Shown: one piece after another, positions 1-64,000 of the stretch | How positions within the stretch are numbered: position 1 is the stretch's first letter | Layout of the letters: each line of letters begins with the position of its first letter | Assembly: GCA_004123355.1 (NCBI GenBank) | Contig: SCHM01000001.1 | Coordinates: 248,001-312,000 of the forward strand | DNA: 64,000 nt | Reading direction: 5' to 3' | Source: Amphirosellinia nigrospora | Taxonomy: Eukaryota; Ascomycota; Sordariomycetes; Xylariales; Xylariaceae | Made by a program: the position numbers and the translations under genes | Notes under the pieces: model-generated | The model's input: only the letters and a program-made list of their open reading frames with translations | Told to the model about the DNA's origin: nothing | Database searches by the model: none

Positions 1-3000
1 TGCCAGATTATAAGGTGAATGCGCCCCTAACCCACAGTCGACCCGTGATCGGCTGCGTACCGGAAAGTCATGGCGGGCAATGCGTGACATGGCGCCCACG
101 AGGCAGGTGTTCGTCGTAGTGCGACGTGCCCATGTCACGGAACCATATCTCTGGGTTGAGCCAGATGTTTTCGCCCTCGGCTGCCAATACGGGCTTTCGA
201 GCTGAATCATCTCGTCTTCGTCGAGCTCGAGGCCTAGCGGTGTCATCTGTGCGACCAGAACGTCCCCGAATCATCATCTGTAGCGGCTGGCCGGTTGGGA
301 GCTCATCTCATGGCTTGCTGGCCTTCGCTAATTTCTAAGCTCGTCCATATCCGCGCCCTTCCTCTTTCTTGATGATGCCAGTGACAGAGATCGTAAAACC
401 GCCCTATGGTCTGCCAAGAACTAGCCGTCTATGGATAGGAGTGAGGCGTGCGCCACTTGGAGCATGGGATTGCGGCTGTACTGTACTTATGCGAGATCTT
501 GAACGGCAGTTGTGGATCGGCGCTCTCCTTCAAATGCAATTCCTGAAATACCAGGCGCTGATTGATAATCCTGACCCCCCCACTCCCTCTTGGTAGACTG
601 TGTGTGGTAGCTCATTCAACCATTCCTCATCACATGGAGAGTATTAAATGTGTGGATTTTAACATAAATCCGAGGTTCTTACATAGCGTTAGGTAGGCAA
701 TGTACATCCGCTTACGAGGCGAGATTTACCATTCTAGGACTATCAAGTGGCTTGTAGAGCTTGGTAGCCTGCCCGCTGTGCGGACAAAGCCGAGAACAGC
801 ATGCACCCGATTTCGGTCCCGATTCGGTCCCGAGGAGAATATAGGTCAGGGGTGCCCAGTTGGAGGAAGTATAGTGGTATCTAAAACCCGAGGCTTCGGA
901 CGATCAAGCGGTTGGCTGGGGTTGGCTGCACTGTTGAAATAGGCTGTTGGCGAATGCTACCCTGTGTACTTTTCAGCGTAGTTAGTTTAGAGGGTTACAA
1001 TCGTTAGAATGCCACATGGTAACTACCTAGGGGCTCGTGACGCCGTTAGCGATCCCTCGCGATCTGTATATAATCTCCTCCTAACCCTAGAGCTGAGATG
1101 TCGTCATGTACTCCAACCTCAGGTCTTATGGGTTGTCGGGCGCTTCTTTCGGAGCACGGGGATCGGGGGTGAACCTCTTGTTCTCTTGTTAGGACTATGT
1201 ACATAACCACATGGCCTATTTAGAATAGGAGTAAATCAACAATGAAGCTCTTGTAAACTCCCATGTTATACAATGTATAAAACTTCGATGCTTCCTTGCT
1301 AGAAAGTCGGGTCTTGAAAGTCGACTCTTTTCAATCTTTTCCGAATCATATCGTCCTTGGGTTGCCTGAGCATTGCTAATGGTCCTGCTTGTACCCGACT
1401 CTGTGGCTCCCCTGGCCCCCAAATCTTTGCTGTATTGAATTTCCAGGAAATTTGTAGCATGGGGCAATTTAATGTCTTATACGGTTCGATGTAGTTTGAT
1501 TTGTTGTTTGGGGGGCTTTTAGAGTTTATGAATGGCTGAGAATCCTCTTCCCAGAAAAGTCGAAGTCCTAGTTAGCCGACACCATAGTTTCGATAATCAG
1601 TTAGGGTAGTTTTCATTATCTTAGTATATTCTATTGTGGGGGTGGCCTTTAAACGTTTGCACAGATCTTGCTCCCTAATGAGAAGTCACAGTTGTCAGAT
1701 TCTACTCTCCGGCAACTCGTCGTCAAAACTCGACGGCGCGTTATTATTCTACTATGATTATTATTAGGCTAGTCTTCCCGGCCAGTCCCCCCGGCCAGTC
1801 CCTTTAATTCCAACATTATAACACAATTTCAGCCCTTTAAAATTAAGTCATGTCGCATTATCTTCATGTTTATTTGAAGTTGGGTTGTAATCCTACTAAG
1901 TAGCAACGATAACCCGCATGTTTGAGCCAGTGACAGCTTTCAACGGTTATGCAGGCTCAATTCTGAAACAGTGGCATCTGTTGTGCACACGCAGCATCTT
2001 TAATGAAAGACAGCACCATCCCGACCTTGGTTGATAGGTACCGCCTGGAGATACACTTTCTGAAAGGTAGTGGCGAAGAACAATATCGTCTCAAACGTTT
2101 AGTTATACATCTATCTAGCAGATCAGACTGAATTGCGCTATAAGGATGAAGATAAGAGAGCAACATTAATACAGCTTTGCCTCATACAGAACTGTCCGAG
2201 ACACTCGTCGTGAAAATGAACTTTCGATGTCTCTCACGCCCTCGGTTGACACACGTCTTACAGGAGTCCTACGGCCAGCGGCATATGCATCCGCTGGCTG
2301 CCTCCGAGTCACTGCATTGAGCCCAGGGAGTAAGGAAACTGATTAGTCGTAAGGCGTCGTCATATTGTGTTATCAACGTAGCAGTAGTCTGCGTGCATTA
2401 ACGGATACTCCTCCGATGCTCATATTGCCGATGTGGCGGACCTCCCTTGACGTTTATAAATAGCTCGTTTCGGCGCCTCACTCCTACCCTGTCCATCAAA
2501 ACTAGGAAATCTTTATACCCTCGACTCCGGCTTTACCCTCGATGACACACAGCCTGAGCTGAACTCGCCGAAGCCTTGAGGCCGTCCTACCGTCGACTAC
2601 CATCGCGAGAATACGAGAGGCTTGGTCGTTACGGTACAGGGGGCTTGGCGAGGCCTAGGTGTTGGTGGAGGGTCCTTTTGGTCCGGGGTTAATAACCGAT
2701 ACTACATGAGGAGAAATACCTAGGGAACACCTGGATAATGAATCGAATGCAATCTATTTTACTTGGCAAGGCTTTAGGACTGGCTCAGGTCTTACACCAC
2801 GGGGTAACGCCAACAGACACAACGACTCCCTTTCATTGTCGGCGGATACGTTGAACATGTCCTATCAAGGCACTATATATACGGCACAACATGAAGCAGA
2901 ATGATGAAGTAGAATGAAAGAGCTTGAGGTATGAAACGGAAAATACATTACATATGTGGCGTCAGAGAAATCTTGCGGATGCGGCAAGGAGCCCAACAAT

Positions 3001-4138
3001 ACACGACCCCACGGCAGGAGTAAAAATGTGCCGGGTTAATCTGACGCACAGAAGAGGCACAATCAAAAGGGGGCTCGGTTGAATCCGAGGCTTATTTGGC
3101 GAGCTTTCCAGGGCCAGGAGATGAACGGACATATTAGGCTGGCGAATCGGGATGTCACACAAGAGGATTTTTGTTTCGATCATGGTCGCAATACGCATGA
3201 TACGGTTGACGATGATGGGTTGTGTTATGCAAGATAAAGGAGTTTCCTCAGAAGCAAGTCAAAGCCATTGCGGATGACTGATGAAGGGCCAAACCGAGGT
3301 GTGTGGCCGTCAGAGTATTACCGACAGGGTATTGATTGACCTTCACACTTGAACCATCTTCGTCCTCGGCACTCGGTCTGAAGCGTCGCATATGATTTCT
3401 CTACATGAGTTCTCGATAAAGTCACACTAACTCTCAAAAAGTGTACAGGATGCACTTCAGTGCCGACGTGATTCGATCCTTCAACGTTGAGACCCTAATG
3501 ACCCGAGCTTTCGTTCGTTTGGCCCCTCGACCAAACGGAACATTATGTACACCTTTTTGGTGGGAGAGTCGCAACATCTAAATGTCATTAATATTGAGAA
3601 AATGATTGGGTCTATAGACTAAATTTCTCTGCTTGAATATCAGAGGCAAATCGTTGGAGACCCCGAGAACTTGCCGATTTAGTAGCTACTACTAACGCTT
3701 CTTAGGAAATACAAAACATGAAATACGGCACAGGAGAAGTCCTGGATAAATGACACTTGGTCTATGATCGCAATCTGACGAGAGAGAAATGGTCGTTGTA
3801 ATTTGGTCCATGCGGAGTTTCTCCAACTTTTCGGACAAGAGAGGGGAAGCATATTGATGTAAGTCATACCTTCATGCAACTTTATGTTTCGCTAGCAGTC
3901 ATTATCGATGCGGAATATGCCGATTAACACCGCAAGTAAGGACCCTTTCAAAGCAAAAATACATTCTCGATTCGTTCATTACTACAGTGGCAGACCATCC
4001 AGTCTACCCGACAAATGGTCTAACCAAACATTGCGACAACTCTTTAAGTTTTACAGGGGGGTCGACGAGGATGTCTTCGCCCTTCAAGGCAGCGTTTAAG
4101 TGCGAATCTCTCAGTGAATAGCGCCGGCGAGCTCTCTT
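1..4138. other. Gene-free left flank, no supported gene
   Basis: About 4.1 kb without a recognisable gene. The only reading frame with protein-like composition is a 69-codon minus-strand stretch at 68-277 (contains GENIWLNPEIWFRDMG); it could be the tail of a gene or a remnant, but I cannot assign it. Other short frames (for example 2962-3198 minus, 3679-3879 minus, 3908-4099 plus) have no family signature. No tRNA-like A and B boxes or long repeats were seen. Confidence 0.5.
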
Positions 4139-8935
<4,797 letters not shown>

Positions 8936-10149
8936 TTTCAACTGCTAGCAGCGTGGCACTCTAAGACAATAAAGACGGTCGGGATTCGGTACACAATGAT
9001 TCTGATTGAGGTTAAGGGCGGCAGATCGAATGCTCGAGCGTGGCGCTACTTTGCGCGCGGTGATTCTCAAGGCGAAGCTTACGACAGAATAAGTTCGGCG
9101 TTTTGTTCCGCTACCGCACCGTTACTAGTAAATAAATGGTTTTCATCATCGCCATAGGTCGCTAGGCGCACTAATGACGAGGAGCAGCGAGTATATGCCG
9201 TTCACAGAAAATTGATCGTAGATGACAGCTTCAAAATTTTACCAAGTTGAGTAAAGGTTGGAGTCATTCGGTCGTGCCCCACCATCCCAGTTTAATAATG
9301 ACCCGCAGCAGCTGGCGGGGTGCTACCTATTGCGTTAGTGAGGGCTAGTAGTTCATAGGTAGAGGGTACCCATGTTTCTATCCTACCTGACTAATTTTTC
9401 ATTGTATTATTTTAATCTGATAAGTAGCTACCTAGTATTGTACTTCAAGTAATATTTATAGTTGTTGTGCTAGTTATGTATTATTATTAAAAGATATATA
9501 CATATATATGTATAAATACTTAGTTAACTGCTAAAGCTTAAGTATACTTAGGTAGGTACCTAAGCTGATCGTAAGTACCTATACTTTTGCTAGCATGGGT
9601 AGCTATACTACACTAAAATAGGTACCTGGCGGGTCGGATCTTACTGCGCCCCAACCAAGAATGTAGGTCCAATTGCCAGAAGGCAGCTTACCTAGTCCTC
9701 CAAGCTGTATCTAGGCACCTTAGTGCATGTGCACTTCCATGTGATAATTACCACGTGTGCATGTCATTGTTGGGTATTGACTTCACCTTCAACTGGTCAA
9801 CCAGCAACCTGGAACTCATGTTCTTCGAGTTCTCTCGATTGGATGGTAAGCAGCTTTAACACAACAGGGCGGCAAAAACAGCTACACTTGGCGTGTTTTT
9901 GTAGCTACATTCTTCGCTTCTCCGTTGCTTATGCTCTGCTTCTTGCAGTTCTATGATACTCGAGTCTTAATCGCAAAACCTGCGAGCCTCTCCGTGGCCG
10001 ACTTGACAACCCCGACGACAGCTACGTTCGACGGCGACCACTGTCGTAGTTTATTGTACTGACGCACACTTCCACTGCCATTTTGTAGCGTCGTTGTCCA
10101 CGCTCTCGACATACGTTGTCCCAGTCTATTAGACCGCTCTTCCTGCGCG
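8936..10149. promoter_or_regulatory. Divergent intergenic region, RPO31 / DDHD gene
   Basis: About 1.2 kb between two head-to-head genes, so it should hold both promoters. It is AT-rich around 9400-9560 with an imperfect TATATACATATATATG palindrome near 9494-9512, and it carries TAGGTACCTA-type words at about 9545-9630. A CACGTG E-box-like site lies at about 9751. No gene is seen in it. Confidence 0.5.
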
Positions 10150-13100
10150 ATGTCTTCGGGTGCCGAAAACGACGTTGCTTCAAATGAACAAAATGGTGGT
10201 AAAAAGGGCGAGAGGAAGCCGGAGAAGTCGTATTTAGCTAGCGCCGTCGAGTCCATAAATCCCTGGACCAGCCGAAGTACTACGCCAACACCCAAGAACA
10301 GTACTCCTCTATCCCAACCAAAAACAGCACCGCCACCGGCTCAAAAAGCGGATGATCATTCTACAAATACTCTTTACGGCTATAGTTTTAAGAAGTACCC
10401 TACCGACTGTCCGCCAATGAACGTTATGTGGTTTCATGCCGTTGATGTTTGTACTTTCTTGTCCTCGTCCGTTGTTAATCGTTACTAATTGTGATGACCA
10501 GGTTCCGAAGCGTAAGCCACAATTTCTGAAAGCAAAGACAGAGAACATCAAACCGGTGCTCCCCAAGAAATTTGCCGCCTTTTCAAAGGTAGACTCTCGC
10601 TCTCTTGAAAATGCATACCAGAGGTTACTGGAAGATATAGAAAACGATCGCGGGAAAAGCATAGCTAGCCAACATACGCGCACTCGATCTAGCTCAAACC
10701 GCTCCCGAGGTTTGTCTGTTGAGGCTGCACCGAACACTGCTTTTGGTGAAGAGGCTGGAGATACCTCATTGCGGGTACCAGTAAATGAGGACTTCTTATT
10801 CGATGTCGACGTTGAGAAACGCGAGCTGGCCCCCGTATACTGGCTTGGACCAATATATGAGGTTCGTCGTGGCACGTGTTCTGTACGCATACCCAAGTCT
10901 GCTGTTTTACGTTTTGGTGAATTTGCTCTCGTATTGCCTTCCCGCTCTAAGAACATTTAGGACGGGTGTAGTTTCGACGGGAGAATAATTTCTGACCTTT
11001 TTCATAGATCAGGAGGGATCATCGCTCCGGCCTTGTGAGGAGAACTTAGCAGCTCAGTTAGAGGAAGGCTACCTCAAGACTAAACCTTGGACTTATCCTG
11101 CCAATAGAACTCGCAGTGACTCTGGTGCACAGAGTGTCACTCTCAAGGCGTCGAAAGATAACCTGAAGGCAACTGCTAATTCTCAGACTGAAGTTTCTTC
11201 GAAGCCTTTGCCTCTTCAATCAATAGCGCCTCATCAGCCATCAACATATCGTCTCTTCGGTACGTACATGAACAGTGTAGCCACTTACCAAGATTCAAAC
11301 ACTGTGTGGCTGTCCTCCGAGTTAGTATTTTTATGTTCTTTATTTCTAGTTTGGCAAAAGTTCTGCTCCTATATACTATGCTCGTGCACGCTCCTAAAAT
11401 GCCCTCATTATTACTCGAACTTTTGCTACAAACGGCTGTTTCTTACTCTCAATCTTCTACAGCGGAGTGTTCAATTGGGTGACATCGACGGTCTATCAGA
11501 GATTTGCTGGCGGAGGTTACATGAATGGGATCAAGCTTGTCAGGGGTTACTCGGAAACCGGAAAAGTAAAGGATGCCAAACGGCCCCCAACGCCAACGAC
11601 AGCAACACTGCCGCCTCAGTTAAATAGCGACAACAAACAAGATGGAGACGACAAGGATATGAAGCGGCGTTCTGTCCCACATGCTACACGCTCGGATGCC
11701 ACCGATAGCGAGAGGGACCGGGACGGCGCTCGAGTAGAAATGGACCGAAGAGAGAATCAACTCAAACGCCAATTCTCTTCATACATCGAAGGCGCCGATG
11801 ATCCTGACAAGCAGGAGGAGCACATTCGACGACGTGAAGAACAAGAAATACAAGACGACTATACAGGCCAAGATGGTGAAAAGCAAGGACGGGAGATTGA
11901 ACATCTAGTTTTGGCAACTCACGGCATTGGTCAGAGGATGGCACTTAGGTAAGAAAGCACACCCCATTTACTAGAAAGTTACGGTCGCCATCTGATCCGA
12001 CACTTTTAGAATGGAAAGCGTCAACTTTATTCACGACGTCAACATGCTCCGGAAAACTCTTAAAGGCGTTTATGCTCACTCGGAAGACCTAAAGGCTCTC
12101 AACTCTGATAATGGAGAAGGCCCCGGCAATTGCAAGATCCAAGTGTACGTAATTCTGAGGGCCATTTTCTCATTTTCTTCTTGTTTTGGCAAGTTTCAGA
12201 GGCACAGCATTCTATTCTAGGATAAGAGAGTATTCGAGGGCTCCTAAAGCCTTCACAAATCACGCTGTAAATGGTGATAACTGACCTTGAGTGTTGCAGA
12301 TTACCTGTCTGTTGGAGGCATCTACTCGACTTTCCAAAAAGGCGAGAAAGGAAGGATGAAACTGATTTAGGTGATTTTACTGAGGACGATGACGAGTGTG
12401 AGTTTCACCGTGAATATTAGCCCAGTATAGCCTACTAATCTCATAGCAGACCCCTCCCTAGAAGATATCACCATTGAGGGGAGTGAGTAATTCTTAGTGC
12501 CTTTTTCTCCCTGTTTTTGCAACATTTAGAGCACATAGTTTCCTTTTGGGGACAAGAGGGTGTCTAGATGCCTTGTAACATCCACAAATCAATCCTAGAC
12601 AGCAATAACTGACTTAGAGTGCTGTAGTGGCTTTCGCACGATCCCTCATTTCCGATCTTGCGCTAGACGTTCTCCTATACCAAAGTGCTTATAGAGAACA
12701 AATCACGGAAATTGTTCTCAGAGAATCGAACAGAATTTACAAACTTTTCCTTGAAAGGAACCCAGAATTCAATGGCAAAGTTCATGGTAAGGAGTTTCAG
12801 AGTTGTTACTTACCTTATACTTATAGTCTTAAGAGTGGACAACTTTGTTCTCAGGCGAAGATTATACCCAAGAGCTTTTAAAACCCTCGTGCATAATGCT
12901 CTACATATCAATAACTAACCCTCCACTTTTCTACAGTCATTGGCCATTCCCTCGGATCAGCCATCATGTTTGATATCTTGTGCAGGCAAAAGCATCGAGT
13001 CCACACCATTGAGCCCCTTCGAAATCCCCTTCGGCCCTGGCCGTCTCGAGAACATTCAGGGCCTCATAAGCATCCCAGCCAGCTTTCGTTCGATTTCGAC

Positions 13101-14443
13101 GTCGATGATCTCTATTGCCTTGGTTCGCCCGTTGGCTTTTCCAAATGCTCAAGGGTCGAACAATCGCTGCGGCGACTCGTAAGTAATAACTGGGTCGTCT
13201 TGGCCCTTAATCGAAAAGCTAGAAAGCCCTTCCAAGGGCTATATAAAGCTGAGATGCTTCCCACGCTTCTAAAATAGCCAGAAATAATTATTCAAATTGG
13301 TAGCCACTAACACCGAATATTGCAGAACGAAACGCGGTACCGTCTGAAAGTCCTCTTAACGCGGAAAATATGGAAGATCCATTCCTCTCATCGTTAGGCG
13401 CCCCCGGGGAGCATTTATCGGCGGTTACTGGTCTGCCCCCATCTGTGTCGTCGCCGAAAGTTGCACAGCTCTTCAACATCTTCCATCCGTCAGACCCCAT
13501 CGCGTATCGTTTAGAACCACTAGTTTCGCCAGCGATGTCTTCGTTAAAGCCGCAAACTCTGCCATACACCAAAAAGGGCTTATTCTCAGCGGTAGCCCCT
13601 CAAGGTCTATCCGGGATTGGTGTGAAAGTAGGACAGAGCGTCAGTGGCCTGTGGTCGAGTTTTAGCGCGGGAATCGCCAGTAGCCTCCTCAACCGCAGCC
13701 TAGGATTCACGAACGATGATATAGCAAACTTTAATGCAGCCAACCCCCCAGCGAATAATTCTTCTTTCCCCAGCTCCGGCCAGGCCGCAGTTGACTCCCA
13801 TAACACTACCTCAGGCGCCATAGTTACAAATCCAGCGGCTCAGTCCGAGAAAACAGAGGCCCGCAAGAGAGCACTTGCGCGTCAAAACAGCTCCGCCCTC
13901 AACTCTACAGACCCCAGTACGCTCGGAGGGAACAATGGCAAAGATTCAACGTTGATTGATGACGACCTTGAGACGCTATACGCTCGCTTTCAGAAGAAGC
14001 GTGTAGAGGAGCACAAGGATAGTGCAAGCCGAGCCGAGGAAGGCCTGGAACTCGGGGCTGCATGGGCTGCGGAGGAACTGAAGGCACAGAAGCTTAGAAG
14101 AGAGGAATTGAAGGTGCGAGCACTCAATTGGAATGGACGTATCGACTACACTATCCAGGAGTAAGTGGGTTTCCTTTCTCTGTGCAATGAACCTCCCTCT
14201 GTTTTCAGACGCGTTATTTCGTGGAAACTTGCTCCCCACTAGTCGCAGGTGAGACGCTAGGATCTAATGTTAAATCATCAGGAGCGCGCTCGACTTCAAC
14301 CCATGAATACCATTGCCTCACACATGTGCTACTGGCAGGACGAAGACGTCAGCCACTTCCTGTGCTCGCAACTCCTTTGCAACCGCGATGCGCGTTCGAA
14401 AATGCATCAAGCTCAACAGACTTCGCCTGGCCGATATAACTGA
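10150..14443 (+). CDS. DDHD-domain phospholipase (PA-preferring phospholipase A1 family)
   Basis: Intracellular lipase of the DDHD1/iPLA1 family (yeast YOR022C-like), acting on phosphatidic acid or related phospholipids. The start at 10150 begins MSSGAENDV. The N-terminal part contains NVMWFHAVDV and PVYWLGPIYEVRRGT, both typical of fungal members. HGIGQRM lies before 11949, and the GHSLGSA nucleophile elbow (catalytic Ser) at about 12942-12962. The DDHD segment follows: CLGSPVG, FHPSDPIAYRLEPL, GRIDYTIQE and IASHMCYWQDEDVSHFL. Introns fitting the protein are 10447-10501, 10883-11007, 11321-11462, 11949-12009, 12145-12299, 12398-12449, 12483-12627, 12787-12936, 13179-13325 and 14161-14281, giving about 1,045 residues. 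One base appears missing near 10877 (RRGTW) and one near 13138. Six of the ten introns are long (121-155 nt apart from the 142-nt one at 11321), and two are introner-like copies. Confidence 0.93.
12145..12299 (+). repeat. Introner-like intron, copy A (in DDHD gene)
   Basis: This is a 155-nt spliced intron between KIQ and PVCWRHLLDFP, starting GTACGTAATTC and ending GTGTTGCAG. It shares ordered blocks with the introns at 12483-12627 and 33707-33851: GTAATTC just inside the donor, GCCATTTTCT, a GCAA-TTT-AGAG-CAC block, CACAAATCACGCT, and GATAACTGAC containing the branch site. Ordinary introns of one gene do not share sequence through their middles, so common descent from one intron-spreading element is the simplest reading. 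Confidence 0.7.
12483..12627 (+). repeat. Introner-like intron, copy B (in DDHD gene)
   Basis: This 145-nt intron separates ITIEG from AFARSLISDLALD and starts GTGAGTAATTC. Blocks shared with copies A and C are GTAATTC, GCCTTTTTCT, GCAACATTTAGAGCAC, GTGTCTAGA-GC (with C only), CCACAAATCA and AATAACTGAC. It is more diverged at its 3' half than A and C are from each other. Confidence 0.65.
12787..12936 (+). repeat. Possible decayed introner-like intron (in DDHD gene)
   Basis: A 150-nt intron splits codon V of KVH-VIGHSLG. It has the same length class and the same TCAATAACTAAC branch region as copies A-C, and GTCTTAAGAG in its middle, but the donor-proximal GTAATTC block is absent. It is listed as a possible older relative only; the match could be chance. 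Confidence 0.3.
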
Positions 14444-15495
14444 ACAAAGCATTAACTGATTAAAACCCTCAGCAAGGTTGCATCCCCTCCTACTTTCTTA
14501 ATACTTCTTCTCCCCCCCCCCCCCCCCCCCCCCCCCCTTCTCCCGTCCGAGGTTATTCTGGTATTAAATATAGAGGATCGATAGATTTACTTGTTGTTGT
14601 CTTCAGTCGAATGGCATATATTCTCGCGATTTAGGGGCCATGGGATAGGATTCTACACTAGCTAGCCAGCCTGTCGGATAGGTTGGACGGATGTACGATA
14701 TGATACACGACAACTAAAGACGTACAGCCGATGAGACCATCTTCGAGTCTGTGATACGGAATTAGAGCCTTAGATTCTTGGGGCATAGTAGAACATGGGC
14801 AGCGAAAGCAGGTGTAGCGGAACAGAGGATTGACCTGAAAGGGAAATCGCCCCTCGCTCTAGGGAATATTAGTCACTTGCACTTAGGCCCCAAGACGTTG
14901 AGTCTCACCATGAAGCAATCCACAATTCTATGAAACAATTATTCATGCTAGTGTAGGTAGCTACGATCACATTCTAGTTATTCCTAGAACTGGATATTGT
15001 CATGGTCTTGCATATGGTTACTATCGCATTGATCAAGTACCTATAGACCTTATCAAGTGCTATAAACCAAGCTACTAGCCGAGCAATACGACGTTCGCGA
15101 CCGTTGAATCCAGTACTATTTGTGTTTGTGTATGAAGGAAACAACCCTTCCTTGAGTGAGTGCGAAATCAACGACCTTAACTCCCGAATTGAAACACTTT
15201 TGTTCTCGGCCGAAAAGAACACGACCTTCGCCGAGATACGAATGAGCTTTTATGTAACTCTTCATGCTTTGTAGTGGATTCAAATGCCAGATCGAATCAA
15301 GAAAAGGCGGCACCATGGGTATTGAGAGTTGATGCAAAGCGAAATACGGGCGCCCTCTTAAGGTCAATGAGCCTAGACAGGGTAGGTCATCGGCATATTC
15401 GACCTCTCTCCGTAAGCAGACACGGAACGCCATGGTAGGATACATGGAATGTTTGGGGCCTGTGAGCAATTCCGTCCAACGTTACGCGAGAGCTC
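14444..15495. other. Convergent intergenic region
   Basis: Lies between the 3' ends of the DDHD gene (+) and the zinc-knuckle gene (-), so it holds their 3' UTRs and terminators. The conspicuous element is the poly-C tract at 14512-14537. Nothing else could be assigned. Confidence 0.5.
14512..14537. repeat. 26-base poly-C (poly-G) homopolymer
   Basis: An uninterrupted run of 26 C, about 70 nt after the DDHD stop codon and in its probable 3' UTR. On the minus strand it is a G26 tract able to form G-quadruplex structure. The exact length is doubtful because short homopolymers elsewhere in the window appear undercalled. Confidence 0.9.
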
Positions 15496-16346
15496 TTAAT
15501 TGGAGACATTAGGGCAGGCTGATTGAATGTGTCCGGGTTGCTGGCACTTGTAGCAAATCTTCTCGCCCCCAGAAGACTCCTTGGGGCAATCACGAGAGAA
15601 ATGACCATTCTCGCCACAGTTGTAGCACTTGCTGCCGTTCACACACTCGCCTATACTCTGTATTAGAAACCCGATGTTGGTCGCCTGGAGCTCCATAGGA
15701 TTACTTACGAGACATATGTCCATAGCCACCGCAAGAGTAGCAAGTCTTGCCTTGGCCTCCGCCGTAGCCGCCACCACCACCGCCGCCGCCACCGTAGCCG
15801 CCACCGTAGGAGTTGCCGCCATAGGCATCAGGGCAACTGCGAGCAATATGGCCGACCTTGCCGCACTAATATTCCTAGTTAGCGTAGTACCGCGTAACCA
15901 GGAGAGCTGCAAATTACCTTATAGCACTCCTGCGATCCGCCCTGGCCACCGCCGATGGGACCGCCTCCGCCCTGGGGCACTCACGGCTGATGTGACCTCC
16001 CTGGCCACATCGGTAGCAAGTCTTGTTGTCCTTGGGACCTTCGGGGCATTCACGGCCTATATTGCAACCTATTAGCCTCTCAATCCAGGTCGAGTAACGA
16101 GGACGAAGATTTACTTAGGTGACCCTCGTTTCCACAGTTGTAACTAGAAATTAGTTAGCGAAGAGAAGATCATTACAAAAAAGACATTAGACTCACCACT
16201 TCGCGGCACCACGGTTAGGGCAATCGCGGGCCTAGGGGAGCTTTTCATTAGTACAACTTCTTGCGGTCGAATATTACTCCGCTCAATCCTGAAGCAATCC
16301 ACCTCCCTACACCTCTTTTCTCATACCTGATGATTGGTCTGGCCGC
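15496..16346 (-). CDS. Multi-CCHC zinc-knuckle protein, CNBP/Byr3-like (5' end unresolved)
   Basis: Small nucleic-acid-binding protein made of tandem CX2CX4HX4C knuckles, the CNBP/Byr3/Gis2 type, which binds single-stranded RNA or DNA and is linked to translation control. Reading down the minus strand, exons give GGQTNHQ (a 20-nt exon, 16327-16346), [11 protein letters not shown] (35 nt, 16197-16231), then knuckles [70 protein letters not shown] and [14 protein letters not shown], ending SACPNVSN at 15496. A Gly-rich linker separates knuckles four and five. Six knuckles are complete; the first lacks its leading cysteines because the first coding exon upstream of 16347 could not be placed. One C seems missing in the CCCC after the HISREC knuckle. 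Confidence 0.9.
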
Positions 16347-18731
16347 CTAAAACAACAAAAATCATATGTCAGATCACACACCCCTGCCAAAAGAAAATAC
16401 CAGTGCTAGGACTAGGGAGACCAAGCTGAGTGGACGATCCCGCAACAAGATGTAGCTCCCACAATCCATTGGGGTATTTAAGAGGACGTGAAATAAGTTC
16501 AAATGGTGGCCAAGCACAGTCACTTGAGGTGCGAAGAGTAGTGTGACGTAGGTGTAACAAGTGACGCGGATTTGGACACGGCTAGGTATGACATAATAAT
16601 TGGTCGCACAATCATTAAGCGCCGGCCGTCGATCAAATTGGGAGAAAATCATAGTGAAGACAACGTAATAATAGTTTGTAGTCGAGGCGGGGTAACGAGC
16701 TGTACATTGTCGCAAAAACGGCCAGGTGATAACAATGAGGGCACAACGTGTTCAGAACTTACAAGTGAAGCACGCGCGAGTGGAGGTGGAGAAATCCATA
16801 GCGACGATGCGACTCGAGATTTCCTTTGTAGTATTGTAGAAATTCGGTGTTGAGGATCAGTCAAGAGCTGTCAGGAGAGTTGTAATTCTGATGAGCGGAC
16901 CCAAAGTTAGTTTTTGTAGGGCAAAGTGAGCGAAGGAGCAGAACCACAGTAGCGAGAATTGGTAACAAACAACAAAGGGTGCTGATGAAATTGTGATGAT
17001 GGACCCGGGAAGAGCAGATGAAAACTCTACTGGTACCACACGCTTCTCGCTAGCCAATGAGAAAGCGCGCACGCATTCTTTTTTGGCAAGTAGAGACAGG
17101 CGGGATCAGACGAGATCAGACACAACGCGCGACAAGAGACAAATAACCGGGGCTAGGGGTATAGTAGGCAACATACTGAAAGCCTAGGGGTTAGACTGTT
17201 GGACGGGGTAGGTGCTCCGTTCTGGGCGACAGAAATCAGAAATGTACAGTGGTTTCGTCTTTTGGGGAGGTATTGTGGGATCTGGACTGGAATAAGGTAG
17301 GGGAGTGATGTACAGCGGGAGTAGAAGTAATAGACCCACGGCGAGGTTGGGATGCTTCGTCGACGAATACCTAGTCTATCTAGGTATCTGGCGGGTAGCA
17401 GGTACCTGAAATAAGGCAATTACAGGTGCCTGCCAGGTATGTAGGTGTTAGGTAGGGTGGATAGGTGGGATAGGTGGGTAGGTGTGTAGGAGAAGTGCCA
17501 TGCTGTGAGTGTGGTTGCGGTTGTGGTTGTGTTCAAGTTCGAGCCTTGAAAATAGGACAAAGTAGATGGCGGGGTCACTGAGGGGTCTATCGAGGAGGGC
17601 TATTCACATAATAGCAAAGGAGTCGGGGATTTGCGGCAAATATGCCAATATCACGTACCTTTGTGGAGAGCGAACTGCACGAGAGCGCAACAGGAGGCGT
17701 TGGTGCGCAGTTGTAGCTGGTGATCCAGAGAATCCGCCAAGTAGGAAAGTTCGTGATGTATGTGTGAAGGTAGATAGATTTTTTACTTGGGATGACAATG
17801 TGCGCTTAATTTAGGTAGTGTACTGCAAGGTGGGATAACCCCGGCTACTTACCTAAGTACCTAAGGTGCCTAGCATTTGGTAGGTAGGTACATGTACCTA
17901 TGTACCTAGGTAAGTACTGCAAGTCCACTTATTACTTAAAAGATGGGTAAGTATTGCATTACTTAATTGATCCATTTGCAGAGGCTACATAAATACATAG
18001 AAGGTAGGAGGTAGGTAGGTACCTAGTAGTAAATGAAATCATGTTGCCACCTGAGTTTCCAATTTTGAAGTTTCCTATACCGAAACCCTCAGGTACATCT
18101 AGGCCTGGTAGGAGGTAGGTACTTGCAGGCACCTACTTATGTAGTTTCCAACCAAAGATACACTTCACCCACTTGTATTGACAGGAAAGGACAATCCCCA
18201 TTAAATGCCCAAGAAAATGTCATTTGCCTATGGGCAGTGTTTGTGCCCTTGCGAATTCCCTCCTTCTTAGCCTTATCGCGTGGCTGCGTCATACCTCCCA
18301 CGGCCAAATATACTAGTGATAAGGTAATGTAGCACTTTGATTTGTGATAGGAACATGCGCATATGTGATAGTAAGCTTTTTACAAGTAAATAATGGAAAC
18401 CCAATAGTCTATGCTAGGAAGTAAGTAGGTATTTTCTTTATCTTTGGCAGAACGCTACCTAGCAAATAATGTGCGTGCTAGTGTTACGGCCAGCGGCCGG
18501 GAAGCTCCGACGTCACTAGGACAGGATTACGTCGCGTCCGACACCTGACAAATAAAGTTGGAAACGCGTTCTGAGTTTAAGTCTTCCCAATCCGGACCCC
18601 CTCATTGGAAACGGTTACATGGAGTACCCACGACTTTTCATGTAGCTGCATTATTCAATAATTTTATGAGCAAAACAACTACCTAAGTAGACAACTTCTA
18701 GCTTCTTGAAGCAGAGTGTGGGCTGCAGGAA
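16347..18731. promoter_or_regulatory. Divergent intergenic region, zinc-knuckle gene / CtIP
   Basis: About 2.4 kb between head-to-head genes. It must contain the missing first exon and promoter of the zinc-knuckle gene and the CtIP promoter. From about 17380 to 18130 it is packed with TAGGTACCTA/CCTACCTA words. Short frames at 16572-16853 and 17566-17814 show no family signature and are not called. Confidence 0.5.
17380..18130. repeat. Cluster of TAGGTACCTA-type words
   Basis: Dense imperfect copies of GGTAGGTACCTA and its reverse complement, including runs such as TAGGTAGGTACATGTACC near 17880. The same vocabulary recurs near 9545-9630, 21160-21440, 32870-32990, 39980-40020, 40380-40430, 50590-50640 and 58030-58150, always between genes. 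The words are partly palindromic. They are not a tandem array with fixed period. Function unknown. Confidence 0.6.
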
Positions 18732-21134
18732 ATGAACACAATCGCGAGATCAACCTCGGCGCGTGATATGGAGAACTGGTTTCGGGACGTCGGTAGAACA
18801 ATCTTATTAGAGACGCTTGGAGATACCTGTGATAGGGTCAACAGCCGTTTCAACACAGGTATAAATAAATTTCGTTGATGGTCGAGCTAAGTTTTATTGT
18901 TAACACCTCAAATCTACAGACTATCAATCGTATGCCCAAGAGAGACTGACCTTGCGGCCGAGCTCGAAACCCTAAGACCCATAGCTCGCATGCACGGCGT
19001 CTAGAACGAGAACGCCACGCTCAAGAATGAAATCAAGACCTTAAAGATGCAAGTCGCGAACAAACCCACGCTCCTAGCAATGCCAGCCACACAATGACGC
19101 AGTCGGCTCTTCGGACTCCCTTGCGCCCAAGTCTGCCAACCAGACCAGCTCGAAGTGGGCTAATCCGATCGATGTTGAGACTTTGACCCTTTCAGAACTC
19201 AAGGCTGAGTTCTTACGCGCTGAAAAAAGCATGCCAAGCTCCATGATAAATTCCTCGATCTCCAAGCAGCGCTTCACAAATCCAACGAGTTGCTTCGGGA
19301 ACGAACTGCCACGTATCGACAATGGGTCGACCATGCGAAACAACTTAACGAACAGTCTCTCAAACGTTCTCGGAGGATTAAAAAAGCTGGAGGCCAAACT
19401 AGCTGAAATCTCTCAAGAGTCTTTAAGCCTGAGCTTTTCTTCAGACACTGGTGATGTAGAAGTAGCGACAGAACCAGCAATTCTAGCTCCTATCTACTCA
19501 CACCAACCCAAACAATTAAATGAGCCGAAAGAAGCTCTATCGCCACCCCTAACCGCAAACTGAGAACCTGCCCTGTACAGAAGACAACAGGACAACTAGA
19601 TCCCCTCGCTATCATACAATATGTCAATTCTGATCACTCGAGTTCGAGGTCAGAATTGATCTCTTTTACAGAGAACAAATGAGCCGCCACCTTGCCTACC
19701 TCCCTTGCCTCCCTTGCCTCCCTCTTACGAGTTGACAGACAGGGAATTGTGTATTAAGCACGAGCCATCGTCGGACACACCTGTCGTGGTATCAGAACGT
19801 TATGTACGAAAGCGAAAGAATGCTGACGATGACGAAGGCGGTATATCCACCCCCTCAAGAGTAAAGATTGAGCATAGTCCTAAACCCCAAAGCTCTAGTG
19901 GGCGTCGGCACTTTGCTCCTCATGAAAGCATAGACTTCGATACCGAATACCGCATAGTGGAAACCCCTAGGAAACATGCAAGATATCAGTATGTCCACAA
20001 CGCGCGCCTTGACGATGAATCAGGCAACCAGGGACCTGCTCATGGTACTATAATCACGCATTCTACGGAGAACCTCGAATACAACAACCCAACGCCAACA
20101 ACTAATGCATCCAGCACGGATTTAACGGCTGCCAATCGTGCCGAACTCCAAATAAACATTAGCGCCGTTCTACAACCCCTCAGCAACAACCAAGTCCTTA
20201 AACCAAGATTAAATCCAGTTTCAATTACCAGGAACCGTGAATCTTCAATAAAAGCACGGAGTATTGCAAATCTTGCCGAGGACAATTATCAAAATGAAAT
20301 ATTGAACCTCTCGAATAACCAGAATGTGCCAAAAGCTAGTGCTTTAGAACAACTTCTTAACACACCGTCTCCAGCACACGATAATATGGCAGCGCGATCT
20401 ATCTGTCCGGCTGAGGACGGACAGCCATCGAATGTTTATTTCCAGCTGCCAAAAAGACGGGAGCTTCCTTTCGAGACTGATGCACGGAAAAGTCTGGATT
20501 CAACCTCAAAAGAAAATACATATAATTTCAACCAGCAAGCAGACTTGCCGTCTGTAGATCAAGACCATGATAAGGCAACAACAATTAGCAGGACAGAGAT
20601 GGAGAAAACAGGCGTGCCCACTCTGCGACAATTGCCAAAGGCAAAGCTCTGTCTGGACGACTTTAAAATCAACCCCCATGCGAATGAAGGTTATGACTAT
20701 GCTTTCACGGATGTGGTCCGTAGAAAAGATGACCGAGCCTGCCTACAGGGTTGCGTCAAGGAGAATTGCTGTGGTCATAAGTTCCGCGCCTTAGCCCATG
20801 CATATCGAGCAGGTACCCGACCTTGTGATTTTCAGGCTCTACTTGAGCTGCATCTCGGCGATGATTGCCATCGACTGTCCACTATGTCGGAGGCTGAAAA
20901 GGAAACACTATGGGTCGAGGCCAAGATTAGGGAGTTGGCTAACGCAAGCAGCAAACACCGCTACCGATATCCTCGGATGTCAACACCACCAGGCTTTTGA
21001 GGGCAGATTTCCCCAGTACACAAGAAGGTGAAGAGTATAGTGAGGAAGCAGCCAAACTAGAGCGCGAAACCATTGATGAAAGACACAGGGAGGCCATGCG
21101 ACCTGGAGGATTATGGGTCTTTCGAGACGAGTGA
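18732..21134 (+). CDS. DNA end-resection factor, CtIP/Sae2/Ctp1 family
   Basis: Cofactor of the Mre11-Rad50-Nbs1 nuclease that starts resection of DNA double-strand breaks in the nucleus. The start at 18732 gives MNTIARSTSARDMENWFRDV (a later in-frame ATG is at 18768). An intron at 18859-18921 splits codon 43 or so. A coiled-coil-prone N-terminal part (AELETLRPIARMHGV, HAKQLNEQSLKRSRRIKKLE) supports the tetramer domain of the family. The middle is Ser/Pro-rich and disordered. The C-terminal CtIP/Sae2 domain is clear: DDRACLQGCVKENCCGHKFRA (first part), KHRYRYPR (the RHR-like DNA-binding motif), and then the WRADFPSTQE segment reached after one missing G at 20998. The stop is at 21132. Several one-base losses lie in 18950-19700. 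About 780 residues. Confidence 0.92.
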
Positions 21135-21992
21135 TACGCCCAGATACACGCGTGTAGGTATGGGTACCTAATCTGCTTACCTAGATAATAAATATATTGG
21201 AATCCATCTGTGTTCCATCTCAACATAGATATATATATATGTATGCTCAGTACCTATGACCCCTACCTACTAATACCTAGTGCTGGTAGTTATTGTAACC
21301 GTGCACATTTGGATACATAACCTAATTCTGTTTGACTCATGTGCATGACGCCGACTTAGATACCTACATGTACATATATGTACATGTAGGCGCCTAGGGT
21401 GGATATGTACCTACCTAAGTACTAGACATTATAGGTAGCTGCCAGATAGCCTGTGGCGCAGGAGGCACCCTATTTTCGTCATCGCCTAGGTTAAGCAGTG
21501 TGTGGCTTGCCTTCAGAATTTCTGGGCCTACAGCTGTTGGAGAAAGAATAGGTAAAGCCGAAAACTTGGGAGATCAACCTCGACGCCAGTACTCTCTCAG
21601 ACGGCCGACTTATAAGCAAAGCCGCGCCAGCCATCAACAACGTCTCTGCGCTCGTGCTCTTCGTGCTGTTTGCCCTTGGCCAGCCTTCCACTTGCTGGGT
21701 CTACGCCGTACTAGCAACAGAGCTCGTCTGGTATCATCCAAGCTTGTTTTGGTTGCGGAACTGTATCGGAGCCGAACATCGACTGCAACCCCAGTCAACC
21801 AACAAACGCACACGCGCCGTCCCTCGCCAGTAGAAACTCGGCCGGCCGACCCAGCTGGTGAGCAAGCACGATCGCGGTGATCAGCCTCCCGCGCGCCCAC
21901 GACGCTTGGCCCCGACGACGAAGCGCAACAAAGGCATCTATCGTGGCCGCGCAGTGGGATACCCGCTGCTTCATCCACCCCACGCCGGCACG
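21135..21992. promoter_or_regulatory. Intergenic region upstream of UBP3-like gene
   Basis: Holds the CtIP 3' end and the promoter and 5' UTR of the deubiquitinase gene. It contains TAGGTACCTA-type words at 21160-21440 and the palindrome at 21363-21390. The stretch 21500-21992 is GC-richer and probably transcribed leader. No separate gene is supported. Confidence 0.5.
21363..21390. repeat. Perfect 28-bp palindrome
   Basis: Each arm is CCTACATGTACATA followed directly by its reverse complement with no spacer, so the 28 bases are fully self-complementary. It lies in the intergenic region between the CtIP and UBP3-like genes, inside a TAGGTACC-rich patch. Confidence 0.9.
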
Positions 21993-24900
21993 ATGAACGG
22001 TAATCATCTGCCGGCTGGGCAGCCCATGCCCGGGGTATTGGAGGAGCAGCCTCGGGCCACGGTCCGAATGGAGGCAGACGTCGGCCTCCGCCACCATCGT
22101 ACTCAGCCCATCCAGCCCATCACCAACATCAGCAGCAGCAGCAGCAACAACATCAACAGCAACACCACCATCATCAACACCAACACCACCATCACCAACC
22201 TACCAGCATGGTGTACCCATTCAGCCAGATGAACCCTTATGTCAACGCCTATTATCCGCCCCAGCAGGTTGCCCACCATTACCAGACCGGACACATGCAC
22301 AACCAACCCTATTCCATCCCTTCTTACACCACATATCAACAACGATCCCCCGCCTGTCCACCAGACATACCCGCCTATCGTCTCCTCTAGCATGCAGGCT
22401 CATCCCCAGCCATATCCGCGACCTCCTCCACCGCAACCTTCTCCAGCGCTTGCCACCCCCACCATTTCCCACTGCTGTGCCGCCCCCGCCAGTATCTGCG
22501 CCTGAAACTCCATCTTCGACTAATTCATCCCAGGCTGCTGCTGCTGTTCCATTATCGCCAGTGGTGCCTCAGCCCCAAGCAACCCGCCTTCCCCTTCCCC
22601 TGCCGGTGTTGAGGCCTCGTTGCCTCGTGCCTTCTCATACCCTGTAAGTAGATGGCTACAAATCGGCATCAGTGCGCACAGACTAACCCATTTCCTATTC
22701 AGTTACCTTGGCTATCGCATCCAAATGAGTCTTTTCCCTCACGAGCTTCCAGATTCAAGAAGAGACGGCGAAAGATGAGTGTCACGGCGTCAGTAGAATT
22801 GCCCCAGAGCAAGCAAAACGGCGACAACTCTGAAGAAAATACCAAGAAACCATTATCCGACCATCCAACCATTGCCAACACTCCCCCGGGCGAGACAAGC
22901 AATACTGCCCCAACCACCGACTCACCATCGGAAACGTCGGTTCACAACTCATCTAGAGAAGAGCATGTCCAATCTACTTCTTTTGCGCCGGGTGATCTAC
23001 CTTCCATTACTTCACCCCCACGGAGACCAGCAAGTCTACTCTACGTACAGCAATCCCCGCGGTCCCCGTCATTCCTATTGTACCCAAGACGAGTCCTAAG
23101 GAGCCAAGGAGTCCTTCAGCTTCTGACGAGGCATCAAAAGCTCCTCCGTCGAGTAATGGCTTGCCGCCTTTTGCTACAACGGTTCAGGTAATACCAGATG
23201 TTGAGCCTCCTGCTATTCAACCTGTGAAATCCGGCCCAAAGCTTTGGAGCAACTTATTTCAGAGGGCAACACTTGCTACTACCCGCCCAAATGGGACCAC
23301 CAATCCCGGACCCGGCGCCGCAGCTTCTGGCACAGCATCTGCTAATTCAACCACTCTAGGCAATGGCCACTCCGGTCCCGGAAGCTTTACGAAGTCTAAT
23401 ACAACCTCTCTGGCTGAGGCTTTGCGAGACTACCAAGTTTCCAATAGCCATAAGATCGCATTTATCGAGCCCAGAGGCCTGGTCAACACTGGGAATATGT
23501 GTTATATGAATTCCGTAAGTTTGGCAACATTCTATCACTCACACTATCAACTAATGAGATTTGTAAGGTCCTTCAAGCATTGATTTTTTGCACGCCGTTT
23601 TATGATTTCTTGGACCACGTAAGCCAGGCGGCATCATATAGCTTCAAGAGCGAAACACCACTCGTTGATGCCATGTAAGCTACGGCAAGAATCCCGTGAT
23701 TTATGACGTGAGGATTGCTAATGACAACGGCAGGATTATATTTTTGCGCGAATACAAGGTGATTGACTCGGCCAGTTCTGAGGATCAACTTCGCAGGCGG
23801 TTGAAGAGTGAGGAACTGGAGCAATACGGCGACGCATTTACTCCAGAAATTGTTTACGATGCGATGAAACGATTGCCAACATTTGCGACCATGCAGGTAT
23901 GTTCGCTTAATCTGCGTAGTCCCTCCAGCTCTTCAACTTACCAGAAACGTGTAGCGTGGTCATCAACAGGATGCTGAGGAATTCCTTGGGTTTCTTCTCC
24001 AGGCCCTTGATAGCGAGTGTACTCACGTCATGCGCCAACTGGACGAATCTTCCGCCGGCACCATTTCCTCTACCGCCACATCTACTGGCGCCTCCACCCC
24101 AACCAATGTGAGTGATGGGAATGAGTGGCTAGAGGTTGGCAGGAAACAACGAGCTGCCATCACACGCTCGTCTGGCATTCCAACGGCATCATCCCCAATC
24201 AGCAAGGTCTTTAGTGGGCAACTACGATCGACTTTAAGAGTTCCGGGGCTCACTGATTCGGTTACCTTTGAAACGTATCAACCTCTGCAACTAGATATCG
24301 GGGACGCGCATGTCAATAATATTGTTGATGCGTTGAAGCACCTAACCCGGTCTGAAAAGCTCTCTGGAGATTTTGGCTCACCCCGCCCAGACGCGAAACC
24401 AACGACTAAGCAAGTATTAATCGAGTCTGTGCCACCCGTTCTCATCCTCCACCTGAAACGATTCAGTTACAATGCTAGCGAAAACAGCACTGGAAAGTTG
24501 TGGAAGAACATCGATTATCCACTGGAGCTCGAGCTTCCAAAGGAAATGTTCTCGCCTATTAAAAGAGTGGCGCTCCTGGCCGAAGGCGTGGGGTCTCTAA
24601 AGTACAGATTGACCGCAGCGGTCTACCACCACGGTAAATCCGCAAGTGGTGGTCACTACACTGTGGACCTTCGGCGCCAGGATGGTCGGGAATGGATACG
24701 TGTTGACGATACCGTTATCCGACGCATCCGAAGTGACGATGTAGCAGAGAGCAGCGCAGACGGGAACACTTCCAAATCAACAACGTGGGTGGACCAAAAG
24801 CACAGTGTCATTGGCCCCGCCACTGGAAATAGGTTTGAGGGCATCAATCACCAAGATGCGGGTGACGAGGAAGGCTGGAACAAAGTTGGCTCTGCCGGTA

Positions 24901-25034
24901 CCGGTGCGAAGAAATGGAGTTCAGTAGCGAATGCTAATGGCTCAAGTAACACCGCGCCAGTAAAGAATAAGTCTGTCAAGGACAGTGTCAAGGACAACAA
25001 GGTCGCCTACCTGTTGTTCTATCAGAAGATATAA
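21993..25034 (+). CDS. UBP3: Ubiquitin carboxyl-terminal hydrolase, Ubp3/USP10 family
   Basis: Cysteine protease that removes ubiquitin; in yeast Ubp3 works with Bre5 in vesicle traffic and ribophagy. The start at 21993 reads MNGNHLPAGQP. A Gln/His-rich then Pro-rich low-complexity N-terminus follows (HHHHQ runs, MVYPFSQMNPYVNAYYPPQQ). The catalytic Cys box GLVNTGNMCYMNS lies at about 23476-23514, DAEEFLGFLLQAL at about 23970-24008, LILHLKRFSYNA near 24440, and the His box KSASGGHYTVDLRR near 24640-24680. The stop is at 25032. Introns are 22644-22702, 23515-23567, 23675-23733 and 23897-23969. Single-base losses shift the frame in the N-terminal part (around 22000-22070, 22350, 22450, 22580 and 23020-23150); the catalytic part is open apart from introns. 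About 930 residues. Confidence 0.93.
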
Positions 25035-28000
25035 ACCTTCCAACTTCGAATATGCACAGGTCCTACAATCTATAAGTGTAGTGCGTTGTCGCGTCTAAGT
25101 TGAACTACAACGGCGAAGAACTGTGCTGCAAAGGCACTCACCATATCGCATTAACTTGAATTAAAACTAGATACAATGAAATGCGGTCACGTTTAAATGG
25201 TAAATTTCAAGGGGCAAGGCGTCCCAAGAAGAGAGAGGTTCGATTTGACGCAATGCACTTTTCACGCAGTTGAGGGTGGAGGGTGGAGGCATTGTTGTAC
25301 TACTACTATCTCGTATGAGTAGTTGACGTCAGAATCATTGTGTAATTCGTACCTGGGTGCTGGGGTTACCATTGGACGATCGGTCTCTCGCGGTCTCTAG
25401 GTTTTTTCCCTGGTTTTTTTCCCTGGGAATTCATGACCCTCGTCGGACTTGCCATAGTCCACATATTCTGCCTTGGTTTGCACACTTATTTTGTTGTGCA
25501 AATATCATGACATACCCCGGTTGTAGAGTATGGAAAAGTTGTTGATGAGTAAAACTAATAGACGACTTCGTATTATCATGTGCAGTAGGCGATCCCTTTC
25601 TTGAGTACCTACAGAGCTCTAAATTAGGATTAGGGCATACATGAGCTGGGAATTTTCAGGCGCAGTGTATGACCATCGTTTGAAGGATAACTTCGCGTCA
25701 ACATATATGGAAGTAGCCACTCTCGTTTTTCATGCTGGTAACTTAAATAGGTTCAAGTAGCCGGCTGCGTGGTCGTTATAATATCAAGACCCCATACTCA
25801 AAAGTCAGCCAAGATGTGGCGTTGCAAAATCGGGTAGCTATCACAAAGTCTTGTCAGGTCACAGCTCAAGAGACATCTAATAAACTATATATACAAGGAT
25901 ACTTAGACGTCAGAGAGGCATCAGTGAAAGTGTCAATCCTTCTGTTATCGCATAACCAATAGGTGAAACAAATAAACAACTCTATGAACAGGGTTCAGTC
26001 TTGTATTTTAGACATTGCTTAATCGGCAGCCATGTTATTCTTTACTGATCGTTTATGTTCATAGTCTGATAGCTTCATTGTCGTACAGATAGTTGTTGAA
26101 TGACAGAGGTGATTTACCCCCTTTTCCTAACGTGAACAGCATATTGTGCTCTTTATAGACCTTCTCTCCAGGATATCCTAGGGTTGTTCGTTTCGAGTCT
26201 CTATAGTGCTGCGGCTCTGCTCTACGATACTTTCTCGACTAAGTGTTGGGGCGTAATTTTGACACACGTGGACAACTGGGACAAGAAACTACATCATTTA
26301 TATCTTTTGATAAGTCACAAGGTATGAGTTGATCTTGCCTGAGGGTTGCCGTTGCTGCATAATGCAACCCTTTGTCTCTTAGATGAGCCAGGTAGTTGGA
26401 GGAGACCTTCCCATTTTTTGAATGTACACCCTTTTAACTCTGTGTGAACAACGATGAGCCTTGTGGTTTGCTTTGCCACGGTGGCAAATAGCATGTATGA
26501 TTTTCAAACCTGAACCCGAATAGAGATTCCTCGGATCTTAAGCAAGTTCAAATCTATCTATCTACAGGATCTCTATATATATACGTACATATATGCACGC
26601 TGGTCTAATGCTTGCGAGGCCCAACTGAAACTGTCGATCTAATTTAGAAATAAACATCGTAGCCATGATGGCAAGAGGTCGTTTGATGACGCATTAGAGA
26701 TCATTATGGTGAAGATTCCTTGATCTTATATCATTTAGTGGCATTCTATATGATGAATGGAATGCATGGCTCTTCGCACACGATATCAACAAATGAGTGT
26801 ACTCGAGGCATCACCGACTACGAAGCTCGATGAGGATGGAAAAATAAAGAGTACTGAGCTAGTTATGTACCAACTATCAAGATTTTGTTCATCGAACCAA
26901 CCATATGTCACACGGACCCTGGCTGAATGCGCAATACAGTGCCACACAGGGTTATATACGGAGTTCGCTAGATACTACCCTAAGAGGCTGAGGCAGTCGT
27001 ACGAAGTTATCGTGAGTCTCAGAAGCAGATACCGAGCTGAACTCGAACACCGAGACATTCGCTTCTCCGGCTACACAGGTTTTTAGATCTCGGTCCCGTA
27101 AAGGACCGCGACTGTAGGAAAGAAGGAGAATTCTGAGCATAAAAAGGGCACGAATCCTCCCTTCGAGAAAATAAGGAACTTAGATCTATATGGCCCCTTT
27201 GGCACCATAGTTGCTTACTACTCAATTGAACCTATTGCAAGCCCTCAATCAGAGCCCTTGTGACACCATACCAGGGTGTATTGTTGTTGCTTGAACATAG
27301 ACTAGGAAACATGCCTCCTTTTCTGCAGGGGGTTTAGCCTTATTCATACGCGCAACTGAACAATTGGTTTCTATTAGTTTTATGTGCCGTGGCTTACCCC
27401 GATAACCTTATAGTAGTTTTTCATGCATAGAGTCAACTAACCTTCGGGGTTTGCCTTAAATTCACACATTTTTGCGTGCCTCTATACTCAACATATGCTC
27501 TCACAGGCTCGGTAGTTTAGCTAGATGCGTAGGATGGAGAGCAGATCATATAGAGAAATATAATTAATGGGATGTGGTCATCTAACTACTGTCGACTGTA
27601 GTGCTGGTGCGCTTCTGGTCGCTTTCACCCTCGTTAGTAAAACGCCAGCTCTGGGTCACATGTGCAACACCTATAGTCCTCATTATACCCAGTTAAACAC
27701 TCTCGATTATAAGTTCTAAACTCCTAAACTCCTTTAAGTAGCAAAATGTGTCTTGAGGTCCGAATTAGTCTCTTTCTTTTGTGAATACCACATTTAAAAC
27801 AATAACACTAATTTTATTTTTATTTTCCTTTTTCCTCCCCTGGGTTTTCCCCTTTCCATCGGGATAAAAACCCTATATCGTATATGTCCACCCCAGCAGG
27901 TCTTGATTGCATAGTTTGACTAGGACAAGACGCTTCGGCGTCTGTTAACAAACTTTTATCAAACTTCTATGATAGGCAGAACGCCCCATTCGCCATTAGT

Positions 28001-28086
28001 CCCCCGCCCTAGTCCCTAAGACCCGAGACTGCAGCTCATTGGCCTTGAGATTTGACGGTGGCCAACCAGGCGGCCTCATGATACGC
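25035..28086. other. Gene-poor region
   Basis: About 3 kb with no recognised gene. One open frame at 26757-27086 (+, 109 codons, contains STELVMYQLSRFCSSNQPY) has plausible composition but no family signature, no identifiable neighbours in frame and no supporting splice sites. The rest is AT-leaning intergenic sequence. Confidence 0.5.
26757..27086 (+). CDS. Hypothetical small open frame
   Basis: A 109-codon uninterrupted frame. The first ATG at 26764 would give MALRTRYQQMSVLEASPTTK. It is charged and helix-prone, with no signal peptide, membrane segment or motif I recognise. It lies alone in a gene-poor stretch, so it may be chance or a remnant. Included only as a candidate. Confidence 0.2.
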   Translation: MECMALRTRYQQMSVLEASPTTKLDEDGKIKSTELVMYQLSRFCSSNQPYVTRTLAECAIQCHTGLYTEFARYYPKRLRQSYEVIVSLRSRYRAELEHRDIRFSGYTGF

Positions 28087-30291
28087 TCACATTCCTGCGA
28101 GGAGCATGGCGATGGCAGAAACCAGCATGCTACCGAAGGCCGGGTTAGAAGTACCGGCACCGCCTTCAGGTACCTGCATAGGTGGATGAGGTCCCATCGC
28201 TGGATGATTCTTAGGGGGCACAGCCTCGTGGCTTCCTGGTGGTGGGCGGAAGGGCGGGTGGCCTGGAGGGAAAGGACGGCCTGGGGACCTGGGGGACCTG
28301 GGGGACCTGGGGGGCCTGGGGGCCTGGGCGGTATGGGGGGACCCTGGAGGCCCGGGAGGCCATACGGGAGGCCACGCGGGAGTAGGCGAAGTGGTCGTAG
28401 CAGTTGTTGTGGTGGTAGACCAAGGAGTAGTATACCAAGGAGTGGTATACCAAGAACTACTAGTAGTGACAGGAGTACTGGTGGTAGTGAGATGAGTACT
28501 AGTAGTGACAGGAGTACTGGTGGTAGTGATATGAGTACTAGTAGTGAGATGAGTACTAGTAGTGAGATGAGTACTAGTAGTAATAGGAGTACTAGTGGTA
28601 GTGAGATGAGTACTAGTAGTGAGATGAGTACTGGCGGTGGTAGAAGAGCTAGTAGTGAGATGAGTACTGGTGGTAGTGAGATGAGTACTAGTAGTGAGAT
28701 GAGTACTAGTGGTAGTGAGATGGGTACTAGTAGTAATAGGAGTACTGGTGGTAGTGAGATGGGTACTAGTAGTGATAGGAGTACTGGTGGTAGTGAGATG
28801 GGTACTAGTAGTAACAGGAGTACTAGCGGTAGTGAGATGGGTACTAGTAGTGATAGGAGTACTGGTGGTAGTGAGATGAGTACTAGTACTGGTGGTAATG
28901 AGATGGGTACTAGTAGTAATAGGAGTACTGGTGGTAGTGAGATGAGTACTAGTAGTAACAGGAGTACTAGCGGTAGTAGAAGAGCTAGTAGTAAGATGAG
29001 TACTGGTAGTACTGGTAGTAGTAGAAGAGCTAGTAGTAGAAGAGCTAGTAGTAAGATGAGTACTGGTGGTGAGATGAGTACTGGTGGTGAGAGGAGTACT
29101 GGTGGTGAGAGTACTGGTAGTAGTAAGATGAGTACTGGTGGTGAGAGGAGTACTGGTAGTAGTAAGATGAGTACTAGTAGTAATAGGAGTACTGGCGGTA
29201 GTAGAAGAGCTAGTAGTAAGATGAGTACTAGTAGTACTGGTGGTAGTAGAAGAGCTAGTAGTAGAAGAGCTAGTAGTAAGATGAGTACTAGTAGTGAGAG
29301 GAGTACTGGTGGTGAGATGAGTACTAGTAGTGAGAGGAGAACTGGTGGTGAGAGGAGTGCTGGTAGTTAGAGTTGTGCTGGAGGGAGAATGAGTACTGGT
29401 AGTAAGAGGAGTGCTAGTAGTAAGAGGAGTGCTAGTAGTAAAAGTGCTGGTAGTAAGATGAGTGCTAGTAGTAAAAGTGCTGGTGGTGAGAGGAGTACTA
29501 GTAGTGAGATGAGTACTGGTGGTGAGAGGAGTACTGGTGGTGAGAGGAGTACTAGTAGTGAGATGAGTACTAGTAGTAAGAGGAGTACTGGTGGTGAGAG
29601 GAGTACTGGTGGTGAGAGGAGTACTAGTAGTGAGATGAGTACTAGTAGTAAGAGGAGTACTAGTGGAGAGGAGTACTGGTGGTTAGAGCAGTACTAGTAG
29701 TGAGATGAGTACTAGTAGTAAGAGGAGTACTAGTGGTGAGAGGAGTACTGGTGGTTAGAGCAGTACTAGTAGTGAGATGAGTACTAGTAGTAAGAGGAGT
29801 ACTAGTGGTGAGAGGAGTACTGGTGGTTAGAGCAGTACTAGTAGTGAGATGAGTACTAGTAGTAAGAGGAGTACTAGTGGTGAGAGGAGTACTGGTGGTT
29901 AGAGCAGTACTAGTAGTGAGATGAGTACTAGTAGTAAGAGGAGTACTAGTGGTGAGAGGAGTACTGGTGGTTAGAGCAGTACTAGTAGTACTGGTGGTAG
30001 TAGAAGAGCTAGTAGTGAGATGAGTAGTAGTAAGAGTACTAGCAGTGAGAGGAGTGCTGGAGGGAGAAAGAGTGCTGGAGGGAGAAAGAGTGCTGGAGGG
30101 AGAAAGAGTGCTGGAGGAGAAAGAGTGCTGGAGAGAGAAAGACTACTGCTGGCAAGAGACGTTGAACTAGCTGATATGCTGGTGGCAGTACTGGTCGGAG
30201 AAGTGATCGGACTATTGACTGGCGGATCTTGTGCCTCTACACTCCGTACTAGGGCAACTGCCAGAGCGATATAAAAACCGCTGCCCTTCAT
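28087..30291 (-). CDS. GPI-anchored Ser/Thr-repeat cell-wall protein
   Basis: Reads as a secreted, heavily O-glycosylatable wall protein or adhesin-like protein of about 730 residues in one exon. It starts at 30291 with signal peptide MKGSGFYIALAVALVRSVEA, then QDPPVNSPITSPTSTATS. Next come three to four STLSPS hexamers and a long tract of TSTPLTTS-type octads encoded by 24-nt units (about 28450-30010 in DNA). After the repeats comes TTTTTATTTSPTPAWPP, a Pro/Gly-rich collagen-like patch (PPGPPG), NHPAMGPHPPMQVP, and a C-terminal tail GTSNPAFGSMLVSAIAMLLA followed by GM and stop at 28087. That tail, small residues then a hydrophobic end, is a typical GPI-attachment signal. One base is missing in a STLSPS repeat (about 30115) and the Pro-rich patch changes frame. 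The plus strand is open across much of the repeats but is judged a shadow. Confidence 0.8.
28450..30010. repeat. Coding minisatellite, 24-nt units (12-nt sub-rhythm)
   Basis: About 1.5 kb of imperfect units such as GAGTACTAGTAGTGAGAT, reading as Ser/Thr/Pro/Leu octads on the minus strand. Unit variants differ by third-base changes and by swaps of AGT/GGT. Period 3 is maintained, which fits a coding tandem repeat. Confidence 0.9.
29683..29970. repeat. Higher-order 72-bp repeat, four near-identical copies
   Basis: The segment beginning TTAGAGCAGTACTAGTAGTG recurs at 29683, 29755, 29827 and 29899, with the next start at 29971, a constant step of 72 bp. Copies two to four look identical; the first differs by a short loss. 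Each copy equals three 24-nt units and keeps the minus-strand frame, so this is a recent in-frame expansion within the GPI-protein gene. Confidence 0.9.
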
Positions 30292-30874
30292 CTTGGATCC
30301 TTGGGCCACTATTTGTGGTAAAATGAGAAATGATTCTGAGGGATTCCGAGTGGTACTGTAAACCGTAGCAATGAGCGTGGTGAAAAGGAGAAGAAGACGG
30401 ATCAAATGCGCAAGGGAACATCCAATCCATATATTCTTCAAGCTTGTCCAGGCAGCCTGGCTTAAAAGCTGGTGAGAGTTGACTAGGCAAACCTACGGTC
30501 TAATTACTGTAGGTTACTACCTATTACATGGCGTGACAAAGTTAACTAGACACGAAATCATGGATATGAACTGAAGTTTACGTGTCGATTTATGGTGGGA
30601 GGTGAATAAATGAACCGTGCAACAGTTGGGAAGCAGCTGAAGTAAGATGCATGAACAAAGCCGCGACGCACATGGTAGACTTTGGTCATGGTAGTAGATA
30701 TTGAACAGTCCAGGCTCAAAGGCTCAGAATGTCATTACCTTTAGACTGCTAGTAATGGTCGTGTACTCAGGGTTGGGCTTCGATACCTTAGTCTGTGAAA
30801 GCGGAGCGCATATCCCAACTCCAGGTTTGCTCAGGTGATATCAACCAACATCCTTATCTGCCATCCCAACCATG
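30292..30874. promoter_or_regulatory. Intergenic region upstream of GPI-protein gene
   Basis: Lies between the ORM stop (minus strand) and the GPI-protein start (minus strand), so it serves as ORM 3' UTR and GPI-protein promoter. No other feature was seen. Confidence 0.45.
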
Positions 30875-31587
30875 CTAAGGTGCTCTTCTCAAACCTAAAA
30901 GAGAATTAATCTTCGGCACACCGGAAAATAGACCAACTCTCATGCGATGACTCTGTGAACTCGTCAGATGGCCTGGCCACACAGGGTACTGGATCTCAAG
31001 GGGTACGTACAAAGGGTAGTTTCGGTATGACTACTCCTAGAACAGCTAGAAAGTTGATTGTGAAATATGCGAGGTCGTAATGGGTATAGTGAGTGCTGAG
31101 GAGGAAAAGCACAATAGGTACACTGAGTAAAAACTTCTTGGCTGGCGTATACTGCGCACCGTCATCGATCTGCTCCCACATGTTCAAGTTGTCGTAGGCG
31201 CCACTATTGAAGTCAAAAGGGACGCCACGGACCCAATGGAACATGATATAAGAGCCAAACATATAAGATATGTTGGTAAGCGTCCACGAAGTTTCTTGTG
31301 AAACACCAGGGATGACGTCCCAAAGAATCTTGAGAGCAATAATCAATACAATGTGGATCGTCCACGCTCCTATATCCAGCCGAAGCGTATTAGTACCTAC
31401 GTCCCAGGATCGCCCACGTCGCCTATGGGCACATGACCCAGCACATACCTTTGGCGTTGACCCAGTTTGCATTGAGGTTAGGGAGAGCAGACTGGTCGCT
31501 CAGCTGTTCTATGGGCTCTAGTGGTTCTTGGTAGATCTGGAGGATGCTACTAGACCTCCGCCTCCTACCCGTCTTCTGATCACCCAT
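30875..31587 (-). CDS. ORM1: ORM/ORMDL sphingolipid regulator
   Basis: ER membrane protein that holds serine palmitoyltransferase in check and so sets sphingolipid synthesis. Three exons: 31449-31587, 31011-31369 and 30875-30952, with introns 31370-31448 and 30953-31010. The frame is intact for 191 residues. The N-terminus is MGDQKTGRRRRSSSILQIYQ; RRRRSSS corresponds to the Ypk1-phosphorylated serines known in yeast Orm1/Orm2. Then come ALPNLNANWVNAKGAWTIH, PGVSQETSWTLTNISYMFGS, FDFNSGAYDNLNMWEQIDDG and the hydrophobic C-terminal pair of helices, ending in an SHRMRV tail. Four membrane segments are expected. It is one of the few multi-exon genes here with no frame break. Yeast has two paralogues, so the symbol denotes the family. 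Confidence 0.95.
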
Positions 31588-33193
31588 GTTGGAATTCTGG
31601 TAGGCAGCGTGCCGTCGAGGAGGATTGGTGCCGACGTCGTATGAGACAGTCCGGGGAATAAGAATTGGGGAAGACAGTTTGGCGGTATTGACCGGCGTGT
31701 CACAGGAGAGGGTCGGTGATCGGAGGCGGCTGTCATCCACACGGCGTAGGAGGGCTCGGCGAATAGGCGGAACGGGATCGGAACAACCAGGCTACCATGA
31801 GCGCCGCTGTGTTATGTGTGGTGGAGCACTGAGCAAAGCGTTAAAGCAGCGAACCTAGGCCAGAGTTACGATGAAGTGAGAACGGCTAGAGGAACGAGAA
31901 TATAGCGTGTCGACGACGAATTCGGAGAGTGGGCGGGATTCGGCTGGCCGGCGTACTCAACGACGGGGCGATTGGCTATGCTATCCAGACCACACCATAC
32001 CAGAGCCGCATTCACAATCAATCACAATCAAAACGACAACCACAGCCACAGCCGCAACCGCAACCGCAACCGCAACCTCAACCTAGAGCTAGAGCTAGAG
32101 CTGGAGCTGGAGCTGGAACTGGAACTGGAGCTCGATCTCAACCCCGGCCTCGGCCTCAACCCCGACTGAAGCCAAACCCAAGCCGAGTAAAGGTCACTGC
32201 TACCTGCCTAGCGAAGGCCCAAAGATGGTCGCCGAGTATCAGGAACTGTGGATGTCACCCGAGTCCGGGGCGTCGGTCGAGATGGAAGGGCAAGAATAGT
32301 AGAGCAGCGAGCCAGGCTAGCGTCCGTCGTGGTGGGCAACACTAGCAGGACGGAGAGGATATTGACAGAGTGACGAATGATGTGAATCTATGCTGTACTG
32401 GCTGACTGGCCGGCTGACTGACTGGCTATTTAGATATTGGCCTGCTCAAAGACAGATTGGATGAGGCCGGGTTGGAAAGGGTCAACGAGATGAGACTGCG
32501 GAGCTGTCCGCCCTCGCCTTGCCAACCCGTCACATCGACCCTCAGCTGGCAAGCGCCGCAAGCCTAGGCCTCTCGTCGGGGGTTGCGCACACGCCTACGT
32601 CCAGCTCAGCTGATGTCAGCTGCGAAGAGGCCGGCTTTCGGCAGAACTCCTGCACCGTATGTCAATTCAGGTAGGTCCCCACTTAAATTGGACGTGGGAA
32701 CCTGCAAAACATTGGGTTGGTTCTAGGCCTTGAAGACCCTTCGTCGGGACTGCCGTCAGGAGGAACAGATGACTTTCGTCCATTTATAAATAATATGTGT
32801 AGCATGATTCGCAGAAGTCCAAATTAAATTCGAAGTACTTTTCATGATTTTTATACCCATGTACTAAGTAGGTGTGTAGGTGTAGGTTGATAATAACATA
32901 ATTACATTGGAGGTACCTAAGGGCTAGCGGCATGTGGGTTGTATGCCATTTTACGTCAGCAAGGCTACCTAGGTAACACTGTAACCTGGAAAAAGCATCT
33001 GAAAGAGCCGCAATCTCAATCCGACCTTCATACCGTACCATTCTCATTCACCCAATAAAGCCTGCAGCGCATGACGCCACTCCTCTGCCGTTGTTACCCA
33101 GGATAGACGTTCAAATTCCTTTTCTCTGCGAGTTTGAACATCATTTAAACCTCATATTTTTACTTTCGGCTGACGTTGGCGTTTTCGTGCTTC
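31588..33193. promoter_or_regulatory. Divergent intergenic region, ORM / AIR
   Basis: About 1.6 kb shared by two head-to-head genes. It includes hexamer simple repeats at about 32036-32132 and TAGGTACC-type words near 32870-32990. The plus-strand open frame through 31929-32345 is low-complexity and not called as a gene. Confidence 0.5.
32036..32132. repeat. Simple hexamer repeats (AACCGC, then GAGCTA/GAGCTG)
   Basis: About five AACCGC units pass directly into AGAGCT/GGAGCT units. They lie upstream of the ORM gene and probably belong to its promoter or 5' UTR. Confidence 0.85.
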
Positions 33194-35257
33194 ATGGAAC
33201 AACACTCCTCAGAAGATCTCGATGGAGCTCACGTCTCACAGCGACCGGCTAGCTCGTCAGCGGGTAGCCCAAATCCACAGAAAAGGCCCCGTGATTATGG
33301 TGAAGAACTGAAAGGCCTGGATTCTTCTGGTGACGAGGGTGCCCATGGGGACCTGACAGCTACCGTCAAGAGACGAAAGGTGGGCCACAACACTGGTGCC
33401 AATAGTAGCAGCGGTAGCGACTCGGAAGGCTTAGACGATGGCGAGATAATAGAGTCACCTCTTCCTTCATATATCGCCCAGCCAGTCAATGCGGAAACCC
33501 CTACCCCTCTGCAAACTGATTTGCCACTGCAAACCTCAACTACGCCAAATGCTCCCGCAAGCGTGTCATCTGAAGATGGCGAGATAGACAAGTCTTCGCG
33601 GACAGAGCAGGTTTCAACGCAGATCAACGAGATTGACGAGCAAAAGGGGGCTAGAAATCCCAAGAACCTAAGAACACATCTCTCCAGCAGACTTCTCTTC
33701 CCGGCTGTGCGTAATTCCCGGAGCCATTTTCTACTTGTTCTAGCAACTTTGAGAGCACGAGACCCCTTTTTCGGCCACGAGTGTCTAGAAGCTTCTACAG
33801 CTCTCACAAACCACGCTACGAATGGCGATAACTAACTCTGAATATTTATAGGGAATCATGGGATCCAGTTAGGCACGCGAACTGCTTTCGGGGCCAAGCC
33901 TGCCAACTCTTTTTTCGAGACTCCCCGTGCTGCTATTGATGCCACGGAGCAAACACAAGAACAGCAAACCAAAAAGGAAAACAAACGGGTCCGATCACGC
34001 GACCCAGTATCCTCTTTTGAAGCGAGCAATGCAACGTGGAATTTCCCTCAATGCTCCAGAAATCATTACACCCGCAGACACGTCCGAGGAAGATAATTTC
34101 TGGGTTGCACTTTTGCAGGAATTGATTGTTCGTTTAGTCCAAGTGAATGGCGAAACAGCCGATCGTTTGACTTATAAAGTGGTACGTTCAGGCTGGGCAT
34201 TGTACTTCACTAAGAGAATGGGCTTTCTTCATGGCACCAAGAAACACATCAGCGCTATTAGAATCGTTGCTCAAAATTTTATGACTTCGCTTTCTAAGGA
34301 TCATATCGATGCCATGATTTCGGATGCACGACAGGAGCACCCTGCAGACCAATCTGATGATATTATGGTGGTAGGTTCTTCGCCATCCAGTCATGACGAA
34401 GAGTCTCGCCTACAAACAAAGTACTTTCCAGGCGCTGATGATCCGACTCTGCACTGCTTGTCATGCTCTGGGGTTGGACACACTACAAAGACTTGCCCCG
34501 AGCTGGGCTGCCGGTTCTGCGAGAGCAAGAGCCACAGGTCTTTTGGTTGCCCAACGAGGCACAGATGCGATAAATGTCGCCAAATTGGTCACGCCCTTGA
34601 AGCGTGCCAGGAGAAACTTCATCTAGCCACGGAGGAACTTGATGGTTGTGCCTTCTGTGGTGCAGATCACCAAGATCAAGATTGTTTTGAGATATGGAAA
34701 AGTTTTAAACCCTCAGGGCTACACACGAAGAAGGTGAAGAGTATTCCGGCGTTCTGTTACGTATGTGGTGGCGAGGATCATTACGGACCGGAATGTTCGC
34801 TTCCTAATGGATGCGACGAGGTAAGAAAGCGTGCAACTTGGTCCAAGGCAACACGCGATCTATATGTCAACCCCGAGAGCGGAGACATAGCCATAGCCTG
34901 GGCCGATGTTGACTCCAGCCAGCTTATGAGGAGTGAATTTCACATCCCTGGACGAGCGGCTCGAAAGACTACCTACTTCGTCTCAAGTGATGAGTCAGAG
35001 GAGGAGCTTATCCACGCACCTATAAGAAAGCCCCAATCCCGCGGCGAGATCAGAATCGCTATTGGCACGATGAATGGAAATTTGCACGGACGCGAGCAGC
35101 CGCCTCTGCCCCGGGCCCGCCTCCGCCGCTCGTAGAAAACAGGAAGCCATTCCAATCTGCCCCTACAACATTACCACCACGGCCTCAGTTTAGGCCTGGA
35201 CGTGGTCGAGGCGGGTCACGTGGCAGAGGGCGTGGCCGTGGTAGAGGGAGACGATAG
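33194..35257 (+). CDS. AIR1: TRAMP-complex zinc-knuckle protein, AIR1/AIR2 family
   Basis: RNA-binding subunit of the nuclear TRAMP polyadenylation complex, which marks RNA for exosome decay. The start at 33194 gives MEQHSSEDLDGAH. An acidic, Ser-rich N-terminus carries two DDGEI/EDGEI motifs. Five knuckles follow: CLSCSGVGHTTKTC, CRFCESKSHRSFGC, CDKCRQIGHALEAC, CAFCGADHQDQDC (one residue short of the usual spacing) and CYVCGGEDHYGPEC. The C-terminus is a GRGRGG tail ending RGRGRR at 35257, reached after a one-base loss near 35090. The single long intron ends at 33851; its donor is GTGCGT at 33707 or GTAATT at 33711, depending on whether a G is missing at the acceptor. Another frame change lies near 34045. 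About 640 residues. The intron is an introner-like copy. Confidence 0.92.
33707..33851 (+). repeat. Introner-like intron, copy C (in AIR gene)
   Basis: A 145-nt intron starting GTGCGTAATTC and ending ATTTATAG. It shares ordered blocks with two DDHD introns about 21 kb away: GTAATTC, GAGCCATTTTCT, GCAACTTTGAGAGCAC, GTGTCTAGAAGC, CTCACAAACCACGCT and ATGGCGATAACTAAC with the branch site. It is closest to copy A at both ends and to copy B in the middle. Confidence 0.7.
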
Positions 35258-36086
35258 GACATTGTAGCTTCGACTTGCGAGTAGTAGTGCATACAAGTAA
35301 CTCGTAACATCGATTGTGTCCTATCAACAACAACATACCAAACCTCTATCGATAGTCACTTAGTCGAGACTAATTAAATTACTCAAGTTCATAGTAGTCC
35401 TTGACTGACTTAGATGTCTCTTTTCAATGCCAAGGCTTGTCGTCATTTCTCTTTGATTGCACAGGGACTCCATCGGGCTGCTTGAGAGTTGTATTGTGCC
35501 TCGCTCCCACTGAAGGGCAGGCAAGTATCACACTCTTTCCCTCATAGTTCGCGATGAGATGTTAATCACTGTTGATACGAGGTGCTCGAGGACTGGCAAT
35601 GTACCCCGGAAACTGACGTAAAACAGAGCTTACTGCTTCTGCAGTCAGGATGTAGTGGGTATACATCTATCTATATATTGATCGTACTTTGTAGACTAAC
35701 AAAATTAGATAAGTTAAGGTTTGGAGTGAGAATGTATTCCCACTAAACAAGCCGGTCCTTAAGGTTGTAAAATACATGGATTACGAGTACCTAGATTCGT
35801 ACAAGCGTTAGATCTACATACATGTACCCAACCCCCGTAAACACTCAGAGCCAAAGGGTCACCCCAAAACGGGAAAGCGCGTCGCAGCTCATCTAGCAGA
35901 TTAGGTCCACCACACAGGTCTGCCGCACAGCTTCGCCTTTATGTCTTCACCTCCATCCATACCTTTCTCCGGTGACCGGCTTTCACACCGGGACAGTTAG
36001 ACCTATATCTATCACCCGGGCGGAGCCAGGGAAAAAGGGAAGAAAGAGACTGCTAGCACGCTCCTCCATTGCTTGACAGTCTAAAT
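35258..36086. promoter_or_regulatory. Intergenic region, AIR 3' end and MFS promoter
   Basis: About 0.8 kb in tandem orientation. The 3' half should hold the transporter promoter and leader. No gene or specific site could be supported. Confidence 0.4.
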
Positions 36087-37905
36087 ATGGCGGAAGCTCC
36101 CGCTGAGGGCGTCGCCAAAGTCCTCAACCCGAGATTTTCTTCCAGATCCTACGATGCTATAGCGTGCCAAGAGGCACCCGTCCCTTCACTCGCGACCGAA
36201 TATGACGTCGAGCGTGTCGAGAAGGTGTACAGGAAACTAGATCTACGCCTCATTCCCGGTATGTACTCATGCTCCAAATTACCTTCACACGCATCCGCTT
36301 ACGAATATCTCACCGATGATTGAACAGCCTTCTGGACTCTGTATTTCTTATGCTCAGCCATCCGCTCCAATATCGGGCTCGCACAGACAATGAATGCAGA
36401 TGTTGGCCATGATCTCATCACCGTGTTGAAGCTGTCGCCAAGGATATTTCCACGGCACTGGCCCTATTTTATGTTGCCTATGTCATCTTCGACTTCCCTT
36501 CCAATCTTATCATGAGCAAGCTGAGTCCCCGTGCATGGATGGCCCGCATAGTTTTCGCCGTCGGTTTAATCGGGGCCTCTTTCACAGCCGTGCGAGACGC
36601 GTGGAGCTTAAAGTGAGTTTCTTTTTCAATGTCATCAATGTGTCCCTGCTGATGAGTGCTTATGGATGAAGGTTTCTTCGGTTCCTACTTGGACTCGTCA
36701 TCGCCGGCATGTGGCCCGGCATGGCCTATTACCTGACCTTGTTTTACCCGCCCTCGCGGACGGGCAAACGCATCGGTCAATACTTCACCGCGGCACAGGT
36801 GTCGGCAGCCGTGGTTGGACTGGTCTCTGCAGGTTTCCAACTCATTGATGGTCGGGGTCGGCTTTACGGCTTTCAGTGGATGTTCCTCGTCTACGGCATA
36901 GCAGCTATCGTCGTGGGCATTATTCTCCTGTGGTGGTTACCAGACCGGCCACTCCCTCCGGGACAGTCGCGTGTTAAAACCGGCATCGCCAAGTGGCTCC
37001 CCGCGACGCCCGAAGCCCTCACTGGAGAGGATGCGCTAATACACTACGAGGACCTCAAGCGTGTCTACCATCCACGGCCATGGACAGTCAAGGACTTGCT
37101 GGGAGTCCTGATTGATTGGCGTTTATGGCCATTGACGTTAATGTACTTCGGTGTCGTCGGTGTCGGTATTGGACGCAGCTTTACGGAACAGTCATCATCC
37201 ATGGGATCAATCCCAAGTTTACTGGGGTGCAACTTAGTTTGTTGTTTGCACCTATTTGGATCGTAAGTTTCAAGAGACTCGGTGTCACGCTTCCATCTTT
37301 TACGTCCTAACGCTCTACTTTAGATGGATCTGATTGCCATTCTCATTGTGACGCCTATATCCGATCGCTTCCATCGCCTCCGTCCTTTCTTCTTCTCCGC
37401 CGCTACCAGCATACAAATCGCAGGGCTGTTGACTGTCACATTTGCACCGACGTCAAATCCATGGGCACGTTATGGCGGACTTCTACTTATTGGGTTCGGA
37501 CTAGGTCCAACAGTACCTATCTGTATGACTTGGACAAGTGAAATCTTCCAACGTCGACACGGCGAAGTCGGTGTAGCTGCTGCCTCAGCTCTTGTCTCGG
37601 GCCTAGGCAATTTAGGTAGTATTACCACCACATACGCACTATATACGGGTTGGCCCGCAGATGCCGCACCGGGTCCACATCAGTACCGAAACAGCAACCT
37701 AGTTATGATCGCCATTCTCGCCCTTAGTATCACCAGCAGCTTTGTCATGTTTATTGCTCTCACAATCGTTGGTAATAGGCCTAGCAACAAACCCAAGAGC
37801 AGTGGTAATTCCACCAATGGCAGACCTGGCTCATTCCAGGACGGCGCCGCGCGTCGTGAGCTCGAACAGCGTGGCTTCGGCCGCCTGTGGAGCATGAGAT
37901 CTTAA
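36087..37905 (+). CDS. MFS transporter, anion:cation symporter (Dal5/Tna1-like) family
   Basis: Plasma-membrane proton symporter of the ACS family, whose fungal members take up organic anions such as allantoate, nicotinate or pantothenate; the substrate is not predictable here. The start at 36087 gives MAEAPAEGVAK. Introns are 36259-36327, 36613-36671 and 37263-37323. Family landmarks are KLDLRLIPAFWTLYFLC in helix 1, SNIGLAQTMNADVGHDL after it, [40 protein letters not shown] and LPDRPLPP before the central loop. The second half has LLLIGFGLGPTVPICMTW. Twelve membrane helices are expected in about 543 residues. The stop is at 37903. Frame breaks by one missing base lie near 36442 (LSPKD) and near 37170 (IGLQLYG). 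Confidence 0.92.
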
Positions 37906-38990
37906 GTCACCACGTTGATACTGTGGTCGGTACCTCCGTGTCAACTTCAATAACAAAGCCCATGGAATCGGATATCATCGCCACAACTTTGTGGTTTGTT
38001 CTCTTTATTTTCTGGGAGGGCCTAATACCGGCACCCTTTTTGGTACGGTGGGTGCTCCTGTACTTTTATCCTCCAGTTCACACACAACTTGGACGCCCTT
38101 GTAAGTGGCGCCCCAAGCCCCATTAACGAAGGTGGTACTACACCATCGCAGGGATCAGCGTCCATGATCCTCGAACAAGGATAAGCAAGGGTGGCAATGC
38201 CTCGCGTTGTTGCCTCTAGCTTGTCCTGTTGAATTGTGATTCATTTCTCCATTTTCATCTTTCAAATTATGTTTTCATTTCGGAGTTGTTTCGGCGTTAC
38301 AACGATACCCATTAGTTTTTGGATACGCTGTCTATTCGGGAAATCTCTATACGAAGACAGAGGTCTCTCTCGCTAGCGAAAGTGCTATTACGCCATCGCT
38401 TGGGACGGCGTGTTGCAGCCGAGACGGGACCGGTGACAATGCCTTCTGCGCTATCGTCTGGGAACTCGTCTCGTGGGCGTTGACACACGTTTCTATCGAG
38501 AAAACTCTTTTATAGCTTTTAGGTGTTGAGGAGGAAGGAAATACTTGCTTAAAGACAACATATCGTTATCATCCACGGCTCGGCCGGACATTCATTCGCA
38601 GTTTGCAATACATGGATTTAGATAGCCGTCAGAAAGTTTGTGGGCCCTGTGTTAATGCGTGATTCATGCGATTAGGAAACGCCGGCGTTGTAAAGACCCT
38701 CCACTTATATACATACACGCACAAAATCTTCTCCGGGTATCGTTCTCAACTCGACAACTTGGCGGAATTGGCGGTTTCTCTACATATCCAGCCAGTGCTT
38801 TCAATACGGGTTTCCTCTTTGCTTTCTATTAAGCAAAGGGCTTGTCTTTCACCACTGCAACACTCGGAGTCAGCTATGGCCAATTAGAGCTGACGTGTGA
38901 GGATATCGGAAATGTGAGACATTTTCTTGTCCTAAAAAGGAAATCCCATGCCCTGAAAGTTCCCAAAACAAAGAGGAAACGGTCTCGAAA
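37906..38990. other. Convergent intergenic region
   Basis: About 1.1 kb between the 3' ends of the MFS gene (+) and the ABM gene (-). Short frames at 37887-38126 and 38666-38887 lack family features. No structural RNA was recognised. Confidence 0.45.
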
Positions 38991-39474
38991 TTACGCACTG
39001 AAGTATTCTGGACCGACTCGATCCAGGAATTGGAACTCTCTTGGTTTGGTGAACATGGCCTCGGTAATGGCGAAGTATTCCTTATAATAGTCCTTGGTAA
39101 CCTGGTTCTGGACGACAAAAACAGTGCCATTAGCGGCCGTCAAGGCTATTTACGCCAAGGGATTGTGTTTTTTTACGCACCTCGAGAAACCACTCTGGCG
39201 ACTTTGACCTGGGACATGGTTAATATGTATGTTGCACGAATCCGTGTCTCGCCAACAGAGCTTACCAGTTCTCCACCCAACTCAGCTTCCCCGGCTCTTG
39301 TGGGCTCTGATACATCTCAAAGAATAGACACTCGGGCTCGGCAATGACCTTGTTGAAAACGGGCTTGAATGCGGCCAAGAAACGATCAACATTCTCGGGA
39401 GCGATGTACACGGTAACGTGCAGACTCCAGCCAGTGGCGACGGGCATCTTGTGTAGTATGGCGGGACTGTTCAT
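38991..39474 (-). CDS. ABM-fold (antibiotic biosynthesis monooxygenase-like) protein
   Basis: Small dimeric ferredoxin-like alpha-beta protein of the ABM family, which includes quinol monooxygenases and many uncharacterised fungal enzymes. Three exons give an unbroken 117-residue protein: 39266-39474, 39181-39208 (only 28 nt) and 38991-39107, with introns 39209-39265 and 39108-39180. It starts MNSPAILHKMPVATGWSLHV (a second possible start is the Met at 39447). Conserved features are the VTVYIAPENVDRFLAAFKPV strand-helix, EPECLFFEMYQSPQEPGKL, WVENWSKSPEWFLENQ spanning the splice sites, and TKPREFQFLDRVGPEYF near the end. No signal peptide. The substrate is unknown. The neighbouring transporter could supply a substrate, but that is guesswork. 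Confidence 0.85.
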
Positions 39475-39931
39475 AGGGTCTCTAGCCGCCAACGCCGTCG
39501 TTGATGTCTGGGCCGCGATGGGATGAGTGGCAGCTGCGAAGACTGCAACATTTTATACCTGGGCCACGGCAATCGTATGGAACTGCTCAGGTGAAAGTGG
39601 AAATCGAGTACGTGTATTAGGGATTTTCGAACGGGGCACACCGTCTCGTCCCAGAGAAACACGCAACGCTAAAGGCCAGGTTTAGTATTAATAGAGAACA
39701 GGGCAGCTCCTGTCGGCGGTAAGGAAGACGATGGGAGTTTCTGATATCGTGCCTAGGTAGAGGATAAAGTACACTGACGACCGTTTCAGCGAATGGTCCC
39801 AGAACAGTGGACTGGACTATGCCCAAGCAGGACTAAATACTCGGTCTCATCAGGGGGCTAGGCGCTCCCCAAGACCCAAGAGGAAAAAAAAAAAAGTCCC
39901 ATACTCTCATTTACAGTACAGCTCGGTCCCT

Positions 39932-39985
39932 TAGGTGCCTTAGGTGCCTCAGGTGCCTCGGGTGCCTCAGGTGCCTCAGATACCT
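39932..39985. repeat. 9-bp tandem repeat (TAGGTGCCT type), about six copies
   Basis: Successive units TAGGTGCCT, TAGGTGCCT, CAGGTGCCT, CGGGTGCCT, CAGGTGCCT and CAGATACCT, grading into the TAGGTACC-type words that follow. Located upstream of the ABM gene. Confidence 0.85.
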
Positions 39986-40908
39986 GCCTACTTAGATACC
40001 TACCTAACCTACCTACTTAGAAGAGGTATGCAAGATGCAAGGGACTATTTCAGACCCTTTACAGAAGCGAGCAGCATTCTTGATTGGCCAGCTCGAACTA
40101 CAGCAGCCAATAGTTGTTTGGTCGTGCTCCTCTTCCCCAATCCGTCACCAACCCGCCCCCTCATCCCGGCTGACCAGCTCCACTAGGTAGGAGCAGGGGA
40201 GGAGGGGAGGAGGTATCGTGCAGTTGGATAGATGATAGATGATAGATGATTAATGTCCCGACGCGTTATTGCCATTGTCCCTGCCGTACCCCGACGGTAC
40301 CCCGCCATGGAGCATCAAACGGTCACGGCATACCGGAAACGGATCGGTGTTGCATCAGCATGTATCTACATACATACACACCTACCTAACAAGTACCTAC
40401 AGTAAACCTAAGTAACCCTAAACCTCGGTGCATACCTGCAGACTACAACTTCCTGTCCCGTGCCATTCATAGTATACTTCTAGGTATACAACACAACACG
40501 GTCCAGTCGAACACCAGAGGCAGACGTCAAGCCCTTTGTTCTTTGTTCTATGTTCTACATAGTATGTTCTGTGTTATGCCATTCTGTTCGATACGAGCCG
40601 ACGAGGGATAGAGACTAATCGAGCGACTTTTCAGCCCCAGCCCTCGGCAGCTGCAACGCCGTGGCGCCATCCTGGCCCTCATAGAGGTCAATCAGTGCAC
40701 AGGTAATTAGCCAAGCATGGCGTTTCTTTCTCAACTAGATTGGTCGTGTTCGGGCCCACCGCCTTTCCCGACGTCTTCCGCTGGCCGCCATCTACTTACG
40801 ACCTGAAATCGATTAGCGAGGAGCTTACAGCTTTCTCGAGAAAAACCCGGTTCTAGGCTCCCCAACCCTGTCATGCAGAATCAGACACTGTTACATTGGC
40901 ATCACATT

Positions 40909-40994
40909 TTCATCTCTTCATCTCTTCATCTCTTCATCTCTTCATCTCTTCATCTCTTCATCTCTTCATCTCTTCATCTCTTCATCTCTTCATC
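40909..40994. repeat. 8-bp tandem repeat (TTCATCTC), about ten copies
   Basis: Perfect head-to-tail TTCATCTC units over about 85 bp, ending at CATCGCC. Intergenic and pyrimidine-rich on the plus strand. Open frames across it in two phases are a by-product of the repeat. Confidence 0.92.
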
Positions 40995-43645
40995 GCCAGA
41001 GCCCTCCTCCACACGTGGTTTTATGTCAGCTTGGTCCGTTATCCCTTCTGTGGCCACAATCGTTTCAGTCTCTCTAACGACTTGTACGTATAGCCTCGAA
41101 TAGGGAATTGGGACTTTTCTTTAATTGTGTGCGGCAATTTGATGGGTCCAGTCAAACCCCCTCGGAAATTGGCACATTGCATACTAACCCCCCGGCAAAA
41201 GTTGCCCGAGCTCCTTGACCTTACGGGTCTCTATCCGTAGTTTGTTTTGCCTGTGTAGTGCTTAGTCGGTGTCCTGCTCATATTTACTGTGCTGCCCACT
41301 CGTGTCATGCTCACTCACACAAGACCACACGATCCGAGACATCGAGAACGGCGTTACGGCCGGGTGGCGAGCTTGGTCATCCTTATACAAATCACGGCGG
41401 GGGTGCCACGTAAATCTGTCAGCCTTCCCACTATTAGACTTGTTAGAGCAGCTCCCAACAGGTTCACATGCCATAAAGCTAGGTAAGATTAAACATCAGG
41501 ATTGATGAGCGTTGGTAATTCTAGTTTCCAAATTCACGGCAGCATCGCTTATTTCATGCAAAGGTCTTCTCACTCTAATCTTCGTGAATCATGCCGCCCC
41601 GGCTTCGATCATATAAGAGCTAAGAGTATCATCAGGGTGAACAAGCATCGGGTGTTGGTACCACTTTTTAGTCAAGTTTCTGGGTTTTAGCCCTGACCAA
41701 CTACAGTGACAAGCTCCACAGTTTAGCATGAGGAGTAGACCATTTAGTTGTTGTCAGAAATCCGACAAGAAATCATATATGCCCCATAAACGGGCAGCAA
41801 CCACGATCAGCAGACAGTGTCGCCAACAACTTTCAAAGAGGACCAGTTGAATGCAACTAGGGTTCTAATCCTACCCTTAGAACAAATCAGACGAGTTTTC
41901 GGCCTTGGAACTCCACTTCTGTCGTGATCAACGACATGAAATGAATTGCAAAGTCTGGCAATGGCACCGTCTCATCCATGCTACCTAGTCTACCAAAGCA
42001 CAGAGTTCTCGCATTTTTGAAAGTAGGTAGGCCAAGTTTTACGGCGGCAGAGAAAATATGTGATACAATACCCGCAATACAATACCATGGTCCATATAGA
42101 GTAACAAATACATATATGCCTACGAAATGGGAACCTTGGTGATTTAGGTCCTATCGAGCACACTAACTATGGGTATAATAATTAAACCAAATCAGACAAG
42201 TACGAGGCTTTGGTTGAAGCTAGAGATTTCCTTTATTTCCCAAGTTCCTGAGCCGTGCTGTTTGAGACCTGAATCGGGTGGTGTACCTACTATAAAGTAA
42301 AGACATTGTGAGGTCGTTTTTGGCCACCAAATGATTCTAGTTGAAGAATACACAAACCCACCCCCCTCCATGGGAAGTTAAGGGGGAGGACACGTCAATA
42401 TATCTCCCCTACCTCGATCGTTAGATTACTTGATATTATAGGAGATGCTACGATACGTAGCTATTATCTTTGTCAGGGATCTCGCAGGCATAGGGTGTAG
42501 ACGTCTGTTGTTGCACGGAGAACCAGTGAAGCCATCTCCGTGGGCTCTATGTGACTATATGACTAGGTATATACAGAGAGTCTCTTTGTCTGGTCTGATC
42601 CCTATGTCTAGATCCATGTTCTTAGCAACCTTATTGAAATGCTTATGCGAAGGCATGCTAAAAATCCACAGATGGCCGATAGAAGGTTCGGTTAGGAAAC
42701 TTTAAACGAAGTCAACTAAATCTACTGGTGGTGGCCTGTTCACGAGGGACGTGAGACGCAAGGCCCAGACACGTAGATAAAGAGTCTCCCTGTATATACT
42801 CAAATATCCTCCACGAAAATGGTCCTAGACCTTGGTGAAACAAGAAGTGTTTATTGGCTCCAGTAAACGGCCCCTAATCATCTCCTTACATATTATGTAG
42901 CGTTAATCGCTGCTACGAAAATTGAACCGGTTCTCAAAAATTGGCCCATATATAATACAAGCTGATTTCAATTGGATAAACGGGCCATATAAATACGTTC
43001 TTGGACTAGGAGCTCAACCGTATCCATTCAAAGATCGTACAAGCAAAAGGACCCTATTACCTTTCTCGGCAAGTAAGTATGTGCCACCTTCCTCTAAACC
43101 TTTTACAGAATAAGGGCCTGAGGACCGCGGGTGAGAGGGCAGCGAGACGACAGGGGCCCCGGATACTAAAAGTGGGTGATGTATTGGTCAAACTCAGGAT
43201 ATCCGTATTATGGATGTCAGGTAAGTCATAATGGAGAGGGAATTAGGAATGGGATGTTGAGGGACAAAATGATGCCTCCGCGTAAAGATACAAAGTAATC
43301 TTCATCATAATAAGTCTCGATGACCTCATCTACGCTTTTCGTTCACTCTGATAACATTGTAGTACACGATCAACCCATCTAGTCATATGAGCTTAAGCCA
43401 CCTCCATAGAAATAAACTATAACACTATCATTTTTCCATTCATCGTTCCCATTATACCTGACAAGGTTCCCCAAATGAAGCGCTCAATACATAGGTTAAT
43501 CCAGACCTTTACCAGCCAAATCTAGGTAATTAAGATATCCAACCAACCTACCGCCTGACTAGCCCGGCCTGTGGAAACTAAAGGAAAAAGGAGAATCATA
43601 AATACTTTCATAAATCATCATACATGACAGTCAGATGCCCCATCT

Positions 43646-44222
43646 TCAGTGCCTCGATCCATTAATAAGCCTGTTCTCGACCAACCCCGCAAGGGCGCTC
43701 TCGACGACATGTCTCTTCTCTTTATGACTTCCCCCGAGGGCCGAATCCGTAGCAGCTGCGCCGATGGCAGCCGTAGCAACTCGCGCGTTTCTATCGGGAT
43801 CATGACGCGACCGGAATGCCTCGACGACGCCGGCAGCCACGGCGGCACCGCTGCTTGCTTCAAGTCCGGGCCGGTCCCATGAGAGCTTCTGTGACGGCTA
43901 CGTCCATGGGTGTGGTGGCACTGCGACCCCGTCGTTCGTCATAATACCTATCCGAGTGCGCGGACCGATGGCGCCGCGGTCGCGGCTCTTCGTCAAGGTA
44001 GTACCCTTCTGAGTGATGGTCGTCATAGCGGCTTCGACGAGACGCCCCCTCGCCGTAGTAGTCGTAAGCGCGCATGTCGTGGTGTCGGTGACGATGCCCA
44101 TCGTGTGATTGAGATGATGGTTTTAACGTCCCTATCGCATCGCGCACTTGTCCGCTTTCAAGCGCGTCCAAAAAGGCGTCTGCGCGTGAGCGCGACCGGT
44201 TGTAAGTGTGATGCGATGACAT
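43646..44222 (-). CDS. Conserved fungal protein of unknown function, basic N-terminus and Ala/Gly-rich C-terminus
   Basis: About 190 residues. Starts at 44222 with MSSHHTYNRSRSRADAFLDA, followed by LESGQVRDAIGTLKPS and a His/Arg/Asp/Tyr-rich disordered part (YYGEGASRRSRYDDHHSEGY). After one missing base near 43870 it continues with EASSGAAVAAGVVEAFRSRH, RVATAAIGAAATDSALGG and RHVVESALAGLVENRLINGS, ending RH at 43646. The Ala/Gly-spaced helices look like glycine-zipper segments that might insert in or pack at membranes. Layout matches a set of uncharacterised proteins common in filamentous fungi, from memory of their general pattern. Function unknown. It stands alone beside 7.6 kb of gene-poor DNA. 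Confidence 0.7.
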
Positions 44223-44829
44223 TGCTGTTCTTGGGAGGTAGGGCAGGTGTTATGAATAGCGTGGCGTCTTCCTTGGACTTGGAATAGTTTGGAATGATGG
44301 ATATCAATGATGAAGTGTCGAGTCTACAGTGGGCAGTTCGTATCGTAGAGTGGGTGCTTGTCAAACAGAGTGACGGTCCTTCCAGTTTCTGTTTTAGAAT
44401 TACTTTCTTATATATGAATACCTTATCATCGCTGAGTGACGCCCATGCCAAGATCCAAAGTCCTACAGGCGGCAAATCAGGGTGATCCTTCGTCATTTGA
44501 TAGCAAACCAACTACAATGGACAAGAAAGTCGGTAGGGCTCAGATACAGGATGGGATGCCTGGAGCCGTATACGAAACTTGTCATCATTATATCATATGT
44601 TGTAGAGGATGTCGATAAGTGGTTGCAGATGACACCCCATATTCCAGGAAAAGAAGCGAAGATGGCGCCGCAGCCAATCGTCATCGAGAAGAGAATTGCT
44701 GGGTGGTATCGAGTGGAGAGCACCATGCAGGGCAGTTTTGTAGGCAGTTCGCCCGATCTTCGCACATATGTCCGTTTAAAGCGGGATCGTTTCTCCTAAG
44801 CCTTGTTGCGTTGGTTATAGAGACATAGA

Positions 44830-47130
44830 TTCTCACCGCAAATAATGTTATTCATAATGACGAATAGTTTTTTGTGCATATCTTTTCCTGATACTCATTT
44901 TTTCTGTGTAATAGTATTCTTCTTGTCAAAAGCGGCCTGAGGATTCAATGTACATTATTACGGAACAGAGGCTGTTTGTTAACGACAGAACGGCAAGAGG
45001 CTACAAGAAAAGAAGAGAACAAACACGCGAGGAAAGCCCTAGAACGCATAGGAAAGCCAAGGATAGCATTATATGCTTGCATGCCTATAATTTTCTCTAT
45101 AGATGACCGTCATTTATGGAGGACTGGTTAACCATGTCGGATTGGCTGAGCCGCCCACCATTGCTTTCTTGTATAAATTTCTCAACCGCCTATAGTAGCT
45201 GCCCTGCTTTAATATTAACGTCGCAAAAACCGAAGCCACTGACGTTGTGCATGAGCCGATGCCACCTTTAACCATAGAGGACGTAGGAATTTATGCTGCA
45301 TGACATACCCTATGTTAACTCCTAAGTAGAAAAGCCCGAAGCTCATGTTGTTCACTAGCAATCCTTTGTTCAAGGATACTCCCTTTGATAGCGAATACAA
45401 GATGGATTTAACTCACTTTTGATTTGTCAACAATAGCACAAAACAGGAGGTTGGCTTCGTGAGGTTCAGACAATATTTCCTTAATAACCTCAGCACCACC
45501 TAGGTATAAAGATAAATCCTCAACAATAATTCGCTTGCGAGATTGACCAGCTTTGTATTTAAAACGTAACTTCTTTTCTAAATGAGTTTAAATTTATCAT
45601 AAAACATAAACCGTAATAACTCTGCCAGATTTAAGTGTTTAAACGCTGTGCTGCTGCTAGCAAAATAGCGAGGCCCGTTATAGTCACGCCTAATAAATGT
45701 ATAAGCTATTAGAAGAGGGCTTGAAATACTAAGGCTAACATAACCAAGGAAGCACGGACAATGTGAAACTATAACAAGATCTTATGTCAAGGCTTAGATA
45801 ATAATCAGATTATAATGATTACTCTATGTAGTCAAGGAGGCTATAAAGGTCTATCTCCTCCTTCGAAGTGCAAGAAATTTAGTCTACATGCCCTAAGGGT
45901 TCATCTTTTATTCCCTTATTCTCTGTTGTCTCGGAGACTGGGGCGACACTCGGATATTCCCATAGACTCTGAGACCTCTGGCTATTCAGCTACGGGTGCT
46001 GCTGCTTGCATAGATACGTGTGACAATTTCTCCCCCATGTTGAATTTCTAGCGTATTATTATCTGGTCTCAACTACGGCTTTTGTTTTTTAACGATGAAT
46101 ATGTTCGCTCAAGTTTCCAACTGAATTAGTAAATCCCTCCTCTCCGTCCAACACAAGAAAACCAACAGAAAATTCGGTTGTTGATTCGAATCTCCTGAAA
46201 TCAACAAAAGTATGGCTTTCCGCCTGTTTCACATCACGGGGAGACTTCTTTCTAGAGGGTTAGTATTTTGTGGATGGCAGCTCTTAGTACGCTGGACAAA
46301 TTGCTTAAATATTAAGTTGGAATTACAACACTAGAACGACTGTTTTGGAGATAGCGAAGCACAGAAACGCGTCGAGAACAGAAAACAACAACAACTAACT
46401 GTTTCAATGTGTGTATCGCAAAAGGGTTGTTGTTTTTAATACACTACTGCTTAGTTTCTAATATATCTGTCTTAAATCTGAAGTAGATTTTCATCCGTTG
46501 ATTGTAATTGGGCGTTGGAATTTGAGCCACCTCTCGACTTCACGTTTCTGGGGCGACCTCTTGTAGATTAGGTTGTTGCTCGATACAATGTAATCGATTT
46601 TGCCCCTAATTTTGTAATTACATAATCGTGTACAAATAACTTGTAAAATTAGCCCTAGGAGCTAATTTCTTTTTAAAGAATAGCTTTGTCATAAAGAACC
46701 TCTCGAGTATAAAAAAGCCATGTCAAACAAAATAAACAAAACACTTCAAAAATCGATGAACCAGGAACTAATACTGTACGTGACTTATTGGATTTACTAT
46801 TCCACGTCCAAGAGCCGAACGGTGGATTCACTTTATATCATTACATATATTTCTCAAAGTGATAATGGTATTTATGAAGTAATACTTTCCTTGCTAAAAC
46901 AAGACTTAACATTTATTTTTGTCAAGATATAATAAGGTTGGTATTGTGCTACAGTCATGTTATTGTCATATGAGGACTGAAACTATACTTCTCGAGTTGA
47001 TGGTCATTTAAACTTTGTGGCTTCAACAGTTTAAGAGGGTTTAAAGTAAATTTATTAGAAAACCAAGAAAAATTACTGCGCCTGCTAGATTTCAAGTCGC
47101 AACACAGGCTGAATATGAATACATTAAGAT
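44830..47130. other. AT-rich island, possibly a mutated ancient repeat
   Basis: Visibly richer in A/T than the flanks, with many TAA/TAG stops in all frames, as expected of sequence altered by repeat-induced point mutation or long neutral decay. A short minus-strand stretch near 45430-45570 reads KRIIVEDLSLYLGGAEVIKE, suggesting it once coded for protein; the family could not be recognised. Small inverted repeats occur (AAATTAGC/GCTAATTT near 46648-46672). No terminal repeats were found. Confidence 0.4.
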
Positions 47131-50100
47131 TCATTCACCTAGCGAATTAAGATACGCACTGTAGAGCCGTCGAAGGGGAATGCGAGGCAGCAGTGTACCG
47201 TAAGACAAGTCTAGAAAACGACGTATCTCAAAATCCATGCGCGTAGCCGTGCCGTTAATCACTGGCCACGCCAACCTCGCGTTGTGTTGCGTCGCATTGT
47301 GTTGCACCCGGCCCCCTTTCCCTCGCCAATCAATTTCAAAAATAAAAATCACCTGTTATTGGCAACTGACGTGTCCTTTGCTGTACATACTAGTGTGTGG
47401 TATCTAGAGGGTGTTGCGTGCTGCGGTCGACTATCCTTCATTTAAGCATCGACCTAGTTTTACTCAACACGTGTGTTTGACCTCCCTACTTAGCTAGTAA
47501 CGGTCAGTAGTGAGGGAGAGATACCATCGTATTCTCGGCACATCTATGTTCGTTGCGAAATGCGAAGATCAGGGTTATCAAAAAGTTGATTGTATTCGAC
47601 ACTCTATTTTGGAAATCGATGTCTTTTTGATAATACGCAGCCCGAATTCGGCAACGACGATCCCTTCGCGGCTAATCCCGCTGCCTCAAGTTCAGGGGTC
47701 AATGCGTTTTCGTCACACGTCGAACACGCGGCCGTACATAGTACACATAGGCGTGTCGTCTCACGGATACTCGCACATATTTATTCAAAAGGGGACATTA
47801 ATATCCATGTTCAGACGTGATGTGGCAATATGCAGTGTCTTTCCGACTACTGGTCCAGGCTTTTATGGTTGATTAGTTCACATATGTTCTAGCTCGGCGC
47901 TGGGATTTTATATCAACTTATCCGATAACGAATGAGCATGGCAGCAAATGCAATTTAATTTCACCATGAGGACCAATAGTCGTCCTTGTTGTAATCTGGA
48001 AGATCTATACATGGGCGATCGCATACTCGAGGAGCTGTATAATCATTGATGCGTCTGTACGAAACGAGATCTGCGGACCGGCTGATGTAGTGAGGCTTGA
48101 CGGCTGGTTCCTCCGAGATATGCCGGGCGATCTTATGAATTTCATCGACATGCAACCGCCTCGCACCTAATATCGGCGCTTAGCTCCCTCATACTGGGGT
48201 TGACAGATACCTTGCTTTGCCACGCCTGGACCCAGACATGGGGCGTCCAGTGAATGCACAACCTCTCGGAAATGTTAACCGGAGGAATTCCCGGTCATGT
48301 TGCATGCAGGAAGGATTGCCTTAGTTTTCAGTGATACTATTGACGGTGCAAATCCAGACTTGGCCAAGTCAAGCCTCGAGACAGGAATTGATTGATGAGC
48401 GGAAAATAGATTGCCTAAGTAGCGGTACCTACATCACGTGTCTACTTTGGCTACCTTTTTGGGGGAGGTGTTGAGATACTTATATATCGAAGCTGTGCAT
48501 GTTGCCGAGTCTAAGATCTGTGGCTCTGGTCTGCCTCTAGGATGGTGTGGGGTCGTCTCAGATTCTAATAAAAGCAACCAACCTTGCCTTGCATGGTCGA
48601 TGGCATCGGTCACACACCAGACCACTCAGAGAGCACGGCTGGGTTGGGATGCATAGCCTGCTGAGATTTACGTTGCTGGAACACAGACAGATGAAAGCAA
48701 CAAACGGACCAGAGCCGGCAATGTGAGTGTGGTAGGCCTGTCAAGATACCAAGATAGACCGACACACAGACGATTTGGGGTCGATGGTTTCGAACACGGA
48801 CGGTCGATGCAGATCCGAGCATATCGGTATTGTGGTTGTGTAAATTGATTGAGACTGCTATACCTATTTACTGAGAGATTCACGATAGAAGTGTGCATGC
48901 TCTACTATGCCAGAGCCCGCTCTTCAATGAACTTGTCTATCATGTTGTATCCAAGCGACAGCTAAAAGAAGTGACATAGTTAGCTGACAAAACGCCTTAC
49001 TTGGTCACATGCTCATGCTTCTAACTGCTTTGCGACTTGATAGCATCGGTGCTTACATGTAAGTAAGTACATAATAGATAGTGTGGGTGACGTCGAGCGA
49101 GTGAGAGGTAGCTAAGTACGCGTCTAGTAAGCCTGACTGTGACTCTACTACGTAAGTGTGCTACAGCTGTAGATGGAGGGCCGGCCTTCACGAATGAGAA
49201 TGATCGTCTGAATTGATTGCCCCTCGTACAAAAATAGACACCTGAACTAATAGTTTTTGACGGCAGATCTATCTCGATGGCTGAATGGTGATCGCGAACC
49301 GGTGGACTAACATGGCATAGTACACTATATACTACCTAGACTAGACTACTCTAGGTAGCGTGCGATACACTTGCTGTAGAAGCAGATCATGGCGTACTAC
49401 GTGCACACTCCCTCACTTCCTGGTAAAGAGTATGGTTATTTTGAAAGGATTTCTTATGTGTATGTGTATCACGGTGTACGGGAGGGAGTGCCATTGCATC
49501 TGTAGGATCTTAAGTACATGCTGATCCCTAAAAACAAACGTACAACGCATGACTGTTTTGTCCAGAGTGGCCAAGTTTTTTCTTTTATTATACATCTACA
49601 TGATGCAGAGTCAGCGTAGCGTCGTAGCCAAACAATCCTATGAGACAGCGGTGGTCTGCGGCACGAAGACACTTACAAACAAAGTCTGGTGCTATGTATA
49701 CTTAAATAGGCATTAATTAATTAGAACCTGGGTGTCTCTGGCACCATGCCTTGCATGGTATCTGAGCGCAGTAGGTACCGGAGGGCCTAGACTTGTTAAT
49801 TAGTGTAGTCTACTACATAGGTATGTAGATTAGAGTATCTTCTACGTACATACCCGAGTGAAGAGCCTGGTGAAGAGCCCAGAACATCATTGCCCATTGG
49901 AATTGCGTTCAGATCGCGTTGGGATTAATTACATACTGAAAAACGTGGCCCATAATTCTCCGAATTCCCAGACAAAACCCCTATTTTTCTTTTCTTTTCT
50001 TTCAATTCATTTCTTTTAAGGTTTATTTTTAAATTTCATCTTCGTTCGTAGCCTGACGGATCTTTACTTGCTGGAAGTTGAGCAGGTAGTTTTCAATGAC

Positions 50101-50993
50101 AAAAAGTTCTCAACCAGACGGTCAAGCTAAATTTAACCATACCAGAGGGGTGACTACGTCGTATGGGGTAGGCTTCGGGAATGCATTGCTGACTAGGTTC
50201 CAGTGCCTAGTTTGTACTAGCCTAATCCTTTTCATTGGCATCCCAGTTCAGGGGCTTTTAATAGGTACTTATCTACTATGGCGCTTTGGGCTGGTGGTAG
50301 CCAACCATAGTGTACACACCTAGTTCGACAAATAGAAAATGTGAATCAAAAGCACACCAAGGTAGTGTATCTTGCAACCCCGGATTACCCTTTAAGCCTC
50401 GGGCAATGAGCAGAGAGTAGAGCAAAGAAGTTGATCACGGCCACGCCAAGGAGTTCTCCGTATTGCAGCCCCGGCTCCGACGATACCGGGATATCCTTGA
50501 CTTCGTCACTCTTAGTCGATTCCTGCTCGTCTGCTAGGTACTGTACTTACACATGGTAGTAGAATGTAGTAGAATGGCAGGTGCCCACATGTACCTAACC
50601 TAACCTAACCTACACTAAGTACCTTACGGTACAAGTAATTAGCGTTCGTTGCATCTCGACATCCCGACATCTATACTATAGGTTTGGAGAGGGCATCAAG
50701 TGCACGCGGCACGCAAGGGCAAACGGCCACCTCGCACAGGTTTCATCCTCGACATCCCCGACTGTTTTTCTAGAGTGTTGCCGCGTGCCTTCTTATTCAG
50801 AATCTTTTCAATCTTTAGTCTTTCTTTGTCCAGCCCCGTCTCATGGTTTGGCCGTTCCATCAACTACTCCTCACAAGTCTGGCACTATCGGGAACACTCG
50901 TTAGCTACAATACAGTAATCGACCATCTGTCGCCCCAATTTTAATTCACGATAGGTGAACCCCTGAATTGCTCGAACCTCGAACCGCATCTCG

Positions 50994-51030
50994 TCGCATC
51001 GCATCGCATCGCGTCGCATCGCATCGCATT
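50994..51030. repeat. CGCAT pentamer repeat
   Basis: About seven CGCAT units with one CGCGT variant, in the upstream region of the 51833-55614 gene. Confidence 0.85.
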
Positions 51031-51237
51031 TGCAGAGAGCGTGACTTCGCAGAGCGCCTTTGTTGGCTTCAAGCATCGACTATTCCCGCACATCAGAATC
51101 TCTAATCTCTGCTGCCCTGGGTCGTCGTCGTCAGGTAAGTTAGGTAGAGCTTATTCAGCCTCCGCCCTCCATCACAAGCGCCACGGCCACCAAGAACCTT
51201 AAAACGGTCCAGCCTGGTTCTCCCAATCATGCTGCGG

Positions 51238-51277
51238 CCTCTCAGTTGTCCTCTCAGTTGTCCTCTCAGTTGTCCCC
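51238..51277. repeat. 12-bp tandem repeat (CTCTCAGTTGTC), three copies
   Basis: Three consecutive units in the upstream region of the 51833-55614 gene. Followed further on by a GCT trinucleotide run near 51558 and CTCG repeats near 51750. Confidence 0.85.
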
Positions 51278-51832
51278 CCAATCCAATCGGTGACCGAGTG
51301 GTTGCACCACCTCCAGGTCGTGTCACATTTGGCTGACATGCTGCCTCCCGCTGACCCCATCTTACCGACCATGGCGGCGTCGCATTGCCTGTTGCCGGAC
51401 CATTTCGCTCTGCTGGCTGGTCAGATCATACTGTACTGTACACTACTGGAGCCTTCTCTGCGCCGGCAGTGTTGGGGTGTGTCCTAAACTCTAAATGGAT
51501 ATTCATTTTACTGCGTCGGGCTGCCGAGATGTTTCATCTGCCGTCCCCAACTTGATTAGCTGCTGCTGCTGCTGCTGCCTGCTGCCAATCCTTTCTGCTT
51601 TGCTTTGGCTGCCCTTCTTCGGTGAATCCTTCGATGCTGATGCCTTCTGAGAAACAGTGAAGGATCGAATCCTCATGCGACAAACAACCTAAGCCGACAT
51701 CATTGAACCCCACGCTGTGGCGGGCTCTTTCTTCTGTGGCCAAGCCTCGCTCGGTCGCTCGCTCGCTCGCTCTCCATCCTTTGTGCTACGCGAGACAAAG
51801 GTACCTAACTTGGGTCCGCCACTTCGACAAAT

Positions 51833-54800
51833 ATGCCCGCCGACACACTTCCTCCCGTCGATACGGCCATGGCGAACCTCTCGTCGAACGGTCGTTCCCG
51901 CGCCCAAAGCACGTCCAGTGACCGACCATCCACCATTGGAGTCGCTGGTCTCATGTCGCCGCCCTCTCCGTATCGCCAGAGGCAGCTTTTATTGCCGCCT
52001 GCTGCTTCGCAGATCGTGACAAATGACCACGATAGCCATTTGGGAACATGGTACGATCAAGTAGGCCTCGAGCCTGCGGCGGAGACGGCCCTCGTTTCCA
52101 ATGGCGCCCTACAGCTCGCCAACAACTTCGTTGACCATTTGTTGTTCAATGTGCTCGCTACTGCCAAATCTACCGCCCTCGCTTCACTTCGATCTGGTGT
52201 TATCGAGGTCCTTAAACCGAAACTTGCAAAAGACGTCATGAATTCGGCCGACGAAGAACTCAGGGAGTACCTCGGAGGCGGAGAGATCGAGAATCTCGCT
52301 CGCTCTGCCCCTGCTGAAGCAATAGGAGACTGGGATCTCGAGCTGGTCTGGAAAAGGACGCGTCTTCGATGCATGGTTTACTCATCTCTGGGAGATATGG
52401 AAGAGGAGGACGAAGACGGCTACATAGAGCAAGAGCATCTCGGAAGAGAAACCGACGATGTGCTAACCGAGCTTGTATCTCCCGCAGTTGCTATCTTCCT
52501 AACATCCGTACTCGAGTATATGGGCGAGCAGATTCTTATTGTGGCTGGGCAGGCAGCATTCAACCGACTGCGTTTGAAGTATGAGAATGAGCTCAAAGAG
52601 GGCACGCGACTACCTGGCGATGTTTCTGATCGAATTGTGGTCGAAGAATCAGACATGGAGCGAGTTGCTCTGGATAGGACCTTGGGCCGGCTATGGCGAG
52701 CGTGGAAGAAGAGGATACGATCTCCTACCGAACCCAATTTCTCCCGCCCATTCTCTCGAAGCTCCGCAAGTGGGTTTGGGGCTTATCACCAAAGGCGCGA
52801 GAGCAATACCACAGAACCCAGAGCTCTACCACCATCCAACGAGCCGAACACGACAAGAGACAATCGACTCAGCCAGTCAGGTAGCATGCACGACAGGACC
52901 CAGAGCCCCGTCAAACGAGATTGACTCTCTCGATCCTTCCATGTTTCCTACCGGACAGTGACATCGAGGCAGCCTACAGCGACGAGGGGGAATCTGAAGA
53001 AGAGGATCTCCCCTCACGCCCAAAGAGCTGGTTTGTTACGTCTGGTAATCCAGGCGCCGGAAATCCGTTTACTCCTATAACCTCAGTTAAGCGTACACCT
53101 TCTCTCCCATCTCGGAAGAAGCCTCGGTATGGCTCAATGTCCACTGGGGAAAACACATCGGATACTGAAACTCTTATTCAACCACCCGAATCTGTCCAGC
53201 TTCAGAATTCCTCAGAAGTCAAGACTGATGTGGATACAATGGCTCAGACTGAGGTCTCTGCGAACGGGTTGGTTGATAAGGAAATTCTAGTCAATGCCGC
53301 TGTCGAGGATACTGTAGCACTTGACCCAACTGCTGTCTCTACCGACGATGCAAGTGAGGTCGATGGTCAGGAGGATCAAATTGACGGTGAGATCGAGGAG
53401 TTGCAGAAGAACCAGAGATCTTGACTTCGTCGCGGATATCTGTTGGAGGAAGAAGCTCACCCACATTCTCGGAGCCTGGAAGACCTTCCTCTATTATCCT
53501 AACAAGGTCAAACAGTGTCCGCTCTGTTAGAGTTATCGAGGTTCAGGGACCGCGTTCACGAGCAAGCTCTATTGAGTCAAACCCACGTAGCCCTACGCCG
53601 CGTAGTCCTACTCCACGCTCATTCACTATCTCCCGTGACGGGAGCAGCTCAAGGACTCCGCCCATTGTGGAAGAGAATGACCCTTATGCAATACCTCACG
53701 TACCATTACGAATACCACATCAGGCACTATATCGTCGTATACCGAGGGTCTTCGCGATATCACACAACACTGTCCCCCCGCGGCGCAATCGTTCCCCTCC
53801 CAAATCGACACCTCCGTCAATAGTCTCTCACACGTCAGCACCGAGCAATATGACTGTAACTCACAATAACACGAGCTTACCACATGAAGAATGGCATGAC
53901 AGTTTCCAAAGGCCACTGAGTGGGTTGAGGAACCCTCCAATGCCAACCTTGCCGGAGAGGAGTGCGAGTAGGCCTGTCTATGTACAGACCACATCTACAC
54001 AACGTGCATCACCTGACTCGCCGAGGTTGCCACGCTCCATACACAGTGACTCATCATCGTCGGCGAGGTTTAAGCCCAAGCGGGCATCTGAAGAGAGCGG
54101 CTCTAATAGTCCTGCGGATGTTGCTCGTAATTTTGAGGAACTGATCCAAAGTAACGAAACTCTACAATACACTCTAACACCGGAAAATATGCGAGACATT
54201 GATGTGAGTGGCCCGCTCCGATCCCTCAAGCCAGACCTAACAGTGAGACAGTCTCAGTCCCCTCAACCTGGTGGCAGCCCAAAAAGTAGCCACAGGAGTA
54301 GGAAGAGCGAGGACGGAAAGCTTAGACGGCGATCGCAGTCCTCTATCAAGAGGTCAATATCTGTGAATAAATCAGCAGGACTATCCACCCGCTCTCCCGC
54401 TGATACGACAGTCAACGGCAAATATAGCAACGGTGCCATCGAAAGCACTAACCCCAGTATCTTCAAGGAATCGTACAGGGCCCGCACCTCAGGCTCGAGA
54501 AGCTAGAGTTCCCAGAGAATCGATGCAAGATTTCGCCGAATTCATTCGTTCAACGGGACCACCAGATGCGAACACCACTCGTACGAACGGAGCATCCGCA
54601 GGTAATTCGAATGCCACACAAAGCGTCACCGGGCCACCATCCGTCATGACAAATTCTAGTATGGGAGCTCGACGAGGGCCTAGGCTTCAAGCTAGGGATG
54701 CTATTGTCAATACATCTAATGAAAGCTCTGAATTGATCGATTTCATCCGCCAGGGTCCGCCTAGCACTAACGGGAATAATCACCGAATCCCACGTACAGT

Positions 54801-55614
54801 TGCCCCGTTTCGAAATACCCAAGACTCCGACTACATGACGAGTGCTGTCGGAGGCAAGGCAGTGGATGCCATCATCCCTAATGTTCGAACTAGCCAAGCT
54901 TCAACAAATATAACCGAGGCATCTGCTCCATCATCGATGAACTCTCAGAGCGCTCTTCTGAACAAATCAAATAGGCATCAACTATATGCCGGTAATAGTT
55001 TTGACGAGGACGATATGATGCCAAAGCGAACGCGGAGACGAGTCCGTGACCCGTATGCGGTTGATTTTAGTGACGAAGAAGACGAGGACTTTGATGTAAT
55101 TCCAAAACCGAAGCCCAAACAAGAAGAAAGCTTGATTGATTTTTTAAACAACTACCCACCACCCTCCGAACCGGTAGCTCAACCCTTCGTCCCACCGAAG
55201 AAGAAGTCGAGCACTCCCAACTTGATAGCGAGATTAAGATCCGGCTCATCAGCGGGCCCTAATGGGTCTAGCCATAGCCGAAAGGGATCAGTTGTGTCCA
55301 AGAGTCAAGGCCCGAGCAGTCAGATGGGCCCAAGAGCCATGCATACTCCCATCGTTGTTCCAGCCGTGGCGGATAAATACGGGGCTTCCATTAAATCACC
55401 CGACTCCCCTCGTGTCGCTTCTTTTGGACGCGTCCCTATGAAAAAGTTTGAGCCTCGAGATGCTTCGTCGTCGACCTCTCAGACGGCAGATTTGGCCAAC
55501 TTTCTTCGCGATTCACAACCTCCACCATCGGCACCCACCTTCCTGCCTCCAGCTGAGGATAAACCTAGCAGTGGGTTCTCTCGGATGTTTGAACGTCGCA
55601 AAAAGGCATATTAG
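51833..55614 (+). CDS. Large Ser/Pro-rich fungal protein with conserved N-terminal domain, function unknown
   Basis: About 1,260 residues from ATG 51833 (MPADTLPPVDTAMANLSS) to the stop at 55612. The N-terminal 300 residues form the conserved part: NGALQLANNFVDHLLFNVLA, SLRSGVIEVLKPKLAKDVMN, WDLELVWKRTRLRCMVYSSL and VSPAVAIFLTSVLEYMGEQI, mostly helical and reminiscent of a histone-fold pair. The rest is disordered, with acidic blocks (DSDIEAAYSDEGESEEEDLP), SPTPRSPTPRS repeats, basic KKKS and RRRVRDPYAVDFSDEEDEDF. Short helical motifs recur (EELIQSNETLQYTLTPENM; DFAEFIRSTGPP, LIDFIRQGPPS, LIDFLNNYPPP, LANFLRDSQPP), a striking fourfold F-I/L-R/N-x-x-P-P linear motif. Reading frames change near 52920-52965, 53415 and 54480. 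Some databases label such proteins Flo11-like; nothing here shows flocculin function, and no signal peptide or GPI tail is present. Confidence 0.75.
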
Positions 55615-56990
55615 CCGAAAAACTTGATTGGTTTGACCCCTCGCTCGAATGAGTCTTTGTCGACACGAGTTTCAACGTGCTGGTTCGAAATCCAGTATAT
55701 GAGTAAGAGACGCATAATGACGACCTTGTAGTAGGGCAATGCACGGAATGTATATCACGGCCCAACCTTTGCCTTCCCGTACCGATGTATACATGACTGA
55801 TACCATCTCTATTCTTTTCATGCCTTAGACTGTTTACAGGCGCAAACGCGTCGCTAACAGGGCCATTTAAGCTTGCGGGGGTGGCGGGGAGTAGTTCTTG
55901 TCTGCTAAGTAGAATGGGTTATGTACCCGTATTGATTATAATGGTGGTTTGCCTTCTGTGGGAGGGTTTATACGATATTTATGGCAGTGATGACATTTGA
56001 ATATACTGTTGGCTCTTGCCTGTACACCATCTGAAGGCTCTACAAGTCTCTCTGCGTGCACTAGACAGTACGGATTTCTTTAAACTTCCAGTGAGCACTG
56101 GCACGATGGAATACGTTTCTATTTTAACCGGGAGATTACGACGGCTTGAAAACGACGACAGCGACCCGTAAAAACCCGCTTTCACATCACAGCGACTATG
56201 ACATCTCGTAGATTTATAGTAGGTTTTATTCTGCTTGATTTGCTCGTGGATGTTTTTGGTGAAGGTCCTTGGGCGATTCATTCCTGGTGAGATCACCTAG
56301 TCGTTACAACTTTTCCACTGCATATCTACCTACATCTATCCAATGACTGGAGGAAATACACGCCGCGGCGATGTGTACTCCTGCTATCGGGCCGCGAATT
56401 GGAGGTATGCCCCTACAGGAGGCTGATGACTTGTTTTGTCTGTGACTATAGGATGGATGGCGCATCACGTACCTATCCGCTTCGTGTCATTGCTGATCTC
56501 GAGTCGTCGAGTCTCTGCAATTTGCTCTTTTCGGGTTACCTCTCTGTCACTGACCCGGCACAGAGACATGGCGAGACGGAGGCGTGTGGGCTTCTGGCCC
56601 TTCGGCGGCAGTACGCCTTTGTCAGGCACGGGTGCTTATTTCTATTTTACGAGTTGTCATTGCTGACAGGGATGCTGTCCAATGGAATATGGTAGCAAGT
56701 CTACCTTTTCTTGGACACTTGAAGAGACGAAGGAAAGTTGAAAGTTTAGAGGTTCGTTAGGTATCAGGCCGTTTGTCTTTCGCCGTGCCAATAGGATGCC
56801 TGGAAACACAAGCACGACGGAAACGCACCTGGTGCGGGAAAGTAGGATTTCGATGAGTTATTTTTCTCTATCTACAATACAGGAGGCGGTTGTGGTCGTA
56901 CAAACGGAATCTATGCACCTCGAATGAGTATAATGTCGTCGTCTATGGCTCGTTAATTTTTATTTCCGTCTGGGTCGTTACTCACGAGTA
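55615..56990. other. Convergent intergenic region
   Basis: About 1.4 kb between the 3' ends of the 51833 gene (+) and MIC12 (-). A 98-codon frame at 56399-56695 and a 105-codon minus frame at 55979-56296 have no recognisable features. No RNA gene was identified. Confidence 0.45.
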
Positions 56991-57860
56991 CTATAATGCC
57001 TTCATGTCGGTGTTGTCCTTTTGATCGACTGGGGCATATCTCGCCGCCAAAATCTCCTCTACCGTCTTCTCCGGCCCGCTTGGTTTCTCGTACCGTTGTT
57101 GCAGAGCCTTCTCAACGGGCGACGACGTCGACGCGGCGTCCTCGGCCTTCTGCTCTCCCGAAATAACGGCCGATTTGGCCCTGCCGAAAACCTCCTTCCC
57201 CTTTTCAATGCCTCTTCCAATGGCGCCAGCAACGGTGCCCTTAGCCTCTTCAGCCTTGACCTCGGCCTTGCTGGTGGTCTCGGCGCTCCTGGCCTTGGCA
57301 TCGGCGTAGGCAGACTTTGCAGCTGCGGCTACACTGTCGCTTGCCTTGACTGCGTCCTCACTGGACTTTCTCAGCAGGTGGCGCGCAACGGCGGCGCCCT
57401 TCTCGGCGCCATCTTGGGCACCCTCCTCTGCCTGGCCTAGTGCGCGGGCCCAGAGGCTACCGACGGCCGTCTCGACGTCCTCGCGGACCTCGGACCAGTG
57501 CTGCGACTGCGCCCACCGCACGGCGTTCTCGATCTCGGCGTTCCAACGGTCCTTGGCGATCTCGGTGAGATTGGCGCGTTCGGCGGCGGCTAGCTCGGCG
57601 CGTGTGGGCGGCAACGCGGGCGGCAGTGGGTCGACGACGCCGGAGAGGAGGTATGTCTGCTGGCGGAGGATGGCGGCTTGGTGTTCCCGGTTCCGCTGAT
57701 GTGCGAGGAGCGTGAGGTATGCTACGCCGAGGGTGAGGGTGACACCGCCGGTCTGTAGACGCAGAGAGACTCGTCGTCAGCTTCTGAGTTATACAACTAT
57801 TACCTGAGGTAACTGAGGTATTGGATTGGAAAGACATACGAAGCCTGTGGTGAAGCCCAT
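56991..57860 (-). CDS. MIC12: MICOS complex subunit MIC12
   Basis: Inner-membrane subunit of the MICOS complex that shapes mitochondrial cristae junctions. The first exon is only 21 nt (57840-57860, MGFTTGF); an 87-nt intron (57753-57839) precedes exon 2 (56991-57752). The frame is intact for 260 residues. A single N-terminal membrane helix lies in TGGVTLTLGVAYLTLLAHQR, followed by REHQAAILRQQTYLLSGVVD and then PTRAELAAAERANLTEIAKD, RWNAEIENAVRWAQSQHWSE, matching fungal Mic12. The rest is an Ala/Lys/Glu-rich helical stretch facing the intermembrane space. Head to head with the mitochondrial ribosomal protein gene at 58302. Confidence 0.9.
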
Positions 57861-58243
57861 GGTGAGCCGGAGCTATATGGTGCGCGCGCAAGGGCGCAAC
57901 TAGTCGGGTTGACCAATTGACTCGGCTCAGAGAAATGTAGCTTCGAGGGGCGTTTGTCTAGTCTGGCTTGTGCCGGTGACGACGGGACGACTCGAATATC
58001 GGGTTTAGGTGGAGGAAGGGAATATAAGTAAGTAGGTACCTGGGTCAGGCGTGGAATGACGGAAAGTCTCGCCAATGCCAATAAGTATCGATAATAAAAA
58101 CCCCACTATCCCCACCACCGGCGTACCTGCAGGCACCTACCTACTCACCAAGACTAGCCCCCGGTAATAATTATCGATTGAACTTCGAGGTACCTCAACT
58201 CTAGATAGCCGTGAACCCACCCTTTCTCGTCATCGAGCACTCC

Positions 58244-58280
<37 letters not shown>

Positions 58281-58301
58281 TACCACTTTAAATCCGAAGC
58301 G
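57861..58301. promoter_or_regulatory. Bidirectional promoter region, MIC12 / bL17m
   Basis: 441 bp separate two divergent start codons of nuclear genes for mitochondrial proteins. It contains TAGGTACCTG-type words (58030-58150) and a GAC trinucleotide run at 58244-58280, about 20 bp before the bL17m ATG, so probably in its 5' UTR. Confidence 0.55.
58244..58280. repeat. GAC trinucleotide repeat, about 12 units
   Basis: A perfect CGACGA run just upstream of the bL17m start codon, probably transcribed as leader. Confidence 0.9.
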
Positions 58302-59130
58302 ATGGCGGGCGGCCTCGTCAAATACCGCCACCTGAGCCGTAACTCGGCGCACCGACAAGCCTACTGCGCAACCTGGTCACATCGCTCGTAAAGCACGAGG
58401 CCATCCACACCACCTGGCACAAGGCGAAGGAGGCCCAGCGTCTGGCCGAGAAGCTGATAACCCTCGCGAAGCGGAACAACGAGACGAGCAGGCGGCACGC
58501 CACCGGCATATTATACGTGCGTCCAACAACGCTCCTCTCTCTCTCTCTCCCGTCCCTCCACATCCATGTATCCTGTCTACATATGTCTATAAATATATAC
58601 AAAACGAAAAAAAAAAAAAAAGGATGCCCGCCCAACAACAACAACAACAACAACTGAGCAAAGGCTGACTGACAAACACGCTGAAACAACAGACCCCCCA
58701 CGACCTCCTCCCCAAACTTTTCGGCGAGCTGCGCAGGCGGTACCAGGAACGGCCCGGCGGGTACACGCGAGTGCTGCGGACGGAGCCCAAGTCGAGGTAC
58801 GACCAGGGCGCGTCGGCCATCCTCGAGTTCGTCGACGGGCCCAAGGACATGCGCTTCGCCATGACGGCTGCCGCCGTGGCCCGCGACCGCGCCCTGGGCC
58901 GCAGCCATAACGAGCTGACGGCCAAGAACCGTTCCAAGGTCCTACGCTTCCGCGGCGCCAACGGTGAGCAGGTGTTCAACGACATGGTGAATAGGATCGG
59001 GAAGTTGAATCTGCCTGGTGTAAGAAGGGAGGTGCGGGTAACGCTCGTAGAAGAGAAATCAGAAGAGAAGAAGACAAAAGCGATACAGATAACCCCAGAT
59101 CCCAACCTACCTAGACGAGGGGGGGTTTGA
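58302..59130 (+). CDS. MRPL8: Mitochondrial large-subunit ribosomal protein bL17m
   Basis: Mitochondrial homologue of bacterial L17, near the polypeptide exit of the mitoribosome. Exon 1 (58302-58516) starts MAGGLVKYRHLSRNSAHRQA and, if one C missing near 58361 is allowed, continues LLRNLVTSLVKHEAIHTTW and HKAKEAQRLAEKLITLAKRN to GILY, exactly 72 codons. The intron is 58517-58692 (176 nt; it holds a 15-A run at 58607-58621 and CAA repeats). Exon 2 (58693-59130) gives TPHDLLPKLFGELRRRYQER, GGYTRVLRTEPKSRYDQGAS and AILEFVDGP, the L17 signature region, plus a fungal C-terminal extension ending PNLPRRGGV. About 217 residues. The exact codon count on either side supports a sequencing error rather than a real defect. 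Confidence 0.92.
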
Positions 59131-59433
59131 TTGTATGATGAAGAAGAAGAAAAATACATTATTGGCAAGGAGGAGTCGCATGTTGGTCATTTATCTATCT
59201 ATCCAAGGTTAGAACATGGCAGAACCCTCACAAGCCCTGTCCGAAGTACCAAACTACGATCGGCATTGACAAGACAGCAGTGCATGGCATGGTGCATGTT
59301 AGACCGTTATGTATCGATAACATGCCAAGCCACTCGTGTATAGCGATAGTATTTCACTTGGTATCTCAAACATACTCTACATTAATATTTTAGCATGCCT
59401 CATGCTATTGAGGCACTCGGTTACCAAGCCGAG
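59131..59433. terminator. Convergent 3' region, bL17m / UTP25
   Basis: 303 bp between two facing stop codons, so both 3' UTRs and polyadenylation signals must lie here and may overlap. No discrete signal stands out beyond AT-rich patches (59330-59395). Confidence 0.4.
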
Positions 59434-61206
59434 TTATATGAAATCAAACGTATCACCCCGCTCGCGGATCATCTTGCCCACCCTCTTCGACCCAACAACC
59501 CGTTCTAGCTTCAGCACGTCGTACTTGGAGAATATGACGCGGACGGAGCCACGACCGGGCTCGAGGTGCATGTCCTGCTCACTCTTGGCGAGGAACCCGC
59601 CCACTATCTCGCGGTAAAAGATCGGGTTGTCGGGCAGCCCGTACATGACAACGCGGCGCACCCCGGCGAGCATGTACCGCCGGAAGTGGTGCGCGCGCTC
59701 CGTGTATAACAGAACTTTGTGCCGGCCCGACAGGAAGTGCGACCGCGCCCGCGACGACTCCCGCACGTCCGCGTACTCGGAGATGGCCCCGAATGAGAGG
59801 CTCTCGACGGCGTCCGAGGTCGCGAAATAGTTCCGCACGCGCACGAAGTCGAGGTACGACGGGACGAAGATCAGCGTGCCGTCCGCGCCAGAGCCGGAAC
59901 CAGAAGAACCAGACTTGCGACCCCCGCGGCGAGCTTGATGAGAGGGGGACGATGGCGCTCGTGAAGTATGTGAACCGCGCGTCCGGTTCGGCAGCGATCG
60001 AGGCTGCCTCGAACCGCGAGAACGTCTGCTTTGCCTTGACGGGGCCCAGCGCCTGGATGGCGCCATCGTACTCGGGTTGCACGCGCACGCGGCCCGCCCA
60101 GTTTTTGCCGTGCCGGTGCAGCTCCGAGAGCTCGGGTGTGTTGAAGGCCGAGAAGATGAGCGTTTGCCGGAAGTTCTCGGCCTGGTTGTCGAGATACCAC
60201 TCGCGCACGCGGCTGAAGTCGCAGCGCGCCTCGCGCGGCTGACGGTTGAGGTGCTCGAAGATGTGCTCGACATGCTCCCAGTTCTGGTTGAGCAGGGCGT
60301 CGGCGTGATCGACGACGACGATCTCGACCGAGCTGAGGAAGTCATAATCTAGCTTCTTGTCCTGCTCGGATCCGATAGCCATGCGCAGCCCCAAGGGGCT
60401 AGCTAGCAAGATGTCGCTATTGTAGAACTGCGCGAAGTACTTGATCGTCTTGCGCGTAAACTTGATGCCGATCCGGAACATGTCGTCGTCGTTGCCTTCG
60501 AATAGGTCCCGGAAGTCTGCCGGCTTGTCCGACGAGAACTTGACTTCGCGGTCGATGTACGACTCATCAAAGCGCTTGCGGTTCTCCTGTTGGTCGGGCT
60601 CGCAGACAGTGCAGATCATGTTCACCACCTTCACGGCGGCCTCGCGCGTGGGTAGGATCACGAGGACTTTGGGCCGTGTGTATCCTTGATCTCGAGGCTC
60701 AAAGTTGGTGGTTTCGCCTTCTCTGGCGAGTTTTGCATTGTTCTTGATGACCCGATCCGTGTCCTGTGAATCGTTAGCCGGATGTCGCGTGGGGTAGATA
60801 GTGTGCGTTAATAATCACTTGAATACGTGGTTTACCGCGTGAAGGCAGACCATTCGCCTGAGATTCTCGGAATTGCTGGGACTCTGGCCGCAGAATAGGA
60901 GATCTTGATACCCGAACGTTGTTGGATACACAACCTGTTCCAGATTGTCGAAGCTTGGTCGTAGTCGGTTTGCAATCTCGATGAGCCTAGACTTGAGCTT
61001 TAGACTGGACGATCCCAGAAACGTTGTGGGTGGTTGCCTCGTCTGGTCTGGATCGCGGCCAGGGATGCTACTCATAATCCGCCAGCCATTCTTCTCTATC
61101 TGTTTGGGCTGATAGGCATTTGATTGAATTCCCTTTAGACGCATGTTGTATTCAGCACGATCCGGGTGAACGAAATGAGTTTCAAAGGGGTCCGTTGTGT
61201 CGGGTA

Positions 61207-61238
<32 letters not shown>

Positions 61239-61764
61239 GCTTCTTCTTCTTCTTCGACTGCCGGGTCGAACTCTTTCTCCGGTTCCTTCTCGGACTCCTT
61301 GACTAGATCTACATCACGTTCTTCACCATCTGATTGCTCTCCCTTTCCATCAACAGTGGATGGTATCTCGCCTTGCGGGGGCGGGTGACCTAATTTTCTC
61401 CTCTTTGCACTGGGGCTGCACTCGAGGTGGAGGATTTTGCTAAGCTCTGCATGAGTGCTATATATGGTCGGGTTGTCGCTGGGCTCTCTTCGGCATCTGA
61501 TATGGAGGCGGCTTCACCCTCAGACTCAACATCTGACGAAAGGGCTTCATCGGAGAGCTCACTGCCCGTTTCCCTGGGTGGTCGTTAGTGCGCATCCGAC
61601 CATGCCACTCTTCGATACGCTTACTCAACATCCTCCAATCTGGCATTACTGAATTTCTGTGCCCCACCAAAACTTCTTGTCGCATTCCCTCTGCCACCTC
61701 TTCCTCTTCCTCGACCTCTTATAGATCCACGTCCCCGGCCCGAGAATCTGCCCCTGGGTGGCAT
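59434..61764 (-). CDS. UTP25: U3 snoRNP / SSU processome protein UTP25
   Basis: Nucleolar protein needed for pre-18S rRNA processing, a helicase-like fold lacking a usual DEAD motif. It starts at 61764 with [20 protein letters not shown], an RGG-type N-terminus, then [15 protein letters not shown] and an acidic region with [15 protein letters not shown]. The conserved part begins [20 protein letters not shown] and includes [120 protein letters not shown] and [20 protein letters not shown]. It ends GDTFDFI at 59434. One intron, 60764-60818. Frame changes by a missing base lie near 59935, 60760 and several points in 61400-61620. About 758 residues. Confidence 0.94.
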
Positions 61765-62270
61765 TGGAGAGCTAGTTTTTATTCGGATAGCTGGCGGCCA
61801 ACTGTAAAATATCGTATGTCAAGATCTGGAGTTGAAATGTGAATCGGACTATCCAACTTGGCTGCTGTCTTCACATGATTGATCCCAGGGCATGTAAGTA
61901 TATAAAAAAAAAAGTTATGTTGAGCCACAACGGTTCTAGATCAAGCCACAGACACTAATGGCCCCTATGACCCTGGGCGTTTGACAAGCGGGCCTAAACT
62001 ACCACGCCTTATCTTAGCGCGCAAGGCCGCTATCGCTAATTCGGTGCCCCTCCAAACCACGGCCGCCGGCGCTGACAGCCAGCCAAGGAAATGCACTGAG
62101 CCCCACCAATCCCACAAGAATTGCAAAAATTCGGGGGCGGCCGCAGTGTCACTACCTTGCCTAGGGGAAGATCCCATTGATCCCATTGATCCCATTGACC
62201 ACGAGGGAGCCTCTTCTTCTGCTTCTTCACCACCGCCCAAGCAATCATCCACTACTACTGCTTGCCCATC
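61765..62270. promoter_or_regulatory. Bidirectional promoter region, UTP25 / eIF3f
   Basis: 506 bp separate divergent start codons of a ribosome-biogenesis and a translation-initiation gene. It carries three TGATCCCAT units (about 62175-62200) and an A10 run near 61905. A plus-strand frame at 61981-62283 is open but overlaps the eIF3f start and is not called. Confidence 0.5.
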
Positions 62271-63536
62271 ATGGCTGCTGTAGATGCCGGGTCGTTTCTA
62301 CACCTCTCACGGCCCCTCGCGCCGTCCACCTTCAGCTTCCAGAATATCCTCGCCCCACTCACCGTCAACATCCAACCTCAAGTGCGTCGCCCCCTCTCCT
62401 CCCCCATCTCTCATGGACCCGTTATATAGCTATGGCCTGGTCATGGTCGTGGCCATAGTCATAGGAATGGCCATAGCAATGGTAGTGTGTGTCTGTCTTT
62501 ACGCCTGCTGACCGAGCGACTCTGTTTTCCCTTCCAGGCCATCCTCTCCATCCTCGACCATGCCGTCCGCCGCGACATGCCCGCGACGCCCGCCACCTCG
62601 TCGCGTGTTATCGGTGCCCTGATAGGAAGTCGGTCTGAGGATGGCAGCGATGTGTCGGTCGTTTCGTCGTTTGCCATCCCGCACACCGAGAACGAGGACC
62701 AGGTCGAGGTCGATGTCGAGTATCAAAAGAACATGCTGTCGCTCCACCTCAAGGCCAACCCGCGCGAGGTCTTGCTTGGCTGGTACACGACGTCCCCCGA
62801 GCTGAACAGCTTCAGCGCCCTCATTCAAAACTTCTTCGCATCGCCTGAGACCGGTACCTTCCCCCACCCGGCCGTGCACCTGACCGTGTCGACCGAGCCC
62901 GGCACCCATGTCCAACTACGTGCCTACATCTCGTCTCCCGTCGCCGTCAACGCCGAACGCGCCGCCGAGAGCTGCCTCTTCATCCAGGTGCCCCACAAGC
63001 TTGCCTACAACGACGCCGAGCGATCGGCCCTCGACTTGATCTCAAGCGCCAAGGACAACGAGACGCGCGCCGCTCCTATCGGCTCCGACGTCGAGTCCCT
63101 CACCCGCAGCTTAGAGAACACGATAGGTCTTCTCGACCGCGTCTCCGAATTCGTGAGCGCTATAATCGACGAGGAACAGGAGCCAAACAACGCTTTAGGA
63201 CAGTACCTCATGAGCGCAATGGCACTAGCTCCCAAGGTCGATCCTGTCCAAATCGAGGCCGACTTTAACAACCACGTCCAGGACGTTCTCATGGTCAGCT
63301 ATCTAGCTAACAGTATCCGTACCCAGATCGACTTGAGCCAGCGTCTCGCTACAGCCGTACTCTCCAATGATGATAAGGACGCTAAGGACGGCGAGAAGGG
63401 AGAGAGAGGCGAGCGCGGAGAGCGCGGCGGTCGTGGAGGCAAACGTGGTGGTCGCGGAGGCGGCCGCGGCGGTGGTCAACAACGTGAGCCGAGGGAGCCT
63501 AGAGAGCCTAGGGAATCGAGGGAACCCGCTGAATGA
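62271..63536 (+). CDS. Translation initiation factor eIF3 subunit F
   Basis: MPN-fold subunit of the cytosolic eIF3 complex. Exon 1 (62271-62381) encodes [20 protein letters not shown] and [17 protein letters not shown]; a 156-nt intron (62382-62537) follows; exon 2 (62538-63536) runs uninterrupted, 369 residues in all. MPN domain: [54 protein letters not shown] and [13 protein letters not shown]; the JAMM metal-binding His pair of active proteases is absent, as is usual for eIF3f. The C-terminal half is helical ([20 protein letters not shown]), ending in an Arg/Gly-rich tail ([18 protein letters not shown]) and [10 protein letters not shown] repeats, the form seen in filamentous fungi. No frame break. 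Confidence 0.95.
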
Positions 63537-64000
63537 AACACGCCATGTTCGATGAACGGGATGAAGAATAGAAATATGGGGCACGCTGAACTATTGTTAT
63601 GATATGCGCAGCGGCTATAAACGGGTGTTGTATTTTTGGGAAGTACCGTCTAATAAGCGAACTGTCGCTTCGATGATATAATGGTTTCCCGGTTCAGGCT
63701 GGAATGAGAACGAGCTAGGCTAGTCTAGCTCGGTCCGGCATGCTTCACGACCAAGGACGCATCCGAAGCCCCCCCCGGAAGAAGGGACACATCACCAGTA
63801 CAGGCGTTCCGGGCCATAGGCATTAGACGGGACCTGTTTTGTTAAGCAAATAAAATTACAAGTGAAATTTCATGAAGCTGTTTGCTATTTGATGGCGGTT
63901 GTACTTGGTATGTTGAGTTGCGATATACCAAGCATATGTCAAGAAAACCATGGTGATAACTGAAGTTAAAACGGAGACAACTCTATATAGAAAGCTACCT
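63537..64000. other. Right flank, eIF3f 3' region
   Basis: 464 bp with eIF3f 3' UTR sequence and no further gene. A C-rich tract (about 63769-63778) is present. A short GGTGATAACTGAAGT match to the introner-like branch region lies at 63953-63967 but has no splice context. Confidence 0.4.

Follow-up and report, generated by a model that had tools for sequence, protein, structure and literature searches.

Four introns in a 64-kb window of the Amphirosellinia nigrospora genome are very likely decayed members of one introner family

The multiplication of introns within a genome is a phenomenon that is already known, and the family described here is a further case of it. In ascomycetes, introner families have been described in which introns similar over their full length lie at unrelated sites of one genome, with neither terminal inverted repeats nor target-site duplications, a combination that is their outlying trait (PMC9860276). 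The same source describes DNA-transposon introners from algae and other protists, in which repeated introns also create new positions, often with inverted repeats or target-site duplications. The introner-like elements (ILEs) of Dothideomycetes are described as canonical U2 introns that have multiplied in the sense orientation within genes and decay to ordinary introns; two copies can occur in one gene, many copies are nearly identical, and low-identity families that are probably inactive are also known, as in Dothistroma septosporum (PMC4457414, PMC3443670, PMC8469720). A stable structure has been predicted for ILEs (PMC3443670, PMC8469720). Finally, in Hypoxylaceae and Xylariaceae, sister stwintrons and cropped sister introns are reported to have proliferated without flanking duplications, with a [D1,2] stwintron that begins with G|GT, terminal inverted repeats of 45–55 nt, and a WTTCTAGAAA palindrome (PMC8469720, PMC12403724).

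Analysis of one contig stretch of A. nigrospora (64,000 nt; hereafter, the window) revealed four introns that resemble one another from end to end (i1 to i4; Table 1). A first-pass annotation had proposed that three of these (i1, i2, and i3) are copies of one introner-like element, and the sequence blocks that it quoted were found in the three introns at the coordinates it gave; i4, a fourth full-length copy on the minus strand, was absent from its list. The DDHD gene is supported by a Pfam DDHD match (E-value of 2.6e-47 on 13304–14161) and by 727 stop-free codons from 10150 to 13178 with eight introns removed, and the ABM protein by a Pfam ABM match at residues 10–62 (E-value of 8.7e-7). The third host gene had been named AIR in the first-pass annotation; knuckle-like patterns are visible by eye in its translation, but no Pfam family matched and the name was not confirmed. 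Other genes in the window are AIM5, RPC1, eIF3f, and UTP25; RPC1 and eIF3f had PDB matches, which gave no taxonomic placement, and UTP25 had none. The gene content (AIM5, for example) and the short introns suggest a filamentous ascomycete. ARAGORN found nothing in the whole window.

Table 1. Positions of the host genes, the four clear intron copies, and the candidate decayed members in the window
Feature	Position (nt)	Strand	Description
DDHD-domain protein gene (phospholipase-like)	10150–14290	+	Ten modelled introns; 3′ end approximate
Gene called AIR in the first-pass annotation	33194–35135	+	Cys/His knuckle patterns by eye; no Pfam match
ABM-domain gene	38829–39448	−	114-residue protein; three modelled introns
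Copy i1	12145–12299	+	155 nt; phase 2; DDHD gene intron
Copy i2	12483–12627	+	145 nt; phase 1; DDHD gene intron
Copy i3	33707–33851	+	145 nt (or ending at 33868 with the later AG); gene called AIR
Copy i4	38855–38998	−	144 nt; phase 1; final intron of the ABM-domain gene
Probable decayed member	12787–12936	+	150 nt; DDHD gene intron
Possible decayed member	13179–13325	+	147 nt; DDHD gene intron
Possible decayed member	11321–11462	+	142 nt; DDHD gene intron

In global alignments, the three pairs among i1, i2, and i3 gave z-scores of 7.2, 10.3, and 9.6, and none of the 300 end-preserving shuffles reached the score of any pair, which upholds the claim that these introns are copies of one element. 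All six pairs among i1–i4 had z-scores from 6.3 to 10.3, each above 300 of 300 interior shuffles that left 6 nt at the donor end, 22 nt at the acceptor end, and the dinucleotide make-up unchanged. Scores no better than those of shuffled introns, which the first-pass annotation had named, together with a lack of further genomic hits, as grounds for abandoning its proposal, were not observed. When single introns served as nhmmer queries against the 64-kb window, i1, i2, and i3 found one another with E-values of 2.3e-8 to 7.1e-12, and all 12 matches among i1–i4 had E-values of 1.5e-6 or better; on the target side, every one of the 12 began no more than 3 nt from the donor and finished no more than 9 nt from the acceptor. 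A self-BLAST of the window returned three matches under its filters, all between i1–i4, and BLAST matches among 23 introns were likewise confined to i1–i4. Nine of these 23 introns were chosen predictions in other genes, and the coordinates used for two DDHD gene introns deviated slightly from their modelled positions of 10917–11007 and 14161–14208. The gene-finder script invents introns outside real genes and was used only within genes backed by Pfam, homology, or reading frame.

The mean pairwise identity of i1–i4 was 0.64 in the introns versus 0.20–0.30 in the adjoining exons, and the identity of the intron interior was 0.61 versus the 0.26 expected from composition. Specifically, the copies are 62–67% identical in a MAFFT alignment and roughly equidistant (K2P distances of 0.47–0.59); transitions account for 207 of the 311 differences summed over the six pairs, a share that fits decay from a common sequence. 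Conservation is uneven, with several internal blocks better kept than others, and the best conserved columns include the splice signals. No tandem repeats were reported within i1–i4, and i1 carries an extra 8-nt tandem duplication relative to the other copies (CATTTTCT). All four copies lie in the sense orientation relative to their host gene. Common ancestry follows from similarity that spans the introns and ends where they are spliced, together with the fourth copy, the unrelated flanks, and the unlike host proteins. As judged from the DNA sequence, i1–i4 are shown to be decayed copies of one ancestral intron at unrelated sites, and each copy appears to be exactly one intron, no more and no less.

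A working definition of introners asks for at least four introns per genome linked at an E-value of 1e-5, for similarity that begins, at either end, no further than 5 exonic or 10 intronic bases from the boundary, and for non-paralogous hosts and sequence that is not of low complexity (PMC9860276). Permissive BLAST among the 23 introns placed four of the six pairs at 1e-5, which links all four copies; with a word size of 11, only one of the six pairs reached this value. The end boundaries were observed in 12 of 12 nhmmer matches, while the BLAST local matches were shorter, and one of the four pairs at 1e-5 (i4–i2) reached both ends by itself. The hosts are non-paralogous and the sequence is not of low complexity, with two of the four copies sharing the DDHD gene. 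On the applicable points of this definition (Gozashti 2022), i1–i4 would qualify as introners. The introner-like interpretation offered by the first-pass annotation is supported by full-length homology, the presence of i4 in yet another gene, and unrelated flanks and hosts, and we consider it very likely that i1–i4 belong to a single introner family and have decayed. Points against this reading are that the 64 kb contain only four clear copies, of which two share the DDHD gene, that they have no stable fold, and that the acceptor of i3 conflicts with the reading frame.

The i3 acceptor is ambiguous: the similarity extends to 33849–33851, but the frame then stops after six codons, and an alternative AG at 33868 would hold the downstream frame open. 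Frame breaks are present in several conserved genes of the window, which makes the reading frame a weak judge. The i4 junction was placed by frame and similarity only. A search of the genome-contig collection for an intronless homologue that spans this junction gave no relative, and the one match among plasmids (26.5% identity, E-value of 8e-3, residues 17–99) ends before it. The PDB relatives of the DDHD protein are weak (best whole-sequence E-value of 1.4e-4, best single stretch 0.065); they are continuous over the 12787–12936 junction and fall short of the i1 and i2 junctions.

Among the 14 modelled introns of the three host genes, 7 ranged from 48 to 91 nt and 7 from 142 to 155 nt. This split is claimed only for the 14 host-gene introns, whose models may miss terminal introns, because the 23-intron list was partly hand-picked. 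The first-pass annotation had described its three introns as about twice the length of most others here, which holds against the short class; long introns are, however, more numerous than it saw (7 of 14). The three long introns other than i1–i4 may belong to the family in a more decayed state, one being probable and two weak. The intron at 12787–12936 had a profile score of 30.5 (rank 2 of 1987 background segments), which none of 2000 shuffles reached. In comparison, the intron at 13179–13325 scored 31.4 (rank 1), a value that 42 of its 2000 shuffles reached, and that at 11321–11462 scored 18.6 (rank 13), with 35 of 2000 shuffles reaching the score. A wider reading, in which a single introner family that lacks both terminal symmetry and a stable fold gave all seven introns of 142–155 nt, five of them in the DDHD gene, is tentative, with the chances somewhat against it.

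We found no long terminal inverted repeats in i1–i4; inverted repeats were no better than those of shuffles, except that the best self-complementary match was a 12-nt internal palindrome in i3 (E-value of 0.002), which the other copies do not have in this form. Target-site duplications and repeats between the end of the exon and the end of the intron were not found at any of the four copies, and each of them contains its own two splice sites. Folding energies revealed no stable fold (MFE z-scores of −0.25, 0.58, 0.24, and 0.01 for i1–i4, 300 shuffles each), and near-terminal duplexes were no better than chance, being reached by 62, 258, 181, and 295 of 300 shuffles. RNAalifold gave a consensus energy of −1.58 for i1–i4, with two-sided changes in 2 of 19 pairs and no conserved fold. 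Rfam had no match at the gathering threshold in the window and none at E-values up to 1 in the three intron-bearing stretches. Degenerate exact-match patterns, two against a collection of viral contigs and one against a collection of genome contigs, had no matches; these collections are viral or prokaryotic and uninformative on fungi.

With the ascomycete introner families, as described in PMC9860276, i1–i4 share full-length similarity at unrelated sites and the lack of terminal inverted repeats and target-site duplications; the difference, in a comparison by description only, is that here four clear copies come from 64 kb. Like the ILEs, they are sense-oriented in four of four cases, with no flanking repeats and flanks at chance identity, and they include two copies in one gene. 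Unlike the ILEs, they have no near-identical members among the four, and they fold no better than their shuffles, although an older structure may have been present and since decayed. The stwintrons resemble them in having proliferated without flanking duplications and differ in several respects: the bases before the i1–i4 donors are T, A, T, and A, the terminal inverted repeats are absent, and the palindrome is matched at best with 2, 2, 2, and 3 mismatches. Neither GTATAAAAAC nor the NTIRE-10 of Xylariales sister introns is present in i1–i4. The inverted repeats or target-site duplications often seen in DNA-transposon introners are missing from all four copies; given the age of the copies, short features of this kind could have been lost by decay.

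Several other explanations of the likeness were weighed against an introner family. That chance or common splicing signals (motifs at the donor, branch site, and acceptor, in a sequence rich in pyrimidines) produced it might be suggested by the splice signals among the best conserved columns, but shuffles that keep both the signals and the dinucleotides never reach the scores of the six pairs, the interior alone is 0.61 identical, and only i1–i4 match one another among the 23 introns in BLAST. This explanation has a negligible probability and can be rejected for i1–i4; it may still apply to the introns at 13179–13325 and 11321–11462. Just as negligible is the possibility that the intron was carried along when longer segments or paralogous genes were duplicated. 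Two copies are indeed separated by 183 nt within one gene, yet the exon flanks are at chance identity (best flank BLAST E-value of 0.39) and the host proteins match one another in pairwise BLASTP at an E-value of 1.3 or worse (DDHD and AIR compared in part only). For the sequence in view, such a duplication is refuted, and only a very old one with complete exon turnover would fit. A functional RNA family, for example a snoRNA, duplicated inside existing introns could account for the internal blocks conserved above others, but the similarity extends to both splice sites, no Rfam match occurs at the gathering threshold in the window or at E-values up to 1 in the intron-bearing stretches, and the RNAalifold result gives no conserved fold, so we regard it as very improbable.

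For most introner families that do not come from ascomycetes, the route proposed is insertion as DNA by a non-autonomous, MITE-like transposon whose target-site duplication supplies a splice site (PMC9860276), and decay could have wiped short duplications and inverted repeats from such old copies. Nevertheless, no copy has end repeats or duplicated flanks, the element includes both of its splice sites, long terminal inverted repeats were not found, and all four copies are sense, which leaves this route improbable. An unlikely but more serious candidate is a repair route in which intron RNA or its DNA copy was captured at double-strand breaks rather than reverse spliced, a mechanism put forward for the stwintrons of Hypoxylaceae and Xylariaceae (PMC12403724, PMC8469720). 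Seamless integration without flanking repeats fits such capture; however, in that proposal the RNA ends are joined by inverted repeats or a stem, and none stands out in i1–i4. Repair alone also leaves sense-only insertion unexplained, though exons might not tolerate copies in the antisense orientation.

According to the introner explanation that we prefer, the ancestor would have been a U2-type spliceosomal intron of ~145 nt with its own donor, ATAACTRAC-like branch site, and acceptor, which was presumably copied into new positions within exons. The excised intron RNA may have been reverse spliced into a transcript or into transcription-opened DNA and then fixed as DNA; within the introner explanation, we consider this reverse-splicing route slightly better than an even bet. 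An old burst of copying would have been followed by decay to ordinary-looking introns, for example the long introns at 12787, 13179, and 11321. No recent activity is seen because the copies are 62–67% identical. That an ancestral intron once multiplied and made new introns is what we infer, the gain being read from homology alone.

The origin of new introns is a long-standing question to which introners are among the few direct answers. Symmetry has been linked by some authors to fungal intron copying, and a fungal family at several stages of decay and without symmetry would help test whether the RNA route needs structure. If the window were typical, the family would have shaped a sizeable share of the introns of this genome, which four copies in 64 kb, with two in the same gene, cannot establish. 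If the wider reading of the long introns is true, symmetry would be unneeded for the spread of fungal introners or lost early, and the DDHD gene alone would have been colonised five times, showing the full path from a recognisable introner to an ordinary intron.

The first-pass annotation had proposed an introner, an intron family copied into new sites, from three introns (i1 to i3), whose coordinates and common ordered blocks proved correct as given when we re-read the sequence and aligned it with MAFFT. In a repeat search of the window, the end of i1 matched 38855-38890 in inverted orientation over 36 nt, and reading the minus strand there uncovered a fourth intron, i4 (GTGCGTAATTT...GTGTTGCAG). 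It belongs to a small gene, and the spliced product of this gene contains an ABM domain. All four copies are alignable from donor to acceptor (MAFFT), with an 8-nt tandem duplication accounting for most of the additional length of i1. By eye, the alignment displays a pyrimidine-rich stretch with a TTTNAG-like end, ~47 to 55 nt from the donor, kept in all four copies; judged from sequence, this end could be a cryptic acceptor. Near its middle, i3 also hosts a perfect 12-nt palindrome, and self-comparison found none such in the other copies.

Introns of the family, candidate decayed members, and other features of the window
Feature	Position (nt)	Strand	Gene	Phase (by reading frame)	Profile score (rank among 1987 segments)	Own end-preserving shuffles reaching score
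i1	12145-12299	+	DDHD	2		
i2	12483-12627	+	DDHD	1		
i3	33707-33851	+	AIR	0		
i4	38998-38855	-	ABM-domain gene	1		
Candidate	12787-12936	+	DDHD		30.5 (second)	0/2000
Candidate	13179-13325	+	DDHD		31.4 (first)	42/2000
Candidate	11321-11462	+	DDHD		18.6 (thirteenth)	35/2000
Apparent frame slip	near 13110-13150	+	DDHD			
Apparent frame changes	about 7060; 6340-6270	-	RPC1			
Apparent frame change	about 34000	+	AIR-like			
Apparent frame change	about 59880	-	UTP25			
Large minisatellite, 18-nt unit	28283-30142					
Perfect 8-mer array, TTCATCTC, 10.8 copies	40909-40994					

The similarity held against shuffled introns: all six pairs beat 300/300 shuffles (z 6.3 to 10.3; n = 300 per pair), with donor, branch region, and acceptor preserved. 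Single-intron queries recovered the other three copies in 12/12 nhmmer searches of the 64 kb (E-values of 1.5e-6 to 7.1e-12). A profile of the four placed only those four above inclusion in the 64 kb, a match that is circular by construction, and the next match was 12829-12921 (E = 0.055). Self-BLAST of the window (E < 0.01, low-complexity filter on, >25 nt, queries from the 27.5-30.6 kb tandem zone omitted) returned three matches, every one among i1 to i4, and BLAST across 23 introns likewise matched only these, in 5/6 pairs with permissive scoring and 1/6 with word size 11. Two of the four clear copies lie in one gene, and the 64-kb copy density is not to be extrapolated to the genome.

The similarity is confined to the introns themselves. 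Specifically, mean pairwise identity was 0.64 over whole introns and 0.61 over their interiors, versus 0.20 to 0.30 per 20 nt in flanking exons (composition expectation ~0.26). Each of the 12 matches from single-intron queries began, in target coordinates, ≤3 nt from the donor and ended ≤9 nt from the acceptor. No flanking duplications were found around the four introns, and the intron-adjacent bases vary from copy to copy. All four copies are in sense orientation relative to the host gene, and the three host proteins (two compared in part) displayed no similarity by BLASTP (E = 1.3 or worse).

Among the 14 introns modelled in the three host genes, seven measure 48 to 91 nt and seven 142 to 155 nt, with none intermediate. 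We scored candidate decayed members with the profile against 1987 GT-AG segments of 135 to 162 nt on both strands (mean score -2.7, SD 7.8), 16 of 2003 having been dropped for starting ≤12 nt from the four copies. The third-ranked segment, at 29.7, is antisense and little below the second. An earlier ranking, limited to 99 segments by tighter criteria, likewise placed 13179-13325 and 12787-12936 directly below the four copies. Pairwise alignment with i1 to i4 gave uneven support (z 1.4 to 4.3 for 12787-12936; 1.1 to 1.9 for 13179-13325). On sequence grounds, 12787-12936 is probably a decayed member of the family, and 13179-13325 and 11321-11462 are possible ones.

Removal of eight modelled introns leaves the DDHD gene with 727 stop-free codons, from the ATG at 10150 to 13178. 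The AIR gene had no Pfam match; similarity in i3 stops at AG 33851, yet the reading frame from that acceptor soon reaches a stop, and an alternative acceptor AG at 33868 would leave a frame open. Translations inspected by eye displayed apparent frame changes with no obvious intron in four conserved genes, DDHD (ahead of the next exon), RPC1, AIR-like, and UTP25. These resemble indel errors left in an assembly that was not polished; introns missed in the models are a possible alternative. The minisatellite holds ~84 copies within 28458-29989; its minus frame 28087-29682 is open and would encode a Thr/Ser-rich repeat protein (TTSTPL/TTSTHL units), and a plus frame is likewise open across much of the array. 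No tandem repeats were reported within i1 to i4.

Compared with known systems, i1 to i4 fall within the working definition of an introner in the available part of PMC9860276, where ascomycete families are treated as outliers for having neither inverted repeats nor target-site duplications. Two marks of Dothideomycete elements, as described in the available parts of PMC4457414, PMC3443670, and PMC8469720, are near-identical copies and a stable structure; i1 to i4 show neither, and their RNA folds are no more stable than those of shuffles. Low-identity families are also described in the accessible text of PMC4457414. Rfam yielded no family for these introns. Stwintron identity was rejected by end-symmetry and stwintron-motif tests (PMC8469720 and PMC12403724, available parts). 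Among the top matches listed in literature searches, which covered few subscription papers and neither sequences nor supplements, none was recognised as describing this family, and an earlier published description may exist.

Identity among the copies was 62 to 67% in the MAFFT alignment and 71 to 77% in pairwise alignments with freer gaps. K2P distances ranged from 0.47 to 0.59 with no close pair, and transitions made up 207 of 311 differences summed across the six pairs. The lack of a close pair and the transition excess fit an old spread, after which the copies would have decayed independently.

Since the copies carry all splice signals and sit seamlessly in exons on the sense strand, their spread is best explained by copying via intron RNA, by which the family would have multiplied. 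Reverse splicing is the route preferred by earlier authors for fungal elements (PMC8469720, available part), and the main alternative is capture at double-strand breaks, as proposed in the Discussion of PMC12403724 (available part); evidence from the window is compatible with both. No long end symmetry was found in i1 to i4, and its absence counts against models that require it, unless symmetry was erased through decay.
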